Assembly: GCF_002074055.1 (NCBI RefSeq)
Contig: NZ_CP014619.1
Coordinates: 992,001-1,056,000 of the forward strand
Direction of reading: 5' to 3'
From: Frondihabitans sp. 762G35
GTDB taxonomy: Bacteria; Actinomycetota; Actinomycetes; Actinomycetales; Microbacteriaceae
Length of the DNA stretch: 64,000 bases
Shown here: positions 1-64,000 of the stretch, piece by piece
How the letters are laid out: each line of letters starts with the position of its first letter
Position numbering within the stretch: position 1 is the stretch's first letter
Translations under genes and position numbers: made by a program
The notes under the pieces: generated by a model
Told to the model about the DNA's origin: nothing
The model's input: the letters and a program-made list of their open reading frames with translations, nothing else
The model's database searches: none

Positions 1-25
1 TGTGGGCTCGTGGCCCACAGCCACA

Positions 26-622
26 TTACCGGCGGGGGACTTCGCCGATCCGGTTATCCACAGGCAGCGCGGCGAGGACGTCCGCGATCGTCGTGATCTC
101 GATCAGCGGCGCGTAGAGGGACAGGGCGTCGAGCGCCCGCTGGTGGTCGAGCGGCGTGAGCCCCGCGCAGGCGTCGGCCACGACTCGGACCCGCACGCCG
201 GCATCCGCCGCGGCGAGCGCGGTCGACAGGATGCAGCAGTCGGTCGAGACTCCCGTGAGGACGATGTCGGTGGGGTGACCCAGGGCATCCTGCGTGCCGT
301 CGTCCCACTTGCCGAAGGTCGTCCGGGTCACGATCGTGGCGTCGCCCGCCGGGATCTCCGCCACCAGGTCGTAGAGCGGATCGTCGGCGGGGACGAGGGC
401 GAACGGCCAGTCGCGGTAGTAGGGGATCCAGGCCCCCGCGGGCTCGGCCGGGGCCACGAAGCGGGTGAGCGCGACCCGGGTGCCGAATGCGGGACGGAGG
501 CGTGCGGCTCCTGCGCTCGCGACCGCGAAATCAGGGGTGAACCATTCGCTGCCGGTGTCGCCGAAGACGTTCTGGAGATCGACGGCGACGAGCCAGGGCG
601 GGGCGTCGAAGGAGAGCGTCAC
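26..622 (-). CDS. isochorismatase-family cysteine hydrolase
   Basis: A 198-residue hydrolase of the isochorismatase/nicotinamidase fold. The expected Asp-Lys-Cys triad is visible: Asp15 in VAVDLQ, Lys105 in TFGKWDDG and Cys130 in STDCCILSTA. The substrate cannot be read from the sequence; relatives act on amides such as nicotinamide or N-carbamoyl compounds. The GTG start at 622 is chosen because it overlaps the stop of the upstream permease gene by four bases (GTGA) and is followed directly by the conserved beta strand. The overlap suggests co-transcription, so a nucleobase breakdown product or other permease substrate is a plausible target (inference). Confidence 0.85.
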   Translation of the reverse strand: MTLSFDAPPWLVAVDLQNVFGDTGSEWFTPDFAVASAGAARLRPAFGTRVALTRFVAPAEPAGAWIPYYRDWPFALVPADDPLYDLVAEIPAGDATIVTRTTFGKWDDGTQDALGHPTDIVLTGVSTDCCILSTALAAADAGVRVRVVADACAGLTPLDHQRALDALSLYAPLIEITTIADVLAALPVDNRIGEVPRR

Positions 623-2103
623 GCGATGTCCCGGTCGAGGAACGCGAGGCCCTCCTGCTGCTGCACGACGGGCCGCATGAACAGGAGCGTGCCCAGGTAG
701 CCGATGACGAGGGCGGCCAGGACGCCGAGGTTGGCGCCGCCCCACTGGGCGCCCAGACCGAACAGCAGGTAGCCCTGCCAGCCCAGCCAGGTGGCGTAGG
801 TGTTCTGGACGAGGCCCCAGCCGACGAACGTCCCGAGGACGATCAGGCCGACGGTCACCCACTGGACGCTGCCGTACCGGCCGCGGGCCGTGAAGAGGTC
901 GGCCGTCGAGTAGTCCTTCCTGCGGAGCTGGACGTCCGCGAGGAAGATCCCGGCCCAGGCGGCGATCGGGACGCCGAGCGTGATCAGGAAGCCCTGGAAC
1001 GGCCCGATGAACGAGGTGGCGAAGAACGCGACGTAGACGGTGCCCGCGATCATCACGACGCCGTCGACGGCGGCCGCCGCATAGCGCGGGATCGGGATCC
1101 CGGCGTTCAACAGGGAGAAGCCGGAGGAGTAGATGTTCAGCACGGAACCGCCCACGAGTCCCAGGACGGCCACGAGGGCGAACGGGATGAGGAACCAGGT
1201 CGGCACGATCGTCGCGAGGGCCCCGATCGGGTCGGCGCCGATCGCGGCGGAGAGGTCTTTCGAGCTGCCCGCGAGGAGGAGTCCGAAGATCAGCAGGATG
1301 ACGGGTGCCAGCGACGACCCGAACGTCGTCCAGAAGACGACGCCCCGGCTCGAGGCCGAGCGGGGGAGGTAGCGCGAGTAGTCGGCCGCCGCGTTCACCC
1401 AGCCCAGGCCGAAGCCGGTCATCATGAAGACGAAGCCGCCGATCACGGCCGGCAGCGACCCCGCCGGAAGGGACGAGACGGCACCGAGGTCGATCCGGTG
1501 GGCGGTCAGGACGATGTAGAACACCGTGAGCACGCCGGTGGCCACGGTGATCCACTTCTGCAGCCGCATGATGAAGTCGAACCCGAGGATCCCGCCGATC
1601 ACGACGAGGACGGCCACCACGACGAGGGCGACGATCTTCGTGAGCACGCCGCCGTGGAAGCCGAGCGTGTCGAAGACGGTCGCGGTCGCGAGCACGGCGA
1701 GCGAGGTGAGCGCCGTCTCCCAGCCGACCGTGAGCACCCAGGAGATGACGGAGGGCAGCTTGTTGCCGTGCACGCCGAAGGCGGCACGGCCGAGAGTCAT
1801 CGTGGGGGCGTTGCCGCGTTTCCCGGCGAGGGCGATGAGGCCGCAGAAGAGGAACGAGACGACGATCCCGAGGACGCCGATCACGACCGCCTGCGCGAAC
1901 GAGACCTGGAACGCCAGGAGATACGCTCCGTAGCCGATCCCGAGGACGGAGACGTTCGCGGCGAACCACGGCCAGAAGAGCTGCCGGGGCGATCCCCGGC
2001 GCTCCGACTCGTCGACGACGTTGACGCCGTTCTGCTCGATACCGGCAGCGGGGACCGCGTCGGGCACGGCGAGGGACCTCTCTGATGGAGCTTCGGTCGT
2101 CAT
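619..2103 (-). CDS. NCS1-family purine-cytosine permease
   Basis: A 494-residue integral membrane protein of the nucleobase:cation symporter-1 family (codB-like). About 12 hydrophobic segments are visible. The family signature region FWPWFAANVSVLGIGYGA comes after a short hydrophilic N-terminus and is followed by GRAAFGVHGNKLPS. It should import a purine, pyrimidine, hydantoin or allantoin-type compound with Na+ or H+ across the cytoplasmic membrane; the exact substrate is not readable. It overlaps the downstream cysteine hydrolase by four bases, so both are probably one operon. Confidence 0.85.
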   Translation of the reverse strand: MTTEAPSERSLAVPDAVPAAGIEQNGVNVVDESERRGSPRQLFWPWFAANVSVLGIGYGAYLLAFQVSFAQAVVIGVLGIVVSFLFCGLIALAGKRGNAPTMTLGRAAFGVHGNKLPSVISWVLTVGWETALTSLAVLATATVFDTLGFHGGVLTKIVALVVVAVLVVIGGILGFDFIMRLQKWITVATGVLTVFYIVLTAHRIDLGAVSSLPAGSLPAVIGGFVFMMTGFGLGWVNAAADYSRYLPRSASSRGVVFWTTFGSSLAPVILLIFGLLLAGSSKDLSAAIGADPIGALATIVPTWFLIPFALVAVLGLVGGSVLNIYSSGFSLLNAGIPIPRYAAAAVDGVVMIAGTVYVAFFATSFIGPFQGFLITLGVPIAAWAGIFLADVQLRRKDYSTADLFTARGRYGSVQWVTVGLIVLGTFVGWGLVQNTYATWLGWQGYLLFGLGAQWGGANLGVLAALVIGYLGTLLFMRPVVQQQEGLAFLDRDIA

Positions 2104-2146
2104 GACATCTCTTCTCGCTCACGGCCGGACGTCGAGCCCCGCGTTC

Positions 2147-2152
2147 TAGGCT
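2147..2152 (+). promoter_or_regulatory. -10 element of leaderless nitroreductase gene
   Basis: TAGGCT lies six bases before the ATG at 2159, so transcription should begin at or next to the start codon. No Shine-Dalgarno sequence is present, which fits a leaderless mRNA. Confidence 0.6.
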
Positions 2153-2158
2153 CAACCT

Positions 2159-2791
2159 ATGACCGATACCGTAGCTTCCGAAACGCCCCCCGTGGCCACC
2201 ACGACCGCCGTCGACTTCTGGTTCGACCCGTCGTGTCCGTGGGCCTGGATGACGAGCCGCTTCGTCGACGAGGTGGCCCTCCACCGCGACCTCGACGTCA
2301 CCTTCCACGTGATGAGCCTCGCGATCCTCAACGAGGACAACGAGGCGATGCAGGATCGCCTGCCGAAGCTCCTCCGCTACACCCGCCTCGTGGCGGCGGC
2401 CGCCGAACTCCACGGCCAGCAGATCGTCAAGCCGCTCTACGACGCCCTGGGGCAGCGGATCCACGTCGAGGCCATCGACGACCAGGACGCAGTCATCGCA
2501 GGAGCCGTGGCCGAGGTCGGCCTTCCCGACGACTTCGCCCGGTACGCCGACAGCGACGAGTACGACGCCCAGCTCCGCGCCAGCCACAAGGACGGCATCG
2601 ACCGGGTCGGGCAGGATGTGGGCACCCCCGTCATCGCCGTGAACGGCACGGCCTTCTTCGGCCCCGTCATCTCGCCCGCGCCCAAGGGCGAGGTCGCGCT
2701 CACCCTCTGGGACGGCGTCGTCGCCGCCGCCTCCTACGACGGTTTCTTCGAGCTGAAGCGCTCGCGGACCCGCGGCCCGGACTTCAGCTAG
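2159..2791 (+). CDS. DsbA-family mycothiol-dependent nitroreductase-like protein
   Basis: A 210-residue thioredoxin-fold protein of the DsbA/FrnE type that resembles the mycobacterial mycothiol-dependent nitroreductase Rv2466c. The active-site region reads DPSCPWAW (Cys26-Pro-Trp-Ala29), so the second cysteine of the usual CPWC motif is replaced by alanine. The cis-proline loop is probably VGTPVIAVNG. With one cysteine the protein may act as a mixed-disulfide enzyme with mycothiol (inference). The next genes, rpiB and nei, are in the same order as in Mycobacterium tuberculosis Rv2466c-Rv2464c, which supports the assignment. Confidence 0.8.
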   Translation: MTDTVASETPPVATTTAVDFWFDPSCPWAWMTSRFVDEVALHRDLDVTFHVMSLAILNEDNEAMQDRLPKLLRYTRLVAAAAELHGQQIVKPLYDALGQRIHVEAIDDQDAVIAGAVAEVGLPDDFARYADSDEYDAQLRASHKDGIDRVGQDVGTPVIAVNGTAFFGPVISPAPKGEVALTLWDGVVAAASYDGFFELKRSRTRGPDFS

Positions 2792-2841
2792 CCCGCTCGC
2801 AGCGAGGTCGGTGGCCGCCGGACGCCGTCGGTGGTCGTCAA

Positions 2842-2847
2842 TAGAAT
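2842..2847 (+). promoter_or_regulatory. -10 element deciding the rpiB start
   Basis: TAGAAT is followed by seven bases and then the ATG at 2855. The same spacing occurs before several other genes here, so rpiB is probably leaderless and starts at 2855. The ATG at 2846 overlaps the -10 element itself. Confidence 0.6.
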
Positions 2848-2854
2848 GACGACC

Positions 2855-3340
2855 ATGCGCATCCACGTGGCCACCGACCATGCTGGGCTGGAGTTCGCCC
2901 AGACCCTCATCAGGCATCTCGAGGAGCAGGGGCACGAGGTGACCGACCACGGTCCCGCGACCTACGAGCCGCTCGACGACTACCCCTCCTTCTGCATCGC
3001 CGCGGCGCGGGCGGTCGTCCGCGATCAGAGCGAGGGCCTCGAGAGCCTCGGGGTCGTGTTCGGCGGGTCCGGCAACGGCGAGCAGATCGCGGCCAACAAG
3101 GTCGAGGGCGTCCGGGCCGCACTCGCCTGGAACACCTCCACCGCGCAGCTCGCCCGGCAACACAACGACGCCAACGTGGTCGCCATCGGCGCCCGCCAGC
3201 ACACCGAGCAGGAGGCCATCGCGCTCATCGACGAGTTCGTGAAGACGCCGTTCTCCTTCGAGGAGCGACACGAGCGCCGCATCGCCCAGCTGGCGGAGTA
3301 CGAGGAGACCGGCGCGATCCAGGGCCACCCGGTCGACTGA
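2855..3340 (+). CDS. rpiB: ribose-5-phosphate isomerase B
   Basis: A 161-residue RpiB (LacA/RpiB family), interconverting ribose 5-phosphate and ribulose 5-phosphate in the pentose phosphate pathway. The N-terminus MRIHVATDHAG and the phosphate/active-site loop FGGSGNGEQIAANKV are typical. The loop has Gly-Glu (Glu76) where many RpiB proteins have a catalytic Cys; this is the actinobacterial form known from M. tuberculosis. The start at 2855 is set by the -10 box. The stop codon overlaps the ATG of nei by one base, so the two are translationally coupled. Confidence 0.9.
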   Translation: MRIHVATDHAGLEFAQTLIRHLEEQGHEVTDHGPATYEPLDDYPSFCIAAARAVVRDQSEGLESLGVVFGGSGNGEQIAANKVEGVRAALAWNTSTAQLARQHNDANVVAIGARQHTEQEAIALIDEFVKTPFSFEERHERRIAQLAEYEETGAIQGHPVD

Positions 3341-4356
3341 TGCCCGAAGGTCATTCCGTCCACCGCATCGCCAACCAGTTCGCGGCGAGTTTCGTCGGCG
3401 ACACCGTGGCCGTCTCCTCGCCGCAGGGTCGCTTCGCCGATGGCGCGACGCGCATCGACGGCGCCCGCATGGTCGACGCCAAAGCCGTCGGCAAGCAGAT
3501 GTTCCTCGAGTTCGACAACGGCCTCTTCCTCCATGTCCACCTCGGCCTCTACGGCTCGTGGGATTTCGCGGGCGACTTCTCGCTCGACCCCACCACGAAG
3601 AGCTCCAAGGGTCGGATGGGGCAGACCAATCAGCGAGGCACGGTCGTCGACGAGGCGGGCGAGGACAGCTGGACGAGCATCGGTGCTCCCCGCCGGTCGC
3701 GGCTCGTCCGCGTCGGCAAGCCGCTCTCGGCCGCGCGCATGCGCATGGCCGAGCAGGAGAAGCAGGAGGACGACGTCGACCTCGAGGGTTTCCCGCCGGA
3801 GCCCGTCGGCGCCGTCCGGGTCCGCCTCCTCGCCGAGACCGTCGTCGCCGACCTGCGGGGGCCGACGAAGTGCGAGGTCCTCGACGCCGCCGAGGTCGAT
3901 GCCGCCATCGCGAAGCTGGGCCCCGACCCTCTCGTCGACTCGCCCAAGAAGGGCTCCGATCGGTTCTTCGAACGCGTGCACAAGACCCGCACCGCCATCG
4001 GTCTCCTCCTCATGGATCAGTCGGTCGTGAGCGGGATCGGCAACGTCTACCGGGCCGAGATGCTCTTCCGAGCCCGTCTCAACCCCCACACCCCGGGCAA
4101 GGACGTCCCCGAGGAGACGGTCCGCGCTCTCTGGAAGGATTGGACGAAGCTCCTGCGGAGCGGAGTCGAGCTCGGTCAGATGATGACGATGGACGGCCTG
4201 TCCAAGGCCGACTACCGGAAGGCGCTCGCCCGACGCGACGACCGTCACTGGGTCTATCACCGCGAAGGGCTGCCGTGCCGGGTCTGCGGCACGCACATCA
4301 CGATGGAGGAGGCGGCCGGCCGCAAGCTCTACTGGTGTCCGGTCTGCCAGGCTTGA
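3340..4356 (+). CDS. nei: Fpg/Nei-family DNA glycosylase
   Basis: A 338-residue bifunctional base-excision repair glycosylase/AP lyase for oxidised bases. The processed N-terminus MPEGHSVHR supplies the catalytic Pro2 and Glu3. The helix-two-turn-helix region SVVSGIGNVYRAE sits near two-thirds of the length. A C-terminal C-x2-C-x16-C-x2-C zinc finger begins at CRVCG and ends at WCPVC. The MPEGHS start, rather than MPELPE, and the position next to rpiB match mycobacterial Nei1 (Rv2464c). An insertion around residues 85-140 is rich in charged residues. Start overlaps the rpiB stop by one base. Confidence 0.88.
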   Translation: MPEGHSVHRIANQFAASFVGDTVAVSSPQGRFADGATRIDGARMVDAKAVGKQMFLEFDNGLFLHVHLGLYGSWDFAGDFSLDPTTKSSKGRMGQTNQRGTVVDEAGEDSWTSIGAPRRSRLVRVGKPLSAARMRMAEQEKQEDDVDLEGFPPEPVGAVRVRLLAETVVADLRGPTKCEVLDAAEVDAAIAKLGPDPLVDSPKKGSDRFFERVHKTRTAIGLLLMDQSVVSGIGNVYRAEMLFRARLNPHTPGKDVPEETVRALWKDWTKLLRSGVELGQMMTMDGLSKADYRKALARRDDRHWVYHREGLPCRVCGTHITMEEAAGRKLYWCPVCQA

Positions 4357-4360
4357 CGAC

Positions 4361-4996
4361 ATGCGCCGCACCCCGCACTTCCTGCTCGAGGACACCCTCG
4401 AGGTCAAGCGCCTGATCCGCGAGAACCCGTGGGCGACGCTGGTGTCGCACACCGCCCACGGTCTGGTCGCGTCGCACTACCCGATCGTGCTGGAAGAGAC
4501 CGCCGACGACGAGATCAGCATCGTCAGCCACGTCGGCCGCCCCGACGAGACGTCGCACGAGCTGGGCCGGCACGAGCTGCTCGTGATCGTGCAGGGCCCC
4601 CACGGCTACGTGTCACCGGCGTGGTACCCCGCCGATCAGATCATCCCGACGTGGAACCACGTGACGGCCCATCTCTACGGCACCCCCGAGATCCTCTCCG
4701 ACGACGAGAACTTCCGGGTCCTCACCGACCTGGTCGATCACTTCGAGCGCCGCATGCCCGAGCCGGTCTCCCTCGCCCTCGACGAGGAGGGGTCCCGTCG
4801 GGTGGCGCGCGGGACCGTGGGCATCCGCCTGCGCGTGACCCGGTTCGACGCGCGGCTCAAGCTGAGTCAGAACAAGGCTCCCGAGGTGGCCGAGCGGATC
4901 ATCGGCGCCCTCGAGGGGGACGGCCCCTACGCGCATCCTGCTCTCGCCGACGAGATGCGTCGAGTCCACCGGCCGACCGACGAAGGCACCGCGTGA
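4361..4996 (+). CDS. PaiB-family FMN-binding protein
   Basis: A 211-residue protein of the PaiB/FMN-binding split-barrel family. The start MRRTPHFLLED, the segment PHGYVSPAWYP and the segment TWNHVTAHLYG are conserved family blocks. PaiB proteins were named as repressors of sporulation genes in Bacillus, but in actinobacteria the role is unknown; an FMN-dependent oxidoreductase role is equally possible. Four bases separate it from nei, and its stop overlaps the next GTG start by four bases, so rpiB-nei-paiB-amidohydrolase are probably one transcript. Confidence 0.78.
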   Translation: MRRTPHFLLEDTLEVKRLIRENPWATLVSHTAHGLVASHYPIVLEETADDEISIVSHVGRPDETSHELGRHELLVIVQGPHGYVSPAWYPADQIIPTWNHVTAHLYGTPEILSDDENFRVLTDLVDHFERRMPEPVSLALDEEGSRRVARGTVGIRLRVTRFDARLKLSQNKAPEVAERIIGALEGDGPYAHPALADEMRRVHRPTDEGTA

Positions 4997-6465
4997 GCAC
5001 GCTGTTCCGACGCGCCCGCCTCGTCGGGCGCGACGACACCCCGGTCGACGTCCTCGTCGAGGACGACGTCGTCTCGGCGATCGCCCCGTCGATCGCGGCG
5101 GGCTCCGCCGAGGTGGTCGAGGCGGACGGCCGCTATCTCGCCCCCGGCCTCTGGGACAACCACGTCCACATGACCCAGTGGGCCCTCGACCGCCAGCGGC
5201 TCGACGTGTCGCAGGCGACCAGCGCGCAGGAGGCGGCCGACACGGTGGGAGCGCGCCTCCGGCGAGGCCTCGCGGGCGACCGCGACCTGCTCGTGGCCTC
5301 GGGATTCCGCGACGCGCTGTGGCCCGACGAGCCGACGTCCGGTCTCCTCGACGCGGTGAGCGGGCCCGTGCCCGTGGCCGTGGTGAGCGCCGATCTCCAC
5401 TCCGTGTGGCTCAACAGCGCGGCGCTCGCTCGCGGCGGTCTGGCCGGACATCCGACCGGTCTCCTGCGCGAAGCCGAGGCCTTCGACGCGACGGCCGCGG
5501 TCACCAGGGTCGACGACGGCGGCATGGACGCCCTGATCGCCGACGCCGCGACCGCGGCGGCCGCCCGAGGGGTCGTCGGCATCGTCGACCTCGAGATGAC
5601 GCTCGGGCTCGACGCCTGGGTGCGTCGCGTCGGGTCCGGCGTCGACTCCCTCCGCGTCCGCGCCGGCGTCTACCCCGACCGGCTCGACGAGGTGATCGCG
5701 CGACGCCTGCGGACCGGCGACCCCGTCCCCGGCGGGGAAGGGCTCGTGACCATGGGGCCGTTCAAGGTCATCACCGACGGCTCGCTCGGCACGCGCACCG
5801 CCTACTGCCACGACCCCTATCCGGGTTCCGCGGGGGAGCCGGAAGCGTTCGGGCTCAGCACCTACGACGTCGACTCCCTGACGGCGCTGCTCGTCCGCGC
5901 CTCGGCGGCCGGCCTCGTGCCCGCCGTCCACGCCATCGGCGACCACGCTCTCGACGACGCCCTCACCGCCTTCGAGAGGGCAGGATGCCCGGGCAGCATC
6001 GAGCACGCCCAGCTGATCACCCCCGCCGCCCTGCCCCGGTTCGCCCGGCTCGGTCTCGTCGCGAGCGTCCAGCCGGAGCACGCCATGGACGACCGAGACA
6101 TCGCCGACCACTTCTGGGCGGGCCGGACGGAGCGCGCGTTCGCTCTCCTCGACCTGCACGCCGCCGGGGTCCCGCTCCGGCTCGGCTCCGACGCCCCCGT
6201 CGCGCCGCTCGACCCGTGGGTGTCGCTGGCCGCGGCACTGTCCAGGTCGCGCGACGGTCGCGAGCCCTGGCACCCGGAGCAGCGGCTCCCCGCCGCGGTC
6301 GGGCTCGCGGCCTCGACGGACGGCCGCCTCGCGGTCACGGAGGGCGACGTCGCCGATCTCGTGCTCGTCGAGCGCGACCCGCTGACGGCGACGGGCGACG
6401 AGCTCCGCGAGTTCGCCGTCTCCGCGACGATGCTCGGCGGGCGCTTCACCTTCCGGCAGCCCTGA
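4993..6465 (+). CDS. amidohydrolase family 3 (YtcJ-like)
   Basis: A 490-residue metal-dependent hydrolase of the amidohydrolase superfamily. The metal-binding HxH is in LWDNHVHMTQ near residue 57; later ligands are visible as VHAIGDHALDDAL and in LRLGSDAPVAPLDPW. The C-terminal small beta domain ends with ADLVLVERDPL. YtcJ-like enzymes hydrolyse cyclic or N-acyl amide bonds; the substrate is not predictable here. GTG start 4993 is chosen for the four-base overlap with the upstream gene. Confidence 0.82.
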   Translation: MSTLFRRARLVGRDDTPVDVLVEDDVVSAIAPSIAAGSAEVVEADGRYLAPGLWDNHVHMTQWALDRQRLDVSQATSAQEAADTVGARLRRGLAGDRDLLVASGFRDALWPDEPTSGLLDAVSGPVPVAVVSADLHSVWLNSAALARGGLAGHPTGLLREAEAFDATAAVTRVDDGGMDALIADAATAAAARGVVGIVDLEMTLGLDAWVRRVGSGVDSLRVRAGVYPDRLDEVIARRLRTGDPVPGGEGLVTMGPFKVITDGSLGTRTAYCHDPYPGSAGEPEAFGLSTYDVDSLTALLVRASAAGLVPAVHAIGDHALDDALTAFERAGCPGSIEHAQLITPAALPRFARLGLVASVQPEHAMDDRDIADHFWAGRTERAFALLDLHAAGVPLRLGSDAPVAPLDPWVSLAAALSRSRDGREPWHPEQRLPAAVGLAASTDGRLAVTEGDVADLVLVERDPLTATGDELREFAVSATMLGGRFTFRQP

Positions 6466-6625
6466 TCCGTCTCGCTCCGCGCGCTGCGCTCCGCTCCGCG
6501 TACTCGCACGTGTGCTGTCACGTTTCGTGCACGATGTGCCGTTGAGACGCGACATCGCGCACCAGACGTGACATCGGGCTGCGCGCGGGCGCAGGCGCGG
6601 GCATAGGCGCAGGCGGAGTCGAGGC

Positions 6626-7372
6626 TCAGCCGGCGACGGGCGTGGCGACCGAACGCAGGATGGCCGAGCGGAACTCGCGACCGACCGCGGCGTAGCCCCG
6701 GGTCGTCGGGTGGATGCCGTCGAGCGTCGTGCCCGCTGCGTAGCGACCGCCGGAGCCGCGGGCGAAGCCCCAGGGGTCGACGAACTCCCACTTCTTGGCC
6801 GCCGCGTAGCTCTTGAGCTGCTTCTCGTAGGCGGCAGCACCGGCCGGGTTGCGGTCGTAGGGAGGGATCGCACCGACGATGACGTGCTTCGGCTCGAGCG
6901 TCGCCACGATGGCGTCGTAGTAGGGGGCGGCCTGCGCGAACGAGTAGTGGAGCCGTACATCGTTCGTCCCGGCCATCAGCACGAGCACGTCGACGGGGCC
7001 CGCAGGATGCACGTGCTGGGACATGATCTGCACGGTCGTGCCGCCCTTGGCCCACCCGCCGACCCACTTCACGCCGTGGCCCTGCGCGTACGTCATCCAG
7101 GTGTTGCGGTCGAGGCCCATCTCCGGGATGGTTCGACGCCCTCCGGCGGTCAGCGAGTCTCCGACGATGGCCACGCGGACGGGATCCTCCTCGGTGCCGA
7201 GGGGCGCCGTCTCGGGGGCGGAGGAACCGGGCGCGGGGGAGGCGGACGGCGGGGCGACGGTGGCCGTCGATCCTGCTTCGGGGAGGGAGGAGGGGGTGGT
7301 GGAGCAGCCGGCGACCGCGACGAGCACCGCGGCCGCGAGGGCGCCGACGAGAGCTCGGGAGACGGTTCGCAT
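6626..7372 (-). CDS. SGNH/GDSL-family secreted lipoprotein
   Basis: A 248-residue exported hydrolase. The signal peptide ends in a lipobox, VAGC with Cys23, followed by a Ser/Pro/Ala-rich linker to about residue 60. The catalytic blocks are GDSLTAGG (Ser73), a Gly block near WAKGGTT, GTNDVRL and DGIHPTTRGYA (Asp and His). It should be an esterase or acetylhydrolase anchored on the outer face of the membrane; cell-wall polysaccharide deacylation is possible but not shown. It is transcribed divergently from the LtrA gene, about 100 bases away. Confidence 0.83.
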   Translation of the reverse strand: MRTVSRALVGALAAAVLVAVAGCSTTPSSLPEAGSTATVAPPSASPAPGSSAPETAPLGTEEDPVRVAIVGDSLTAGGRRTIPEMGLDRNTWMTYAQGHGVKWVGGWAKGGTTVQIMSQHVHPAGPVDVLVLMAGTNDVRLHYSFAQAAPYYDAIVATLEPKHVIVGAIPPYDRNPAGAAAYEKQLKSYAAAKKWEFVDPWGFARGSGGRYAAGTTLDGIHPTTRGYAAVGREFRSAILRSVATPVAG

Positions 7373-7459
7373 GGAGTCATTATGACGTGGGCGGACGGGG
7401 CCCCGTGACCCGCGAACGCGGGCCTGTGGACAACTTCCTCGCGCGTCCGTGACAGTGAG

Positions 7460-7465
7460 TACGGT
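7460..7465 (+). promoter_or_regulatory. -10 element of ltrA
   Basis: TACGGT is followed by seven bases and the ATG at 7473, with no Shine-Dalgarno sequence between. This points to a leaderless transcript and favours 7473 over the upstream GTG at 7449. Confidence 0.5.
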
Positions 7466-7472
7466 GTCCGAC

Positions 7473-8678
7473 ATGACGAGCACGTCGCCCCGCGCCTCCC
7501 TGCGCCGCATGGTCATGCGAGACCCCACCGAGCCGCACCGCGCGGCGAGCCCCCTCGAGCTGCTCTTCGACCTCGTCTTCGTCGTGGCGGTGTCGTTCGC
7601 CGCTCAGGGACTGCATCACGATCTCGCCGGCGGGCACGAACTCGACGGCGTCGTCTACTACGTGATGGCATTCTTCGGCATCTGGTGGGCGTGGATGAAC
7701 TTCACCTGGTTCGCCACCTCGTTCGACACCGACGACTGGCTCTACCGGATCGTGACCATCGTCCAGATGGGTGGTGCGCTGACGTACGCGGCGGGCATCC
7801 CCGGCTTCCTCGACGTCGAGCATCCGCGGTTCGCTCTCGGCGTGGTCGGCTACGTGATCATGCGCCTGCCGATGGCGTTCCAGTGGTTCCGGGCTGCTCG
7901 CGACGACCCCTCGATGAGGCCGACGACGCTGCGCTACGCCTGGGCGATCCTGGTCGTGCAGGTCTTCTGGGTCGCGCTGCTGCTCGTGCCGCCGGGCCTC
8001 CAGGTGCCGACCTTCTTCGTGGGGGTCGCGCTGGAGCTGCTCGTGCCCGTCTTCGCGGAGCGCTTCGGCACGACGGCCTGGCACCGGAGGCACATCACCG
8101 AGCGCTACGGGCTGTTCACGATCATCGTGCTGGGCGAGTCGATCCTCGCGTCGACGAACGCGGTGGTCGACGCGGCGAGCGTGGCCGAGCACCTGCCCAC
8201 CCTGATCCTGCTGGCCGCGACGTCGCTCGTCATCGTCGCCGCCTTCTGGTGGCTCTACTTCGCCCTCCCGCAGCACGACCTGCTCCGCGGGATCGCGACG
8301 GCGCTCGGCTGGGGGTACGGGCACTATCTCGTGTTCGCCTCGGCCGCCGCGCTGTCGGCGGGCATCGAGATCGCGATCGATGCGAGCGAGGGGCGGGGCG
8401 GACTGCCCCCGGCGGCGTCGGCGGCCGCTCTGGCCCTGCCCTGTGCGATCTACGTCTTCGCGGTGTGGCTGCTCGTGATCCGGCCCCAGGCGTCTCGCGG
8501 AGTGAACGTCGTCGTGCCGCTCCTCGCCCTCGCGACCGCGGTGGCCACCTTCGCGCCGTTCTCGGCGCAGGTGGTGGCGGCGCTCCTCGTGGCAGCCGTG
8601 ATCGTCGTCTCGCGGGGGAGGAGGGTGCCCGCAGCCGTCTTCGAGCCGACCGCCGTCGCCGCCCCGACCCTGCCGTGA
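7473..8678 (+). CDS. low temperature requirement protein A (LtrA)
   Basis: A 401-residue polytopic membrane protein with about 11-12 hydrophobic segments. The N-terminal block DPTEPHRAASPLELLFDLVF and the later GESILAST segment are hallmarks of the LtrA family. LtrA was found as a low-temperature growth factor in Listeria, but no molecular function is established. It is monocistronic here, divergent from the SGNH lipoprotein. Confidence 0.85.
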   Translation: MTSTSPRASLRRMVMRDPTEPHRAASPLELLFDLVFVVAVSFAAQGLHHDLAGGHELDGVVYYVMAFFGIWWAWMNFTWFATSFDTDDWLYRIVTIVQMGGALTYAAGIPGFLDVEHPRFALGVVGYVIMRLPMAFQWFRAARDDPSMRPTTLRYAWAILVVQVFWVALLLVPPGLQVPTFFVGVALELLVPVFAERFGTTAWHRRHITERYGLFTIIVLGESILASTNAVVDAASVAEHLPTLILLAATSLVIVAAFWWLYFALPQHDLLRGIATALGWGYGHYLVFASAAALSAGIEIAIDASEGRGGLPPAASAAALALPCAIYVFAVWLLVIRPQASRGVNVVVPLLALATAVATFAPFSAQVVAALLVAAVIVVSRGRRVPAAVFEPTAVAAPTLP

Positions 8679-8804
8679 CGGCGGCCCGGGGCGCTCCTCG
8701 TGGCGCATGCCGCTCACCGGTGGCGCTCTCTCGGACGTCCTCCGAGATTGTGTGTCGTTTCGTATCGGCGATGCCGCGGTGAGGCGAGACCCGGTGCTGG
8801 ACAA

Positions 8805-9023
8805 TTACGGGAGCCTTCGATCCGCGGGAGAGCGCCTGCGGCGCCGGCGCAGAGTCGCCCCGAAGTAGGCCATGCCGGGAACGAGCCAGATCAAGCTGGC
8901 AGCCTGACGCCAGAACCCGCTCGGGATCAATTCCATCGAAACCGCAGTAGCGGCGGCGATGGTCGCGAAAGTGACGATGAGAGCGGCGAATGGGCTCCAG
9001 GCGAGCGCCCGGACTAGACGCAT
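8805..9023 (-). CDS. small two-helix membrane protein
   Basis: A 72-residue protein with two predicted transmembrane helices (about residues 9-31 and 39-58) and a very basic tail containing six consecutive arginines. The start at 9023 lies inside the upstream secreted-protein gene, overlapping it by ten bases, and has no clear Shine-Dalgarno sequence, so translation is probably coupled. No family is recognised. Its place directly after a secreted protein recalls immunity or accessory proteins of exported peptides, but that is only an inference. Confidence 0.6.
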   Translation of the reverse strand: MRLVRALAWSPFAALIVTFATIAAATAVSMELIPSGFWRQAASLIWLVPGMAYFGATLRRRRRRSPADRRLP

Positions 9024-9543
9024 TTCGGCTTGCTCGATCCGTTGACCCACACCCGAAGTTGTTTCGCGTTGGCGCACGTCCCGCCGTTCGTGCTGATCGC
9101 GACGGTCGTGGCGGTCGTCACAGCACCGACGATGACGCACGCGGCACCGCCGGACGCGAGACCGAAAGCCGCGCAGATCCCGGCTGACATCATCCACGCG
9201 CCTCCGGAGAGGATGAGGTTCTGATCGATCGTGTTGAGCTGGATCCAGACGCCGTGGGAGTCCTTGCCGCCTGAGATGCGTTCGCTCGACTCGCCCGCGT
9301 GCTCGACCAAGTCGAACTCGAGACCGTGGCCGAGGTCGAAAGTGGAAGTGAGATCGCCCGAGGCTGTCTTCCGCTGGGCAGTGACGACTCCAGCCGCTCG
9401 AAGTTCCGGCATGGCGGCTTCGATCTCGGGACCCGCGAAGGAGTCGTTGGCCTTGTGGGCGGCCGCCGACGCCGGTTGAGCCGCAACGACACTTCCGATG
9501 ACGATGCTTGCGCGCAGACGGCAGACACGAGATTCTTCTTCAC
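9014..9543 (-). CDS. secreted protein with apparent frameshift in its signal peptide
   Basis: The gene has a strong promoter, a GGAGG ribosome site at 9548-9552 and a GTG start at 9543 that opens VKKNLVSAV. That frame leads into unlikely sequence, while the -1 frame continues as LRASIVIGSVVAAQPASA, completing a typical signal peptide and a mature protein of about 145 residues. One missing base near 9517-9520 explains this. The mature part has an acidic N-half, a Gly/Ala-rich hydrophobic segment (GICAAFGLASGGAACVIVG) and a tail with two cysteines ending in SKPKCV. No known family is recognised. It may be a pseudogene, a sequencing error, or a phase-variable gene. Confidence 0.55.
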
Positions 9544-9575
9544 ATTTCCTCCGATCGACTCCCTGCGGTACGACC

Positions 9576-9604
9576 TGTCTACTTGTCAAAATGTGACGTG
9601 TCAA
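9576..9604 (-). promoter_or_regulatory. consensus promoter of the secreted-protein gene
   Basis: On the minus strand TTGACA (9604-9599) and TAGACA (9581-9576) are separated by exactly 17 bases. Transcription should start near 9569, giving a leader of about 25 bases that contains GGAGG. A second TTTTGACA sits in the spacer. This is among the best matches to a housekeeping promoter in the window. Confidence 0.75.
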
Positions 9605-9785
9605 AGCCAAAATGTGTTCTTTGGGCGTCGTGATGCGTATCCGGCCAAGGTCGCGTTGGTGTGAAGAGACCAGTGACGGCTCGCCATGGCAGAAGTCCGT
9701 GGACATGCGGCGGCACACCGAAATCCCAGCGGCCTTCCGGGCGGAGGCGGTGCAAATTTGTGCGGGCGGCAGCGAAGTCACGATG

Positions 9786-10066
9786 AGTGCGCAGCAGGGG
9801 CGGCGGCATACCAGCGAGCACCGAAACTCTTGGCGAGCCCTGCGAAGCAGGCCTCACCCACGTCGAGCCGGGCGGAGCCCGGCGAAGTCGTGTGCAGCAG
9901 GGGCGGCGGCGCACCAGAAGGCACCGGAAACCCTCGGCGAGCCCTGCGAAGCAGGCCTCGCCCACGTCGAACCGGGCGGAGCCCGGCGAAGTCGTGAGCA
10001 GCAGGGGCGGCGGCGCACCAGAAGGCACCGGAACCCTCGGCGAGCCCTGCGAAGCAGGCCTCACCG
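9786..10066 (-). repeat. 103-bp tandem repeat, 2.7 copies, abutting tRNA-Gly
   Basis: Three units begin with GCAGCAGGGG at 9791, 9894 and 9998 (periods 103 and 104). Each contains two short hairpins: CCTGC-GAA-GCAGG and GCCGGGC-GGA-GCCCGGC (the second is missing from the truncated third unit). The third unit stops where the 3' end of the tRNA-Gly gene begins. The stretch 9605-9785 upstream has no recognisable gene. Arrays like this can act as transcript 3' ends or as remnants of insertion at a tRNA gene; the role is not known. Confidence 0.8.
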
Positions 10067-10137
10067 AGGGGATGACGGGAATCGAACCCGCGTAATCAGT
10101 TTGGAAGACTGAGGCTCTACCATTGAGCTACATCCCC
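10067..10137 (-). tRNA. tRNA-Gly (anticodon TCC)
   Basis: A 71-base cloverleaf: acceptor GGGGATG pairs with CATCCCC, D arm GCTC/GAGC, anticodon loop CTTCCAA with anticodon TCC, and T arm GCGGG-TTCGATT-CCCGT. The discriminator is T and CCA is not encoded. It reads glycine GGA codons. Confidence 0.93.
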
Positions 10138-10355
10138 GCGCGTGCTCCTCCGGTCGTGAGACGCGGGGCGAACCTGCGGTAGCAAGCATAGAGCATGCTC
10201 GCGGGGTGATCTCGCCCGGGCATCCTGCGCGGGTTTGCGCTCTCCCGGTTTCTCGGGCCGTGCTCTGGGCTAGACTTCACGAGGCCTTTTCGCCCGTCCT
10301 CAACGGGTCGGAAGCTCAGGGTCCGAAGCAGCACACACCATGGGATGCACTATCC

Positions 10356-10428
10356 CGGGGCGTAGCGTAGTGGCTAGCGCGTCCGTTTTGGGGGCGGAAG
10401 ATCGCAGGTTCGAGTCCTGTCGCCCCGA
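10356..10428 (+). tRNA. tRNA-Pro (anticodon TGG)
   Basis: A 73-base cloverleaf: acceptor CGGGGCG pairs with CGCCCCG, anticodon loop TTTGGGG carries TGG, T arm GCAGG-TTCGAGT-CCTGT, discriminator A, no encoded CCA. It lies just upstream of tig, a common actinobacterial arrangement. Confidence 0.93.
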
Positions 10429-10538
10429 CTCCCACGGCACCGCGCCTCCCGCGCACGACGTGGCCCAGGCGCACCGCCAGGCGCACCGCCAGACGTACCG
10501 ATCGACACACGCGACACCGACACAGGAGAAACACGACA

Positions 10539-11861
10539 TTGGTCAAGACCACGGTTGAGCAGCTCAGCCCCACGCGCGTCAAGCTCAACATCGCGGTGAG
10601 CCCCGACGACCTCAAGCCCGGCATCACTCACGCCTACGGCCACATCGCCGAGCAGGTGTCGATCCCCGGCTTCCGCAAGGGCAAGGTCCCGCCGCCCATC
10701 ATCGACCAGCGCGTCGGTCGCGAAGAGGTCCTCAACCACGCCGTCAACGAGAGCATGGACTCCTTCTACCGCGCTGCGGTCGAAGAGGTCGAGCTCCGTC
10801 CTCTGGGTCGTCCCGAGGCCGACGTCGTCGAGTGGCCGAACGTCAAGGACTTCTCCGGCGACCTCCTGATCGCCGTCGAGGTCGACGTGCGTCCGGAGTT
10901 CGACCTGCCCGACTACGAGGGCCTCGAGCTCACGGTCGACTCGGTCGACATCACCGACGAGGAGGTGGAGGAGGAGCTCACGAACCTCCGTACCCGCTTC
11001 GGCACGCTCATCACGGTTGACCGTCCGGCCGCCACGGGTGACTTCGCGCAGATCGACCTGGTCGCGACCATCGACGACGACGAGGTCGACAACGCGAAGG
11101 GCATCTCCTACGAGATCGGCTCCGGCGACCTCATCGAGGGCATCGACGAGGCTCTCGACTCGCTCACCGCCGGCGAGTCGACGACGTTCGAGTCGAAGCT
11201 GCTCGGGGGCGACCGCGAGGGCGAGACCGCTCAGATCGCCGTCACCCTGACCGCCGTCAAGGAGCGCGAGCTTCCCGAGGCCGACGACGACTTCGCTCAG
11301 ATCGCCAGTCAGTTCGACACGATCGACGAGCTCAAGGCCGACCTCAAGGAGCAGCTCGGCCGCTCGAAGACCTTCGGTCAGGGTGCTCAGGCGCGCGACC
11401 AGGTCGTCGAGAAGCTCCTCGAGAAGGTGGAGATCCCCGTTCCCGAGAAGCTCGTGGAAGACGAGGTGCACCGTCACCTCGAGCAGGAGAACCGCCTCGA
11501 GGACGACGAGCACCGCGCCGAGGTCAAGGAGTCCAGCGAGACCGCGTTCCGCAACCAGATCCTCCTCGACGCGATCGCCGAAAAAGAAGAGGTCAAGGTC
11601 GAGCAGGACGAGCTGACCCAGTACCTCATCCAGGGCGCCGCACAGTACGGCATGGAGCCCGGCGAGTTCATCAAGGTCCTCGACCAGAACGGCCAGATCC
11701 CGGCCATGGTCGGCGAGGTCGCCCGCTCCAAGGCGCTGGCCGTCGTCCTGTCGAAGGCCAAAGTCGTCGACGACAAGGGCGCCGACGTCGACCTGTCCGC
11801 GTTCACCGCCACGGCGGGTGTCGGCGGCGGCGACGACCACGAGGGTCACGACCACGAGTAG
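10539..11861 (+). CDS. tig: trigger factor
   Basis: A 440-residue ribosome-associated chaperone with peptidyl-prolyl isomerase activity. The ribosome-binding loop [17 protein letters not shown] is near residue 45, the FKBP-type domain lies at about 150-240, and the C-terminal chaperone domain follows. The start is a TTG at 10539, ten bases after AGGAG at 10524-10528, giving [18 protein letters not shown]. The tail is unusually rich in Asp, His and Glu (DDHEGHDHE), a possible metal-binding end. It precedes clpP1-clpP2-clpX, linking folding and proteolysis as in other actinobacteria. Confidence 0.93.
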
Positions 11862-11876
11862 TCGGTAGCGCTTCGA

Positions 11877-11943
11877 GGGGCAGGATGCACGGCATCCTGC
11901 CCCTCTCGCGTTCCGGGGGCAGGATGCCGGGCATCCTGCCCCC
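11877..11943 (+). terminator. two tandem perfect hairpins after tig, built from GCAGGATGC
   Basis: The first hairpin has a 12-bp perfect stem (11877-11888 with 11892-11903) and a three-base loop. The second has a 14-bp stem (11915-11928 with 11930-11943) with one base between the arms. Both arms of both hairpins contain the word GCAGGATGC or its complement. There is no T-run, so this would be an atypical terminator; mRNA end protection is also possible. Confidence 0.65.
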
Positions 11944-12110
11944 TTCGTGTCTCCGCCTCCGTGCCCGTTTCCGCGCGCGTCCGTGCCCCAGCGAGTGGGG
12001 TCGGGGGCCACTCGTCGGCGTCCTCATCTCTGCCGTGGGCGAACAGCCCGACCCGGCGGCGTTGGACCCTATAGATTCGACCGCAAGCGACAACCGAATG
12101 GGAGCACCAC

Positions 12111-12698
12111 ATGGCCGACGTAACACTGCCCAACAGTGTTTTTGACCGACTTCTCAAAGACCGCATCATCTGGCTCGGCTCCGAGGTGCGCGACGACAAC
12201 GCCAACGAGATCGCTGCCAAGCTTCTCCTGCTTGCCGCCGAGGACTCCGAGCGCGACATCTTCCTCTACATCAACTCGCCCGGCGGGTCGATCACGGCGG
12301 GCATGGCGATCTACGACGCCATGGAGTTCGTGCCGAACGACATCGTCACGGTCGGGATCGGCATGGCCGCTTCGATGGGCCAGCTCCTCCTGACGGCCGG
12401 CACCAAGGGCAAGCGCTACATCACGCCGAACGCCCGCGTCCTGCTGCACCAGCCGCACGGTGGCTTCGGCGGCACGTCGTCGGACATCCAGACGCAGGCT
12501 CAGCTCATCCTCTCGATGAAGCAGCGCCTCGCCGAGATCACGGCCGCTCAGACGGGCAAGACCGTCGAGCAGATCAACGAGGACGGCGACCGCGACCGCT
12601 GGTTCACCGCCCAGGAGGCCCTCGAGTACGGCTTCGTCGACCACATCCGCGCTTCGGCCTCGGACGTCACCGGCGGCGCCGGAACCGACCAGGCCTGA
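12111..12698 (+). CDS. clpP1: ATP-dependent Clp protease proteolytic subunit 1
   Basis: A 195-residue serine protease subunit. The oxyanion segment YINSPGGS, catalytic Ser88 in GIGMAASMG and His113 in LLHQPHGG are present. In actinobacteria ClpP1 and ClpP2 form a mixed tetradecamer that needs both subunits and works with ClpX or ClpC. An AT-richer stretch TATAGATT at 12070 may be the -10 of the operon. Thirty-three bases separate it from clpP2. Confidence 0.93.
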
Positions 12699-12731
12699 CC
12701 ACCGATCATCGCTAAGAAGGACACAGACGAC

Positions 12732-13394
12732 ATGGAACTGCCAATGATGGGTGGAACCCCCCGGTTCGAGGCCCCGAGCTCGCGCTACGTGCTCCCCAGC
12801 TTCGAGGAGCGCACGGCCTACGGCTACAAGCGTCAGGACCCCTACGCGAAGCTCTTCGAAGACCGCATCGTCTTCCTGGGCGTGCAGGTCGACGACGCGT
12901 CCGCCGACGACGTGATGGCTCAGCTCCTCGTGCTCGAGAGCATGGACCCCGACCGCGACATCACCCTCTACATCAACTCGCCCGGTGGCTCCTTCACGGC
13001 CATGACGGCGATCTACGACACGATGCAGTACATCCGCCCCGACATCCAGACCGTCTGCCTCGGTCAGGCGGCCTCGGCGGCGGCGGTCCTGCTCGCGGCC
13101 GGAACCCCCGGCAAGCGTCTCGCTCTCCCGAACGCGCGCGTCCTCATCCACCAGCCCTCCACGGGTGGGCAGGGTGGCGGCCAGGCGTCCGACATCGAGA
13201 TCCAGGCGGCGGAGGTCCTCCGGATGCGCACCTGGCTCGAGGAGACCCTGTCGAGGCACTCGAACAAGACGCCCGAGGAGGTCAACCGCGACATCGAGCG
13301 CGACAACATCCTCGGTGCCGAGCAGGCCCTGGAGTACGGTCTGATCGACCAGGTCCTCACCTCGCGCAAGAACCTCGCGGCGATCGCCCGCTAG
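12732..13394 (+). CDS. clpP2: ATP-dependent Clp protease proteolytic subunit 2
   Basis: A 220-residue ClpP paralogue with a longer N-terminus (about 35 residues before FEDRIVFLG) than ClpP1. [11 protein letters not shown], the catalytic serine in GQAASAAAV and the histidine in LIHQPS are conserved. It completes the ClpP1P2 core. The start at 12732 follows AAGGACA. A strong hairpin terminator lies just after the gene, so clpX has its own promoter. Confidence 0.93.
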
Positions 13395-13406
13395 TCGAGT
13401 CGCACA

Positions 13407-13446
13407 CGAGAGCCCCGCACCCCGATTCCGGGGGTCGGGGCTCTCG
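13407..13446 (+). terminator. intrinsic-type terminator after clpP2
   Basis: CGAGAGCCCCG and its complement CGGGGCTCTCG flank a short inner region, giving a stem of about 16 bp. The tail is not T-rich. It separates clpP1P2 from clpX. Confidence 0.75.
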
Positions 13447-13569
13447 TCGTTCGGGGCGGAGAGCAGGATGCACTCCAAGCGTTTCGCCCGTCGGGACCGA
13501 ACCAGAGTCAGCCTCCGTCGCCACCGGCGATTCCCGAGTCACGATGCTTCGAGTGTCTGCGGTTCGGGT

Positions 13570-13575
13570 TAGGCT
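13570..13575 (+). promoter_or_regulatory. probable -10 of clpX
   Basis: TAGGCT lies about 54 bases before the clpX ATG, after the clpP2 terminator. No convincing -35 is seen. Confidence 0.35.
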
Positions 13576-13628
13576 CGTTCAACGACGACCTCGCGGTCAC
13601 CACGACAGAAGGCTTAGGGAGGCCGAGC

Positions 13629-14906
<1,278 letters not shown>

Positions 14907-15075
14907 CGCTCCGGCGCCTGCGGTGCCGCTGGCTGCGCGTGCGGCTGCGGCGGGGTTGGCGTCGGCGGGTGGTGTGTGTGCCCGGTGGGGGCGTGGGTCG
15001 GGCATCCTGCGCGGCGGGCACGTGGTGTACCGGACCGTGCCGCGGGCGTATCGTGCCGGGCCATGCCGGCGAAAG

Positions 15076-15710
15076 GCTAGGCGCTAACACAGGAGTCGCT
15101 GGCTGCTTGGCAGGAGAAGGACGGGATTCCGGGCGGTAACGCAGGAGATCGGCCCCAGACGTGTGCCCGGTGGAAGAGGGACCGGGCAAAACTCCTGCAT
15201 TAGCGAAGGTGAGTCCCCAGCGCCCGGCCCGGCGCTAAGTCAGGAACTGCTGCTCGCAACTCAGGAGGAGTAACGGAAATCGCGCGGTAACGCAGGAGAT
15301 CGGCCGCAGACGTGAGCCCTGTGCAGGAGGGACGGGGTGAAACTCCTGCATTAGCGAAGGTGAACTCCAAACGCAGGCCGGCTGCCGATGTAGGGCCGAC
15401 GCCCCGCCCGGAGCGAAGTCAGGAACGGCTGTGCCCAACTCAGGAGTAGCAGCAGGGTTTGCGCGATAACGCAGGAGATCGGCCGCAGACGCGAGCCTGA
15501 GCAGGACCGACCGGGCGAAACTCCTGAATTGGCAAAAGTGTGCAGGCAGCGCCCCACCGGCGCCGGCCCACGTCCCGGGCGCGGACGCAGGAGCCGCCGT
15601 GCGCAACGCAGGAGACGGGCCCCTGCCCGCGCGCTAACGCAGGAGAGCGGTCGCAGACGCAAGCCCCGTGCAGGAGGGAACGCCTGCATCAGCGCACGCG
15701 AGCGCCCAAC
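15076..15710 (+). repeat. four-unit composite repeat array downstream of clpX
   Basis: The gap 14907-15788 holds no gene; 14907-15075 is plain GC-rich sequence. From 15076 four degenerate units follow. Each has a part a (CTAA- or GAAG-type start, then CAGGA twice) and a part b that opens with TAACGCAGGAG (15137, 15288, 15467, 15635; periods 151, 179, 168). In units 1 and 2 part b closes with CTCCTGCATTAGCG (15192, 15343), in unit 3 with a variant at 15521. The two ends of part b are inverted repeats about 45-55 bases apart, so each b part can fold into a hairpin. No similarity to a known element is recognised. Confidence 0.8.
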
Positions 15711-15788
15711 TCGCAGCCGGCGATCCGAAGCAGACGCCGCATCCACGCCGCACCAGCGACGTCGTGCCCCGCCGCCGCGGGCCGACCG

Positions 15789-17852
15789 TCAGGTCAGCCG
15801 ACGCCGCACCAGCAGCGGCTCCACCTCGGCGTCGCGTCCGCGGAAGTCACGGTAGGCCTCGATTGGATCCTTCGAGCCGCCGACCCCGAGCAGCCGCGAC
15901 CGGAACCGGTCGCCGTTCTCCCGCCGGAGTCCGCCGTTCTCCTCGAACCAGGCGACCGTGTCGGCGTCCAGCACCTCGCTCCAGATGTACGAGTAGTAGC
16001 CGGCGTCGTAGCCGCCCGAGAACGTGTGGGCGAAGTAGGTGCTGGCGTAGCGCGTCGGGACGGCGGGGTTGTCGAGGCCGACGCGGGTGAGGGCGGCGGC
16101 CTCGAACGCGGCGACATCGGCGGGGTCGGTGATGCTCGAGGCCTCCTCGAAGCTCAGCGAGTGCCAGGCCTGGTCGAGAAGGGCCGCGGCGAGGTACTCG
16201 GAGGTGGCGAAGCCCTCGTTGAAGCCCTCCGCCGCGGTGATCTTGGCGACCAGCTCGCGGGGCATCGGCTCGCCCGTCGCGTGGTGGACGGCGTAGTTCG
16301 CCAGCACCTCGGGCCAGAGGAGCCACATCTCGTTCACCTGGCTGGGGAACTCCACGAAGTCGCGGTAGACGTTCGTCCCCGAGAACTTCGGGTAGGTCAC
16401 GCGGGCCACGAGGCCGTGCAGGGCGTGACCGAACTCGTGGAACATCGTGGTGACCTCGTCGAGGGTCAGGAGCGTCGGGGCTCCCGCCGGCGGTTTCGGC
16501 ACGTTGAGGTTGTTGACGACCACCGGGATGTGCCCGAGGAGCGCGGATTCGGAGACGACCGGGTTCATCCAGGCACCGCCCCGCTTGGAGTCCCGCGTGT
16601 AGAGGTCGAGGACGAAGAGCCCGACGGGAGAGCCGTCGTCGTCCGTGACCTCGAAGACGCGCGCGTCGGGGTGATAGGCGACGAGGTCGGTGCGCTCGGC
16701 GAAGCGCAGGCCGTAGAGCGATGTGGCGGCGAAGAACACGCCGTCGCGGAGGACCCGCTCGGCCTCGAAGTACGGCCGCAGCTGCGAGGCGTCGAAGTCG
16801 TACCTCGCGCTCCGCACCTTCTCGGTGTAGTACGCCCAGTCCCAGGACCGGATCTCGCCGTCGAACGAGTCGTCGCCCGCGGCGATCTCCAGGAGCGCAT
16901 CCGCCTCGGCGCGCGCGTTACGAGCGGCGGGGGGTGCGAGGCGGCCGAGCAGCTCGGCGACGGCCCCGGGAGAGCCCGCGGTCTCTCCGGCGGTGACGTA
17001 GGCGCCGTGGGAGGGGAACCCGAGCAGGGCCGCGCGTTCGGCTCGCAGCCGCACGATGTCGAGGAGCACCTGCCGGTTGTCGTGGGGGCCGCCGCGGGTG
17101 CCGCGGGCGCGCGACGCCTCCATGATCCGGCGACGCAGGGAACGGTTCGTCAGCTGCGAGAGGAGCGGGTGGCCCGTGAAGAGGACGAGGGTGATGAGGT
17201 ACTTGCCGTCGAGCCCTCGATCCGACGCCGCGGCGGCGAGCGAGGCGATCGTCCCCTCGTCGAGCCCGTCGAGCTCGGCGACGTCGTCCACGACGACGGC
17301 GAGCTCGTTGGTGTCGGAGAGCAGGTTCTTCTCGAACTGCGTCGTCAACGTCGAGAGACGACCGTTGAGCTCACGGAGCCGGACCTTCTCGCCCTCGGCC
17401 AGCCCCGCTCCTGCGCGGCTGAACTCGTCGTGGTAGCGCTCGACGAGGTAGACCTCCTCGGGCGTCAGCTCCGCCGCCTCGGGCTGCCCGAGGATGTCGT
17501 TGACCGCGCGGACGCGAGCGAACAGCTCGGTGTTCAGCGTGATCGCATCGGTGTGCGCCGCGAGTCGGGGAGCCAGCTCGAGTTCGAGCGCGTTGGTCGC
17601 GTCGCTCGAGTCGCTCGACTGCTTGTTCCAGAAGACGTGCTCGACCCGCGACAGCAGCTGCCCGCTCCGCTCCAGGGCCACGATCGTGTTCTCGAAGGTC
17701 GGGCTCGCAGGATCCGCGACGATCGCCTCGACCTCGGCCAGCTGCTCCGAGAATCCCGCTTCGAACGCCGGCAGGTAGTCGTCGTCGGTGATCTCCGCGA
17801 AGGGCGGGAGCGAGTAGGGGAGGGCGCTGGGCGTGAAGAAGGGGTTGCTCAT
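15789..17852 (-). CDS. M3-family zinc metallopeptidase (oligopeptidase A / Dcp type)
   Basis: A 687-residue cytoplasmic peptidase of the thimet-oligopeptidase family. The zinc motif HEFGH is in TTMFHEFGHALHG, with the third ligand glutamate about 25 residues later in the segment FVEFPSQVNE. Length and the C-terminal GGYDAGYYSYIWSEV block fit peptidyl-dipeptidase Dcp or oligopeptidase A. It should clear short peptides left by proteases such as the nearby Clp system. Start ATG 17852. Confidence 0.9.
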   Translation of the reverse strand: MSNPFFTPSALPYSLPPFAEITDDDYLPAFEAGFSEQLAEVEAIVADPASPTFENTIVALERSGQLLSRVEHVFWNKQSSDSSDATNALELELAPRLAAHTDAITLNTELFARVRAVNDILGQPEAAELTPEEVYLVERYHDEFSRAGAGLAEGEKVRLRELNGRLSTLTTQFEKNLLSDTNELAVVVDDVAELDGLDEGTIASLAAAASDRGLDGKYLITLVLFTGHPLLSQLTNRSLRRRIMEASRARGTRGGPHDNRQVLLDIVRLRAERAALLGFPSHGAYVTAGETAGSPGAVAELLGRLAPPAARNARAEADALLEIAAGDDSFDGEIRSWDWAYYTEKVRSARYDFDASQLRPYFEAERVLRDGVFFAATSLYGLRFAERTDLVAYHPDARVFEVTDDDGSPVGLFVLDLYTRDSKRGGAWMNPVVSESALLGHIPVVVNNLNVPKPPAGAPTLLTLDEVTTMFHEFGHALHGLVARVTYPKFSGTNVYRDFVEFPSQVNEMWLLWPEVLANYAVHHATGEPMPRELVAKITAAEGFNEGFATSEYLAAALLDQAWHSLSFEEASSITDPADVAAFEAAALTRVGLDNPAVPTRYASTYFAHTFSGGYDAGYYSYIWSEVLDADTVAWFEENGGLRRENGDRFRSRLLGVGGSKDPIEAYRDFRGRDAEVEPLLVRRRLT

Positions 17853-17941
17853 CGCTCCACCCTATTCCGCCGCCCTCTCCGGTGATCCGGTCGGCCTGCG
17901 CTCAGCGCGGTCGGCGCGCGCTCAGCCCGGTCGGCCCGCGC

Positions 17942-18199
17942 TCAGCCGTCGAGATCGACGTCGTCGTCGACCGGGGCCGACACGACGACCGCGCCCGAGG
18001 CATCCTGCCGGATGACCGTCCCGTCGTCGAGCTCGACGACCGGCTTGCGTTCCAGCCACGTCAGGGTCCAGCGCCAGGTGGACGCGTCGACGCCCTCGTC
18101 GCGGAGCTCCCGCTCGACGTCGTCGACGGCCGCCTGCACCTCGGCGGGGAGCCGGTCGGGCTTCGCGCCGCCGACCGGCCACCTGGTTCCGAGCTGCAC
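17942..18199 (-). CDS. small conserved hypothetical protein downstream of valS
   Basis: An 85-residue acidic protein, GTG start at 18199, three bases after the valS stop, so probably co-transcribed with it. A helical first half (PAEVQAAVDDVERELRDEG) is followed by WRWTLTWLERKPVVELDDG and an acidic tail. No function is known; the link to valS is positional. Confidence 0.7.
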   Translation of the reverse strand: MQLGTRWPVGGAKPDRLPAEVQAAVDDVERELRDEGVDASTWRWTLTWLERKPVVELDDGTVIRQDASGAVVVSAPVDDDVDLDG

Positions 18200-18202
18200 G
18201 GT

Positions 18203-20806
18203 CTACGCCCCCGTCGGCTGCTCGTCGAGCACGATGTCGCTCACGACGAGGGCATCGCCCTCCGCGAACGTCAGCTCGGCGATGCGACCGACCGCGCGGA
18301 GGTCGTCGGCCGCCTGCCGGACGAGAGCCAGCGTCTCCTGCGGTGCCCGGACGACGGCAGACGTCACCGGCGTCTTCTGCGAGGCCTTGGCGTCGGTCTT
18401 GGCGCGACGGATGCCGATGAGGGTCTGACCGACGGCCTCGACCAGCCCGGACGGGCGATCGACCGAGCCGAGCTCGGCCGTGGTCGGCCAGGAGGCACGG
18501 TGCACGGAGTCGTCGTGGGTCCACGACCAGACCTCTTCGGTCGCGAAGGGCAGATAGGGGGCCAGGAGCCGCAGCAGACCGTTCACGGTCGACTGCAGCG
18601 TCAGCACGGCCGAGGCCTGACCCGCGGCGGAGTCGGCCCCGTAGGCGCGCTCCTTCACCAGCTCGAGGTAGTCGTCGCAGAAGGTCCAGAAGAACTTCTC
18701 GATCGTCTCCAGCGCCTTCGCGTGGTCGTAGCTCTCGAGGGAGGCCGTCGCGGACTCGATGACGGCGGCGAAGTTCGCGAGCAGGTCGCGGTCGAGCGGA
18801 GCCGTGATCCCGTGCTCGCCGGACGGCAGCTCGAACGAGTAGACGAACTTGGCCGCGTTGAGCACCTTGATGGCGAGGCGGCGGCCGACCTTGATCTGCT
18901 TCGGGTTCTGGGGGTCGAAGGCCGCGTCGGTACCGAGCCGGGACGAGGCGGCCCAGTAGCGCACCGCATCGGAACCGTGCTCGTCGAGCATCGCGGCCGG
19001 AGTGACGACGTTGCCCTTCGACTTCGACATCTTCTTGCGGTCGGGGTCGACGATGAAGCCGGAGATGGCCGCGTTCCGCCACGGGACCGAGTCGCCCTCG
19101 AGCTGCGCACGGAGCACCGTCGAGAAGAGCCAGGTGCGGATGATGTCCTGGCCCTGGGGCCGGAGTGAGTACGGGTAGACGAGGTCGAAGAGCTCCGGGT
19201 CGTGCTCCCAGCGGCCGGCCAGCTGGGGCGTGAGCGACGAGGTCGCCCAGGTGTCCATCACGTCGACCTCGCCCTGGAAGCCGCCCGGGACGCCCCGCTG
19301 CGACTCCTCGTAGCCGGGAGCGGTGTCGCTCGACGGGTCGACCGGCAGCGACTCCTCGTTCGGCACGATCGGGCTGTCGAACACGGGGTTGCCGTCCGCG
19401 TCGAGGGGGTACCAGACCGGGATCGGCACGCCGAAGAAGCGCTGGCGCGAGATGAGCCAGTCGCCCGAGAGACCCTTGACCCAGTTCTCGTAGCGGACGC
19501 GCATGAAGTCGGGGTGGAAGTCGACCTCCTCGCCGCGGCGGAGCAGTGTCTGGCGGAGCTCCTCGTCGCGAGCCCCGTTGACGATGTACCACTGGCGGGT
19601 CGAGACGATCTCGAGGGGCTTGTCGCCCTTCTCGAAGAACTTCACCGGGTGCGTGATCTTCTCGATCTCGCCGACGAGTTCGCCCGAGGCGGTCAGCTGC
19701 TCGACGATGGCCGTCTTCGCGCTGAAGACGGTCTTGCCGGCGAGCTGGGCGTAGGCCTCGCGACCGGCCTCGGAGGTGATCGCGGCGGGAGCCTCGGAGA
19801 CGAAGCGCCCGTCGAAGCCGAGGACCGCGCGGTTCGGCAGGTCGAGCTCACGCCACCAGACGACGTCGGTGGTGTCACCGAAGGTGCAGATCATCGCGAT
19901 GCCGGAGCCCTTGTCCTTCTGCGCGAGGTGGTGCGCGAGCACCGGGACCTCGACGTCGAAGAGCGGGGTGCGGACGGTCGTGCCGAAGAGCGGCTGGTAG
20001 CGCTCGTCCTCAGGATGCGCGACGAGGGCCACGCAGGCGGGGAGCAGTTCGGGGCGCGTCGTCTTGATGAGGATGCCGTCGCCGTCGGCCCGGTGGAAGG
20101 CGAGCGTGTGGTACGCGCCGGGCATCTCCTTGTCTTCGAGCTCCGCCTGGGCGACGGCGGTCCGGAACGTGACGTCCCAGAGCGTCGGGGCGTCGGCCTG
20201 GTAGGCCTCGCCGCGGGCCAGGTTGCGGAGGAACGTCTTCTGGGCGATGGCCTGCGACTCGTCGCCGATGGTGCGGTACGACTGGGTCCAGTCGACGGAG
20301 AGGCCGAGCTTCCGCCAGACGTCCTCGAACTGCTTCTCGTCCTCGACGGTCAGGCGCTCGCAGAGCTCGACGAAGTTGCGGCGCGAGATGGGCAGCTGAT
20401 CGGCGGCCTTGGAGGACTTGTTGTCGCCGCCCTCGAAGGGAGGAGTGAAGTCGGGGTCGTAGGGGAGCGACGGGTCGCAGCGGACGCCGTAGAAGTTCTG
20501 GACGCGGCGCTCGGTGGGGAGCCCGTTGTCGTCCCACCCCATCGGGTAGAAGACGCTCTTGCCGCGCATCCGCTCGAACCGCGCCTTGACGTCGGTGTGG
20601 GTGTAGCTGAACACGTGGCCGATGTGGAGGCTGCCGGAGGCCGTGGGGGGAGGCGTGTCGATGGAGAAGAGCGTCTCGCCGCTCTCGCTCCGACGGGCCA
20701 GAGCGGTCGCACGATCGAAGAGATAGGTGCCCTCGGACTCCCACCGGGGACCCCAGCGCTCCTCGAGGCCTTCGAGGGCGGGCTTGTCGGGCATGGGTGT
20801 CGTCAT
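18203..20806 (-). CDS. valS: valyl-tRNA synthetase
   Basis: An 867-residue class I aminoacyl-tRNA synthetase. The HIGH motif is in SGSLHIGHVFSY near residue 50 and the KMSKS motif in RKKMSKSKGN near residue 570; the editing domain lies between. The C-terminal part is an anticodon-binding domain without the long coiled coil seen in some bacteria, as expected for this clade. The start MTTPMPDKPALEG at 20806 is chosen because sequence further upstream consists of repeats. Confidence 0.95.
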   Translation of the reverse strand: MTTPMPDKPALEGLEERWGPRWESEGTYLFDRATALARRSESGETLFSIDTPPPTASGSLHIGHVFSYTHTDVKARFERMRGKSVFYPMGWDDNGLPTERRVQNFYGVRCDPSLPYDPDFTPPFEGGDNKSSKAADQLPISRRNFVELCERLTVEDEKQFEDVWRKLGLSVDWTQSYRTIGDESQAIAQKTFLRNLARGEAYQADAPTLWDVTFRTAVAQAELEDKEMPGAYHTLAFHRADGDGILIKTTRPELLPACVALVAHPEDERYQPLFGTTVRTPLFDVEVPVLAHHLAQKDKGSGIAMICTFGDTTDVVWWRELDLPNRAVLGFDGRFVSEAPAAITSEAGREAYAQLAGKTVFSAKTAIVEQLTASGELVGEIEKITHPVKFFEKGDKPLEIVSTRQWYIVNGARDEELRQTLLRRGEEVDFHPDFMRVRYENWVKGLSGDWLISRQRFFGVPIPVWYPLDADGNPVFDSPIVPNEESLPVDPSSDTAPGYEESQRGVPGGFQGEVDVMDTWATSSLTPQLAGRWEHDPELFDLVYPYSLRPQGQDIIRTWLFSTVLRAQLEGDSVPWRNAAISGFIVDPDRKKMSKSKGNVVTPAAMLDEHGSDAVRYWAASSRLGTDAAFDPQNPKQIKVGRRLAIKVLNAAKFVYSFELPSGEHGITAPLDRDLLANFAAVIESATASLESYDHAKALETIEKFFWTFCDDYLELVKERAYGADSAAGQASAVLTLQSTVNGLLRLLAPYLPFATEEVWSWTHDDSVHRASWPTTAELGSVDRPSGLVEAVGQTLIGIRRAKTDAKASQKTPVTSAVVRAPQETLALVRQAADDLRAVGRIAELTFAEGDALVVSDIVLDEQPTGA

Positions 20807-20966
20807 GGCGCGGTCTCCGATCGTATGGGCGGCACCGTGTCGATGGTGAGGTGCCTGGATGTCGTGCATCGAGTGTATCCGGAGCGGCCGGGGCCCGTTG
20901 GTGGGGTGCGTGCCTGTGTGCCTGCGTGCCCGCGTGCGGCCCGGGCCGCGGCGCGCCGCTCGGTGG

Positions 20967-21102
20967 GACTCCACGTTTGGCCACGTTTCGCGAAAGTGAG
21001 TGGCGAGTCGTGGAGTCTCGGCCTGGGCTGCCGGGGCGCCGCTCGGTGAGGCTCCACGTTTGGCCACGTTTCGCGAAAGTGAGTGGCGAGTCGTGGAGTC
21101 TC
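20967..21102. repeat. two GACTCCACG palindromic repeats (type I loop)
   Basis: Two copies of a 51-bp imperfect palindrome at 20967-21017 and 21050-21100. The arms are GACTCCACG (GGCTCCACG in the second) and CGTGGAGTC. The loops are identical, contain GGCCACGTTTCGCGAAAGTG and can form an inner hairpin. They fill the gap between the valS start and the end of the upstream permease gene. Confidence 0.85.
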
Positions 21103-21105
21103 GCG

Positions 21106-21162
21106 GAGCGCGGGAGCGCGGGAGCGCGGGAGCGCGGGAGCGCGGGAGCGCGGGAGCGCGGG
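21106..21162. repeat. 8-bp tandem repeat GAGCGCGG, seven copies
   Basis: Seven perfect head-to-tail copies of GAGCGCGG directly follow the second palindromic repeat and precede the end of the permease gene. Such a simple repeat can change copy number by slippage. Confidence 0.9.
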
Positions 21163-21200
21163 TCGGCGGGCCGAGCCGGGCGGCCGGGGGGAGCGGCGCG

Positions 21201-22199
21201 CTACGCGCGCGAGCGCACCCTCGGGTCGACGAGGCCGTAGACGATGTCGACGACGAAGTTCGCGAACACGATGAGGAACGCCGCGAACAGCGTGAACCCG
21301 ACCACGACCTGGAGATCGAGGGTCGACACCGCGCTGATGAGGAGCGACCCGAGGCCCTGCATCGAGAACACCTTCTCGGTGATCACGGCGCCGCCGAGCA
21401 GCGAGCCGAGGTCGAGCCCGAAGAGGGTGACGACGGGCAGGAGCGCGTTCCGGAGCCCGTGCCGCACGACGACCTGCGACTCCCGCAGCCCCTTGGCCCG
21501 GGCGGTGCGGATGTAGTCCTCGCCCATGACCTCGAGCATCTGCCCGCGCGTGAGGCGCGCGTAGATCGCCCCCGACACGAACGCCAGCGTGAACCACGGC
21601 AGGATCAGGTGCGTCAGCCAACCGACCGGGTCGTCGGCGAACGCCACGTAGCCGCTCGCGGGCAGGATCCCGAGGGTGAAGCCGAAGAGGAGGATCGCCA
21701 GGAGCCCGACGAGGTAGGTCGGCGCCGAGACTCCTGCGATCGCGACGGTCATGATGCCCCGGTCGACGAGGGACCCGCGCTTGAGAGCGGAGGCGACGCC
21801 CCCGGCCACGCCGAAAACGAGCCAGACGATTGCGGCGCCGACCGCGATCGAGACGGTGACGGGCAGGCGCGAGGCGATGAGGTTCGTGACGGTGTCGTTG
21901 AGCTGGAACGAGTAGCCGAAGCACGGGGCGCCGCAGACGATCGCCGCCTGGCCGGAGCCGTAGGTGCGGCCGACGACGACGCCGCGGAGGTAGTCGAGGA
22001 ACTGCTGGTACCAGGGCAGGTCGTAGCCGAGGAACGACTTCACCCGGGCGAGGTTCTCGGGGGTGCAGGGCTTCCCGCAGCTAAGCTGTGCCGGGTTCGT
22101 CGGGAGTGCGTAGAACAGCGCGTACGTGACGGCGGCGATCACGAGGAGGACGGCGAGCATCCCGACCAGGCGGAAGGCCACGAAGCGGACGGTGGTCAT
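21201..22199 (-). CDS. peptide-type ABC transporter permease (DppB-like)
   Basis: A 332-residue inner-membrane permease with about six helices. A periplasmic loop between helices 1 and 2 carries four cysteines (LSCGKPCTPE and VCGAPCFG). The EAA loop that contacts the ATPase is around GEDYIRTARAKGL. The ATG overlaps the stop of the second permease by four bases. With the three upstream genes it forms an oligopeptide/dipeptide/nickel-class importer; the ligand is unknown. Confidence 0.88.
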   Translation of the reverse strand: MTTVRFVAFRLVGMLAVLLVIAAVTYALFYALPTNPAQLSCGKPCTPENLARVKSFLGYDLPWYQQFLDYLRGVVVGRTYGSGQAAIVCGAPCFGYSFQLNDTVTNLIASRLPVTVSIAVGAAIVWLVFGVAGGVASALKRGSLVDRGIMTVAIAGVSAPTYLVGLLAILLFGFTLGILPASGYVAFADDPVGWLTHLILPWFTLAFVSGAIYARLTRGQMLEVMGEDYIRTARAKGLRESQVVVRHGLRNALLPVVTLFGLDLGSLLGGAVITEKVFSMQGLGSLLISAVSTLDLQVVVGFTLFAAFLIVFANFVVDIVYGLVDPRVRSRA

Positions 22200-23137
22200 C
22201 GGAGGCGGCCTCCCCGGCGAGGGTCGAGGGCGTCGCGGAGCCCGTCGCCGAGCACGTTGAACGCGAAGGTGACGAGGAAGAGCGCGAGGCCCGGGAAGAC
22301 GAGGTAGAGCGGGTCGGTCTGGACCCACGTGATCGCGTTTCCGATGGTCCGGCCCCACGAGGGGGTGGGCGGCGGGACGCCGACGCCGAGGAACGACAGG
22401 GCCGCCTCGACGCCGATCATGCTCGGGATCGAGATGGTGGCGAACACGACGATCGTCGCCGTGACGTTCGGCAGCACCTGGCGGCCGATGACGTGCCACG
22501 GCCCCGCACCCATCGCGGTGGAGGCCACGACGTAGTCGCGCTCCCGGAGCGAGAGCACCTGCCCGCGGACGACCCGGGCGATCGACGGCCAACCGAAGAA
22601 GCCGATGACGAGCACGATCAGGACCGGCTTCGGGAACGACGTCGGCACGATGGCGGTCAGCGAGATCATGAAGACGAGGCTCGGGAATCCGAAGAGGACG
22701 TCGACGACACGGCTGAGCACGCGGTCGTACCAGCCGCCGAAGAACCCGGTGGTGACGCCGACGAGGACGCCCACGGCGACGGCGAGGACCGTCGCACCGA
22801 GGCTCACGAGAAGCGAGATGCGCGCCCCGTAGACGACGATCGCGAAGAGGTCGCGTCCCGTCGACGGCTCGACGCCGAACCAGTGCGTGGCCGAGATGCC
22901 GCCGCCGAAGCCGAGGGGGACCCCGGAGTCGTCGAGAGTCGAGAGGTGGTACGTGTAGGGATCCTGCCCGGTGATGGCGGTCAGGAGCGGCGCGAAGACG
23001 GCCGAGAGCACGATGACGGCGATGATGATGACCCCGGCCACCGCCCAGCGGTCGCGACGGAGGCGCTGGACGACGCGGCGGAAGCCGGTGGCGCTGGGGG
23101 CGACCGCGTCGTCGGCGGCGGTCGTGAGGGTGCTCAT
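22196..23137 (-). CDS. peptide-type ABC transporter permease (DppC-like)
   Basis: A 313-residue permease with an N-terminal cytoplasmic stretch, a first helix at about 32-55 and five further helices. The family segment HWFGVEPSTGRDLF and the EAA loop near ERDYVVASTAMGA are clear. It pairs with the DppB-like permease encoded next; both junctions overlap by four bases (ATGA). Confidence 0.88.
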   Translation of the reverse strand: MSTLTTAADDAVAPSATGFRRVVQRLRRDRWAVAGVIIIAVIVLSAVFAPLLTAITGQDPYTYHLSTLDDSGVPLGFGGGISATHWFGVEPSTGRDLFAIVVYGARISLLVSLGATVLAVAVGVLVGVTTGFFGGWYDRVLSRVVDVLFGFPSLVFMISLTAIVPTSFPKPVLIVLVIGFFGWPSIARVVRGQVLSLRERDYVVASTAMGAGPWHVIGRQVLPNVTATIVVFATISIPSMIGVEAALSFLGVGVPPPTPSWGRTIGNAITWVQTDPLYLVFPGLALFLVTFAFNVLGDGLRDALDPRRGGRLR

Positions 23138-24870
23138 GCGCTCTCCGGAAGCGTCGTCGTGGTCGTGCGGTCGTCGGTCGGGAGTGCCCGCCAGGCCTCG
23201 CGACGGGTGCGCTGCGCGACGGGGTCGGCGACCGGCGCGGCCGCGAGCAGTCGCCGCGTGTAGGCCTCCGTGGGCCGCCGCAGCACGTCGTCGACGGGAC
23301 CGCGCTCGACGATGCGGCCGGCGCGCATCACGGCCACCTCGTCAGCGAGCTCGGAGACGACCGCGAGATCGTGACTGATGAAGAGGCAGGCGAAACCGAG
23401 GTCGCGCTGGAGGTCGCGGAGGAGGTCGAGCACGAGGGCCTGCACCGAGACGTCGAGGGCGCTGGTCGGCTCGTCGGCGATCAGGAGCGCCGGCCCGAGC
23501 GCGACGGCGCGGGCGATGGCGACCCGCTGCCGCTGCCCGCCGGAGAGCTCGTGCTGGTAGCGCGTCGCGGCGTCGCGGGGGAGGTGGACGCTCTCGAGGA
23601 GCTCGGCGACCCGGGATCGCCGCGCCGCCTGGTCGAGCGACGAGTGGAGTCGCAGCGGCTCCGCGACGCTGTCGCCGATGGTCTGGCGGGGGTTGAGCGA
23701 CGAGGCGGGATCCTGGAAGACCGTCCCGATCGAGGCGCGCGCTCGACGCAGTTCCCGAGCCGAGGCCCGCGCCAGGTCGACACCGCCGACGCTCACGCTC
23801 CCCGACCGCGGCTGGAGCAGCCCCAGCAGGGTCCGCCCGACGGTCGACTTGCCGGATCCGGATTCGCCGACGAGCCCGAGGATCGAGCCGCGCGGGATCG
23901 CCAGCGACACGTCGTCGACGGCCTTCGCCGACGTCGCCCGGAGGCCCCGGCCGGCGTAGACGACGTCGACGCCGGCCAGCTCGGCCGCGAGCGGACGGCC
24001 GTCGTGGGCGCCCGCATCGTGGGTCACCGCAGGAGCCGCGGGGCGCTCCGCCACGTCGAGCTCGCCGAGCTTCGGCACGGCCGCGAGCAGGTCTTTCGTG
24101 TAGTCGTCGCTCGGGCGCGAGAAGAGCGTCGCCACGTCGGCCCGCTCCACGATCCGCCCCTCGCGCATCACCACGACGTCGTCGGCCAGGTCGGCCACGA
24201 CGCCCATGTCGTGCGTGATGAGCAGGACGGCCGTGCCGAGGCGGTCGCGGAGTTCGCGAAGGAGCTCGAGGATCCCCGCCTGGACCGTCACGTCGAGCGC
24301 CGTCGTCGGCTCGTCGGCGATCAGGAGCGACGGATCTCCGGAGAGCGCCATCGCGATCATGGCGCGCTGGAGCTGGCCACCCGAGAGCTCGTGCGGGAAG
24401 GCCCGGCGCACCCGCTCGGGGTCGCGCACGCCGGCCGACCGCAGAAGCTCCAGGATGCGGTCGCGCACCGCGTGCCGGGAGCCGCCGCCGTGGGCGCGGA
24501 TGGCCTCGGCCATCTGGCTGCCGATCGAGAGGACCGGGTCGAACGCGGTCATCGGCTCCTGGAAGATGGTGCCGATCCGGCCGCCGCGGACCGACCGGAG
24601 CAGCTCCCCGGAGGCACCGACCAGCTCGTCGGAGCCGAGCCGGATGCTCCCTTCGACGGAGGCATCCGGCGGCAGGAGCCCGAGGGTGGACATCGCCGTG
24701 ACGCTCTTGCCCGACCCCGACTCCCCGACGAGCGCCAGCACCTGGCCGCGCCGCACCTCGAACGAGACGTCGTGCACGACCCGGCGCACGGGTTCGCCCG
24801 ACCCGTCGGCGAAGGCGACCCGGAGGCCCTTCACCGACAGGACGGCGGGGGAGTGGGTGCTCACGGTCAC
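23134..24870 (-). CDS. fused two-domain peptide ABC transporter ATPase (DppD-DppF type)
   Basis: A 578-residue protein with two complete nucleotide-binding domains. Domain 1 has Walker A GESGSGKS, signature LSGGQLQRAM and Walker B LLIADEPTTALD. Domain 2 has GESGSGKST, LSGGQRQRV and LLIADEPTSALD. The joining segment is about 25 residues. Each half is followed by the oligopeptide-specific C-terminal extension (RPSDDYTKDLLAAVP and RPTEAYTRRLLAAAP). GTG 24870 gives a four-base overlap with the binding-protein gene; GTG 24864 is an alternative start. Confidence 0.87.
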   Translation of the reverse strand: MTVSTHSPAVLSVKGLRVAFADGSGEPVRRVVHDVSFEVRRGQVLALVGESGSGKSVTAMSTLGLLPPDASVEGSIRLGSDELVGASGELLRSVRGGRIGTIFQEPMTAFDPVLSIGSQMAEAIRAHGGGSRHAVRDRILELLRSAGVRDPERVRRAFPHELSGGQLQRAMIAMALSGDPSLLIADEPTTALDVTVQAGILELLRELRDRLGTAVLLITHDMGVVADLADDVVVMREGRIVERADVATLFSRPSDDYTKDLLAAVPKLGELDVAERPAAPAVTHDAGAHDGRPLAAELAGVDVVYAGRGLRATSAKAVDDVSLAIPRGSILGLVGESGSGKSTVGRTLLGLLQPRSGSVSVGGVDLARASARELRRARASIGTVFQDPASSLNPRQTIGDSVAEPLRLHSSLDQAARRSRVAELLESVHLPRDAATRYQHELSGGQRQRVAIARAVALGPALLIADEPTSALDVSVQALVLDLLRDLQRDLGFACLFISHDLAVVSELADEVAVMRAGRIVERGPVDDVLRRPTEAYTRRLLAAAPVADPVAQRTRREAWRALPTDDRTTTTTLPESA

Positions 24871-26522
24871 TTCGACAGCGAGAGCGTGAGGTAGTTCGGG
24901 TAGGCCGGGAACGACGCGATGAAGAAGTTCTGCACGTTCGAGCCGTGGAGGAACGACTGCTTCGCGTAGGTCAGCGGGACGACGGGGGCATCCTGCAGGA
25001 TGAGCTTGTCGGCCTGGGCCCACAGCTTCTGCGCCGCCGCCTGGTCGACGGTCGCCGACGCCTTGGCGATCAGCGCGTCGACCTCGGGGTTCGAGTAGTG
25101 CGAGACGTTGTTGCCGCCGGAGCCGATCTCGCTCGACGCGAAGAGCGGCTGGATGTTCGCGTTGGCGCTCGGGAAGTCGGGCTGCCAGCTGTACAGGGCG
25201 AGGTCGTAGTTCGCCGAGGTGGCGGTCGCGTCGGAGTAGAAGGACGTCTGATCCTCCGGCTTCAGGGTGACCTTGATGCCGGCGCGCTCGATGCCCTGCT
25301 GGAGGGCCTGCGCCTGAGCGAGCGACGCGGAGTCGTTCTGCGTCAGGAGCCGCAGGCTGAGCCCGGACGACCGGCCCGCCTTCTCGAGGAGCGACTTCGC
25401 CTTCGCGACGTCGCCGTCGGCTCCGGCCGGGTAGAGATCGTAGCTCTGGCGGCCGGCGATTCCGGGAGTGATGAGCGTCGAGGCGGTCTGACCGGCCGAG
25501 GACCCGCCGGAGGCGATCAGGAACGACTTCTTGTCGACGGCGTACTCGAGGGCCTGGCGCACGGCCAGGTCTTTCAGGGCACCGCTCTGCGTGTTGATCG
25601 CGAGGTACGACAGGGGGCCGGCCTGGGAGGTGGCGAGGCGCTTCGCGGCGTCGGGGTTGGCCTTCACCTGCGCGAGCTCCGCCGCACCGAGGTAACCGGC
25701 GCCGAAGCTGTTCCGGGCGTCGCCGTTGTCGGCGATGAGCGTCTGGGTGGTCGTGCTCTCGTCCTGGCCCATCTTGAAGACGACCTGGTCGGGACCGGCC
25801 GTCCGGACGGAGTCGGTGGCTTCGCTCCAATTCGGGTTGCGCTTCAGCGTGAGCTGGCTGCCCTGCGAGAACGACGCCACCTGATACGGGCCCGAGGCGA
25901 CCGGGTTCTGGCCGTAGGTGGCCGGTTTGTCCTTCGCCTTGGGCACGGGCGTGAAGGCGGGCATCGAGGCGATCCACGGCCAGTCGCCGTAGGCGGCGTC
26001 GAGGTGGAAGACGATCGTCTTGGAATCCGGCGTCTCGATGGAGGAGAGCTCCTTGCCGGAGTACGGACCCTTGTAGTCGGAGCCGCCCACGAGGAGGGTT
26101 TTGTGGTAGCCGAGACCGCCCGCGAGCTGGTCGGCGAAGGACCGTTCGATGCCGTACTTGATGTCGGCCGTCGTGATCGGGCTGCCGTCGGCGAACTTCA
26201 GGCCGTCCTTCAGCGTGTAGCTCCAGGTCTTGCCGTCGTCGCTCGCGGTGCCGGTGGTCGTGGCCAGGTCGGGGACGACCTCGGGGGTCTTGCCCGGCAC
26301 GATCTTCCACGTCGTCAGGCGGCGCTCGACGAGACCGAGGGTCGTGATGGCGAGGTTCTGGCTCTTGGCCGGATCGAGGTCGATCTTCGGCGCCGCGGTG
26401 AGGATCGTCAGGGTCCCGCCGGCGGAACCCGTGGCGGACCCACCGCCGGAGGTGGAGGTGCAGCCCGTGACGAGGAGGGCGGCGGTGAGAGCGACGGCTC
26501 CCGCGCGGACGACGTTTTTCAT
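24867..26522 (-). CDS. peptide-type ABC transporter substrate-binding lipoprotein
   Basis: A 551-residue extracellular solute-binding protein, family 5. The signal peptide ends with the lipobox VTGC. The signature stretch around LKDGLKFADGSPITTADIKYG is present. It heads the operon binding protein - ATPase - permease - permease. Start 26522 is chosen because it begins the signal peptide and follows AGGGA. Ligand specificity is not readable; peptides, nickel chelates or opines are all possible. Confidence 0.87.
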   Translation of the reverse strand: MKNVVRAGAVALTAALLVTGCTSTSGGGSATGSAGGTLTILTAAPKIDLDPAKSQNLAITTLGLVERRLTTWKIVPGKTPEVVPDLATTTGTASDDGKTWSYTLKDGLKFADGSPITTADIKYGIERSFADQLAGGLGYHKTLLVGGSDYKGPYSGKELSSIETPDSKTIVFHLDAAYGDWPWIASMPAFTPVPKAKDKPATYGQNPVASGPYQVASFSQGSQLTLKRNPNWSEATDSVRTAGPDQVVFKMGQDESTTTQTLIADNGDARNSFGAGYLGAAELAQVKANPDAAKRLATSQAGPLSYLAINTQSGALKDLAVRQALEYAVDKKSFLIASGGSSAGQTASTLITPGIAGRQSYDLYPAGADGDVAKAKSLLEKAGRSSGLSLRLLTQNDSASLAQAQALQQGIERAGIKVTLKPEDQTSFYSDATATSANYDLALYSWQPDFPSANANIQPLFASSEIGSGGNNVSHYSNPEVDALIAKASATVDQAAAQKLWAQADKLILQDAPVVPLTYAKQSFLHGSNVQNFFIASFPAYPNYLTLSLSK

Positions 26523-26714
26523 GAGCGATCCCTTGCATCTGCTGAACGGGTGGTGCTGAGCGGCCGGAGCCGACCGCGGTGGGCGGCCCTCCGGTGACGA
26601 TCTGTGCGGCTCCACCCTTTCGAGCGTCGCCTCCGTAACCAAATCGCGTGACCTCCCGTGGCATTCCCGATTCGCCGCAATCGTCGCATCCGGGACTGAC
26701 ATTTCGGCGTCTGG

Positions 26715-26720
26715 TAGGCT
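26715..26720 (+). promoter_or_regulatory. -10 element of the MFS gene
   Basis: TAGGCT lies 35 bases before the chosen ATG (26756); AGGAG at 26745-26749 is the ribosome site. No good -35 at the right distance is seen. Confidence 0.45.
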
Positions 26721-26755
26721 CGACGGGTTTTTTGCCACGAAACCAGGAGATGCGT

Positions 26756-28324
26756 ATGAGTGATCAGCTACCCCGTTCCACCCCGTCGAAGATCCGCACG
26801 ACCAGGCAAGGGCGCCGGCAGCTGACCACAGGAGACGTCACGGTCGTGGAGGAGCCGCTGCTGAAGCGGGCCGTCGCGGCCGCCGCCCTCGGAAACGGGA
26901 TGGAGTGGTTCGATTTCGGCGTCTTCGCGTACCTGACGACGACGCTCGCGAGGGTCTTCTACCCGGACCTCGATCCGACGCTGAGCGTCATCCTCACCTT
27001 CGCGACCTTCACCGCCGCGTTCATCGTGCGTCCGATCGGCGGTGCCTTCTTCGGCCCCCTGGGCGACCGGATCGGGCGGCAGAAGGTGCTGGCCGTGACG
27101 ATGATCATGATGGCGGCGGGCACCTTCGCCATCGGGCTCCTGCCGGACTTCTCGACGATCGGGGTGTGGGCACCGCTGCTCCTGCTGCTCGCGCGTCTCG
27201 TCCAGGGCTTCTCGACGGGTGGCGAGTACGGGGGCGCCGCGACCTTCATCGCCGAGTACTCCCCGGATCGGCGCCGCGGCTTCATGGGGTCGTGGCTCGA
27301 GTTCGGGACCCTCGGCGGTTACGTCCTCGGCGCCTCGCTCGTCACGGTGCTGCAGGTCGCCATGCCGGAGGACGCCCTCCTCGGCTGGGGCTGGCGCATC
27401 CCGTTCCTCGTCGCCGGGCCGCTGGGCCTCGTCGGGCTCTACCTCCGCCTCAAGCTGGAGGAGACGCCGGCCTTCCAGCGGCAGCAGGAGGAGGCGTCGC
27501 AGCGCGAGGCCGTCAAGACGCCCGTGCTGCGCCTGTTCGCCGAGAACTGGCGCGCGCTCATCGTCTGCATCGGTCTCGTGCTCGTCTTCAACGTCACCGA
27601 CTACATGCTGCTGTCGTACATGCCGACGTACCTCACGACCACTCTGGGCCGCGACGCGACCAACGGGCTCGTCCTGATCATCGTCGTGATGGTGCTGATG
27701 ATGGCCGTCATCGGGCTCGGCGGACGCCTCTCCGACCGCTTCGGTCGACGCCCCGTGCTGTTCGCCGGTTGCCTCGGGTTCCTCGTGCTGTCGTGGCCCG
27801 CGCTCAAGCTGGTGCAGACGGACTCGACGGTGCTCGTGTTCGTGGGGCTGCTCCTGCTCGGCCTCGTGCTCGTGACGTTCACGTCGACGATGCCCTCCAC
27901 CCTGCCGGCGCTTTTCCCGACGATCATCCGCTACGGGGCGCTCGCGATCGCGTTCAACGTCTCCGTGTCGCTGTTCGGCGGGACCACGCCGCTCGTGACC
28001 GAGTCGCTGGTCGCGTGGGCGGATCGACAGGGCTTCCCCTGGGCGAACGACATCCCCGCGTTCTACCTGATGATCGCGGCGGTGATCGGGCTGGTGGCCG
28101 TGTGGTTCACCAAGGAGACGGCGAACACGCCGCTGCTCGGATCCGGCCCGTCCGTCGCCACGGACGAGGAGGCCGAGGCCCTCGTCGCGGCGTACGCCGA
28201 CGAGTCGAGCGAGGTCGCGCGGTCGGAGTGGGCCGTCGAGTTCGCGCAGTCGGGGCCGATCGACATCGTGCGCCCCGCTTCGCCGCCCGTGGTCGATGAG
28301 GCGGTGTCGCGGACGGCGCACTGA
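26756..28324 (+). CDS. MFS metabolite:H+ symporter (ProP-like)
   Basis: A 522-residue major facilitator of the metabolite:H+ symporter subgroup that includes the proline/betaine carrier ProP. The first helix region reads GNGMEWFDFGVFAYL; the loop 2-3 motif is GPLGDRIGRQKVL and its repeat GGRLSDRFGRRPVL. A C-terminal cytoplasmic tail of about 65 residues follows the last helix. Start ATG 26756 has AGGAG six bases upstream; an ATG two codons earlier is possible. It could import an osmolyte or organic acid. Confidence 0.88.
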   Translation: MSDQLPRSTPSKIRTTRQGRRQLTTGDVTVVEEPLLKRAVAAAALGNGMEWFDFGVFAYLTTTLARVFYPDLDPTLSVILTFATFTAAFIVRPIGGAFFGPLGDRIGRQKVLAVTMIMMAAGTFAIGLLPDFSTIGVWAPLLLLLARLVQGFSTGGEYGGAATFIAEYSPDRRRGFMGSWLEFGTLGGYVLGASLVTVLQVAMPEDALLGWGWRIPFLVAGPLGLVGLYLRLKLEETPAFQRQQEEASQREAVKTPVLRLFAENWRALIVCIGLVLVFNVTDYMLLSYMPTYLTTTLGRDATNGLVLIIVVMVLMMAVIGLGGRLSDRFGRRPVLFAGCLGFLVLSWPALKLVQTDSTVLVFVGLLLLGLVLVTFTSTMPSTLPALFPTIIRYGALAIAFNVSVSLFGGTTPLVTESLVAWADRQGFPWANDIPAFYLMIAAVIGLVAVWFTKETANTPLLGSGPSVATDEEAEALVAAYADESSEVARSEWAVEFAQSGPIDIVRPASPPVVDEAVSRTAH

Positions 28325-28340
28325 CTTGGGGCGGTGGCCG

Positions 28341-28399
28341 GCGAGACTCCACGTTTGGCCACGTTTCGCGAAGGTGAGTGGCGTGTTGTGGAGTCTCGC
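28341..28399. repeat. GACTCCACG palindromic repeat (type I loop)
   Basis: One copy with arms GCGAGACTCCACG and TGTGGAGTCTCGC and nearly the same loop as the copies at 20967 and 21050. It lies between the convergent MFS and ABC ATPase genes and could serve as a bidirectional terminator. Confidence 0.85.
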
Positions 28400-28438
28400 C
28401 GGGTGGGGCGGCGCGGGCGCCGGTCGGGCGCAGACGCG

Positions 28439-30178
28439 TCAGCGCGCCGCGAGGAGCGACCGCGTGTAAGGGTGCTCGGGCGCGGCGAAGAGCTGCTCCG
28501 TCGGCGCCTGCTCGACGACACGCGCCTCGTGCATCACGGCGACGTGGTCGCTCACGTGCCGGATCACCTCGAGGTCGTGCGAGATGAACAGCAGGGCGAG
28601 GCCGCGCGACTCCTGCAGCTCGTCGAGGAGGTCCAGCACCTGCGCCTGCACGGTCACGTCGAGGGACGACACCGGCTCGTCGCAGACGAGCACGAGCGGC
28701 TCAGGAGCGAGAGCCCGCGCGATCGCGACGCGCTGACGCTGCCCGCCGGAGAGGGAGGCGGGGGAGCGGTCGGCGAGCGAGGCCGCGAGTCCCACCTCGC
28801 CGAGCAGCGTCTCGACGCGGGCGCGGACGGGACCGGTCCGGGTGCTGCGCCCGGCCGTGAGGGCGTCGGCCAGGATCCTGCCCACCGTGAATCGGGGATC
28901 GAAGGAGCTGAGGGCGTCCTGGTAGATCGCCCCGAGAGCGGCCCGGCGCGCGCGGCGCTCGTGTTCCGAAAGCGGGTTCCACGCTTCGCCCAGCAGCTCG
29001 ACCGATCCCTCGTCGGGCGTGTCGAGGCCCAGCAGGATGCGCGCCGTCGTCGTCTTCCCGGAACCGGACGCGCCGACCAGCCCGAGGGTCTCCCCGGCGC
29101 GGAGTTCCAGCGAGACGTCGTCGACCGCGGCGCGGTCGCCGAAGCGCCGCACGAGGCCCGTCGCACGGAGGAGGACCCGGGGGAGAACGCGGTCTTCTCG
29201 GTCGGAGGCGGCTCTCGCGGGACTCGTCGGACCGGAAAGACCGCGTTCTCCGACGCCGTCACCGACTCCGACGCCGTCACCGACTCCGACGCCGTCACCG
29301 ACTCCGTCACCGACTCCGTCACCGACGCCGGGCCGAGACCCGCCCGGGGACAGGCGCGTGCCCCGCGGCTTCCCGGCCGGGAGCGCCGCGACCAGGCTGC
29401 GCGTGTACTCGTGCCGCGGCGCGTCGAGGATCTGCTCGACCGGCCCCTGCTCCACCACCTCGCCGTCGCGCAGGACGACGACGCGATCGGCGAGCCGGCG
29501 GACGGCGCCGAGGTCGTGGCTGATCGCGAGGACCGCGGTCCCGGCGTCGCGCAGGGCGGCGAGCCGGTCGACGACCTGCCGCTGCACCTGGGCGTCGAGG
29601 GCCGTCGTCGGCTCGTCGGCGATCACCACGTCGGGGTCGAGCGCGAGAGCGGCGGCGATGAGGGCCCGCTGGCGGAGGCCGCCCGACAGCTCACCGGAGC
29701 GCTGCGAGCGACGCCTCTCCGCCTCGGGCATGCCGACCTCGTCGAGGACCTCGAGGACGCGCCTCCGACGCTCGGCCGCGGAGAGGCGCGTGTGGAGGCG
29801 GAGCGAGTCGTCGATCTCGCGTCCGATCGGTCGGAGGGGGTCGAGCGAGACCAGAGCGTCCTGCAGCACGAGCCCGATGCGGGGTCCGCGCAGCCGGCGC
29901 CAGGCGCGCTCGCCGAGCCCGAGGAGCGTCCGCCCGTCGAGCGAGAGCTCGTCGGCGGTGACGTCACCGCCCGTCAGACCGAGGAGCGCGCGAGCCGTGA
30001 CGCTCTTGCCGGAGCCGGACTCGCCGACCAGGGCGACGCACTCGCCGCGCGCGAGCTCGAACGATACGTCGCGGACGGCCGCCGCCCCGTCGAAAGCGAC
30101 CGACAGCCGCTCGACGACGATCCGGCCGACCCCGGCGACGCCGTTCGAGCCGTCGTCCTCGCGCCCGCGCCCCGTCAC
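28439..30178 (-). CDS. fused two-domain peptide ABC ATPase with repeat-derived linker
   Basis: A 579-residue protein with two nucleotide-binding domains. Domain 1 has GESGSGKS, a slightly degenerate signature LSGGLRQRA and VVIADEPTTALD. Domain 2 has GASGSGKTTT, LSGGQRQRV and VLVCDEPVSSLD. The linker of about 60 residues contains GVGD-type repeats encoded by 18-bp and 12-bp tandem repeats, followed by sequence carrying a 15-bp inverted repeat. GTG 30178 overlaps the upstream permease by four bases. It energises the second peptide-type importer. Confidence 0.87.
   Translation of the reverse strand: MTGRGREDDGSNGVAGVGRIVVERLSVAFDGAAAVRDVSFELARGECVALVGESGSGKSVTARALLGLTGGDVTADELSLDGRTLLGLGERAWRRLRGPRIGLVLQDALVSLDPLRPIGREIDDSLRLHTRLSAAERRRRVLEVLDEVGMPEAERRRSQRSGELSGGLRQRALIAAALALDPDVVIADEPTTALDAQVQRQVVDRLAALRDAGTAVLAISHDLGAVRRLADRVVVLRDGEVVEQGPVEQILDAPRHEYTRSLVAALPAGKPRGTRLSPGGSRPGVGDGVGDGVGDGVGVGDGVGVGDGVGERGLSGPTSPARAASDREDRVLPRVLLRATGLVRRFGDRAAVDDVSLELRAGETLGLVGASGSGKTTTARILLGLDTPDEGSVELLGEAWNPLSEHERRARRAALGAIYQDALSSFDPRFTVGRILADALTAGRSTRTGPVRARVETLLGEVGLAASLADRSPASLSGGQRQRVAIARALAPEPLVLVCDEPVSSLDVTVQAQVLDLLDELQESRGLALLFISHDLEVIRHVSDHVAVMHEARVVEQAPTEQLFAAPEHPYTRSLLAAR
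29182..29333. repeat. inverted repeat and tandem repeats inside the ATPase linker
   Basis: GGAGAACGCGGTCTT (29182-29196) is perfectly complementary to 29237-29251. Directly beyond it, an 18-bp unit (GACGCCGTCACCGACTCC) is repeated three times and a 12-bp part of it twice more, up to about 29333. All of it lies in frame inside the fused ATPase gene. Confidence 0.85.
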
Positions 30179-31032
30179 CGCGCACCTCCGCGCCGGGCGA
30201 GCCGTCGCCCGATCACCGTCGTCGCCGACGCCGTCAGCACGATGGCGAGCCCCGGGAACACCGTCATCCACCACGCCACGGCGAGATAGGTCCGCCCTGC
30301 CTCGAGCATCGCGCCCCACTCGGGAGCGGGCGGCGGCGAGCCGAGTCCGAGGTAGCTGAGCGACGACGCCCAGACGACGGCCTGGCCGACCCCGAGGGTC
30401 GCGAGCACGACGACGGGCGCGAGCGCGTTCGGCAGGATGTGACGGGTCAGGATCGTCAGCGGCGACCGCCCCAGCACGCGCGCCGCCTCGACCATCTCGG
30501 AGGCCCTCACGCATCGGATCTGAGTGCGGAAGATCCGCGCGTAGCCGGGCGCCGTGGCGAGTCCGACGGCGATCGTGGCGGGCAGCGGTCCCGGGCCGAC
30601 GAACGCGATGATGACGAGGGCGAGGAGGAGCCCCGGTAGCGCGAACATCACCTCGAGGAGTCTCCCGACGGCGAGGTCGGTCGCCCGGCGGCCGACCCCC
30701 GCGGCGATTCCGAGCAGGAGCCCCAGTCCGACGCCGATCGCGGTGGCGGCGACTCCGATCAGAAGCGACGCCCCCGTCCCGTGCACGACCCGCGCGAGCA
30801 GGTCGCGGCCGGAGTCGTCCGTCCCGAACGGGTGGGCGAGCGACGGCGCCCGGAACGCGTCGGCGGGCGAGATCGCGAGGGGATCCCCGGGCGCCAGGAG
30901 CCCCGGCGCCAGCGCCGCGAGAACGACCACGGCGAGCACGGCCACAGCGGCGCCCTCCACGACCGTGAGTCGACGCCGGCGGCCGGGGCCGGGGCGACCG
31001 AGGGTGCGCGGGAGCTCGGGCAGAGCGGTCAC
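30175..31032 (-). CDS. peptide-type ABC transporter permease (DppC-like)
   Basis: A 285-residue permease. The segment HPFGTDDSGRDLLARVVHG is the DppC-family signature, and the EAA loop lies near ASEMVEAARVLG. GTG start 31032 overlaps the DppB-like gene by four bases, and its own stop overlaps the ATPase start by four. It is shorter at the N-terminus than the first-operon counterpart. Confidence 0.86.
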   Translation of the reverse strand: MTALPELPRTLGRPGPGRRRRLTVVEGAAVAVLAVVVLAALAPGLLAPGDPLAISPADAFRAPSLAHPFGTDDSGRDLLARVVHGTGASLLIGVAATAIGVGLGLLLGIAAGVGRRATDLAVGRLLEVMFALPGLLLALVIIAFVGPGPLPATIAVGLATAPGYARIFRTQIRCVRASEMVEAARVLGRSPLTILTRHILPNALAPVVVLATLGVGQAVVWASSLSYLGLGSPPPAPEWGAMLEAGRTYLAVAWWMTVFPGLAIVLTASATTVIGRRLARRGGAR

Positions 31033-31967
31033 GCGGTCCGCCCCCTCGGGTCGACGATCTTCTCGGCGAGGTCCCCGAGCGCGGTGACGACGACGTAGGC
31101 CAGGGCGGAGAGGAGCGCGACGCCGGTGACGAGCGGGATGTCGCGCAGAGTGACGGCGTCGAGGAGGGTGCGGCCGAGGCCGGGTCGGGCGAACACCGAC
31201 TCCACCACGATCGCGCCGCTCAGCAGCGAGCCGAACGCCCAGCCCGACAGGGCGAGCCCGGGCAGGGCCGCGTGCCGCAGGAGATGGCGGGCGAACACCC
31301 CCGACGAGCTCTCGCCGCGTGCCCGTGCCGACAGGGCGAACGGCGCCGACGAGGCATCCAGCAGGGAGTCGCGGGTCACCTGCCCGAGGAACCCGGCGAC
31401 GGGCACCGCGAGGGTCACGACCGGCAGCACGAGGCCGGCCGGGGTTCCGGTGCTCACCGGTGGCAGGAGACCGAGCTGGGTCGAGAAGACGATGATGAGG
31501 ACGCTCGCGAGCAGGAAGTGCGGCACGGCGGAGGCGACCACCTCGAGGCCCGCGGCCACGGTGTTCGCCGCGCGTCCGCCTCCGGCGCTCCACCACGCGA
31601 CGGCGACGGCCAGGATCCAGGCGACGACGAGGGCGAGCAGGGCGAGCAGGAAGGTGGGCGGCACCTGGGCCCGGAGGACGCTCGCCACGCTCTGCTTGAG
31701 CGAGTACGAGGTGCCGAGATCGCCCCGGACGAGCCGGCCGAGCTGGTCGACGTACTGGACGGCGAGCGGCTGATCGAGCCCGTACTGACGGCGCACGAGG
31801 GCGAGCGCCTCGGCCGACGCCTGCGATCCGGGTCCGCCGAGGATCGCCTCGGCCGGGTCGCCGGGCACGAGCCGGATGGCGAAGAAGATGAGCGTCGCGA
31901 CCGCCCAGAGGACCAGCGCCGCTCCCGCGAGCCGGGTGACCAGCCAGACGAGAGCGGCCCTGATCAC
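31029..31967 (-). CDS. peptide-type ABC transporter permease (DppB-like)
   Basis: A 312-residue permease with about six helices. FFAIRLVPGDPAEAILGG after the first helix and YGLDQPLAVQYVDQL are typical of DppB. It forms the membrane channel with the DppC-like protein encoded next. GTG 31967 overlaps the end of the binding-protein gene by four bases. Confidence 0.86.
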   Translation of the reverse strand: MIRAALVWLVTRLAGAALVLWAVATLIFFAIRLVPGDPAEAILGGPGSQASAEALALVRRQYGLDQPLAVQYVDQLGRLVRGDLGTSYSLKQSVASVLRAQVPPTFLLALLALVVAWILAVAVAWWSAGGGRAANTVAAGLEVVASAVPHFLLASVLIIVFSTQLGLLPPVSTGTPAGLVLPVVTLAVPVAGFLGQVTRDSLLDASSAPFALSARARGESSSGVFARHLLRHAALPGLALSGWAFGSLLSGAIVVESVFARPGLGRTLLDAVTLRDIPLVTGVALLSALAYVVVTALGDLAEKIVDPRGRTA

Positions 31968-33601
31968 TTCTGGAGCCAGGTGTCGTAGAGCGTCGGGGTC
32001 GAGACCGTCGGCAGGGCGCGGAGCCCGTGCACGCTCGTCCGGGAGAGGAAGTGGTTCTGCTGGTCGTAGAGCGGCAGGACGTAGTAGCCGTCGAGCACGA
32101 GCTTCTGGGCCTGCTGGTAGAGATCCTTGCGCAGGGTGGCGTTGCTCTCGGCTCCTGCCTTCGCGAGCAGCGTGTCGAGCTGCTTCGAGTCGACCTGCGC
32201 GTTGTTGGCGAAGTAGCCGCTCGGAGCGGGCGTGATGCTGGCGGAGTCGTAGAGGATCCCGAGGACGCCCGGGCCGACCTTCGTGTAGGGGGCGCTCACG
32301 ATCTCGTACTTGTGCGCCGCGAGGGCGCCGTACCAGCTGGACAGGTCGAGCTGGCTGATCTCGACGTCGAAACCGAGGTTCTTCGCGTTGGCCTGGATCT
32401 GCTCGAAGAGCGACCTCTCGGCGGGGATCGACTGGTTCGTCGACACGGGGAACCGGACGGTCAGGCGCTTGCCGTCCTTCACCCGGTAGCCGGCCGAGTC
32501 GCGGCTCGTCCAGCCCGCCTCGTCGAGGAGGGTGTTCGCCTTGGCGGTGTCGACGGTGAAGAGCGAGGGGGCGGAGTAGCCGTCCTTCTCGACGCTGGAG
32601 AGGAGCGAGTAGGAGCGCTTGGCGGTGCCGAAGAAGAGGCTCGTGATGCCGGCGTTCACGTCGACACCCGTGATGAACGCCTGGCGGACCTTCTCGTCGT
32701 CGAACGGAGCCTGAGCGGAGTTGAGCTCGAGGCGGTCGGAGGCGCCGGGGCGGGGCGCGTCGATCGCCGTGATCTGGGAACTCTTCGCGGCGGCGACGAG
32801 CGTGTCGGGCTGCGCGTTGTCGATCACGTCCACGTCTCCGGCCTGGAGGGCCGCGTAGCGCGTCGCGGAATCGGGGATGAACCGCCAGGTGATCTGCGAC
32901 AGATAGGCCTTGCCGGTGTGTGCGGCGTCCTTCGGGGGCGAGGTGTATGAATCGTTCCGCACCAGGGTGATCGCCTGCTGCTTGACCCACTTCGTGACTT
33001 TGAAAGGACCGGTGCCGACGGGCGACTCGCAGTTGACCGCCTGCGTGCGCTTCAGCGCCGTGGGTGACTCCATGGCGAGCCAGGGCTGCGACAGGGAGTC
33101 GAGGAGCGAGCTGTCGGGGCTCGACAGGCCGAGCGTCACCGTGGTGGCGTCGACGGCCGTCGCGCTCTTGACCTTGCCGAGGGCGAGGTACCCGGTCGAC
33201 GAGAGAGTCGAGGGATCCTGCACGTGCTTGATGTTCGCCACGACCGCGGCGGCGTCGAAGGGGGTGCCGTCGGTGAAGGTGACGCCCTTCTTGAGGGTGA
33301 AGGTCCAGCTCAGGCCGTCGTCGGAGGCTTTCCACGACGTGGCGAGCCAGGGGATGATGTCGCCGGCGGAGTTCTTCGACACGAGCTCCTCGAGGTACTG
33401 CGTCGCGACGAGGGCCTGCGGGTAGTTGCCTCCGACGTGCGGGTCGAGGCAGGTGGGCTCCGCGTCGCCCGACGCGTACGTCAGGGTTCCTCCGGCGACC
33501 GGGGTGCTCGACGCAGAGGGGTTCGCACCGCTCGTGCATCCGGTGAGGACGAGGGCGCTGGCGGCGGTGACGGCGAGGAGGGGCAGGAGCGGGGTGCGCA
33601 C
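31964..33601 (-). CDS. peptide-type ABC transporter substrate-binding lipoprotein
   Basis: A 545-residue family 5 solute-binding lipoprotein; the signal peptide ends in LTGC (Cys22). Family segments include FTLKKGVTFTDGTPFDAAAV. GTG start 33601 has GGAG seven bases upstream. It leads an operon in the order binding protein - DppB - DppC - fused ATPase. A TetR regulator is divergent from it, sharing a 72-base promoter region. Confidence 0.87.
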   Translation of the reverse strand: MRTPLLPLLAVTAASALVLTGCTSGANPSASSTPVAGGTLTYASGDAEPTCLDPHVGGNYPQALVATQYLEELVSKNSAGDIIPWLATSWKASDDGLSWTFTLKKGVTFTDGTPFDAAAVVANIKHVQDPSTLSSTGYLALGKVKSATAVDATTVTLGLSSPDSSLLDSLSQPWLAMESPTALKRTQAVNCESPVGTGPFKVTKWVKQQAITLVRNDSYTSPPKDAAHTGKAYLSQITWRFIPDSATRYAALQAGDVDVIDNAQPDTLVAAAKSSQITAIDAPRPGASDRLELNSAQAPFDDEKVRQAFITGVDVNAGITSLFFGTAKRSYSLLSSVEKDGYSAPSLFTVDTAKANTLLDEAGWTSRDSAGYRVKDGKRLTVRFPVSTNQSIPAERSLFEQIQANAKNLGFDVEISQLDLSSWYGALAAHKYEIVSAPYTKVGPGVLGILYDSASITPAPSGYFANNAQVDSKQLDTLLAKAGAESNATLRKDLYQQAQKLVLDGYYVLPLYDQQNHFLSRTSVHGLRALPTVSTPTLYDTWLQK

Positions 33602-33624
33602 GGGAACTCCGATGTTGATTTATG

Positions 33625-33654
33625 GACTCGGTACAATAAGCGGCCCATCGAGTC
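33625..33654. promoter_or_regulatory. possible TetR operator between divergent genes
   Basis: GACTCG (33625-33630) and CGAGTC (33649-33654) form an inverted repeat with 18 bases between, centred in the gap between the ABC operon and the tetR-like gene. Local self-regulation is typical of TetR proteins, but the operator is only inferred. Confidence 0.35.
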
Positions 33655-33673
33655 TACAGCGGAGAATGCTGAC

Positions 33674-34276
33674 GTGACATCCACTTCCCGCGCCGGCCGG
33701 CCTCGCCGCTCCTCCGCCGAGATGCTCGCCGACGCCGCGTCGGAGCTCTTCCTCGAGAACGGCTACGCGGGCACGACGGTCGACCAGATCGCCCAGCGCG
33801 CCGGCGTCAGCCGGGCCACCTTCTTCAACTACTTCCATGGCAAGGCCGACCTCCTCTGGCTCGATCTGGACAGGAGCCTCGTCGGTCTCGCGAGCGCCCT
33901 CCGCGAGGCCGCCGCGCTCGCCGACGTCGCCGCGGTGGCGGCGGCCCTCGTGGCGGTCGCGCGCTCGCACGACGACGCTCGGGTGCCGTGGGCGCTGTCG
34001 CAGGGCGAGGCGATGCGCCTGGGGGACGACCTGACCGCATCCGGCGCGGCCCGCTTCGTGGCCCAGCACCAGACGGTCGCCGCCTACGTCGCCGAGCGCC
34101 GCGGCGAGCGGCAGGATGCGCTCGGCCCCCAGGTCGTGTCGGCCGCGCTCCTCGCCGCGGCCGGTGCCGCGACGGTCGCCTGGGCCCGCGCCGGCATCGG
34201 TCGGGGCCCCCTCGCCCCCTTCGTGGAGCGTGCCGTCGACCCCGTCGCCCGGGGTCTCGCCGACACGTCGTTCTGA
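33674..34276 (+). CDS. TetR-family transcriptional regulator
   Basis: A 200-residue repressor-type protein. The N-terminal helix-turn-helix is in YAGTTVDQIAQRAGVSRATFFNYF; the Ala-rich C-terminal domain would bind a ligand. The GTG start at 33674 follows GGAGAA at 33661. It is divergent from the second peptide-type ABC operon, so that operon is the likely target (inference). Confidence 0.87.
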   Translation: MTSTSRAGRPRRSSAEMLADAASELFLENGYAGTTVDQIAQRAGVSRATFFNYFHGKADLLWLDLDRSLVGLASALREAAALADVAAVAAALVAVARSHDDARVPWALSQGEAMRLGDDLTASGAARFVAQHQTVAAYVAERRGERQDALGPQVVSAALLAAAGAATVAWARAGIGRGPLAPFVERAVDPVARGLADTSF

Positions 34277-34454
34277 GCCTCGGGACGAGCTGACGCATCT
34301 GCCCTAACGACGGGGGACATCCGGGGGACGCGCCGGGGCCGACTTCCCTGTTACTGTCGCACGACCGGCTGCGATCACCAGGCGGTCTTCCTCGCTCGGG
34401 GGTGGGTCGGAGCGCGCGGAGGGTTTCCCGACTCACGCGAAAGAACCGTGCCCC

Positions 34455-36236
34455 GTGAAGAAATCCTCCCTCGCGAAAGCGGTCGCCTGGCCGACCGCTC
34501 TCGTCCTCGGGCTCGCAGGATCCGCGCTGGTCGCGGCTCCTGCCTCGGCCGCCGCTCCCGTCGGGGCGTCGTCGGCCGTCGCCACGTCCTCGTCCGCACC
34601 GGCCGCGACTCCGGCGCCGACCGCCTCGGCCGTGCCGAGCGCCGCTCCGACCTCGGTTCCGACGCCGGCTCCGACCAACGCCCCCACGCCGCCCGCGCGC
34701 GTCGCGAGCCCCGCGACCCCGGCGCTGGCACCGGCCCCGACCGACCTCACCGTGACGTCGCCGGTCTCGAAGTTCCCGGGCGTGCCGATCGTCGTCGCGT
34801 CGCGCACCGTCGACATCACGGGCATGGCTCCGGTGGGCAGCGAGATCGTCGTCGAGGACTGGAGCGGCACCGATCTCGCCCACATCCGGAAGACGACCAC
34901 CACGTCGTTCACCGCGACCGTCGTGTTCCCCGCCGACGTGCCCTACCAGCAGTTCGTCGACGTCTACGGCGTCCACGGCAAGGACGACCTGACGGACGTC
35001 CCCCTGGCGCTCGAGCTCCCCGCTCCCGACAGCGTCGTCCCCGCCGTGTCGACGCCCGCCGCGGGTGCCTCGTTCGCGGCGATCGCCCTGCCCTTCACCA
35101 CCCGGAGCGACACCGGAACCGAGTTCGGGGCGGTCGACGTGTCGGGGACGGGCACGGCCGGCGAGAACATCATCTTCTTCTTCACCGCTCCCGGCGCCGC
35201 CCCCGACACGAACGAGTTCGACGAGTTCGGGTCCTACACCGACGACGGCGCGTTCGGCTCGATGACCCAGCCGATCCTGGTCGGGCCGGACGGGACGTGG
35301 TCGAGCCAGGTCTTCATCCCCATGGGATCCACGTCGCTGCAGGCCGTGCAGCAGAAGTACGACCAGACCGACGAGTACTTCGACGAGGCGCTCAGCCACG
35401 CATCCGACCTCACGGCGCCCGTCGTCATCACCGTCACGAAGTCGGTCGTCGACGTCGAGGCGCCCAGGATCACCACTCCGGCCTGGGACCCCACTGCCGC
35501 ATCGCAGGCCGCCGTGGCCTCGTCGTCGCTCGCGTCCCCGCTCGACCGCGCCCGTCAGGCGACGAAGGCCCGAGCGGCCGTCCTCGAGGCGCGGAAGGCG
35601 GCCTGGGCCTCACCGACGCGCGGCATCTCCGTGCCGAAGGACGGGTGGAACCTCCGGACGCCGGCCGCCGAGGCCGACTTCACCTACGACGACCTCATCA
35701 GTGAGATCGGAGCCAGGGTGACCGGGACGGCGAGCTCGACCCGGCACGGTTTCCTGGAGACCACCGTCGCGGGAACGGGGACGCCCGGGGATCACATCGC
35801 CCTCTACGCCCAGGACGGCAACACCGCGATCGAGTACCTGTTCCGCCTCTACCCGAACTACCTCCGCGCGATTCTGGGCGGAGATCTGACGGGCATCTCG
35901 GACGTCGACGCGTCCCTGCTGCCGGAGGACGACGGCTCGATCGTTGTCGACGCCACCGGGCACTGGTCGACGACGCTCACGCTCAAGCCCGGCAACTACC
36001 TCTACACGGCGTTCGCCGTCGACCCGACATCCGCCGAGTACTCGCTCGCGGGCAACGTCGTGCTCGTGCACCTGAGCGGCACGCCGATCGTCGACCCGGC
36101 GGCCGTGTCGACGCCGGTCGAGCTCGCGTTCACCGGGTCGCGGACGCCCTGGGCGGCTCTCGTCGGGGCGGTCGGAGCGCTCGTGGCAGGCGCCTCCCTG
36201 CTGGTGGTCGCCGCGCGGCGTCGCCGGACGGAGTAG
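34455..36236 (+). CDS. LAFTG-anchored cell-surface protein
   Basis: A 593-residue exported protein. Signal peptide at residues 1-32 (cleavage after ASA); Ala/Pro/Ser/Thr-rich region to about 95; then beta-rich domains with bacterial Ig-like features (segments around VTSPVSKFPGVPIVV and TGTASSTRHGFLETTV). The C-terminus has LAFTG, a hydrophobic helix and RRRRTE. LAxTG is the motif of sortase E in high-GC actinobacteria. The function on the surface is not known. GTG start at 34455 opens directly into the signal peptide. Confidence 0.8.
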   Translation: MKKSSLAKAVAWPTALVLGLAGSALVAAPASAAAPVGASSAVATSSSAPAATPAPTASAVPSAAPTSVPTPAPTNAPTPPARVASPATPALAPAPTDLTVTSPVSKFPGVPIVVASRTVDITGMAPVGSEIVVEDWSGTDLAHIRKTTTTSFTATVVFPADVPYQQFVDVYGVHGKDDLTDVPLALELPAPDSVVPAVSTPAAGASFAAIALPFTTRSDTGTEFGAVDVSGTGTAGENIIFFFTAPGAAPDTNEFDEFGSYTDDGAFGSMTQPILVGPDGTWSSQVFIPMGSTSLQAVQQKYDQTDEYFDEALSHASDLTAPVVITVTKSVVDVEAPRITTPAWDPTAASQAAVASSSLASPLDRARQATKARAAVLEARKAAWASPTRGISVPKDGWNLRTPAAEADFTYDDLISEIGARVTGTASSTRHGFLETTVAGTGTPGDHIALYAQDGNTAIEYLFRLYPNYLRAILGGDLTGISDVDASLLPEDDGSIVVDATGHWSTTLTLKPGNYLYTAFAVDPTSAEYSLAGNVVLVHLSGTPIVDPAAVSTPVELAFTGSRTPWAALVGAVGALVAGASLLVVAARRRRTE

Positions 36237-36281
36237 TCCGCTCGCAGAGCGGCCGGGTCCGGGCGACCGCACCCGACACGA

Positions 36282-36316
36282 ACGACGCCCCCGCCGGAGA
36301 TCGGCGGGGGCGTCGT
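36282..36316. terminator. bidirectional terminator
   Basis: ACGACGCCCCCGCCG (36282-36296) pairs with CGGCGGGGGCGTCGT (36302-36316), a perfect 15-bp stem with a five-base loop, between the convergent surface-protein and CDF genes. Confidence 0.85.
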
Positions 36317-36334
36317 CGTCTCACCGGCGGGCGG

Positions 36335-37351
36335 TCACGACACCGAACCCGGCAGGGCGTCCTTCGTCGTCGGCACGATGCTCTTCTCGTCCGGGGTCGA
36401 CAGGGTCAGGACGGCCTCCTCGACGATGTCGTGCTCCTCCAACTCGCGCTCGACGCGGCGGAGCGCCACGGCGACGTGCTCCTCGTCGTCGTTGCCGATC
36501 ATGTCGACGGCGGCGACCAGGTAGAGACGGCTCGGCCCGACGAACTCGGTGTGGAGGTAGGTGACACGCGCGATGTCGGGCCGCTCCAGGAGACGACGGA
36601 GGACGGTCGACTCGACCTCGTCGGTCGGGCTCTCGCCGATCAGGAAGCGCCGGTTGCGATCGATCAGCACGAGGGCGACCAGGCCCAGCAGGATGCCCAC
36701 CAGGATCGATCCGACGGCGTCGAAGGCCGCGAGGCCCGTGAGCTGGTGCAGCAGGATGCCCAGGAACGCGATGACCAGGCCGATCAGTGCCGCGGCGTCC
36801 TCCGCGAAGACCGCCCGCAGCGTCGAGTTCGACGAGCTGAGCACGTGCCGGACCACGGGGATCCTGCGCGTCTTGGCGGTTCCGCGCGCCTGCCGCAGCG
36901 CCTGGAGGAACGACGTGCCCTCGAGCACGAAAGCGATCGCGAGGACGATGTAGTTGATGAGGTAGTCGGTCTCGGGCTCCGACTCGGTGAGCTGCTGGAA
37001 CCCGTGGTAGGTCGACACGACGGCGCCGACGGTGAAGAGGCCGAACGCGGCGAACATCGACCAGACGTAGGTCTCCTTGCCGTAGCCGAGCGGGTGGTCG
37101 CGGTCGCGGACGCGCGCGCCGCGGCGGTCGGCGATGAAGAGGAACACCTCGTTGCCGGTGTCGGCCCAGGAGTGCGCCGACTCGGCGACCATCGACGCCG
37201 AGCCGGTCAGCACCGCCGCCACCGTCTTGGCGATCGCGATGAGGAAGTTCGCCGTGAAGGCGACGATCACGGTGAGGGCGCTCTCGGGCTTGGCGGTCTC
37301 GGTCTTGGCGCTGTCGGTCGGGGCTCCGGTCGCGGAGTCGGCTGTCGTCAT
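36335..37351 (-). CDS. cation diffusion facilitator transporter
   Basis: A 338-residue CDF-family metal/H+ antiporter. Six helices; the family signature SASMVAESAHSWADTGNE holds metal-site residues (His and Asp in the AESAHS-ADTGNE stretch), with the partner site in AEDAAALIG. The cytoplasmic C-terminal domain after residue 230 is shorter on histidines than zinc-specific members, so the metal (Zn, Mn, Fe, Co) is undecided. ATG start 37351. Confidence 0.87.
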   Translation of the reverse strand: MTTADSATGAPTDSAKTETAKPESALTVIVAFTANFLIAIAKTVAAVLTGSASMVAESAHSWADTGNEVFLFIADRRGARVRDRDHPLGYGKETYVWSMFAAFGLFTVGAVVSTYHGFQQLTESEPETDYLINYIVLAIAFVLEGTSFLQALRQARGTAKTRRIPVVRHVLSSSNSTLRAVFAEDAAALIGLVIAFLGILLHQLTGLAAFDAVGSILVGILLGLVALVLIDRNRRFLIGESPTDEVESTVLRRLLERPDIARVTYLHTEFVGPSRLYLVAAVDMIGNDDEEHVAVALRRVERELEEHDIVEEAVLTLSTPDEKSIVPTTKDALPGSVS

Positions 37352-37375
37352 GTTTCCAGTCTGCTCCTCCGCGGG

Positions 37376-37381
37376 TAAGAT
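37376..37381 (+). promoter_or_regulatory. -10 element of the ileS leader
   Basis: TAAGAT with a weak TTTCCA 17 bases upstream (37353-37358). Transcription should start near 37388, at the beginning of the T-box leader. Confidence 0.5.
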
Positions 37382-37387
37382 CGATGC

Positions 37388-37588
37388 TGCACCGATCCGG
37401 CCATCACCGGGGAGCACCCGGAAGAATGCGAGGGCCCGCCCTCGTCAGTAGAACCGGGCGGGTCAGGCCCGTCACAGCCGCAGTGGAGAGGTCGTCCCCG
37501 GTCACGGGGAGGGCAAGCGGGGTGGTACCGCGACTCCCGAGATCCTCGGGGGCCGTCCTCGTGCACGAGCACCTGCACTGGAGAGACG
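37388..37588 (+). ncRNA. isoleucine T-box riboswitch leader of ileS
   Basis: A leader of about 200 bases. An ATC (isoleucine) specifier codon sits at 37403-37405 in a loop next to the stem I strand CCGGGGAGCACCCGG. The T-box consensus GGGGTGGTACCGCG at 37519-37532 is almost exact and is followed by a GC-rich hairpin (CCCGAGATCCTCGGG). Actinobacterial ileS T-boxes bind uncharged tRNA-Ile and control translation initiation rather than termination. The region just before the TTG start (37560-37585) is GC-rich and could hide the ribosome site when tRNA is charged. Confidence 0.88.
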
Positions 37589-40500
37589 TTGCCGCAGTCA
37601 TCGAAGAGCTTCCGCCGACAGGTCCCGGCGTCGCCGAACTTCCCCGCCATCGAGACCGGCATCCTCGCCTTCTGGAAGGGCGACGACACCTTCCAGGAGT
37701 CGATCCGCCGTCGCGAGGGCTCCGACGAGTGGGTCTTCTACGACGGCCCGCCGTTCGCCAACGGCCTCCCGCACTACGGTCACCTCCTCACCGGCTACGC
37801 GAAGGACGTCTTCCCGCGCTTCCAGACGATGCGCGGCAAGCAGGTGCATCGCCGCTTCGGCTGGGACACCCACGGCCTGCCCGCCGAGCTCGAGGCCATG
37901 CGCCAGCTCGGGATCACCGAGAAGCACGAGATCGACGACATGGGGATCGCGGAGTTCAACGCCGTGGCCCGCCGCTCCGTCCTCGAGTACACCGCCGAGT
38001 GGGAGGAGTACGTCACCCGCCAGGCGCGCTGGGTCGACTTCGAGAACGACTACAAGACCCTCGACGTCTCCTACATGGAGAGCGTCCTGTGGGCGTTCTC
38101 GCAGCTGCACGAGAAGGGCCTCGCCTACGAGGGCTTCCGCGTGCTTCCCTACTGCTGGCACGACGAGACGCCGCTGTCGAACCACGAGCTGCGGATGGAC
38201 GACGACGTCTACAAGATGCGCCAGGACCAGACGGTCACGGTCACCTTCCCGCTCGACGGAGCCAAGGCCGAGGCCCTCGGGCTGACCGGCGTCAAGGCTC
38301 TCGCCTGGACGACGACGCCGTGGACCCTGCCGACGAACCTCGCGCTCGCGGTCGGCCCCGACATCGACTACGCGGTCGTCCCCTCCGGCCCGCTCGGCGC
38401 CTCCGACGGCAGCGCCGAGGGCGTGGCGTCGTTCCTCCTGGCGGCCGACACGGTCGCCGCCTACGCGAAAGACCTGGGCTACGCCACGGCCGACGAGGCG
38501 CAGGAGGCGGTCGCTCGCACGATCGCCGGTCGCGACCTCGACGGGGTCGCCTACGACCGGCTCTGGGACTGGTACGCCGACACCGCGACCTGGGGCACCG
38601 AGAACGCCTGGCACATCCTGGTCGCCGACTACGTCGCCACCGGGGAGGGCACGGGCATCGTCCACCAGGCCCCGGCCTACGGTGAGGACGACCAGGCGGT
38701 CTGCGCCGCGGCCGGGATCCCGGTCATCGTCTCCGTCGACGAGGGCGGGCGCTTCCTGCCGATGTTCGGCGACATCGCCGGCCTCCAGGTCTTCGACGCG
38801 AACAAGCCGCTGACGCAGAAGCTCCGCGCCGAGGGGCGGCTCCTGCGCCAGGCGAGCTACGAGCACAGCTACCCGCACTGCTGGCGCTGCCGCAACCCGC
38901 TGATCTACCGGGCCGTGTCGAGCTGGTTCGTGCGCGTGACCGAGTTCCGCGACCGCCTCGTCGAGCTCAACCAGGAGATCACCTGGGTGCCCGAGAACGT
39001 CAAGGACGGCCAGTTCGGCAAGTGGATCCAGGGCGCCCGCGACTGGTCCATCTCGCGCAACCGCTACTGGGGCTCGCCGATCCCGGTCTGGAAGAGCGAC
39101 GACCCGCAGTACCCGCGCGTCGACGTCTACGGGTCGCTCGCCGACCTGGAGCGCGACTTCGGCCGCCTGCCGACGAACGCCGAGGGCCTGCCCGACCTCC
39201 ACCGCCCGTTCATCGACGAGCTGACGCGCCCCAACCCCGACGACCCGACGGGGCGCTCCACCATGCGCCGGATCGAGGACGTCTTCGACGTCTGGTTCGA
39301 CTCCGGCTCGATGCCGTTCGCGCAGGTGCACTACCCGTTCGAGAACCAGGAGTGGTTCGACTCGCACAGCCCCGCCGACTTCATCGTCGAGTACATCGGG
39401 CAGACGCGCGGCTGGTTCTACCTCCTTCACGTGCTCTCGACGGCGCTCTTCGACCGCCCGGCGTTCTCGAACGTCATCAGCCACGGCATCGTGCTCGGCT
39501 CCGACGGTCAGAAGATGTCGAAGTCGCTCCGCAACTACCCGAACGTCAACGAGGTCTTCGACCGCGACGGCGCCGACGCGATGCGCTGGTTCCTCATGTC
39601 GTCGAGCGTGATCCGCGGCGGCAACCTGATCGTCACCGAGGAGGGCATCCGCGAGTCCGTCCGGCAGTTCCTCCTTCCGCTGTGGAGCACGTACTACTTC
39701 TTCACGCTCTACGCGGCCTCGGCCGACGGCTACGAGCCGCGCCTCCGGACCGACTCCGACGACGTCCTCGACCGGTACCTCCTGGCGAAGACCGGGCGCA
39801 TGATCGACGACGTCGCCCGCGACCTCGAGCGCCTCGACTCGCCCCTCGCCACGTCGACCCTGCGTGACTTCGCCGACGTGCTGACGAACTGGTACGTGCG
39901 CCGCTCGCGCGGTCGCTTCTGGGCAGGATCCGACACCGCCGCGTTCGACACGCTCTACACGGTCCTCGAGACCCTCACCCGCGTGGCCGCACCGCTGGCG
40001 CCCCTCGTCGCCGAGGAGGTCTGGAAGGGGCTCACCGGCGGGCGGAGCGTCCACCTGGAAGACTGGCCGGACTCGTCGCTCTTCCCCGTCGACGACGCTC
40101 TCGTCGACGCCATGGACCGCGTCCGCGAGATCGCCTCGTCGGGTCTGGCCCTCCGCAAGTCGACCGGGCACCGCGTCCGGCTGCCGCTCCCGGCCCTCAC
40201 CGTCGTCTCCGCCGATCCCGACGGCCTCGCGCCGTTCCAGGGCATCCTGGCCGACGAACTGAACGTCAAGGACGTGCGCTTCGCGACCCTCACCGAGGAG
40301 AGCCTCGGCGAGTACGGCGTGACCCGGCGGCTGACGGTCAACGCGCGGGCCGCCGGTCCCCGCATCGGCAAGCAGGTGCAGCAGGCGATCCCGGCCGCCA
40401 AGAAGGGCGACTGGGAGGCGCGCGGCGAGAACGTCGTCGCCGGCGGCATCGAGCTCCTCCCGGGCGAGTTCTCGCTCGAGTTGACGGTGGCCGACGCGTC

Positions 40501-40834
40501 GAACGCGATCGCCTTCACGGGCGACGGCGGCTTCGTGCTGCTCGACACCCGCACCACGCCCGCCCTCGAACGCGAGGGCCTCGCGCGCGACGTGGTGCGT
40601 GCCGTGCAGCAGGCCAGGCGCACCGCCGATCTCGACGTGAGCGACCGCATCCGGCTCGCCCTCACGGTCGACCCGGTGGCCGAGGCCGCCGTCGAGGAGC
40701 ACCGCGACCTGATCATGAGCGAGACGCTCACCACCGCCCTGACCCTCACGCTCCGTGAGGGAGAGGCCCCCGGAGAGGCCGTCGAGGTCGGCTCCGGATC
40801 GAAAGTGACTGTCGAGGTCCAGCGCCATGAGTGA
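37589..40834 (+). CDS. ileS: isoleucyl-tRNA synthetase, eukaryotic-like type
   Basis: A 1081-residue class I synthetase. The HIGH-like motif is HYGH in [15 protein letters not shown], and KMSKS is in [12 protein letters not shown]. The long form with [13 protein letters not shown] and a large C-terminal domain is the type II (ileS2) group, many of which tolerate mupirocin; that resistance is not tested here. The TTG at 37589 is the only start upstream of the conserved N-terminus. It ends inside folC (8-base overlap). Regulation by the T-box leader is expected. Confidence 0.94.
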
Positions 40835-42347
40835 CACCCCCAACACCCCCCGTGACGACGAGGACGACGAGACCGTCGACACCGGAGCCCTCGCCGACGT
40901 CTTCGGGACGCGCGACGACTTCGGCGACTTCCCGACTCTCGGCGACGACGACGAGCGCGACCACGACGACCGAGACGACGCCCGTCCGGCGTCCCCCGAC
41001 GAGTCGGCCGACCAGGCCGCGGCCCGGACCGTGTACGAGGAGCTCCTCGCGCGGATCGGCGAGAACGCCCCGCAGCCGCGGCTCGGGGCGACGCGGCGGG
41101 CGGTCGAGCTGCTCGGCGACCCGCAGCGCTCCTACCCCGTGATCCACATCACGGGCACGAACGGCAAGACGTCGACGAGCCGCATGATCGAGAGCATCCT
41201 GCGGGCCTACGGCCTGCGGACCGGCCTCATGACGAGCCCCCACCTCACGAGGGTCAACGAGCGCATCGTCATCGACGGGGAGTCGATCTCCGACGCCGCC
41301 CTCGCGGAGAACTGGCGCGACATCCAGCCCTACCTCCTCATGGTCGACACCGAGCTCGCGGCCGCCGCCGAGGAGCCGCTGACCTACTTCGAGGCCCTGA
41401 CGGTCCTCGCGTTCGCCTCGTTCGCGGACGCCCCGGTCGACGTCGTCGTGCTGGAGGTCGGCATGGGCGGCGAGTGGGACTCCACGAACGTCGCGGACGG
41501 CCAGGTCGCCGTCTTCACGCCGATCGCCCTCGACCACACCAAGCGCCTCGGCGACACCGTGACGGAGATCGCGCGGACCAAGTCGGGCATCATCAAACCC
41601 AGCGCGAACGTCGTCACGTCCGCGCAGCTGCCGGAGGCCCTCGCCGAGCTCGAGCGCGCCGCCGACCTGACGGAGTCGACCCTCGCCGTCGAGGGGACGG
41701 GCTTCGAGGTGCTCTCCTCGGCCGTCGCGGTCGGCGGGCAGCTCATCTCGGTGCGGGGCATCGCGGGGCGCTACGACGACCTGGCGCTGCCGTTCTTCGG
41801 GCGTCACCAGGCGCAGAACGCGGCGACGGCCATCGCCGCCGTCGAGACCTTCCTCGGCAACGGGAGCCAGGCGCTCGACCCGGAGATCCTGGCGACCGGC
41901 CTGTCTCAGGCGACCTCCCCGGGCCGGCTGCAGATCCTCGCGAACGACCCGCTCATCCTGCTCGACGCCGCGCACAACCCGCACGGGGCGAGGGCGCTGG
42001 CCGACGCGCTGGGGGAGTACTTCCAGCTCGATCGCGTCGTCGCCGTCCTCGCCGTCCTCGCCGACAAGGACGCCGCGGGCATCATCCGGGCGCTCGCGCC
42101 CGCCGTCGAGCAGTTCGTGATCACGCAGTCCGACTCCGACCGGTCTCTCGACGCCGACGAACTCGCGTCGATCGTGGTGGGTATCGTGGGCCCCGACCGC
42201 GTCACCGTCGAGACCAACGTCGTGACCGCCCTCGGCGTCGCCCGCGACCTGGCCGAGGAGTCCGAGAAGGGCGGCGTCGTCGTCACCGGATCGATCACCC
42301 TCGTGGGCGAGGTCCTCGCGCTCACCGAAGAAGACGGATGGAAATGA
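40827..42347 (+). CDS. folC: folylpolyglutamate synthase / dihydrofolate synthase
   Basis: A 506-residue Mur-ligase-family enzyme that adds glutamates to folates. The P-loop [11 protein letters not shown] is near residue 110; [14 protein letters not shown] and the C-terminal DAAHNPHGA are catalytic landmarks. An acidic N-terminal extension of about 65 residues (rich in Asp and Glu) precedes the usual start of the fold. Overlaps ileS by eight bases and the next gene by four, so ileS-folC-DUF4233 gene-ndk look like one operon. Confidence 0.92.
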
Positions 42348-42796
42348 CCGACACCCCCGCCGGCGCCCCGGGCGGAGACTCGCCCGACCAGGTGGCGGCT
42401 CCCGCGAAGACGCGTCGGCCGCGCCGCGAGCGGAGCCTGACCGAGAGCCTGCTCTCGATCATGCTCGTGCTCGAGGCCTTCGTGCTGTTCTTCGTGATCC
42501 TCAACGTCGCGGGTGCGCGCATCCTGCCCACCGGTGTCGCCTGGGGCGGCGGACTCGCGCTCATCGCCCTGATGCTGCTCACCTCGGGCGTCGTGCGCTA
42601 CCGCTGGGGCGTCGTCCTCGGCTGCGTCCTCCAGGTCGCCATCGCCCTCACCGGGCTGCTGGTCGGGTTGATGTGGGTCGTCGCCGCCCTGTTCATCGGC
42701 CTCTGGATCTTCTGCCTCTACAAGGGCGTCACGATCGACCGGCGCAACGCCGCCTACCGAGCCTGGCTCGAGCAGAACCCCGGCGCCTCCGCCTGA
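42344..42796 (+). CDS. DUF4233 membrane protein
   Basis: A 150-residue protein with a basic N-terminus (RRPRRERSL) and four hydrophobic helices between about residues 35 and 135. A DUF4233 protein follows folC in many actinobacteria, including M. tuberculosis Rv2446c. No function is known. The ATG at 42344 overlaps the folC stop (ATGA); an in-frame ATG at 42338 is an alternative. Confidence 0.82.
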   Translation: MTDTPAGAPGGDSPDQVAAPAKTRRPRRERSLTESLLSIMLVLEAFVLFFVILNVAGARILPTGVAWGGGLALIALMLLTSGVVRYRWGVVLGCVLQVAIALTGLLVGLMWVVAALFIGLWIFCLYKGVTIDRRNAAYRAWLEQNPGASA

Positions 42797-42839
42797 CCAG
42801 ACCTCCCTACCGCCTCCCACCCCTCACCGAAGGAGACAC

Positions 42840-43259
42840 GTGTCCGACCTCGAAGAAACCCTGGTGCTCGTCAAGCCCGACGGCGTCGCCCGCAACCTGA
42901 CCGGCGAGATCCTGCGCCGGATCGAAGCCAAGGGCTACGGCCTCGTCGACATCAAGTTCGTGGAGGCCGACCGGGCCCTCCTCGCGGCCCACTACGAGGA
43001 GCACGTCGGCAAGCCGTTCTACGAGCCCCTCGTGGAGTTCATGGAGTCCGGCCCCATCGTCGCGATCCGCGTCGAGGGCAACGGCGTCATCGCCGGGTTC
43101 CGCTCGCTCGCAGGAGCCACGGACCCGACGGCCGCCGCGCCCGGCACCATCCGCGGCGACCTCGGCCGCGACTGGGGCCTCAAGGTGCAGCAGAACCTGG
43201 TGCACGGCAGCGACTCGGTCGAGAGTGCGGCCCGCGAACTCTCCCTCTGGTTCAAGTAA
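42840..43259 (+). CDS. ndk: nucleoside diphosphate kinase
   Basis: A 139-residue enzyme that transfers the terminal phosphate of ATP to other nucleoside diphosphates. The phospho-accepting His122 is in NLVHGSDSVESA, and the N-terminus ETLVLVKPDGVARNL is typical. The GTG start has AGGAG four bases upstream (42831-42835). Same neighbourhood as in M. tuberculosis (folC-Rv2446c-ndkA-rne). Confidence 0.95.
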   Translation: MSDLEETLVLVKPDGVARNLTGEILRRIEAKGYGLVDIKFVEADRALLAAHYEEHVGKPFYEPLVEFMESGPIVAIRVEGNGVIAGFRSLAGATDPTAAAPGTIRGDLGRDWGLKVQQNLVHGSDSVESAARELSLWFK

Positions 43260-43360
43260 GAAGGCCCCGGCACGGCCGCTCGCGGCGTTGTCGTCGGTTG
43301 CGATAGCGCCGCTATCGCCGCCCTCCTCCGCCTTGCGTTCGGTCGCACCGGAGCCTTCTT
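43258..43360 (+). repeat. nested inverted repeats after ndk
   Basis: AAGAAGGC at 43258 pairs with GCCTTCTT at the far end (43353-43360). Between them lies a 9-bp perfect palindrome, GCGATAGCG and CGCTATCGC (43300-43318). The whole can fold as one large stem-loop ahead of the main terminator. Confidence 0.6.
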
Positions 43361-43373
43361 GAGATCGACCGCG

Positions 43374-43415
43374 CACGACGAAGCCCCGCACCTATGGGTG
43401 CGGGGCTTCGTCGTG
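43374..43415. terminator. bidirectional terminator between ndk and dsbA-like gene
   Basis: CACGACGAAGCCCCGCACC and its exact complement flank a four-base loop, giving a 19-bp perfect stem between convergent genes. Confidence 0.88.
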
Positions 43416-43424
43416 CTGCGAGAC

Positions 43425-44300
43425 CTACTTGGCCGTCGCCTGCGACGTGACGAACGAGGCGAAAGCGGCCGCGTCGGTCAGCGAGCCGCCGTACTGCTTG
43501 CCGTTCACGAGGACGGTCGGGGTCCCGGTCAGCTTCGCGACGGAGGAGTTCGGCAGCTTCTGGGTCAGCGCTCGCTGCGTGGCGTCGCCGACCCATTTCT
43601 CGAACGTCTTGTCGGTGATGCACTTCGGGATCGACGCGTTCGTCGCCCCCGCGGTCTTCACCATGCTGACGAGTTTGTCGTCGCCGAGCCCGTTCGACTG
43701 CTCCGGCGGCTGGTTCTTGTAGAACTCCGCCACGACGTCGAGGAACTTGTCGGGCTCGTAGTTGGCGACGCACGCCGCGGCGTTCGCCGAGCGGGTCGAG
43801 TACTTGTTGCCGAGCGAGGACGCGTCGAGGATGGCCAGGGGGTGGATCTCGTAGGTGACCGCGCCCTTCTTCAGCCACTCGTTGATCTGCGTGGCGTTCG
43901 TCGTCTCGAACTGGTTGCAGTAGGGGCACTGGAAGTCGACGTACGCCGTGATGTTGACGGTCTTCGTCATCGCCTTCTGGTCGGTCGCCTTCGGCGCCTC
44001 GCCGCCCTTGAGGGCCGCGGTCTGGACGGCCGTGACGGCGCCGGTGCTGGCGTTCCCCTGGAGCAGGATGCCGTCGCTCGCCATGTTCTTCGGCCCCGGC
44101 GCTCCGGGACCGGTCGCGTTGACGATGATCAGCACGACCACGGTCGCGACGGCGAGGACGCCCACGACGAGCCCGCCCTGCGCGAAGACGCGATTGCGAC
44201 GCTTCTTCTTGGCGGCGGCCTCGCGGGCGACGCGCGCCTTCTCGCGGGCTTCCTCACGCCGATCGCGCTTGTTGGGACCGTTGTCGGGGGGCGGAGTCAT
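43425..44300 (-). CDS. membrane-anchored DsbA-like thiol-disulfide oxidoreductase
   Basis: A 291-residue protein with a basic cytoplasmic start, one transmembrane helix (about 42-62) and an extracellular thioredoxin-fold domain. The active site is CPYC in AYVDFQCPYCNQFE and the cis-Pro loop is LTGTPTVLVNGKQYGG. Two further cysteines occur in the helical insertion. With the VKOR protein encoded just upstream it should form the oxidative folding pair: VKOR re-oxidises this protein. Confidence 0.88.
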   Translation of the reverse strand: MTPPPDNGPNKRDRREEAREKARVAREAAAKKKRRNRVFAQGGLVVGVLAVATVVVLIIVNATGPGAPGPKNMASDGILLQGNASTGAVTAVQTAALKGGEAPKATDQKAMTKTVNITAYVDFQCPYCNQFETTNATQINEWLKKGAVTYEIHPLAILDASSLGNKYSTRSANAAACVANYEPDKFLDVVAEFYKNQPPEQSNGLGDDKLVSMVKTAGATNASIPKCITDKTFEKWVGDATQRALTQKLPNSSVAKLTGTPTVLVNGKQYGGSLTDAAAFASFVTSQATAK

Positions 44301-44460
44301 GTGTCCTCGGATCTGCGGTGGGTATCGGTTCTCGGCCGGCGTCCGCCGACTCGCCGGGCCAGGGGGCCCACGGGCAGGACTTTACGGGGGCCCGACTGGT
44401 GTTCCCTGAAAGATCGCGGCGTGGCTCCTGCGGTCTCGCCCGCGGGCCCCGGGCGGGCGC

Positions 44461-45069
44461 TCAGCCGAACAGGTACGACGGCAGGAGCGGGAAGTGCTGC
44501 AGGATGATCGCCACGATCACGAGGTAGTTGATCGCCGGCACGATCCACGAGTAGGGCAGGAAGGCGCGGGCACGCCTCCGCAGCGTCTCGTTGCCCGTCA
44601 GACGCCCGGTGGCGACGTTCCAGACGGTGAAGATCCAGAACATCGGGATCGTCACCGACCAGACGAGCATGCACCAGGGGCAGAGCGATCCGATGGCGTA
44701 GACGGTCTGGGTGAAGAGCCAGGTCACGAAGACCCAGGAGAGGAAGAGCCCGACGTTGAAGGCCACCCAGTACCAGCGGGCGAACCGGGCACCGGCGAGG
44801 AGGCCGATGCCGACCGCGACCGGAGCGACGAATCCGGAGACGCCGAGCAGGGGGTTCGGGAAGCCGAAGAGGTGCGACTGCGCGCTGTTGATGACGTTGG
44901 TGCAGGAGACGAACGGGTTGATGTCGCAGCTCAGCGCCTGCTTCGGATTCTCGAGCAGACCGATCTTCTCGACGACCAGCGTGAACGACCCGTAGAGGCC
45001 CACGAGCCCCGCGACGATCAGCAGGATCGCCGCGACGAAGGGCGGCTTGGCAGTGGTGGGGGACGACAC
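44461..45069 (-). CDS. vitamin K epoxide reductase (VKOR) family protein
   Basis: A 202-residue polytopic membrane protein. The family's redox residues are visible: the loop pair Cys48 and Cys56 (SCDINPFVSC) and the CxxC in SLCPWCMLVW. VKOR homologues replace DsbB in actinobacteria, oxidising DsbA-like proteins and passing electrons to menaquinone. GTG 45069 is preceded at close range by a -10 box, so the gene is probably leaderless. Confidence 0.9.
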   Translation of the reverse strand: MSSPTTAKPPFVAAILLIVAGLVGLYGSFTLVVEKIGLLENPKQALSCDINPFVSCTNVINSAQSHLFGFPNPLLGVSGFVAPVAVGIGLLAGARFARWYWVAFNVGLFLSWVFVTWLFTQTVYAIGSLCPWCMLVWSVTIPMFWIFTVWNVATGRLTGNETLRRRARAFLPYSWIVPAINYLVIVAIILQHFPLLPSYLFG

Positions 45070-45075
45070 CCTGGG

Positions 45076-45081
45076 ATTATG
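45076..45081 (-). promoter_or_regulatory. -10 element of leaderless VKOR gene
   Basis: CATAAT on the minus strand is followed by six bases and the GTG start at 45069, with no ribosome site. Confidence 0.6.
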
Positions 45082-45386
45082 ACATGCGTCGAATCGCCGC
45101 CCCGGGGCATCGCGTGCGATAATCGGGGGAGTCCCAGGGTGAGAGCCGGGCGAGCTTTCCGGTCGCCGTGTCCAAGAACGGCACGGAGCCGTGATTTGAC
45201 GGCGAAGGCCGGTAGACAGATTTTTCTCATGCGGCCCAGACGGCCCGCGTGACAGCACAGATTTCGCGAGATCGTGACAACGCAGCCGGTGCTCCGGTTC
45301 GCGGCACGACGCTCGCCGAAGAAGATTTCCCGGCGGGGGCTGACGCACCGTGTCAGGTCGCCCCGGGACGAGGAGTTGCACCACCG
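45082..45386 (+). other. rne upstream region
   Basis: About 300 bases between the VKOR promoter and the preferred rne start. It has several GC-rich inverted segments and a T-run at 45221-45225, so a structured 5' leader is likely. RNase E genes are often autoregulated through their leaders, but no known leader motif is recognised. An open frame from GTG 45249 runs into rne and could be a longer N-terminus. Confidence 0.4.
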
Positions 45387-48152
45387 ATGGTGGAGAAGAA
45401 CGACACACCGAAGAACGGCCCGAAGAAGAGAAGTCGGTTGTTCGCGGGTTTCCGCTCGCGACAGACGACGCCCGCGGCGGAACCAGCGCCCGAGTCCCCC
45501 CGGGTCGAAGCCCTTTCCCCCCTTTCTCGCGCAGCCGGAGAGGTCCCCGCGACCCCGGCAGCCGATGCTGACGTGCCCCAGGAGGCCCACGCCGTGACCG
45601 ACGAGAACGGCTCCGCGCCGTCCACCCCCGTCCATCTGATCGACACCGAGGCGCTCGAGCGCGACGAGGCGGATTCGACCCCCGAGGTCGCTCCCGCCCT
45701 GGCGTCGCCGTTCCAGGCCCCGCTCACGACGACGAGCCTGATCTTCCACGCTCCCGAGATCGCGCCGCTCCCGCCGCGCGACCGCCGCGACGCCGACGAC
45801 GACGACGATGACGACGACGAGCGCGGAGCCCCCGGGCGTCGCCGCACCCGTCAGCGCAGCGGATCGCCCGACGGCCGGTCCGACGAGGTCACCTCGAGCC
45901 GGACCCGCAGCCGCGCGAACCGCGAGCCGCGCGAGCAGCGCGAACCGGAGCTCATCACCGAGCCCCAGCGGATCAAGGGCTCGACGCGACTCGAGGCGAA
46001 GAAGCAGCGTCGCCGCGACGGCCGCGACGCCGGCCGGCGTCGCCCGGTGGTGACCGAGGCCGAGTTCCTCGCCCGCCGCGAGAGCGTCGACCGCAAGATG
46101 ATCGTCCGCTCGCAGGGCGAGAGCATCCAGATCGGCGTCCTCGAAGACGGGATCCTCGCCGAGCACTACGTCGCCAAGGCGCAGAACGTCTCCCTCATCG
46201 GAAACGTCTACCTCGGCCGCGTGCAGAACGTCCTGCCGAGCATGGAGGCCGCGTTCGTCGACATCGGGCGCGGTCGCAACGCGGTCCTCTACTCCGGCGA
46301 GGTCGACTGGGACAGCGTCGAGCACGGCAACCAGCCGCGTCGCATCGAGCTCGCGCTCAAGCCGGGCGACCGCGTTCTCGTCCAGGTCACGAAGGACCCG
46401 GTGGGCCACAAGGGCGCTCGCCTGACGAGCCAGATCTCGCTCCCCGGCCGCTTCCTCGTCTACGTGCCCAACGGCTCCATGAACGGGATCAGCCGCAAGC
46501 TGCCCGACACCGAGCGCGCGCGCCTCAAGAAGATCCTCAAGGAGGCTCTGCCCGAGAACACCGGCGTCATCGTGCGCACGGCCGCCGAGGGCGCCACGGA
46601 GGAGCAGCTCACGCTCGACGTGAAGCGCCTGCTCAACCAGTGGGCCGACATCTCCAAGAAGGTGGAGTCGGGCAACGCCCCGAACCTCCTGCACTCCGAG
46701 CCCGACCTCCTCATCAAGATCGTCCGCGACGTCTTCAACGAGGACTTCCACGAGCTCGTCATCGACGGCGAGGACGCCCGCGAGACCATCGAGCAGTACC
46801 TCTCGGCCGTCGCGCCCGACCTCCTCGACCGCCTCAAGCCCTACGAGGGCGACGGCGACAGCTTCGACGACTACCGGCTCAACGAACAGATCGACAAGGC
46901 CCTCGACCGCAAGGTCTGGCTCCCCTCCGGCGGCTCGCTCGTCATCGACCGCACCGAGGCCATGACCGTCGTCGACGTCAACACGGGCAAGTTCGTCGGG
47001 TCCGGCGGCAACCTCGAGGAGACCGTCACGAAGAACAACATCGAGGCCGCGGAGGAGCTCGTCCGTCAGCTCCGCCTCCGCGACATCGGCGGGATCATCG
47101 TGGTCGACTTCATCGACATGGTCCTCGAGACCAACCGCGACCTCGTGCTGCGCCGCCTCGTCGAGTGCCTGAGCCGCGACCGCACCAAGCACCAGGTCGC
47201 CGAGGTCACCTCGCTCGGCCTCGTGCAGATGACGCGCAAGAAGCTCGGCCTCGGCCTCATGGAGTCGTTCCAGGAGATCGGCGTCGACCGCCAGCAGGCG
47301 CAGGAGCAGCAGCAGCAGAACCGCCAGAAGTCGCAGGAGCGTCGCCGCGCCAAGGCGCAGAACGGCCCCGCCCGCACCGGTGCGCCCACGTCGCCCGCGC
47401 ACCCGATCACGGCCTCCACCCACGCCATCACCGACGACGTCAAGAACGCGCTCGCGAAGATCGCGGCCTCGACGATCGCTCACGGCGACAGTGAGACGGC
47501 GGCGGCGGCGAGCGAGACGGCAGCGGCCGTCGAGGCGGCCATCGACGCGGTCGCGGCGAGCATCGCACCGGTCGAGGGCGGCAGCGCCCCGGCAGCCGAC
47601 GACGCGTCGACCGCAGGAGCCGCGGCTCCTGCCCCCGAGTCCGGCTCCGGCCGCTCGCGGCGCGGCCGCGGTCGCCGCGCCTCCTCGTCGACGCAGGCGG
47701 CCGCCCCGCAGGCCGAGGCTCCCGCCGACGCCGCCGGCCTGATCGACGTGCCCGCGACCGAGCCCGCCGCCGTCGTGCCGCCGGTCGAGCCGACCTCCCC
47801 GGTCGTCGACATCGTCGAGGAGACCGCACCGACCGCGCGTCCCGAGAAGGCGTCGCGCCGCTCGCAGGCCACCGTCACCTCCTCCGAGGCGACCGTCGCG
47901 ATCCTCGACATCCCCGTGGCGAAGGTGGAGCGTGCTCCCCGTCGCATCAGCACGCACGACGCCGAGCAGATCCTCGACTCGGTGCTCGGCGCGCTGCCCG
48001 AGCCGAAGCAGCCCGGTCAGGGGCGAAACCGGTCGCGTCGGGCCTCCAGCACCGGGACGGTCTCCGCTCCCGCGCCGGACGCCGCGGCCGACGCCGGCGC
48101 GACGGACGGCCCGTCGATCCTGGGTGTAGGAGTGGCGTCGGACGACCTGTGA
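45387..48152 (+). CDS. rne: ribonuclease E/G
   Basis: An RNase E/G of about 921 residues. A disordered acidic/basic N-terminal region of about 230 residues includes a run of eight Asp (DDDDDDDD) and an Arg-rich stretch. The S1 domain begins near SLIGNVYLGRVQNVLPSMEAAF, and the catalytic DNase I-like domain holds TVVDVNTGKFVG and VVDFIDM with the Mg-binding aspartates. The C-terminal 250 residues are Ala/Pro/Arg-rich. Unlike the enterobacterial enzyme, the catalytic core is central. Start uncertain: ATG 45387 (AGGAG 11 bases upstream) is preferred over GTG 45249. Confidence 0.88.
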   Translation: MVEKNDTPKNGPKKRSRLFAGFRSRQTTPAAEPAPESPRVEALSPLSRAAGEVPATPAADADVPQEAHAVTDENGSAPSTPVHLIDTEALERDEADSTPEVAPALASPFQAPLTTTSLIFHAPEIAPLPPRDRRDADDDDDDDDERGAPGRRRTRQRSGSPDGRSDEVTSSRTRSRANREPREQREPELITEPQRIKGSTRLEAKKQRRRDGRDAGRRRPVVTEAEFLARRESVDRKMIVRSQGESIQIGVLEDGILAEHYVAKAQNVSLIGNVYLGRVQNVLPSMEAAFVDIGRGRNAVLYSGEVDWDSVEHGNQPRRIELALKPGDRVLVQVTKDPVGHKGARLTSQISLPGRFLVYVPNGSMNGISRKLPDTERARLKKILKEALPENTGVIVRTAAEGATEEQLTLDVKRLLNQWADISKKVESGNAPNLLHSEPDLLIKIVRDVFNEDFHELVIDGEDARETIEQYLSAVAPDLLDRLKPYEGDGDSFDDYRLNEQIDKALDRKVWLPSGGSLVIDRTEAMTVVDVNTGKFVGSGGNLEETVTKNNIEAAEELVRQLRLRDIGGIIVVDFIDMVLETNRDLVLRRLVECLSRDRTKHQVAEVTSLGLVQMTRKKLGLGLMESFQEIGVDRQQAQEQQQQNRQKSQERRRAKAQNGPARTGAPTSPAHPITASTHAITDDVKNALAKIAASTIAHGDSETAAAASETAAAVEAAIDAVAASIAPVEGGSAPAADDASTAGAAAPAPESGSGRSRRGRGRRASSSTQAAAPQAEAPADAAGLIDVPATEPAAVVPPVEPTSPVVDIVEETAPTARPEKASRRSQATVTSSEATVAILDIPVAKVERAPRRISTHDAEQILDSVLGALPEPKQPGQGRNRSRRASSTGTVSAPAPDAAADAGATDGPSILGVGVASDDL

Positions 48153-48176
48153 TCGTCCGAGCCTGAGAGGAACCCC

Positions 48177-48989
48177 GTGAGCACTCCGACCGCGCCCGCC
48201 GCCCGAGCGTCGTCGGAGGGCTCACGGTTCCCGCGGCTCCGTGGCCTGCTGGTCGACGCCGGGGCGAGCCGGGAGAGCGTCCTCGCGGCCGCGGTGGCCG
48301 TCGGCGTCCTCCTCGTGGTCAAATTCGCGGTGTCGCTGGTCCAGCTCCTGGGCAACGCGATCGCGTACGACCCGTCGCTCTACGCGAACGGCTTCCTCGC
48401 GTCGCCCGTGGGTCTGTTCCTCGGCTCGCTCGTGCTCTACCCGTTCTTCTTCTACCTCGTCGCGTTCGCCGTGCTGGCCTTCGCGACCCCGATCCTCCGC
48501 CGCACGCCGCTCGCCGTCGTCCTCGGCCGCGCACTGGTTGCCGGAGCCGCGGGCACGATCGCCCTCGCCCTCGCCGGCATCGTGACGGGCGTCGCGATGG
48601 CCGCCTCGACGCGGAACGCCGTGGCGATCCCGCTCTACGTGGTCTTCATCCCGCTGTCGACGGGGGTGCAGCTCACCGCGATCCTCGTGGCGGGGGCGGC
48701 GGTCGCCCGCGTCTGGCTCCGGCGGGTGGGCCCTCTGGGCCCGCAGGAGCCGCGGAGCACCGAGGCGTCCGTGGAGGCGTCGCCCGAGCATCCTGCGGCC
48801 CCGCCGTCGCACCCCTCCGCGCCGACCGACTCGCTCGCGGGGTCGCCGGGAGCCGCTGCCGAAGCGGGTCCGGTGTCGACCCCCCGGCCGCCCGCTCCAC
48901 CCGCGTTCGTCGCTCCGACGCCGGTGCCGCAGGTCGGGCGCTCCGCGGACGAGGGCGACCACAGCCGCTTCGCGCCGCCCGCCGGCTGA
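48177..48989 (+). CDS. uncharacterised membrane protein
   Basis: A 270-residue protein with about four helices (residues about 38-60, 80-103, 115-140 and 150-180) and a Pro/Ala-rich tail of 85 residues that is probably disordered. GTG start 48177 lies 24 bases after rne and follows AGAGGA. No family is recognised; its position suggests co-transcription with rne. Confidence 0.75.
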   Translation: MSTPTAPAARASSEGSRFPRLRGLLVDAGASRESVLAAAVAVGVLLVVKFAVSLVQLLGNAIAYDPSLYANGFLASPVGLFLGSLVLYPFFFYLVAFAVLAFATPILRRTPLAVVLGRALVAGAAGTIALALAGIVTGVAMAASTRNAVAIPLYVVFIPLSTGVQLTAILVAGAAVARVWLRRVGPLGPQEPRSTEASVEASPEHPAAPPSHPSAPTDSLAGSPGAAAEAGPVSTPRPPAPPAFVAPTPVPQVGRSADEGDHSRFAPPAG

Positions 48990-49028
48990 CCCCCGCCCGC
49001 TGGTGCGACATCACCGCGGTTCACCGCG

Positions 49029-49304
49029 TCAGCTCAGCTGCCGCTTCCGCCACTGCGGCACGCGCAGTCCGCTGGCCTCCAGGCGCACGGCGAGCTCCTT
49101 GCCTCCGACCGCCTGCGCACCGGCCCGGACGAGCTCGTCGTGGCGGGCCGCGGGGACGTCGTAGTGATCGTGGTCGAAGCCCCGGCGGGGGATCCCGTTC
49201 AGACTCGCGAACGCGTGGAGCTCCTCGTACGACTCGTCGCTGACCAGGTGGGCCCAGAGGGTGTCGTGCGCGGGCCAGACGGGCTCGTCGATCAGGATGG
49301 TCAC
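49029..49304 (-). CDS. DUF4031 protein
   Basis: A 91-residue protein beginning VTILIDEPVWPAHDTLWAHLVSD, typical of DUF4031. The segment GFDHDHYDVP has His/Asp clusters that might bind metal. No function is known. A TACGCT -10 box lies seven bases before the GTG start. Confidence 0.8.
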   Translation of the reverse strand: MTILIDEPVWPAHDTLWAHLVSDESYEELHAFASLNGIPRRGFDHDHYDVPAARHDELVRAGAQAVGGKELAVRLEASGLRVPQWRKRQLS

Positions 49305-49311
49305 CCGTGAG

Positions 49312-49317
49312 AGCGTA
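49312..49317 (-). promoter_or_regulatory. -10 element of leaderless DUF4031 gene
   Basis: TACGCT on the minus strand, seven bases before GTG 49304; no ribosome site. Confidence 0.5.
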
Positions 49318-49329
49318 CCCGGCGGCCCT

Positions 49330-49358
49330 TTGACCTGCCCTCGTCCGACCGGTATGCT
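49330..49358 (+). promoter_or_regulatory. promoter of rplU-rpmA
   Basis: TTGACC (49330-49335) and TATGCT (49353-49358) are spaced by exactly 17 bases. Transcription should begin near 49365, leaving a leader of about 170 bases before rplU that contains GC-rich inverted repeats and could carry ribosomal-protein feedback control. Confidence 0.8.
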
Positions 49359-49534
49359 GGGGAGTTGGTGCGCGCCGGTTTCGGTGCGCCGAACCGACTT
49401 CGTTCCCATCCCGACCCCCGGGCTTCGCGCTCGTGGGCCTCGATGCCCTGGAGCTTCCCGCTCCGGGGTCTCGTCGATGGGCGTCACCACGTCACGGCCG
49501 TTCCTCGTCGAGGAGCCGCCGCTAAGGAGAATCC

Positions 49535-49846
49535 ATGGTCTACGCAATCGTGCGCGCCGGTGGTCGTCAGGAGAAGGTCGAGGTCGGGACGATCCTGACG
49601 GTCGATCGCCTGAAGGCGTCCGAGAGCGACACCGTCTCGTTCGTCCCCGTGCTGCACGTCGACGGCGACACCATCCTCGCCGGCGACAAGCTCGCGAAGG
49701 TCTCGGTCGAGGGCGAGGTCCTGAACGACCTCCGCGGCCCGAAAATCGTCATCCAGAACTACAAGAACAAGACCGGGTACAAGCGCCGCATGGGTTTCCG
49801 CGCCGACCTCACCCGCGTCAAGATCACCGCGATCACCGCCAAGTAA
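49535..49846 (+). CDS. rplU: 50S ribosomal protein L21
   Basis: A 103-residue L21 protein, binding 23S rRNA in the large subunit. The start [18 protein letters not shown] and the C-terminal [12 protein letters not shown] are conserved. AAGGAG lies eight bases before the ATG. It is followed by rpmA 16 bases later, the standard L21-L27-Obg order. Confidence 0.97.
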
Positions 49847-49862
49847 AGGGAGCCGACACCTC

Positions 49863-50120
49863 ATGGCACACAAAAAGGGCGCATCGTCCACCCGTAACGG
49901 TCGCGACTCGAACGCTCAGCGCCTCGGCGTGAAGCGCTTCGGCGGCCAGGTCGTCCTCGCGGGCGAGATCCTCGTCCGCCAGCGCGGCACCCACTTCCAC
50001 CCCGGCGTGAACGTCGGCCGCGGCGGCGACGACACCCTCTTCGCCCTCGCCCCCGGCTCCGTCCAGTTCGGCGCCAAGGGCGGCCGCAAGGTCGTCAACA
50101 TCGTCGCCGCCGAGGCCTGA
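49863..50120 (+). CDS. rpmA: 50S ribosomal protein L27
   Basis: An 85-residue L27 protein that reaches the peptidyl-transferase centre with its N-terminus. [19 protein letters not shown] is the usual start without the cleavable N-terminal extension of Firmicutes. The C-terminus is [12 protein letters not shown]. Confidence 0.97.
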
Positions 50121-50150
50121 GCCTCCGAACGGCGACACCTTTCAAGCGAC

Positions 50151-50180
50151 GGGCGGGCTTCGGCTCGCCCTTCGTGTTTT
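50151..50180 (+). terminator. intrinsic terminator after rpmA
   Basis: GGGCGGGC-TTCG-GCTCGCCC hairpin followed by TTCGTGTTTT, one of the few stems here with a T-rich tail. Confidence 0.85.
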
Positions 50181-50210
50181 GACCCCCGAAAAGACTGAGA
50201 AAATCTCCCC

Positions 50211-51842
50211 ATGGCCACATTCGTCGACCAAGTGACGCTCCACCTCAAGGCGGGCAACGGCGGAAACGGCTGTGTCTCGGTCAAGCGCGAGAAGTTCAAG
50301 CCGCTCGCCGGTCCCGACGGCGGCAATGGCGGTCACGGCGGCGACATCGTGCTGGTCAGCGACAACGGCGTCACGACCCTCCTCGGCTTCCACCGCAACC
50401 CGCACCGCTCGAGCCCCAACGGCGGACCCGGCATGGGCGACCACCGCAGCGGCAACAACGGTGAGACGCTCGAGCTGCAGGTGCCGGTCGGCACGGTCAT
50501 CTCCGACGAGGACGGCAACGAGCTCATCGACATGAACGTCGCGGGTCTCCGCTACGTCGTGGCCGAGGGCGGGATCGGCGGCCTCGGCAACGCGGCCCTC
50601 TCGTCGACCAAGCGCAAGGCGCCCGGCTTCGCCCTCCTCGGCACCCCCGGGTGGCAGGGCGACGTGCGCATGGAGCTCAAGGTCGTCGCCGACGTCGCCC
50701 TCGTCGGGTACCCGTCCGCCGGCAAGTCGAGCCTCGTCGCCGCCATCTCCGCGGCCAAGCCGAAGATCGCCGACTACCCGTTCACGACGCTCCACCCGAA
50801 CCTCGGGGTCGTCGAGTCGGGGACGACCCGCTTCACCGTGGCCGACGTGCCCGGACTCATCGAGGGCGCCAGCGAGGGCAAGGGGCTCGGCCTCGAGTTC
50901 CTGCGCCACGTCGAGCGCTGCTCGGCGCTGCTGCACGTCCTCGACTGCGCGACGCTCGACCCGGGCCGCGATCCGCTCACCGACCTCGACGTCATCCAGG
51001 CCGAGCTCGCGGCGTACCCGGTCCCGGAGGGCCAGTTGCCCCTCCTCGAGCGCCCGCAGCTGATCGTCCTCAACAAGATCGACGTGCCCGAGGCCCGCGA
51101 GCTCGCCGACTTCGTCCGGGGCGACCTCGAGTCGCGCGGCTACCGTGTCTTCGAGATCTCGGCCGTGTCGCACGAGGGCCTCCGCGACCTCTCCTTCGCG
51201 CTCGCCGAGGTCGTCGAGGCCGACCGCGCCGCCCGCGCGCAGGAGGAACTCGAGCGCCCGCGCATCGTCATCCGTCCGAAGGCGGTCAACGAGTCCAAGT
51301 TCGAGGTGCTCGTCGAGGGCGGTTCCTACGGGAACGTCTACCGCATCCGCGGGGCCAAGCCGGAGCGCTGGGTGCTGCAGACGGACTTCAACAACGAGGA
51401 GGCCGTGGGCTACCTCGCCGACCGCCTCAACAAGCTCGGCGTCGAGGACCGCCTCTTCAAGGCCGGGGCCATCGCCGGCTCGACCGTCGTCATCGGCGGC
51501 GCCGGCGGCATCGTCTTCGACTGGGAGCCGACGCTGACCTCGACCGCCGAGCTCATGACGGCGGCGCGCGGAACCGACCCGCGACTCCACCAGAGCTCCC
51601 GCCTCACCCGCAACGAGCGCCGCGAGGACTACTTCGCGCGGATGGACGCCAAGGCCGAGGCCCGTGCCGAGCTCATGCGCGAGCGCGCCGCCGGCCTCTG
51701 GACCGACGACGACGGCTTCGAAGTGGGATCCGCGGCGCTCGGCGACGAGGTCGACGACACCGACGTCGACGTCGACGAGACGGACCTCGACGACGCGAGC
51801 GTCGCCCGGATGGGCCCCGACGCGGACGACGAGGCCAAGTGA
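50211..51842 (+). CDS. obgE: Obg GTPase
   Basis: A 543-residue Obg/CgtA protein involved in 50S assembly and stress control. The glycine-rich Obg fold (residues 1-158) is followed by the G domain with GYPSAGKSS (P-loop), FTTLHPNLG (switch I), DVPGLIEGA (G3) and NKID (G4). An OCT domain follows, then an acidic tail of about 50 residues. It stands between rpmA and proB as in other actinobacteria. Confidence 0.95.
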
Positions 51843-52660
51843 CCCGGAACGACGAGGCGCAGGCGACCAGGCCGCTCGGCCGCGTTCTGACGCGCGCCGA
51901 CATCCCGACCGCCCGCCGCGTCGTCGTCAAGGTCGGCTCCTCGTCGATCAGCGGGCCGAACGCCGACCAGATCGGCCCCCTGGTCGACGCCCTCGCCGAG
52001 AGCCACGGGCGGGGCACGGAGGTCGTCCTGGTCTCGTCGGGTGCCATCGCGACGGGGATGCCCTACCTCCGTCTCGACAGCAGACCGACCGACCTCGCGA
52101 CGCAGCAGGCCGCCGCCGCGGTCGGCCAGAACGTGCTGATCTACCGCTACCAGGAGAGCCTGCGCCGGTTCGGCATCGTGGCGGGCCAGGTGCTCCTGAC
52201 GGCGGGCGACATCGACAACCCGACCCACCGGTCGAACGCCCAGCGCGCGATGGAGCGGCTGCTGAAGCTGCGCATCCTGCCCATCGTCAACGAGAACGAC
52301 ACGGTCGCGACGCACGAGATCCGCTTCGGAGACAACGACCGCCTCGCCGCCCTCGTCTCGCAGCTCGTCGAGGCCGATCTGCTCGTGCTGCTCTCCGACG
52401 TCGACGCGCTCTACACGAGGCCCCCGCACGAGCCGGGCGCCGTCAAGATCGACGAGGTGCCGTTCGGAGACGCCCTCGCGGGCATCTCCTTCGGGGCGGC
52501 AGGAGCCGCGGGCGTCGGCACCGGGGGAGCGGGCACCAAGGTCGCGGCCGCCCGCCTCGCCGCCGACAGCGGTACGCCCGTGCTCGTCACCTCGACCACC
52601 CGCGTCGCCGAGGCGCTCTCGGGCGCCGACATCGGGACCTGGTTCGCCGCGCATCCCTGA
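51839..52660 (+). CDS. proB: glutamate 5-kinase
   Basis: A 273-residue amino acid kinase catalysing the first step of proline synthesis. [10 protein letters not shown] and [13 protein letters not shown] are substrate-binding segments, and [19 protein letters not shown] is the active-site stretch. The usual C-terminal PUA domain is absent, so this is the short form. GTG 51839 overlaps the obgE stop by four bases. The product goes to ProA encoded next. Confidence 0.93.
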
Positions 52661-52718
52661 CGTCGTCGAGACCGCTGCGGCCGCCGTCCCGCCGGGGTGC
52701 GGTGCTGGGCGTCGTCGC

Positions 52719-52724
52719 TAGAAT
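52719..52724 (+). promoter_or_regulatory. -10 element of leaderless proA
   Basis: TAGAAT, six bases before the ATG at 52731, with no ribosome site. proA therefore seems to have its own promoter in addition to read-through from proB. Confidence 0.65.
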
Positions 52725-52730
52725 CGCGTC

Positions 52731-54038
52731 ATGACGACCGAGGCCGCGCTGACGCAGGAGACCGACACCGACGGAACGGCGCCGGACCTCTCGCCCGCGC
52801 TCGTGGCGAAACTCGTCGCGGCCAAGCTGGCCTCCCGGCAGCTGTCCACGGCGACGGCTCAGTCGAAGAACGACGGGCTGCGCGCCATCGCCCGAGCGGT
52901 CCGCGACAACGCGGCCCGCATCGTGGCGGCGAACGACCTCGACCTCGCTCGCGGTCACGACGGCGGACTCGCCCCGGGGCTCCTCGATCGGCTCCGCCTC
53001 GACGACGCCCGCCTCGACGCTCTGGCGACGGCCACCGAGCTCGTCGCCGACCTGGTCGACCCCGTCGGCGAGGTCCTGCGCGGCAAGGTCCTCCCCAACG
53101 GCCTGTCGCTCACGCAGATCCGCGTTCCCTTCGGCGTCGTCGGCGCGATCTACGAGGCGCGACCCAATGTCACGATCGACATCGCCGCTCTCGCGCTCAA
53201 GAGCGGCAACGCGGCCGTCCTCCGGGGCGGGAGCGCGGCGGAGGAGACCAACCGGGTCCTCGTCGGGATCCTCCAGGAGGCCCTCGTCGAGGTCGGCCTC
53301 CCGCGCGAGGCCGTCCAGACCATCGACGAGCTCGGCCGTCAGGGAGCCACGGAGCTCATGCGCGCCCGCGGCCACGTCGACGTGCTCGTCCCGCGCGGGA
53401 GCGCGCAGCTGATCGACACCGTGGTGCGCGAGTCGAAGGTGCCGGTGATCGAGACGGGCGCGGGTGTCGTCCACGTCTACCTGGACGAGTCGGCCGACGC
53501 CCGGTGGGCCGAGGACATCGTGCGGAACGCCAAGGTCCAGCGCCCCAGCGTGTGCAACGCCCTCGAGACCCTGCTGGTCCACCGTGACGCGGCCCCGCGG
53601 CTCCTGCCGGGCATCCTGGCCGCGCTCCGCGAGGACGGCGTGACCATCCACGGCGACGAGGCGACGCGGTCGCTCTTCGCGGACGCGGTCGCCGCCACCG
53701 AGGAGGACTGGTCGACCGAGTACATGAGCCTCGACCTCTCCGTGCGCATCGTCGACGATCTCGACGGGGCGCTCGCTCACATCGAGCGCTACTCGACGAA
53801 GCACACCGAGTCGATCGTCACCAACGACCTCTCCCGCGCCGAGCGGTTCCTCGCGGAGGTCGACAGCGCCGTGGTCATGGTCAACGCCTCCACCCGGTTC
53901 ACCGACGGCGGCGAGTTCGGCTTCGGCGCCGAGGTGGGCATCTCGACGCAGAAGCTCCACGCCCGCGGGCCCATGGGCCTCCCGGAGCTCACGAGCACCA
54001 AGTGGGTCGTCCGCGGTTCCGGTCAGGTGCGCGGGTAG
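52731..54038 (+). CDS. proA: gamma-glutamyl phosphate reductase
   Basis: A 435-residue NADPH-dependent reductase of the aldehyde dehydrogenase superfamily, second step of proline synthesis. Conserved segments: VPFGVVGAIYEARPNVT, the catalytic cysteine in RPSVCNALETLL and the C-terminal RGPMGLPELTSTKW. It directly follows proB. Confidence 0.95.
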   Translation: MTTEAALTQETDTDGTAPDLSPALVAKLVAAKLASRQLSTATAQSKNDGLRAIARAVRDNAARIVAANDLDLARGHDGGLAPGLLDRLRLDDARLDALATATELVADLVDPVGEVLRGKVLPNGLSLTQIRVPFGVVGAIYEARPNVTIDIAALALKSGNAAVLRGGSAAEETNRVLVGILQEALVEVGLPREAVQTIDELGRQGATELMRARGHVDVLVPRGSAQLIDTVVRESKVPVIETGAGVVHVYLDESADARWAEDIVRNAKVQRPSVCNALETLLVHRDAAPRLLPGILAALREDGVTIHGDEATRSLFADAVAATEEDWSTEYMSLDLSVRIVDDLDGALAHIERYSTKHTESIVTNDLSRAERFLAEVDSAVVMVNASTRFTDGGEFGFGAEVGISTQKLHARGPMGLPELTSTKWVVRGSGQVRG

Positions 54039-54091
54039 CCCTGCCCACGCGACTAGACTCGTCTCGTCGCACGCTTCGAAACGGAGAATCC

Positions 54092-54316
54092 ATGCTGTTC
54101 GCCACGGCCGTCCTCACCAGCCTCGCCGCTGTCGAAGAGAAGGCGCCCACCATCGCCCCGGCCTTCGTCATCGCCCTCTTCGCCGCGGCGGTCTTCTTCG
54201 TCCTCGGCTTCGTCGTCTTCAGCTACAAGAACGTCGCGAACCGCCAGATGCCGCAGAACGCTCCTCGTCGCCCCGAGTCCCCGGTCGACGAGTTCGGTCA
54301 CGCCGAAGAGCACTAG
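54092..54316 (+). CDS. small single-pass membrane protein
   Basis: A 74-residue protein with one strongly hydrophobic helix (about residues 22-44) and a hydrophilic tail ending in GHAEEH. ATG 54092 follows GGAGAA; a TAGACT -10 box lies at 54054-54059. It lies between proA and nadD. Function unknown. Confidence 0.75.
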   Translation: MLFATAVLTSLAAVEEKAPTIAPAFVIALFAAAVFFVLGFVVFSYKNVANRQMPQNAPRRPESPVDEFGHAEEH

Positions 54317-54337
54317 CCTCAGCCCTCGTCGACGACC

Positions 54338-54976
54338 GTGACGATCGCACCAGCTGAGCGCAGGGCCCGTATCGGGGTCATGGGCGGAACATTCGACCCC
54401 ATCCACCACGGGCACCTCGTGGCCGCCAGCGAGGTCGCGACCGAGTTCGGCCTCGACGAGGTCATCTTCGTCCCGACCGGTCAGCCGTGGATGAAGCACA
54501 CGGTCACGGCGGGGGAGCACCGCTACCTGATGACCGTCATCGCGACGGCGTCCAACCCGCGCTTCACGGTCAGCCGCGTCGACATCGACCGCGCGGGCAC
54601 CACGTACACGATCGACACGCTCCGCGACATCCGAGCCGTGCACCCCGACGCCGACCTCTTCTTCATCACCGGCGCCGACGCCGTCGCCCAGATCCTCGAC
54701 TGGAAAGACGTGCAGGAGCTCTGGGACCTCGCCCACTTCGTCGCCGTCTCCCGGCCCGGTCACGACCTCACCGTCAGCGGTCTCCCAGCGAGCGAAGTAA
54801 GCTTGCTCGAAGTCCCTGCACTGTCGATATCGTCCACCGACTGTCGCAGCCGCGTCGGCCGGGGCTCCCCGGTCTGGTATCTGGTTCCTGACGGTGTCGT
54901 GCAGTACATCTCCAAGCACCACCTGTACCGGGCCGAGAGCCCGGTCGCGAGCGAATCCGTATCGGAGAGTGCATGA
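54338..54976 (+). CDS. nadD: nicotinate-nucleotide adenylyltransferase
   Basis: A 212-residue nucleotidyltransferase of NAD synthesis. [15 protein letters not shown] holds the (H/T)xGH motif, and the C-terminal [11 protein letters not shown] is the ISSTxIR-type motif, here with Cys in place of the usual Ile. GTG start 54338. It overlaps the next gene by four bases (ATGA). Confidence 0.93.
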
Positions 54977-56511
54977 GTTCGACCAACGGCCAGCCGCCCC
55001 TCACCCGGAGGCAGGTGCGCGAGCTCGAGCGAGCGCGTGAGGCCGGCGAGGCGATCACCGGCAGCATCTCGGTCGTCTCCGGTTCCCCCGTGCCCTCCGC
55101 CATGCCGGTGACCACGCCGTCCCCCGTCTCCGCACCGAAACCCGCCTCCGTTCCCGCGCCGGCATCGGTGCCCGTGGCCGGGCACGCGCCCACGAGGCGC
55201 GAGCTGCGAGCCCAGCGGGAGGCCGAGGCTCCTGCGGGCCAGAGCCCGGTGCCGTTGAAAGCCCCCGCGCCCGAGCACGAGCGCGACCTCTCCGAGGCGC
55301 TCAGCCACGTCGCCGACATCGAGAACGGGCAGGCGTCGACGCCGCGTCCGCCGCAGGAGGCGCCGCGGGTGGCCGGGCCCGGAGCGGCTGCCTCGGGTGC
55401 CGCTGGTCCCGGCGCCGCCATTGCTGGTGCCGCCGTTCCCGGTGCCGCGTCGCCCGCCGAGCCCGCGTCACCGCCGCAGAGCGAGCTACCGGCTCCCGTG
55501 TCGGTCAGCCGCGTCGACGCCCCGTCCGCTACGGCGCCGGCCGACCTCTCCGTCGTGCCCGAGGCCGACTCCGGTCGTCCCGGCGCCGGTCCCGTGTTCG
55601 AAGACGTCCCCGGGCCGCGCCGCACCGGCTCGACCGGTCCCGTTCCCGAGACCGCTTCACCCCGCTCCGGGCCTCCTGCGCCCTCGTCGACGCCGACCGT
55701 CTTCCCGTTCGTCCTCTCCGGCGGACAGTCACCGCAGTCGGCTCCGGCGACGACCGGTTCGTCGCGCATCGGCGCGGCCGAGGTCGCGCCGTCCGCCGCC
55801 GCATCGGCTCCCGCGGCATCCGCCGCTGCGGCGTCCGCACCGGCACCGGCCGCGGCATCATCGTCAGGCACCTCGGCTCCCGCTGGTGGCCGCGCCGCCG
55901 CCGCAGCCGCGCCGGTCGAGCCCCCGAGAGCCGCGCAGGAGCCCCGAGCCACCGCCTCCCGCCCCGAGGAGTCTCCGTCTCCCCGGCGCCAGCAGCCCCC
56001 GCAGATCCCGGCGTCCGTCCCGGAGCCCAGCGGCTACGTGCCTCCGACGGGCCACTGGTCGACGCAGGGCGACGTCGATGACGACACGATCGACACCGTG
56101 GGGTCCCACTTCGGCACCGTCACCGGCCAGCAGAACGCCCTGATCCTCGACGACGACAAGCTGCCCGACGTCACGGGTGCGCTGAACGCCACCGGCGAGA
56201 TCATCATCACGGGCTCGATCGACCTCCCCCGCAGCCTCGCGGCGACGGGCTCGCACCACGCGCAGCGCATCGACGGTGCCGACATCGACCGGATGCTCGA
56301 GGAGAGCGATCGGGACGCTCCCGACTCCGACGCGACGCCGGTCAGGGCGTCGCGCGCGGTGAGCGCGAACACCTCGACCCGCGCGGTCGTGCTGACCGCC
56401 GGCAAGCCCAAGACGAACCGGGCACCGATTATCGCCGCGGTCTGTGCCAGCGTGGTCGGTGTTGGTATCGTGGTCACGGTCATCGTCGCTTTCGCGAACG
56501 GCATCATCTAA
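54973..56511 (+). CDS. long disordered protein with C-terminal membrane anchor
   Basis: A 512-residue protein. It begins with a charged helix ([16 protein letters not shown]) and a second similar one ([14 protein letters not shown]), followed by about 240 residues rich in Ala, Pro and Ser, a more ordered acidic region (about 345-440) and one C-terminal transmembrane helix. The N-terminus is predicted to be cytoplasmic. It sits between nadD and rsfS in one run of genes. No function is known; a cell-envelope or division-site scaffold is a guess. Confidence 0.75.
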
Positions 56512-56590
56512 CCGCAGCCGTTCTGCTCGCCGAGTTCCACCCCCAGTCTTCTCCTCTCTCGTCGTTCTTCCCCCTTCTCCAAAGGAATCC

Positions 56591-56974
56591 GTGACAGCCA
56601 CCCCCGAATCCATCGAGCTGGTCCAGCTCGCCGCGCGTGCCGCCGACTCGAAGCAGGCCGACGACCTCGTCGCCCTCGACGTCAGCGAGCCCCTCGCCCT
56701 CACCGACATCTTCCTCCTCGCCTCCGGTCGAAACGAGCGCAACGTCGTCGCGATCGCCGGCGAGATCGAAGACAAGATGATCGAGGCCGGCGTCAAGCCG
56801 CTGCGTCGGGAGGGTCGCGCCGAGGGGCGCTGGATCCTGCTCGACTTCGGCGACATCGTCGTGCACGTCTTCCACGACGAGGACCGCCAGTTCTACTCGC
56901 TCGAGCGCCTCTGGAGCGACTGCCCCGCGATCGCCCTCGACCTCGAGACGACGTCGCAGGCCGCCGAGGCCTGA
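56591..56974 (+). CDS. rsfS: ribosomal silencing factor RsfS
   Basis: A 127-residue RsfS/Iojap protein that binds L14 and blocks subunit joining in starvation. The segments DIFLLASGRNERNV, EGRAEGRWILLDFGDIVVHVF and RQFYSLERLW are conserved. The GTG at 56591 has AAAGGA five bases upstream. nadD-rsfS proximity is common in bacteria. Confidence 0.93.
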   Translation: MTATPESIELVQLAARAADSKQADDLVALDVSEPLALTDIFLLASGRNERNVVAIAGEIEDKMIEAGVKPLRREGRAEGRWILLDFGDIVVHVFHDEDRQFYSLERLWSDCPAIALDLETTSQAAEA

Positions 56975-57115
56975 GCACGGGCATCCTGCCGCGCGGTGCC
57001 GCTTTCTGCGGTCCGCGCGGCTTTGCTGTGCGCGCAGCAATTCAGGGTGCTCCTCGGGGCGTCTGGTGCAGTGGAGGGCAGAGCGCCCCGCCCGACGGGT
57101 GCCCGAGGAGGACCC

Positions 57116-57646
57116 GTGAAGTGCCCCATCGACAACCAGACCCTCGTCATCAGCGAGCGCGGCGGCATCGAGATCGACTATTGCCCGGACTGCCGTGGCG
57201 TGTGGCTCGACCGCGGTGAGCTCGACAAGATCATCGATCGGGCCGGTCCCGGTCCCGGTTCGGGGTCGGGGTCGGGGTCGTCGTCGGCGTCGTCCGCGTC
57301 GTCCGGCTCGTTCGCGTCCGGCTCGTTCCCGGGGTCGGCGGGCTCGGTGGCCGTCGGCGGGCAGGCGCCGCACGAGGTGCGGCAGGCGCAGTACGAGCGC
57401 GATCAGCTCGAATGGCATTGGCAGGAGCAGGAACGGCTCCGGGCGGGCGCCCGCGGCCGGGACGATCGGGGCGGGTACGACGACCGAGGTCCAGGCGACC
57501 AGCGAGGCGGCGATCGGGGCTTCGACGACCAGCGGGGCTACGGTGACCAGCGGGGCTACGGTGACCAGCGGGGCTACGGCGACCGAGGTGGCTACGGCCA
57601 GCGTCGCAAGAAGAAGGACAACTGGCTCAGCGAGCTCTTCGACTGA
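57116..57646 (+). CDS. TFIIB-type zinc-ribbon protein with glycine-rich repeats
   Basis: A 176-residue protein. The N-terminal zinc ribbon is CPIDNQTLVI to YCPDCRGVWLDRGEL (C-x2-type pairs), followed by a Ser/Gly-rich spacer, a helix QAQYERDQLEWHWQEQERL and a tail with several GYGDQR-type repeats, ending in a basic-acidic NWLSELFD. Zinc-ribbon proteins of this type (zf-TFIIB domain) have no known role in bacteria. GTG 57116 follows GAGGAGGA. Confidence 0.8.
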   Translation: MKCPIDNQTLVISERGGIEIDYCPDCRGVWLDRGELDKIIDRAGPGPGSGSGSGSSSASSASSGSFASGSFPGSAGSVAVGGQAPHEVRQAQYERDQLEWHWQEQERLRAGARGRDDRGGYDDRGPGDQRGGDRGFDDQRGYGDQRGYGDQRGYGDRGGYGQRRKKKDNWLSELFD

Positions 57647-57730
57647 CGCGGTCCGCGGTGGCGGGTGGTCTTGCGTCGCTCGAAAGTGTAGTAATCTTGA
57701 CAAGTTGCTTCTTCGGGAGCAGCGAAGTCT

Positions 57731-57803
57731 GGGTCTGTGGCGCAGCTGGTAGCGCACCTGCATGGCATGCAGGGGGTCAGGGGTTCGAGTCCCCTCAGAT
57801 CCA
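57731..57803 (+). tRNA. tRNA-Ala (anticodon GGC)
   Basis: A 73-base cloverleaf: acceptor GGGTCTG with CAGATCC, D arm GCGC/GCGC, anticodon stem CCTGC/GCAGG around ATGGCAT (GGC), T arm AGGGG-TTCGAGT-CCCCT, discriminator A. CCA is not encoded (next bases are CCC). Confidence 0.95.
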
Positions 57804-57814
57804 CCCTCACGAAG

Positions 57815-57840
57815 AAGCCCCGCCTCGAGCGGGGCTTTTC
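57815..57840 (+). terminator. terminator of tRNA-Ala
   Basis: AAGCCCCGC and GCGGGGCTT flank a five-base loop and are followed by TTC; a T-rich tail is present. Confidence 0.88.
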
Positions 57841-57972
57841 CGTTCCCTCGGCAGCGTCGGGCCGGCCCGCCCCTGAACCATCGGGCTCGGTCCGGTCCGC
57901 CGCGGCCCGTGCCTCCTGCCCCCGCGCCGGTGCCGGCGCTCCGGCGCCGCGGCCCCGTCGCCCTGTCGGCGG

Positions 57973-58204
57973 GAGACTCCACGTTTTGCGGGTTCTGGGG
58001 AAACTGAGCGGCGTGTCGTGGAGTCTCGCGGAGTGAGCCGGCGGTGTCGGATGGCGGCACCGGGCGGGAGACTCCACGTTTTGCGGGTTCTGGGGAAACT
58101 GAGCGGCGTGTAGTGGAGTCTCGCGGGGCGGGGTGCGGCGGCGTCGGTCGGGCGACTCCACGACTTGCGGGTTCTGGGGAAAGTGAGCGGCGAGTCGTGG
58201 AGTC
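57973..58204. repeat. three GACTCCACG palindromic repeats (type II loop)
   Basis: Copies at 57973-58027, 58068-58122 and 58154-58204. The arms are GAGACTCCACG and CGTGGAGTCTC, slightly changed in copies 2 and 3. The loops share TTGCGGGTTCTGGGGAAA, different from the type I loop but alike in length and in a TGAGNGGCG segment. They fill the gap 57841-58267 between the tRNA-Ala terminator and the VOC gene; no gene is seen there. Confidence 0.85.
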
Positions 58205-58267
58205 TCACCGGGCGGGCGGGCGGGCGGGCGGCCGGACGCGGCGGGCGCGCAGGGCGCAGCGCAGCGC

Positions 58268-58711
58268 TCAGGCGTCGCGCGGGGCGGCGAGCTCGAGGTT
58301 GATGTCGTCGGGGTCCTGGAGCGAGAGGACCACGAGGCCGAACGCCGGGAGATCCAGGACGTCGCCGTGCGTGATCCCGGCCTCGGTGAGGCGTGCGGCC
58401 GCGGCGCGGATCTCCGCGGGGGAGTCGACGCGGAGGCTCAGGTGGTCGAGGCCGACGCGGTCCGGGTCGAACCGGTCGCCGGGCTTCGCCACCGGCCGGA
58501 GCCCCAGCGTCTGCCCGCCGAACGTGAACGAGCACCCGCCGTAGGTGCGGTCGGGGTCGTCGTGGATCGTCGGGTCGTCGATCTGGTCGCTGAAGTCGCT
58601 GCCGGGCGGCATGCCGAAGAGGCGCTCGTAGAACGCCTTGCTCCGGTGGATGTCGGTGACGGTCAGACGGACGTGCGCGAACCCGCGCGGGGTGACGAGA
58701 GCGGAAGCCAT
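58268..58711 (-). CDS. VOC/glyoxalase-family protein
   Basis: A 147-residue vicinal-oxygen-chelate protein with two beta-alpha-beta units, HVRLTVTDIHRSKAFYERLFG at the start and LDHLSLRVDSPAEI in the middle. Metal ligands are probably His13, Glu near the end (NLELA) and His of LDHLS. Substrate unknown; relatives include glyoxalase I and fosfomycin-resistance proteins. ATG 58711. Confidence 0.82.
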   Translation of the reverse strand: MASALVTPRGFAHVRLTVTDIHRSKAFYERLFGMPPGSDFSDQIDDPTIHDDPDRTYGGCSFTFGGQTLGLRPVAKPGDRFDPDRVGLDHLSLRVDSPAEIRAAAARLTEAGITHGDVLDLPAFGLVVLSLQDPDDINLELAAPRDA

Positions 58712-58777
58712 GCTCCGAGTCAACGCCGTCCGCGCGGGCCCGTCCCGCCGCCGCTCTCGTCGGACCGCAGGATCCGC

Positions 58778-59812
58778 TCAGCCGACGATCGCCGGAACGC
58801 GCGCGTACTCGAAGACCAGGCGCGCCGGGATGCTCCCCGACAGGACCTCCGCGATGGCCTCGTTGACGTCCTCGAGCTGACGCGTCTCCGCGATGACGCG
58901 CGTCTTGCCCGCGGCGTGGAGGGCGAACACCTCGGCGAGATCCTGCCGGGTCCCGACGATCGACCCGAGGATCGAGATCCCCTTGATGACCGTGTCGAAG
59001 ATCGGGATGCTCATCGTCCCCTCGGCGGGGAGCGCCACGCAGACGAGTCGTCCGCCGCGGCGCAGCGACGCGAACGCCTGCTCCAAGACCCGGGGCGACG
59101 CTGCCAGGACGACCGCCACGTCGAGCCCGCCGAGCGCCTGGATCGCCTCGACCGGGTTCACCGTGGCCGCGTCGACGACGTGCTCGGCTCCGAGCTCCTT
59201 CGCCAGGTCGAGCTTCGGCTGCTCGATGTCGACGGCGACGACGGTGCCGCCCATGATCCGGGCGTATTGGACGGCCAGGTGACCGAGCCCGCCGATTCCG
59301 AAGATGCCGACGTGCTCGGTCGGCTGCACCTTCGCCACCTTCAGGGCCTTGTAGGTGGTGAGGCCCGCGCAGGAGAGGGGCGCGGCGTCGAGCGAGGAGA
59401 TGCCGTCGGGCACGGCGACGACGTACTTGGCGCTCGCGACGGCGTACTCCGCGAAGGCGCCGTCGATCGAGTAGCCGCTGTTCTCCTGCTTCTCGCAGAG
59501 CGTCTCCCGGCCGTCGATGCAGTAGCGGCACTCGCCGCAGGCCTCGCCCAGCCACGGGATCGCGACGCGGTCGCCGACCGAGCGGTCCGTGACTCCTGCG
59601 CCCAGCTTCTCGACGATGCCGATGCCCTCGTGTCCGGGGACGATCGGCAGCGGGGGCTTGACGGGCCAGTCGCCGCCGGCGGCGTGGATGTCGGTGTGGC
59701 AGAGGCCGCACGTCTCCAGGCGGACGAGGACCTGGCCCGGGCCGGGATCGGGGACAGGACGCTCGACGATCTCAAGGGGTGCACTGAACGAGGTGACGAC
59801 GGCTGCCTTCAT
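58778..59812 (-). CDS. zinc-dependent alcohol dehydrogenase
   Basis: A 344-residue medium-chain dehydrogenase. Catalytic zinc ligands: CGLCHTD and GHEGIG. Structural zinc: four cysteines in GEACGECRYCIDGRETLC. NAD-binding loop GIGGLGHLAVQ followed by the acidic DIEQ, which favours NAD over NADP. It resembles ethanol-preferring AdhP/AdhT enzymes. ATG 59812. Confidence 0.9.
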   Translation of the reverse strand: MKAAVVTSFSAPLEIVERPVPDPGPGQVLVRLETCGLCHTDIHAAGGDWPVKPPLPIVPGHEGIGIVEKLGAGVTDRSVGDRVAIPWLGEACGECRYCIDGRETLCEKQENSGYSIDGAFAEYAVASAKYVVAVPDGISSLDAAPLSCAGLTTYKALKVAKVQPTEHVGIFGIGGLGHLAVQYARIMGGTVVAVDIEQPKLDLAKELGAEHVVDAATVNPVEAIQALGGLDVAVVLAASPRVLEQAFASLRRGGRLVCVALPAEGTMSIPIFDTVIKGISILGSIVGTRQDLAEVFALHAAGKTRVIAETRQLEDVNEAIAEVLSGSIPARLVFEYARVPAIVG

Positions 59813-59930
59813 GGGGGACCCTTTCGACGAAGCCGCCCCGGCGCCCGGCTCGGACGAGCGGGCGGTGCGGGGTGTCCTTCGATGACACGCTCGCAGGATG
59901 CGCGGGGGCGCGGCAGGGCCGAACGTCCCC

Positions 59931-60176
59931 GGGACTCCACGACACGCTGCTCATGTTCCGGCGGGCGCGGCGTGTCGCCGTGGGCTCCCGACGGAGCGGC
60001 CCGCAGGATCCCCGGGGCGACGTCGGCGCGCCCGCGAGACTCCACGATGCGGCGTTTACCCCGAACGTGAGCAGCGTGTCGTGGAGTCTCGCGGAGGGGC
60101 GTGCGGCGGCCCCGCGCCGAGACTCCACGACGCGCCGCTCGTGTCCCGGGGGGCGCGGCGTGTCGTGGAGTCTCGG
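59931..60176. repeat. three GACTCCACG palindromic repeats (type III, longer arms)
   Basis: Copies at 59931-59989, 60034-60092 and 60117-60176. The last has the longest arms, CCGAGACTCCACGACGCGCC and its complement, with one mismatch. They occupy the gap 59813-60177 between the adh start and the LytR-type gene; the last copy ends one base before the lytR stop codon. No gene is seen in the gap. Confidence 0.85.
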
Positions 60177-60177
60177 G

Positions 60178-61608
60178 TCAGTTGAGGCAGGGCACGCCGG
60201 CGGCCGGCGCCGCGGCAGCGGCCGGCGCGGAGGCGCCCGACGCGGCACCACCGGACGAGCCAGCACCCGCACCAGCGGACGCCTTCGTCGTCGCCACCAC
60301 ACCGTCCGTCCCGAGCACGAGCGTCACGCTCGCGACGCCCGTCACCGCCTCGAGGGTCGCCCCCGGCACGTACTTCGCGAGCGTCGACGCCTGCGACCCC
60401 ATCGACGCGGGGTACTGGATCGTCGTGCCCGAGCGCGTGCTGACGGTGCCCGGGGTGCCGACCGCGAAGCCGACCTTCTCGAGCGTCGAGGAGTTCGTCG
60501 CCGCGGCCCCGCTCTGCCCGCTCCCGTTGAGCACGGTGACCTTCACCGACGACGGCGCGACGGCCGCGGGAGCGGCCGGAGCCGCACTCGACCCCGACGA
60601 GGTCGCCTTCTGGTCGAGCTTGGCCACGAAGGCCGGCATGGCCTCCTCGTCGACCTTGACGATGGAGACCGCCGAGCCGTCGTAGTAGATCGTCGGGGTC
60701 CCGGAGATCGGGATGGTGGCCGACTGGAGGTTGCCCCCCGCGAGGTCCTTGAGCTGCGTCGCGAGGCCGAGGAAGTCGAGCCCGGGATCGGTCTGGATCG
60801 CCCCGCTCACGGCGGTCAGGAGACCGTTCAGCTTGCCCGGGTTCAGGAGCGTCGACGGGGAGAGGACGTTCTTCATCTCGGCGCTGAGGAAGTAGCGCTG
60901 GCGAGCCTCGCGGTCGAGGTCGCCGCCCGGGAGCCCGTGCCGTTGGCGCACGAACGCGAGCGTCTGCATGGCATCGAGCGTCGACTCGCCCTTCGGGGCG
61001 ACGAACGTCGAGTAGGGGTCGTCCACAGCGTCGTTCAGGCACACGCGGAGCGGGTCGAGGGCCTTGGCGACGTCGTAGAAGCCGAGCATCGAGATGCGGA
61101 CGAAGTGGTCGATGTGCAGCCCCGAGACGTTCTCGACGGTCTTCACGAGAAGCTGCGCGCCTCCGGCGTCTCCGCCCGAGGCGGACCCGTAGGCGAACGC
61201 CGCGTTGAGCTTGCCCATCCCGTGGCCGGGGATCGAGACCCAGGAGTCGCGGGGCAGCGAGACGAGCGTCGCCTTCGCGCCGTTCGAAGGGATGTGCAGC
61301 ACCATCATCGAGTCGGTGTTCGTCCCGCCGCCGTCGGCCGTCGTGCCGAGTTCCGCGAGCTCCTGCGCCGACGCGTTCGCCGGCCGGTGGTCGTCGCCGA
61401 CGAGCAGGATGTTCTGGCCCGAGGACGAGGACGCCGCGGACGACGCCGCGGGGATGGCGTCGATGTGCGTGATGCCGCCGACGAAGTGCTGGTAGTTGTA
61501 CACGGCGTAGGCGACGGTCGCGGCCAGGACGAGGACGACCACGACGGCGATCCAGCGGACGACGTGGCGGGGGCGGACGCGGAGGCGCGAGCGGGGCGTG
61601 TCGGACAT
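60178..61608 (-). CDS. LytR-CpsA-Psr family cell-wall glycopolymer ligase
   Basis: A 476-residue membrane-anchored enzyme that attaches polysaccharides or teichoic-like polymers to peptidoglycan. One helix (about 18-40) follows a basic start. The LCP domain has TDSMMVLHI, SLPRDSWV (active-site arginine) and the RQRHGLPGGDLDREARQR block. A C-terminal LytR_C domain (around VTVLNGSGQSGAA) ends with an Ala-rich tail and a final PCLN. ATG 61608. It is divergent from the MFS gene. Confidence 0.9.
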   Translation of the reverse strand: MSDTPRSRLRVRPRHVVRWIAVVVVLVLAATVAYAVYNYQHFVGGITHIDAIPAASSAASSSSGQNILLVGDDHRPANASAQELAELGTTADGGGTNTDSMMVLHIPSNGAKATLVSLPRDSWVSIPGHGMGKLNAAFAYGSASGGDAGGAQLLVKTVENVSGLHIDHFVRISMLGFYDVAKALDPLRVCLNDAVDDPYSTFVAPKGESTLDAMQTLAFVRQRHGLPGGDLDREARQRYFLSAEMKNVLSPSTLLNPGKLNGLLTAVSGAIQTDPGLDFLGLATQLKDLAGGNLQSATIPISGTPTIYYDGSAVSIVKVDEEAMPAFVAKLDQKATSSGSSAAPAAPAAVAPSSVKVTVLNGSGQSGAAATNSSTLEKVGFAVGTPGTVSTRSGTTIQYPASMGSQASTLAKYVPGATLEAVTGVASVTLVLGTDGVVATTKASAGAGAGSSGGAASGASAPAAAAAPAAGVPCLN

Positions 61609-61705
61609 TCCGCAACCTCACCATCGAAAACAGGGATGGACCCGCACGTTACCTGACAGCGCCCCCGCCGACGAGGCCGCCGCACCGGGGTCCATACTGG
61701 TCAGG

Positions 61706-63130
61706 ATGCTCCGTCCAGCCCGCCGTCGCGCCGAGACGCCCGCCCTCGCCCTCCTCGTCGCCGGCTGTTTCTTCATGGAGAACCTCGACTCCACGATCGT
61801 CACGACGGCCGTGCCGAGCATCGCCCGCGACCTGGCGGTGACGCCCGCGTCGGTGGGGATCACGATCACGGCGTACGTCATGACGGTCGCGGTGCTCATC
61901 CCCGTGAGCGGGTGGCTGGCCGACCGGTTCGGGAGCCGCCGGATCCTGCTGGTCGCCATCGCCCTGTTCACGCTCGCGTCGATCGCGTGCGCGCTCAGCC
62001 CGACCCTGCCGGTGCTCGTCGCGGCCCGCATCCTGCAGGGTGTCGGCGGCGCGATGATGGTGCCCGTCGGGCGCATGACGGTGCTCCGGGTGACCCGCAA
62101 GGAGGACGTCATCCGAGCCGTCGCCCTCCTCACCTGGCCCGCGCTCGTGGCCCCGATCCTGGCGCCGTTCCTCGGGGGGCTGATCACGACGTCGGCGTCC
62201 TGGCACTGGATCTTCCTCCTCAACGTGCCGCTCGGGATCGTCGGGTTCGCCGTGGCGCTGCGCGTCGTCCCGGCCCCGGGGGCGTCCGCCGACGCCGAGC
62301 ACGTCCCGACGCCGCCCGACTGGGTGGGCCTGTCGCTGACCTCCGCGGGCATCGCCTCGCTCGTCTGGGCGACGACCCTGCTGACGATGCCGCCGATCGA
62401 CGTCGGTCAGACGGTCGCCTTCGGTGTCGCGGGGCTGATCCTGCTGTCCGTCGCCGTCGGGTACCTGCTGCGGGCCGAGCGCCCCTTCGTGGACCTGCGG
62501 CTGCTTTGGATCGAAACGTACGGGACGGCCCTCGGCGGCGGGGGCCTCTACCGGTTCGTGATCAGCGCCATCCCGTTCGTCCTGCCCCTGCTCTTCCAGG
62601 GCGCCTTCGGCTGGACCCCCGTCGAGGCGGGCAGCGCCGTCCTGTTCCTCTTCGCGGGCAACCTGGCGATCAAGCCGACCACGACCCCGCTGCTCCGGCG
62701 CTTCGGCTTCCGTCGCCTCCTCGTCGCGTCGCACCTCCTCGGCGTCGCGTGCCTCGCCGCGATGGCGTTCTTCCGGCCCGAGACGCCGTTCGGGCTGATG
62801 GTCGCCGTGCTCGTCGTCTCCGGTGCGGCGAGGTCGGTCGGATTCACGGCCTACAACACCATCACCTACGCCGATGTGGAGCCGCGCGACATGACGGGCG
62901 CGAACGTGCTCGACTCGACGGTGCAGCAGATCGCGATCGGCAGCGGCATCGCGCTCGGCGCCGTCGCGATCTCGGCGGGGCTCGCGCTGACCTCCGGGGC
63001 CGGCGCCGCCCCCGTGCTGGCCTACGACTTCGCTTTCGCGGTGATCGCGGTCGTCCTGCTCGCCGCCCTCGTGCCGGCCTGGCGTCTGGCGCCGACCGCC
63101 GGCGACTCGCTCACGCGCTCGCGCGGCTGA
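61706..63130 (+). CDS. DHA2-family MFS drug exporter (EmrB/QacA-like)
   Basis: A 474-residue transporter with 13-14 helices. Motif NLDSTIVTTAVPSIARDL in helix 1, the GWLADRFGSRRIL loop, and the motif C-like LVAPILAPFLGG are typical. It probably extrudes a cationic or amphipathic compound. The ATG at 61706 lies seven bases after a CATACT -10 box, which makes it leaderless; longer in-frame versions would run into the lytR promoter. Confidence 0.87.
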   Translation: MLRPARRRAETPALALLVAGCFFMENLDSTIVTTAVPSIARDLAVTPASVGITITAYVMTVAVLIPVSGWLADRFGSRRILLVAIALFTLASIACALSPTLPVLVAARILQGVGGAMMVPVGRMTVLRVTRKEDVIRAVALLTWPALVAPILAPFLGGLITTSASWHWIFLLNVPLGIVGFAVALRVVPAPGASADAEHVPTPPDWVGLSLTSAGIASLVWATTLLTMPPIDVGQTVAFGVAGLILLSVAVGYLLRAERPFVDLRLLWIETYGTALGGGGLYRFVISAIPFVLPLLFQGAFGWTPVEAGSAVLFLFAGNLAIKPTTTPLLRRFGFRRLLVASHLLGVACLAAMAFFRPETPFGLMVAVLVVSGAARSVGFTAYNTITYADVEPRDMTGANVLDSTVQQIAIGSGIALGAVAISAGLALTSGAGAAPVLAYDFAFAVIAVVLLAALVPAWRLAPTAGDSLTRSRG

Positions 63131-63155
63131 CCGCAGGATCCCCGGCCGTCGCCGC

Positions 63156-63653
63156 TCAGGTGATCGTGACCCCGGCCGCCGTCAGCACCAGCTCCACGTC
63201 CGAGACGATCTCGGCCAGCGGGCGCGAGCCGCCGTGCGTGGCGTGAAGGGCGGACGGCACCTGGACCGCGAAGCCCGCGTCGTGCGCCGCGATGCTCGAC
63301 TCCTGGACGCAGGACTCGGAGCGCATCCCGACGACGACGATCGTCGCCACTCCGGAGGCGGCGAGCTCGGCCGCGAGCGCGGGGTTCGACTCGAAGACGT
63401 CGACCGTGGTCTTGCGGACGACCCAGTCGTCCTCCTCCGGCTCGAAGAAGAGCTCCCACCCCGGCGTGCGGGGTTCGTCGAGGTCCCCGGGGGCGCCGTC
63501 GTGCTGCACGAAGACGACGAGGCGGCCGTTCGTCCGGGCGACCTCGAGGGCCGTGCCGAGGCGCGTGACCATGATCGCGGCGGTGGGGAGGGCATCCTGC
63601 CCCTCGAGGAAGTGGCGCTGAGCGTCGAGCACCATCAGAGCGGTGTCGGGCAT
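63156..63653 (-). CDS. isochorismatase-family cysteine hydrolase
   Basis: A 165-residue hydrolase. Triad: Asp10 in MVLDAQ, Lys in VVRKTTVDVFE and Cys in MRSESCVQESS. It is shorter than the protein at 26-622 and only loosely related to it. Substrate unknown. ATG 63653. Confidence 0.82.
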   Translation of the reverse strand: MPDTALMVLDAQRHFLEGQDALPTAAIMVTRLGTALEVARTNGRLVVFVQHDGAPGDLDEPRTPGWELFFEPEEDDWVVRKTTVDVFESNPALAAELAASGVATIVVVGMRSESCVQESSIAAHDAGFAVQVPSALHATHGGSRPLAEIVSDVELVLTAAGVTIT

Positions 63654-63829
63654 GGGCGCCTCCTCGTCGAGTGTCCTGACCGCACAGTACTCGTGCGGGA
63701 GGTCCCTGCGGAAGACGTCGGGACGGCGGCCCCACCCGTTCTGGGGCGTGCGCACGGCGACCGGGCGCGCCTACCGTGAGGCCACGATCACGACTCGGCG
63801 GGAGACCCCCGCGCAGAGAGGGGCACGAC

Positions 63830-64000
63830 ATGACCACCGTCACCCGCCGCTGGACCCGCACCGCCCTCCTCGCGCGCCTGAGGGCCTCCGACGCGATCGA
63901 CCGCGACACCCTGCTGACGCCCCGCGAACGGGCCGAATGCCGGGTCGAGCTGTTCCGCATCGCCTCCGACGTCGACGCCGGACGGCTCGACTCCGTCGAG
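63830..64000 (+). CDS. N-terminal part of an unidentified protein
   Basis: An open frame of 57 codons that runs off the window. It begins ATG at 63830, with GAGAGGGG 6-13 bases upstream. The sequence is Arg- and Asp-rich (MTTVTRRWTRTALLARLRAS). A TACCGT box at 63772 may be its promoter. No family can be named from this fragment. Confidence 0.6.
   Translation, partial: MTTVTRRWTRTALLARLRASDAIDRDTLLTPRERAECRVELFRIASDVDAGRLDSVE

Follow-up and report, generated by a model that had tools for sequence, protein, structure and literature searches.

The window analysed here, a stretch of 64,000 nucleotides (64 kb) from the chromosome of Frondihabitans sp. 762G35, raises the question of why one 9-base word, GCAGGATGC, recurs along it and what purpose the word might serve. 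The sequence patterns described below suggest that it is probably this species' own dialect of a self tag resembling DNA uptake sequences, a tag found in many Microbacteriaceae.

Abundance of the word and its sister words

There are a total of 26 exact copies of GCAGGATGC on the two strands of the window, where 100 dinucleotide shuffles averaged 0.41 and never exceeded 4. All 26 copies listed in the first-pass annotation were found, one of them with its start corrected from 36687 to 36688. The sites and those of two sister words are:

285..293, minus strand, exact GCAGGATGC match
4933..4941, minus strand, exact match
5980..5988, plus strand, exact match
7002..7010, plus strand, exact match
10220..10228, minus strand, exact match
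11880..11900, hairpin 1, 3' of tig: GCAGGATGC at 11880-11888 (plus) and 11892-11900 (minus), 3-base loop
11919..11939, hairpin 2, 3' of tig: GCAGGATGC at 11919-11927 (plus) and 11931-11939 (minus), 3-base loop
13463..13471, plus strand, exact match
15002..15010, minus strand, exact match
18000..18008, minus strand, exact match
24988..24996, minus strand, exact match
29032..29040, plus strand, exact match
34111..34119, plus strand, exact match
36688..36696, plus strand, exact match
36751..36759, plus strand, exact match
41194..41202, minus strand, exact match
42519..42527, minus strand, exact match
44063..44071, plus strand, exact match
48788..48796, minus strand, exact match
52272..52280, minus strand, exact match
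56981..56989, minus strand, exact match
59893..59901, plus strand, exact match
62028..62036, minus strand, exact match
63592..63600, minus strand, exact match
506..55943, sister word GCAGGAGCC, 19 copies (dinucleotide-shuffle mean 1.23), starts 506-, 2498+, 15587+, 24029+, 24672+, 27135-, 30714+, 32150-, 34535-, 38838-, 43110+, 44423-, 47613+, 47624-, 48743+, 52499+, 53599-, 55227-, 55935+
17707..63141, sister word GCAGGATCC, 13 copies (dinucleotide-shuffle mean 0.83), starts 17707+, 21662+, 22959-, 28873-, 33213-, 34515+, 36859-, 39923+, 56832-, 58767+, 60003+, 61941-, 63133+

The 3.41-Mb chromosome carries 903 copies of GCAGGATGC, nearly equal on the forward (433) and reverse (470) strands, as compared to 23 copies (14 + 9) of the reversed word used as a control. 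A chromosome sample of 1.264 Mb (the window together with 60 stretches of 20 kb each) contains 334 copies, 69 of which lie outside genes. Within genes, synonymous-codon shuffling predicts 37.6 copies and 260 are observed, which bears out the initial claim of a huge over-representation and rules out codon usage or codon pairs as its cause. As had also been argued from the window, the excess is not confined to one reading frame. Five of the six frames show it clearly, and ASC, the remaining one, has 2 copies against 0.2 after codon shuffling (maximum of 40 shuffles, 2). It extends to frames that force rare codons (HP, 49 versus 0.6; QD, 60 versus 4.7; same null). Were the excess an artefact of codon pairs or composition in high-GC coding DNA, it could draw on the IL frame (ATC CTG), which is common in high-GC actinobacteria and yields tens of background copies per Mb; against the codon-shuffled counts and the intergenic copies, such an artefact is extremely improbable.

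Markov models of orders 1 to 5 expect 11.8, 15.5, 27.3, 38.8 and 123.4 copies in the sample, and the low orders thus show a large excess. Orders 6 and 7, at which the first-pass annotation had proposed to check the count, expect 223.7 and 289.0, so that the observed 334 is literally within a few-fold of expectation; we give these orders no weight because, fitted on the same sequence, they hold the 7- and 8-mers of GCAGGATGC itself.

GCAGGATGC is one form of a longer motif, about GCAGGA(TG/GC/TC)CNCG, whose forms have the NCG tail in common. The sister words are real, with 281 copies of GCAGGAGCC against 38.6 and 174 of GCAGGATCC against 21.3 under the codon-shuffle null. One single-base neighbour of GCAGGATGC, GGAGGATGC, is depleted (6 versus 61.1), a pattern expected if a modification or patch-repair system turned near-miss words into GCAGGATGC. 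However, genes probably avoid GGAGGATGC because it resembles a Shine-Dalgarno sequence plus start, the 26 single-base neighbours except GCAGGATCC show no general depletion (596 versus 476 in total), and a specificity of 9-12 bases is unusual for such enzymes. We regard a mutational or repair drive as distinctly unlikely.

Dialects among the Microbacteriaceae

Enrichment in relatives, which had been put forward as a check, is observed at two levels. In each of the six same-genus genomes sampled, the leading word under the codon null is a relative of the word that contains GGA, and five distinct words are used among them; the variant CGCAGGATC occurs in 1,749 copies in one genome of the genus (G006). 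Across the family, CGGATGCCG is at least five times its control in 110 of 249 Microbacteriaceae genomes, with up to 3,084 copies, and reaches 600-771 per Mb in 11 genomes. The control for this ratio is the reversed word and is imperfect: genome G022 has a ratio of 8.5, yet shows no excess over codon-shuffled sequence (3 versus 3.8). None of the 274 genomes from sister families has a CGGATGCCG ratio of at least 5 (highest 4.31, median 1.43). The family word is confined to Microbacteriaceae within the order, and its absence from the sister families further argues against a compositional artefact. The raw count of GCAGGATGC is a misleading family marker because many members use CGGATGCCG and the high-GC actinobacterial background is itself tens per Mb.

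What the dialects share is a core of about GGA. The exception is G015, with a modest word, CACCGAT(R), that does not contain this core (CACCGAT, 64 versus 17.6), and three of the eight other family genomes sampled (G018, G019 and G022) have no strong word. Between same-genus species, 7 of 97 aligned sites are identical, as compared to 15-23% of random windows. This lack of conservation is consistent with rapid gain of sites and is no proof of selection on single sites.

Methylase-linked, highly iterated words exist, among them HIP1 of cyanobacteria, a chromosomal word whose function is debated, and GCAGGATGC could likewise be a restriction-modification or methylation mark. HIP1 is palindromic, whereas GCAGGATGC is non-palindromic and directional, with dialects within a genus built on a core of about GGA, and genomes normally avoid restriction sites rather than accumulate them. 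We consider a methylation mark very improbable.

Arrangement of sites, base composition and phages

Inverted pairs after a gene were among the first observations on this DNA. Two tight GCAGGATGC hairpins do lie after tig, at a single locus (11880-11939), but there is no other such locus for this word in the window; an inverted pair of GCAGGAGCC with a 2-base loop lies within a gene at 47613-47632. In the chromosome sample, neighbours closer than 60 bp are not commoner than random (29 pairs versus 33.8 expected), yet those at 9-59 bp are mostly inverted (22 of 26, p 0.0005), with 3 self-overlapping palindromes besides. Terminator hairpins are unsupported as a general cause of the word.

Even spacing, suggested at the outset, is not seen: the variance-to-mean ratio is 1.55 per 20 kb. 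The strand symmetry suggested with it holds. Under the best division of the own genome into two arcs, 0.60 of the sampled sites are on the majority strand, versus 0.61 when permuted, and six relatives exhibit no significant stretch-level strand bias (lowest p 0.07). KOPS, AIMS and Chi are strand-polar, and both KOPS and Chi (as in E. coli) recur along genomes at a density of about one site per few kb. A Chi-like recombination hotspot, read by RecBCD, AddAB or AdnAB in double-strand break repair, would account for a genome-wide iterated word of the right order of density. The strong replichore orientation bias of Chi and KOPS is absent here, and one would not expect a conserved enzyme to come with several dialects in a single genus; we hold this explanation to be unlikely. 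A binding site for a protein that organises or segregates the chromosome (a nucleoid protein, an SMC loader, or a KOPS-like or AIMS-like signal) would suit a word spread chromosome-wide. Here too the polarity of KOPS and AIMS is not seen in the own-genome sample and the dialects change fast within one genus, and we give such a site little credence.

Per 20-kb stretch, site density rises with GC (Spearman 0.66) and is uncorrelated with codon typicality (Spearman -0.04). The motif-to-control ratio is 1.9 in the 0.60-0.64 GC bins and climbs to 12.8 where binned GC is 0.72 or more. In four Microbacterium chromosome pieces (137 kb) there are 104 copies of the family word versus 5.1 for permuted words, whereas five phages of Microbacterium with similar GC (211 kb) show no enrichment of it (9 versus 6.7), the phage comparison using the Microbacterium word only. 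Scarcity in phages and recently acquired DNA is a trait of uptake sequences, and it is found here if the low-GC, motif-poor stretches are acquired DNA, as we infer. The same scarcity would suit self-protection by a Chi-like site or a site for an organising protein, and the lack of excess in the phages counts against a repair drive.

Uptake machinery and a possible self tag

The com genes sought since the first-pass annotation are present: the genome encodes ComEA and ComEC, together with a type IV pilus cluster (pilB-pilT-pilC-pilins-pilD-pilM) and a tad-like ATPase locus. ComEC was found in 38 of 40 genomes. The median motif ratio is 7.6 in PilT-bearing and 3.5 in other family genomes, and the pilus-motif association at genus level is weak (p = 0.04). 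Of the 78 family genomes that reach 2.4 Mb and lack PilT, 22 have a ratio of at least 8, and a broader ATPase search over these 22 gave a strong match in 3. Conversely, G025, outside Microbacteriaceae, has PilT and no such word. Pilus presence tracks the motif only loosely across relatives, and a type IV pilus does not seem to be required for it.

The suggestion of an uptake or architecture signal finds partial support, in its first half. An uptake signal fits the dialects of the family, the symmetry between strands, the paucity of sites in phages and in low-GC stretches, the inversion of close neighbours, and the presence of com and pilus genes; the second half is weakened because strand polarity is absent. 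In a self-tag system, the competence machinery would consist of ComEA/ComEC supplied by a type IV or Tad/Flp pilus, and a DNA receptor belonging to it, at the surface or in the envelope, would prefer tagged double-stranded DNA. Tagged fragments of dead kin would be taken up and recombined more often, and tagged alleles would spread and untagged ones lose, in either orientation and any reading frame. As receptor preference drifted the tag would drift with it, yielding dialects.

Inverted pairs, often terminators, are common in the Neisseria DUS without defining it. The DUS of Neisseriaceae, with its ComP receptor, is likewise a short non-palindromic word in hundreds to thousands of genic and intergenic copies (1,474 in N. 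meningitidis 8013; PMC3868556), with neighbours often inverted and family-wide dialects around a common short core (PMC3630211). The present word differs in its letters, in its actinobacterial monoderm host, in close pairs no commoner than random, and in occurring also where no type IV pilus was detected. The USS of Pasteurellaceae, also an iterated chromosomal word, biases uptake toward self DNA; it has AT-rich flanking tracts where the present motif has the NCG tail, and belongs to a different phylum. Its receptor is described as unknown (PMC12616744). Micrococcus luteus, also actinobacterial, is competent by a Flp/Tad pilus with ComEA and ComEC, and the present genome likewise has a tad-like locus; a term search of PMC4322843 and PMC12849477 found no uptake word.

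A literature search tying uptake sequences to Actinobacteria (with overrepresentation), Microbacteriaceae or Actinomycetota found no paper, and no uptake experiment with the word came to light. Among the matches listed for papers containing GCAGGATGC or CGGATGCCG, GCAGGATGC occurs within primers in PMC13136126 and CGGATGCCG within a probe in PMC12089995, a Clavibacter review.

To our knowledge, sequence-specific DNA uptake is known only from a few Gram-negative groups, and we know of no earlier uptake-sequence-like tag in actinobacteria. Tentatively, Microbacteriaceae might be the first known case of sequence-coded self-DNA uptake in a monoderm phylum, with fast-evolving dialects acting as species barriers to recombination. 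On this view the putative receptor would not be a type IV minor pilin, since many relatives lacking the pilus keep the tag. If true, a family-wide dialect tag in high-GC Gram-positives would mean that the uptake-tag trait arose more than once, would provide many naturally occurring dialect-receptor pairs from which the recognition code could be worked out, and would predict DNA-exchange partners within Microbacteriaceae. It would also give a practical handle for laboratory transformation of the family. A direct test is possible because two freshwater members, Rhodoluna and Aurantimicrobium, are already naturally transformable (PMC11577799).

Abundance, reading frames and structure of the word

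The first-pass annotation claimed 26 copies of GCAGGATGC in the window and a huge over-representation throughout the genome. We counted the same 26 copies, as compared to 0.41 expected and a maximum of 4 in dinucleotide shuffles. The whole genome (one contig, 3,409,251 bp) carries 903 copies (433 forward, 470 reverse), against 23 (14 forward, 9 reverse) of a control, the word read backwards. In a 1.264-Mb sample of the chromosome (60 stretches of 20 kb plus the window), 334 copies were found and a fourth-order Markov model expects 38.8. The excess narrows at the proposed orders 6 and 7 (223.7 and 289.0 expected), models that include the word's own 7- and 8-mers.

Among the 334 sample copies, 69 fall between genes and 5 overlap a gene in part. 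Within the 1,135 genes called by a home-made codon-score caller there are 260 copies, as compared to 37.6 when synonymous codons were shuffled within each gene (40 rounds), which rules out codon use as the cause of the excess. The word is read in several frames, as had been noted, and exceeds the shuffles in all but ASC: AGC (10 vs 0.1), RM (22 vs 1.2), QD (60 vs 4.7), HP (49 vs 0.6) and IL (117 vs 30.9), the only frame with a sizeable background; ASC (2 vs 0.2) equals the largest shuffle (2). When all 9-mers found 20 or more times in genes and in excess of this null (10,036 in number) are ranked, the top three are GCAGGAGCC, GCAGGATGC and GCAGGATCC, and most of the 25 top-listed 9-mers overlap one of these three words; the frequent relatives remarked on earlier are sister words of GCAGGATGC. 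We also observed that GGAGGATGC is strongly avoided within genes of the sample (6 vs 61.1 in codon shuffles), probably for its likeness to a ribosome-binding site and start.

The three words share a flank, with C at position 11 (0.82, 0.70 and 0.51) and G at position 12 (0.65, 0.59 and 0.57). GCAGGATGCCCG occurs 105 times in the sample, as compared to 2.2 under the order-4 model, and the fourth combination, GCAGGAGGC, is enriched just 2.0-fold over codon shuffles. The shared flank and the weakness of GCAGGAGGC yield a consensus site of about GCAGGA(TG/GC/TC)CNCG.

Orientation and placement of sites

The strand symmetry asked about earlier was found: when the chromosome is divided into the two arcs that give the strongest bias, the majority strand bears 0.60 of the GCAGGATGC sites, as compared to 0.61 with permuted signs, and no stretch-level strand bias was significant in six relatives (lowest p 0.07, G012). 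Even spacing was not: the variance-to-mean ratio per 20 kb is 1.55 for GCAGGATGC and 2.02 for the three words, so placement is uneven. Across 252 5-kb bins, the ratio of motif to permuted words rises with GC, from 1.9 (GC 0.60-0.64) through 5.5 and 9.8 to 12.8 (at least 0.72). Two low-GC, codon-atypical stretches, L043 and L089, are nearly motif-free: the three words together have 4 sites over their 40 kb. A scan of ten proteins encoded there gave hits to glycoside hydrolases, a histidine kinase, a glycosyltransferase, a hydrolase and two transporter families, and we infer that these stretches are probably acquired DNA.

In raw counts, irrespective of gene context, adjacent sites of the three words are more commonly inverted than in direct order; 3 self-overlapping palindromes were counted apart.

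Inverted neighbours among sites of the three words
9-59 bp apart: 22/26
60-199 bp apart: 41/59
200-999 bp apart: 181/322
1-5 kb apart: 208/367

Inverted pairs after a gene, another earlier claim, are exemplified by tandem hairpins, predicted to fold at -67.7 kcal/mol (z -7.05), that might act as a terminator or stabilise RNA. Another word in excess, GAGACTCCAC, occurs 13 times in the window and makes up the inverted termini of a dispersed palindrome of ~55 bp that lies between genes and is often repeated in tandem at ~80-110 bp. This palindrome resembles an element of the REP or MITE type. In the sample, 89 of 90 copies of GAGACTCCAC are intergenic, 58 of the 90 between convergent genes.

Window 11862-11950: two perfect tandem GCAGGATGC hairpins, between tig and clpP
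Window 21010-21102: GAGACTCCAC element
Window 28343-28397: GAGACTCCAC element
Window 57973-58206: GAGACTCCAC element
Window 60036-60174: GAGACTCCAC element

Related words in the genus and family

Enrichment in sister genomes, which the annotation had suggested looking for, takes the form of differing dialects. A comparable null, applied to 100-200 kb from each of six same-genus genomes, gave a top 9-mer related to GCAGGATGC in 6/6, with five distinct words.

Top 9-mers of six congeners, observed vs expected
G001: GCAGGATCC, 24 vs 2.2
G002: GGCAGGATC, 23 vs 1.4
G003: CGCAGGAAC, 19 vs 2.3
G004: GAAGGATCC, 14 vs 0.2
G005: CGCAGGATC, 18 vs 1.6
G006: CGCAGGATC, 91 vs 6.7

Whole-genome counts of CGCAGGATC are 1,749 (G006), 1,156 (G001), 1,109 (G005), 782 (G002), 467 (G004), 392 (G000, our genome) and 344 (G003), with controls of 2-12; those of GCAGGATGC are 903 (G000), 717 (G002), 483 (G006), 278 (G005), 241 (G001), 108 (G003) and 63 (G004). 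Where our genome aligns with the six (76-81% identity), identity holds at 7 of 97 sites, a smaller share than the 15-23% seen in random windows, indicating that the excess built up within lineages; these 97 sites give no sign of old conserved ones. Such turnover would be consistent with a drive linked to a recogniser that itself changes.

By ClpX, the closest named relatives of our genome are Amnibacterium, Labedella, Cryobacterium, Agromyces and Microbacterium, so we place it in the Microbacteriaceae. Ten further genomes were sampled at 80 kb each, eight of them of this family. GGATGCC words are the leading signal in four (G007, G011, G012, G014), although at nine bases a codon-pair word ranks just over them in G012. 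No strong word was found in the samples of G018, G019 and G022; G025 and G035, which belong to other families, showed only general codon-pair words. CACCGATR is modestly in excess in the small-genome family member G015 (L230-L233; 1.43 Mb, GC 0.52) and may be another dialect.

The word CGGATGCCG reaches at least five times its backwards control in 110 of 249 family genomes, a rough measure by which G022 scores 8.5 without codon-shuffle excess, and at least 200 copies per Mb in 77. Its density peaks in G121 (3.8 Mb, 2,929 copies, control 109), its copy number in G161 (3,084, control 162). The ratio is 1.1-1.9 in six genomes of our genus, as expected if their dialect differs. Among 297 genomes of the order (23 Microbacteriaceae), none of the 274 outside the family reaches five (highest 4.31, median 1.43).

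Two 50-kb pieces of Microbacterium sp. NIBRBAC000506063 hold 44 and 36 copies of CGGATGCCG. Loci of ~16-21 kb hold 13 and 11 in two other Microbacterium, 10 in Agromyces, 6 in Cryobacterium, 4 in Amnibacterium, 0 in Labedella and a Microbacteriaceae MAG, and between 0 and 3 in eleven further actinobacteria. A total of 137,051 bp from four Microbacterium chromosome pieces carries 104 copies, as compared to an average of 5.1 over 500 permuted words, whereas five Microbacterium phages (211,476 bp, GC 0.66-0.70) carry 9 vs 6.7, their hosts being other species of which CGGATGCCG may not be the dialect. A Clavibacter phage (GC 0.57) has 0 in 50 kb. NZ_CP072877.1 (L269, L276), filed as a Microbacterium plasmid, bears tig, clpP, dnaG, rplU, uvrC and leuA and looks like a chromosome fragment.

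Likeness to uptake sequences and the uptake machinery

The pattern resembles the DNA uptake sequence (DUS) of Neisseriaceae in how many copies there are, in its indifference to reading frame and strand, in its family dialects, in the contrast of self with non-self DNA and, in part, in its inverted neighbours, suggesting preferential uptake of tagged DNA. N. meningitidis 8013 has 1,474 DUS, whose enhancement requires the minor pilin ComP (PMC3868556), and DUS dialects, which have a CTG core in common, follow the core-genome tree (PMC3630211). The freshwater Microbacteriaceae Rhodoluna lacicola and Aurantimicrobium photophilum are naturally transformable (PMC11577799); the text of that paper gave no hit for 'uptake sequence'. 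Among the open-licence matches listed, titles and abstract openings name no uptake word in Actinomycetota. Flp pili are required for M. luteus transformation (PMC4322843, PMC6370729).

The com genes that the annotation proposed seeking are present in our genome, where ComEA (SLBB and HhH domains) adjoins ComEC (Competence and metallo-beta-lactamase domains). It also has a type IV pilus cluster, which encodes a PilB-like ATPase, PilT, PilC, PilD, PilM, two prepilins whose methylation motif scores above cut-off, and more pilin-like proteins. From sequence and position, we read two short proteins after PilM, in the PilN and PilO places, as PilN and PilO, and the genes directly upstream of the cluster as rpoB-rpoC. 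Small proteins resembling pilins lie next to a weaker ATPase match at ~2.19 Mb, which suggests a tad locus there.

A search of the 249 family genomes detected PilT in 123. Excluding 54 genomes below 2.4 Mb leaves 195, in which the median CGGATGCCG ratio is 7.6 with PilT (n = 117) vs 3.5 without (n = 78), with p 0.003, or 0.04 at genus level. Ratios of at least 8 occur despite no PilT in 22 of the 78, and 27 PilT-positive genomes fall below 3, six being of our genus with another dialect. A strong pilus-type ATPase was found in 4 of 37 chosen genomes: three of the 22 PilT-negative motif-rich ones and G111, already PilT-positive. Because the link to the type IV pilus is loose, our guess at the receptor is ComEA, ComEC or some part of the Tad system. 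ComEC turned up in 38 of 40 genomes; in the motif-rich congener G002 its match (G002:C1:2981383-2982173) is split into two abutting pieces, perhaps by a frameshift or assembly error.
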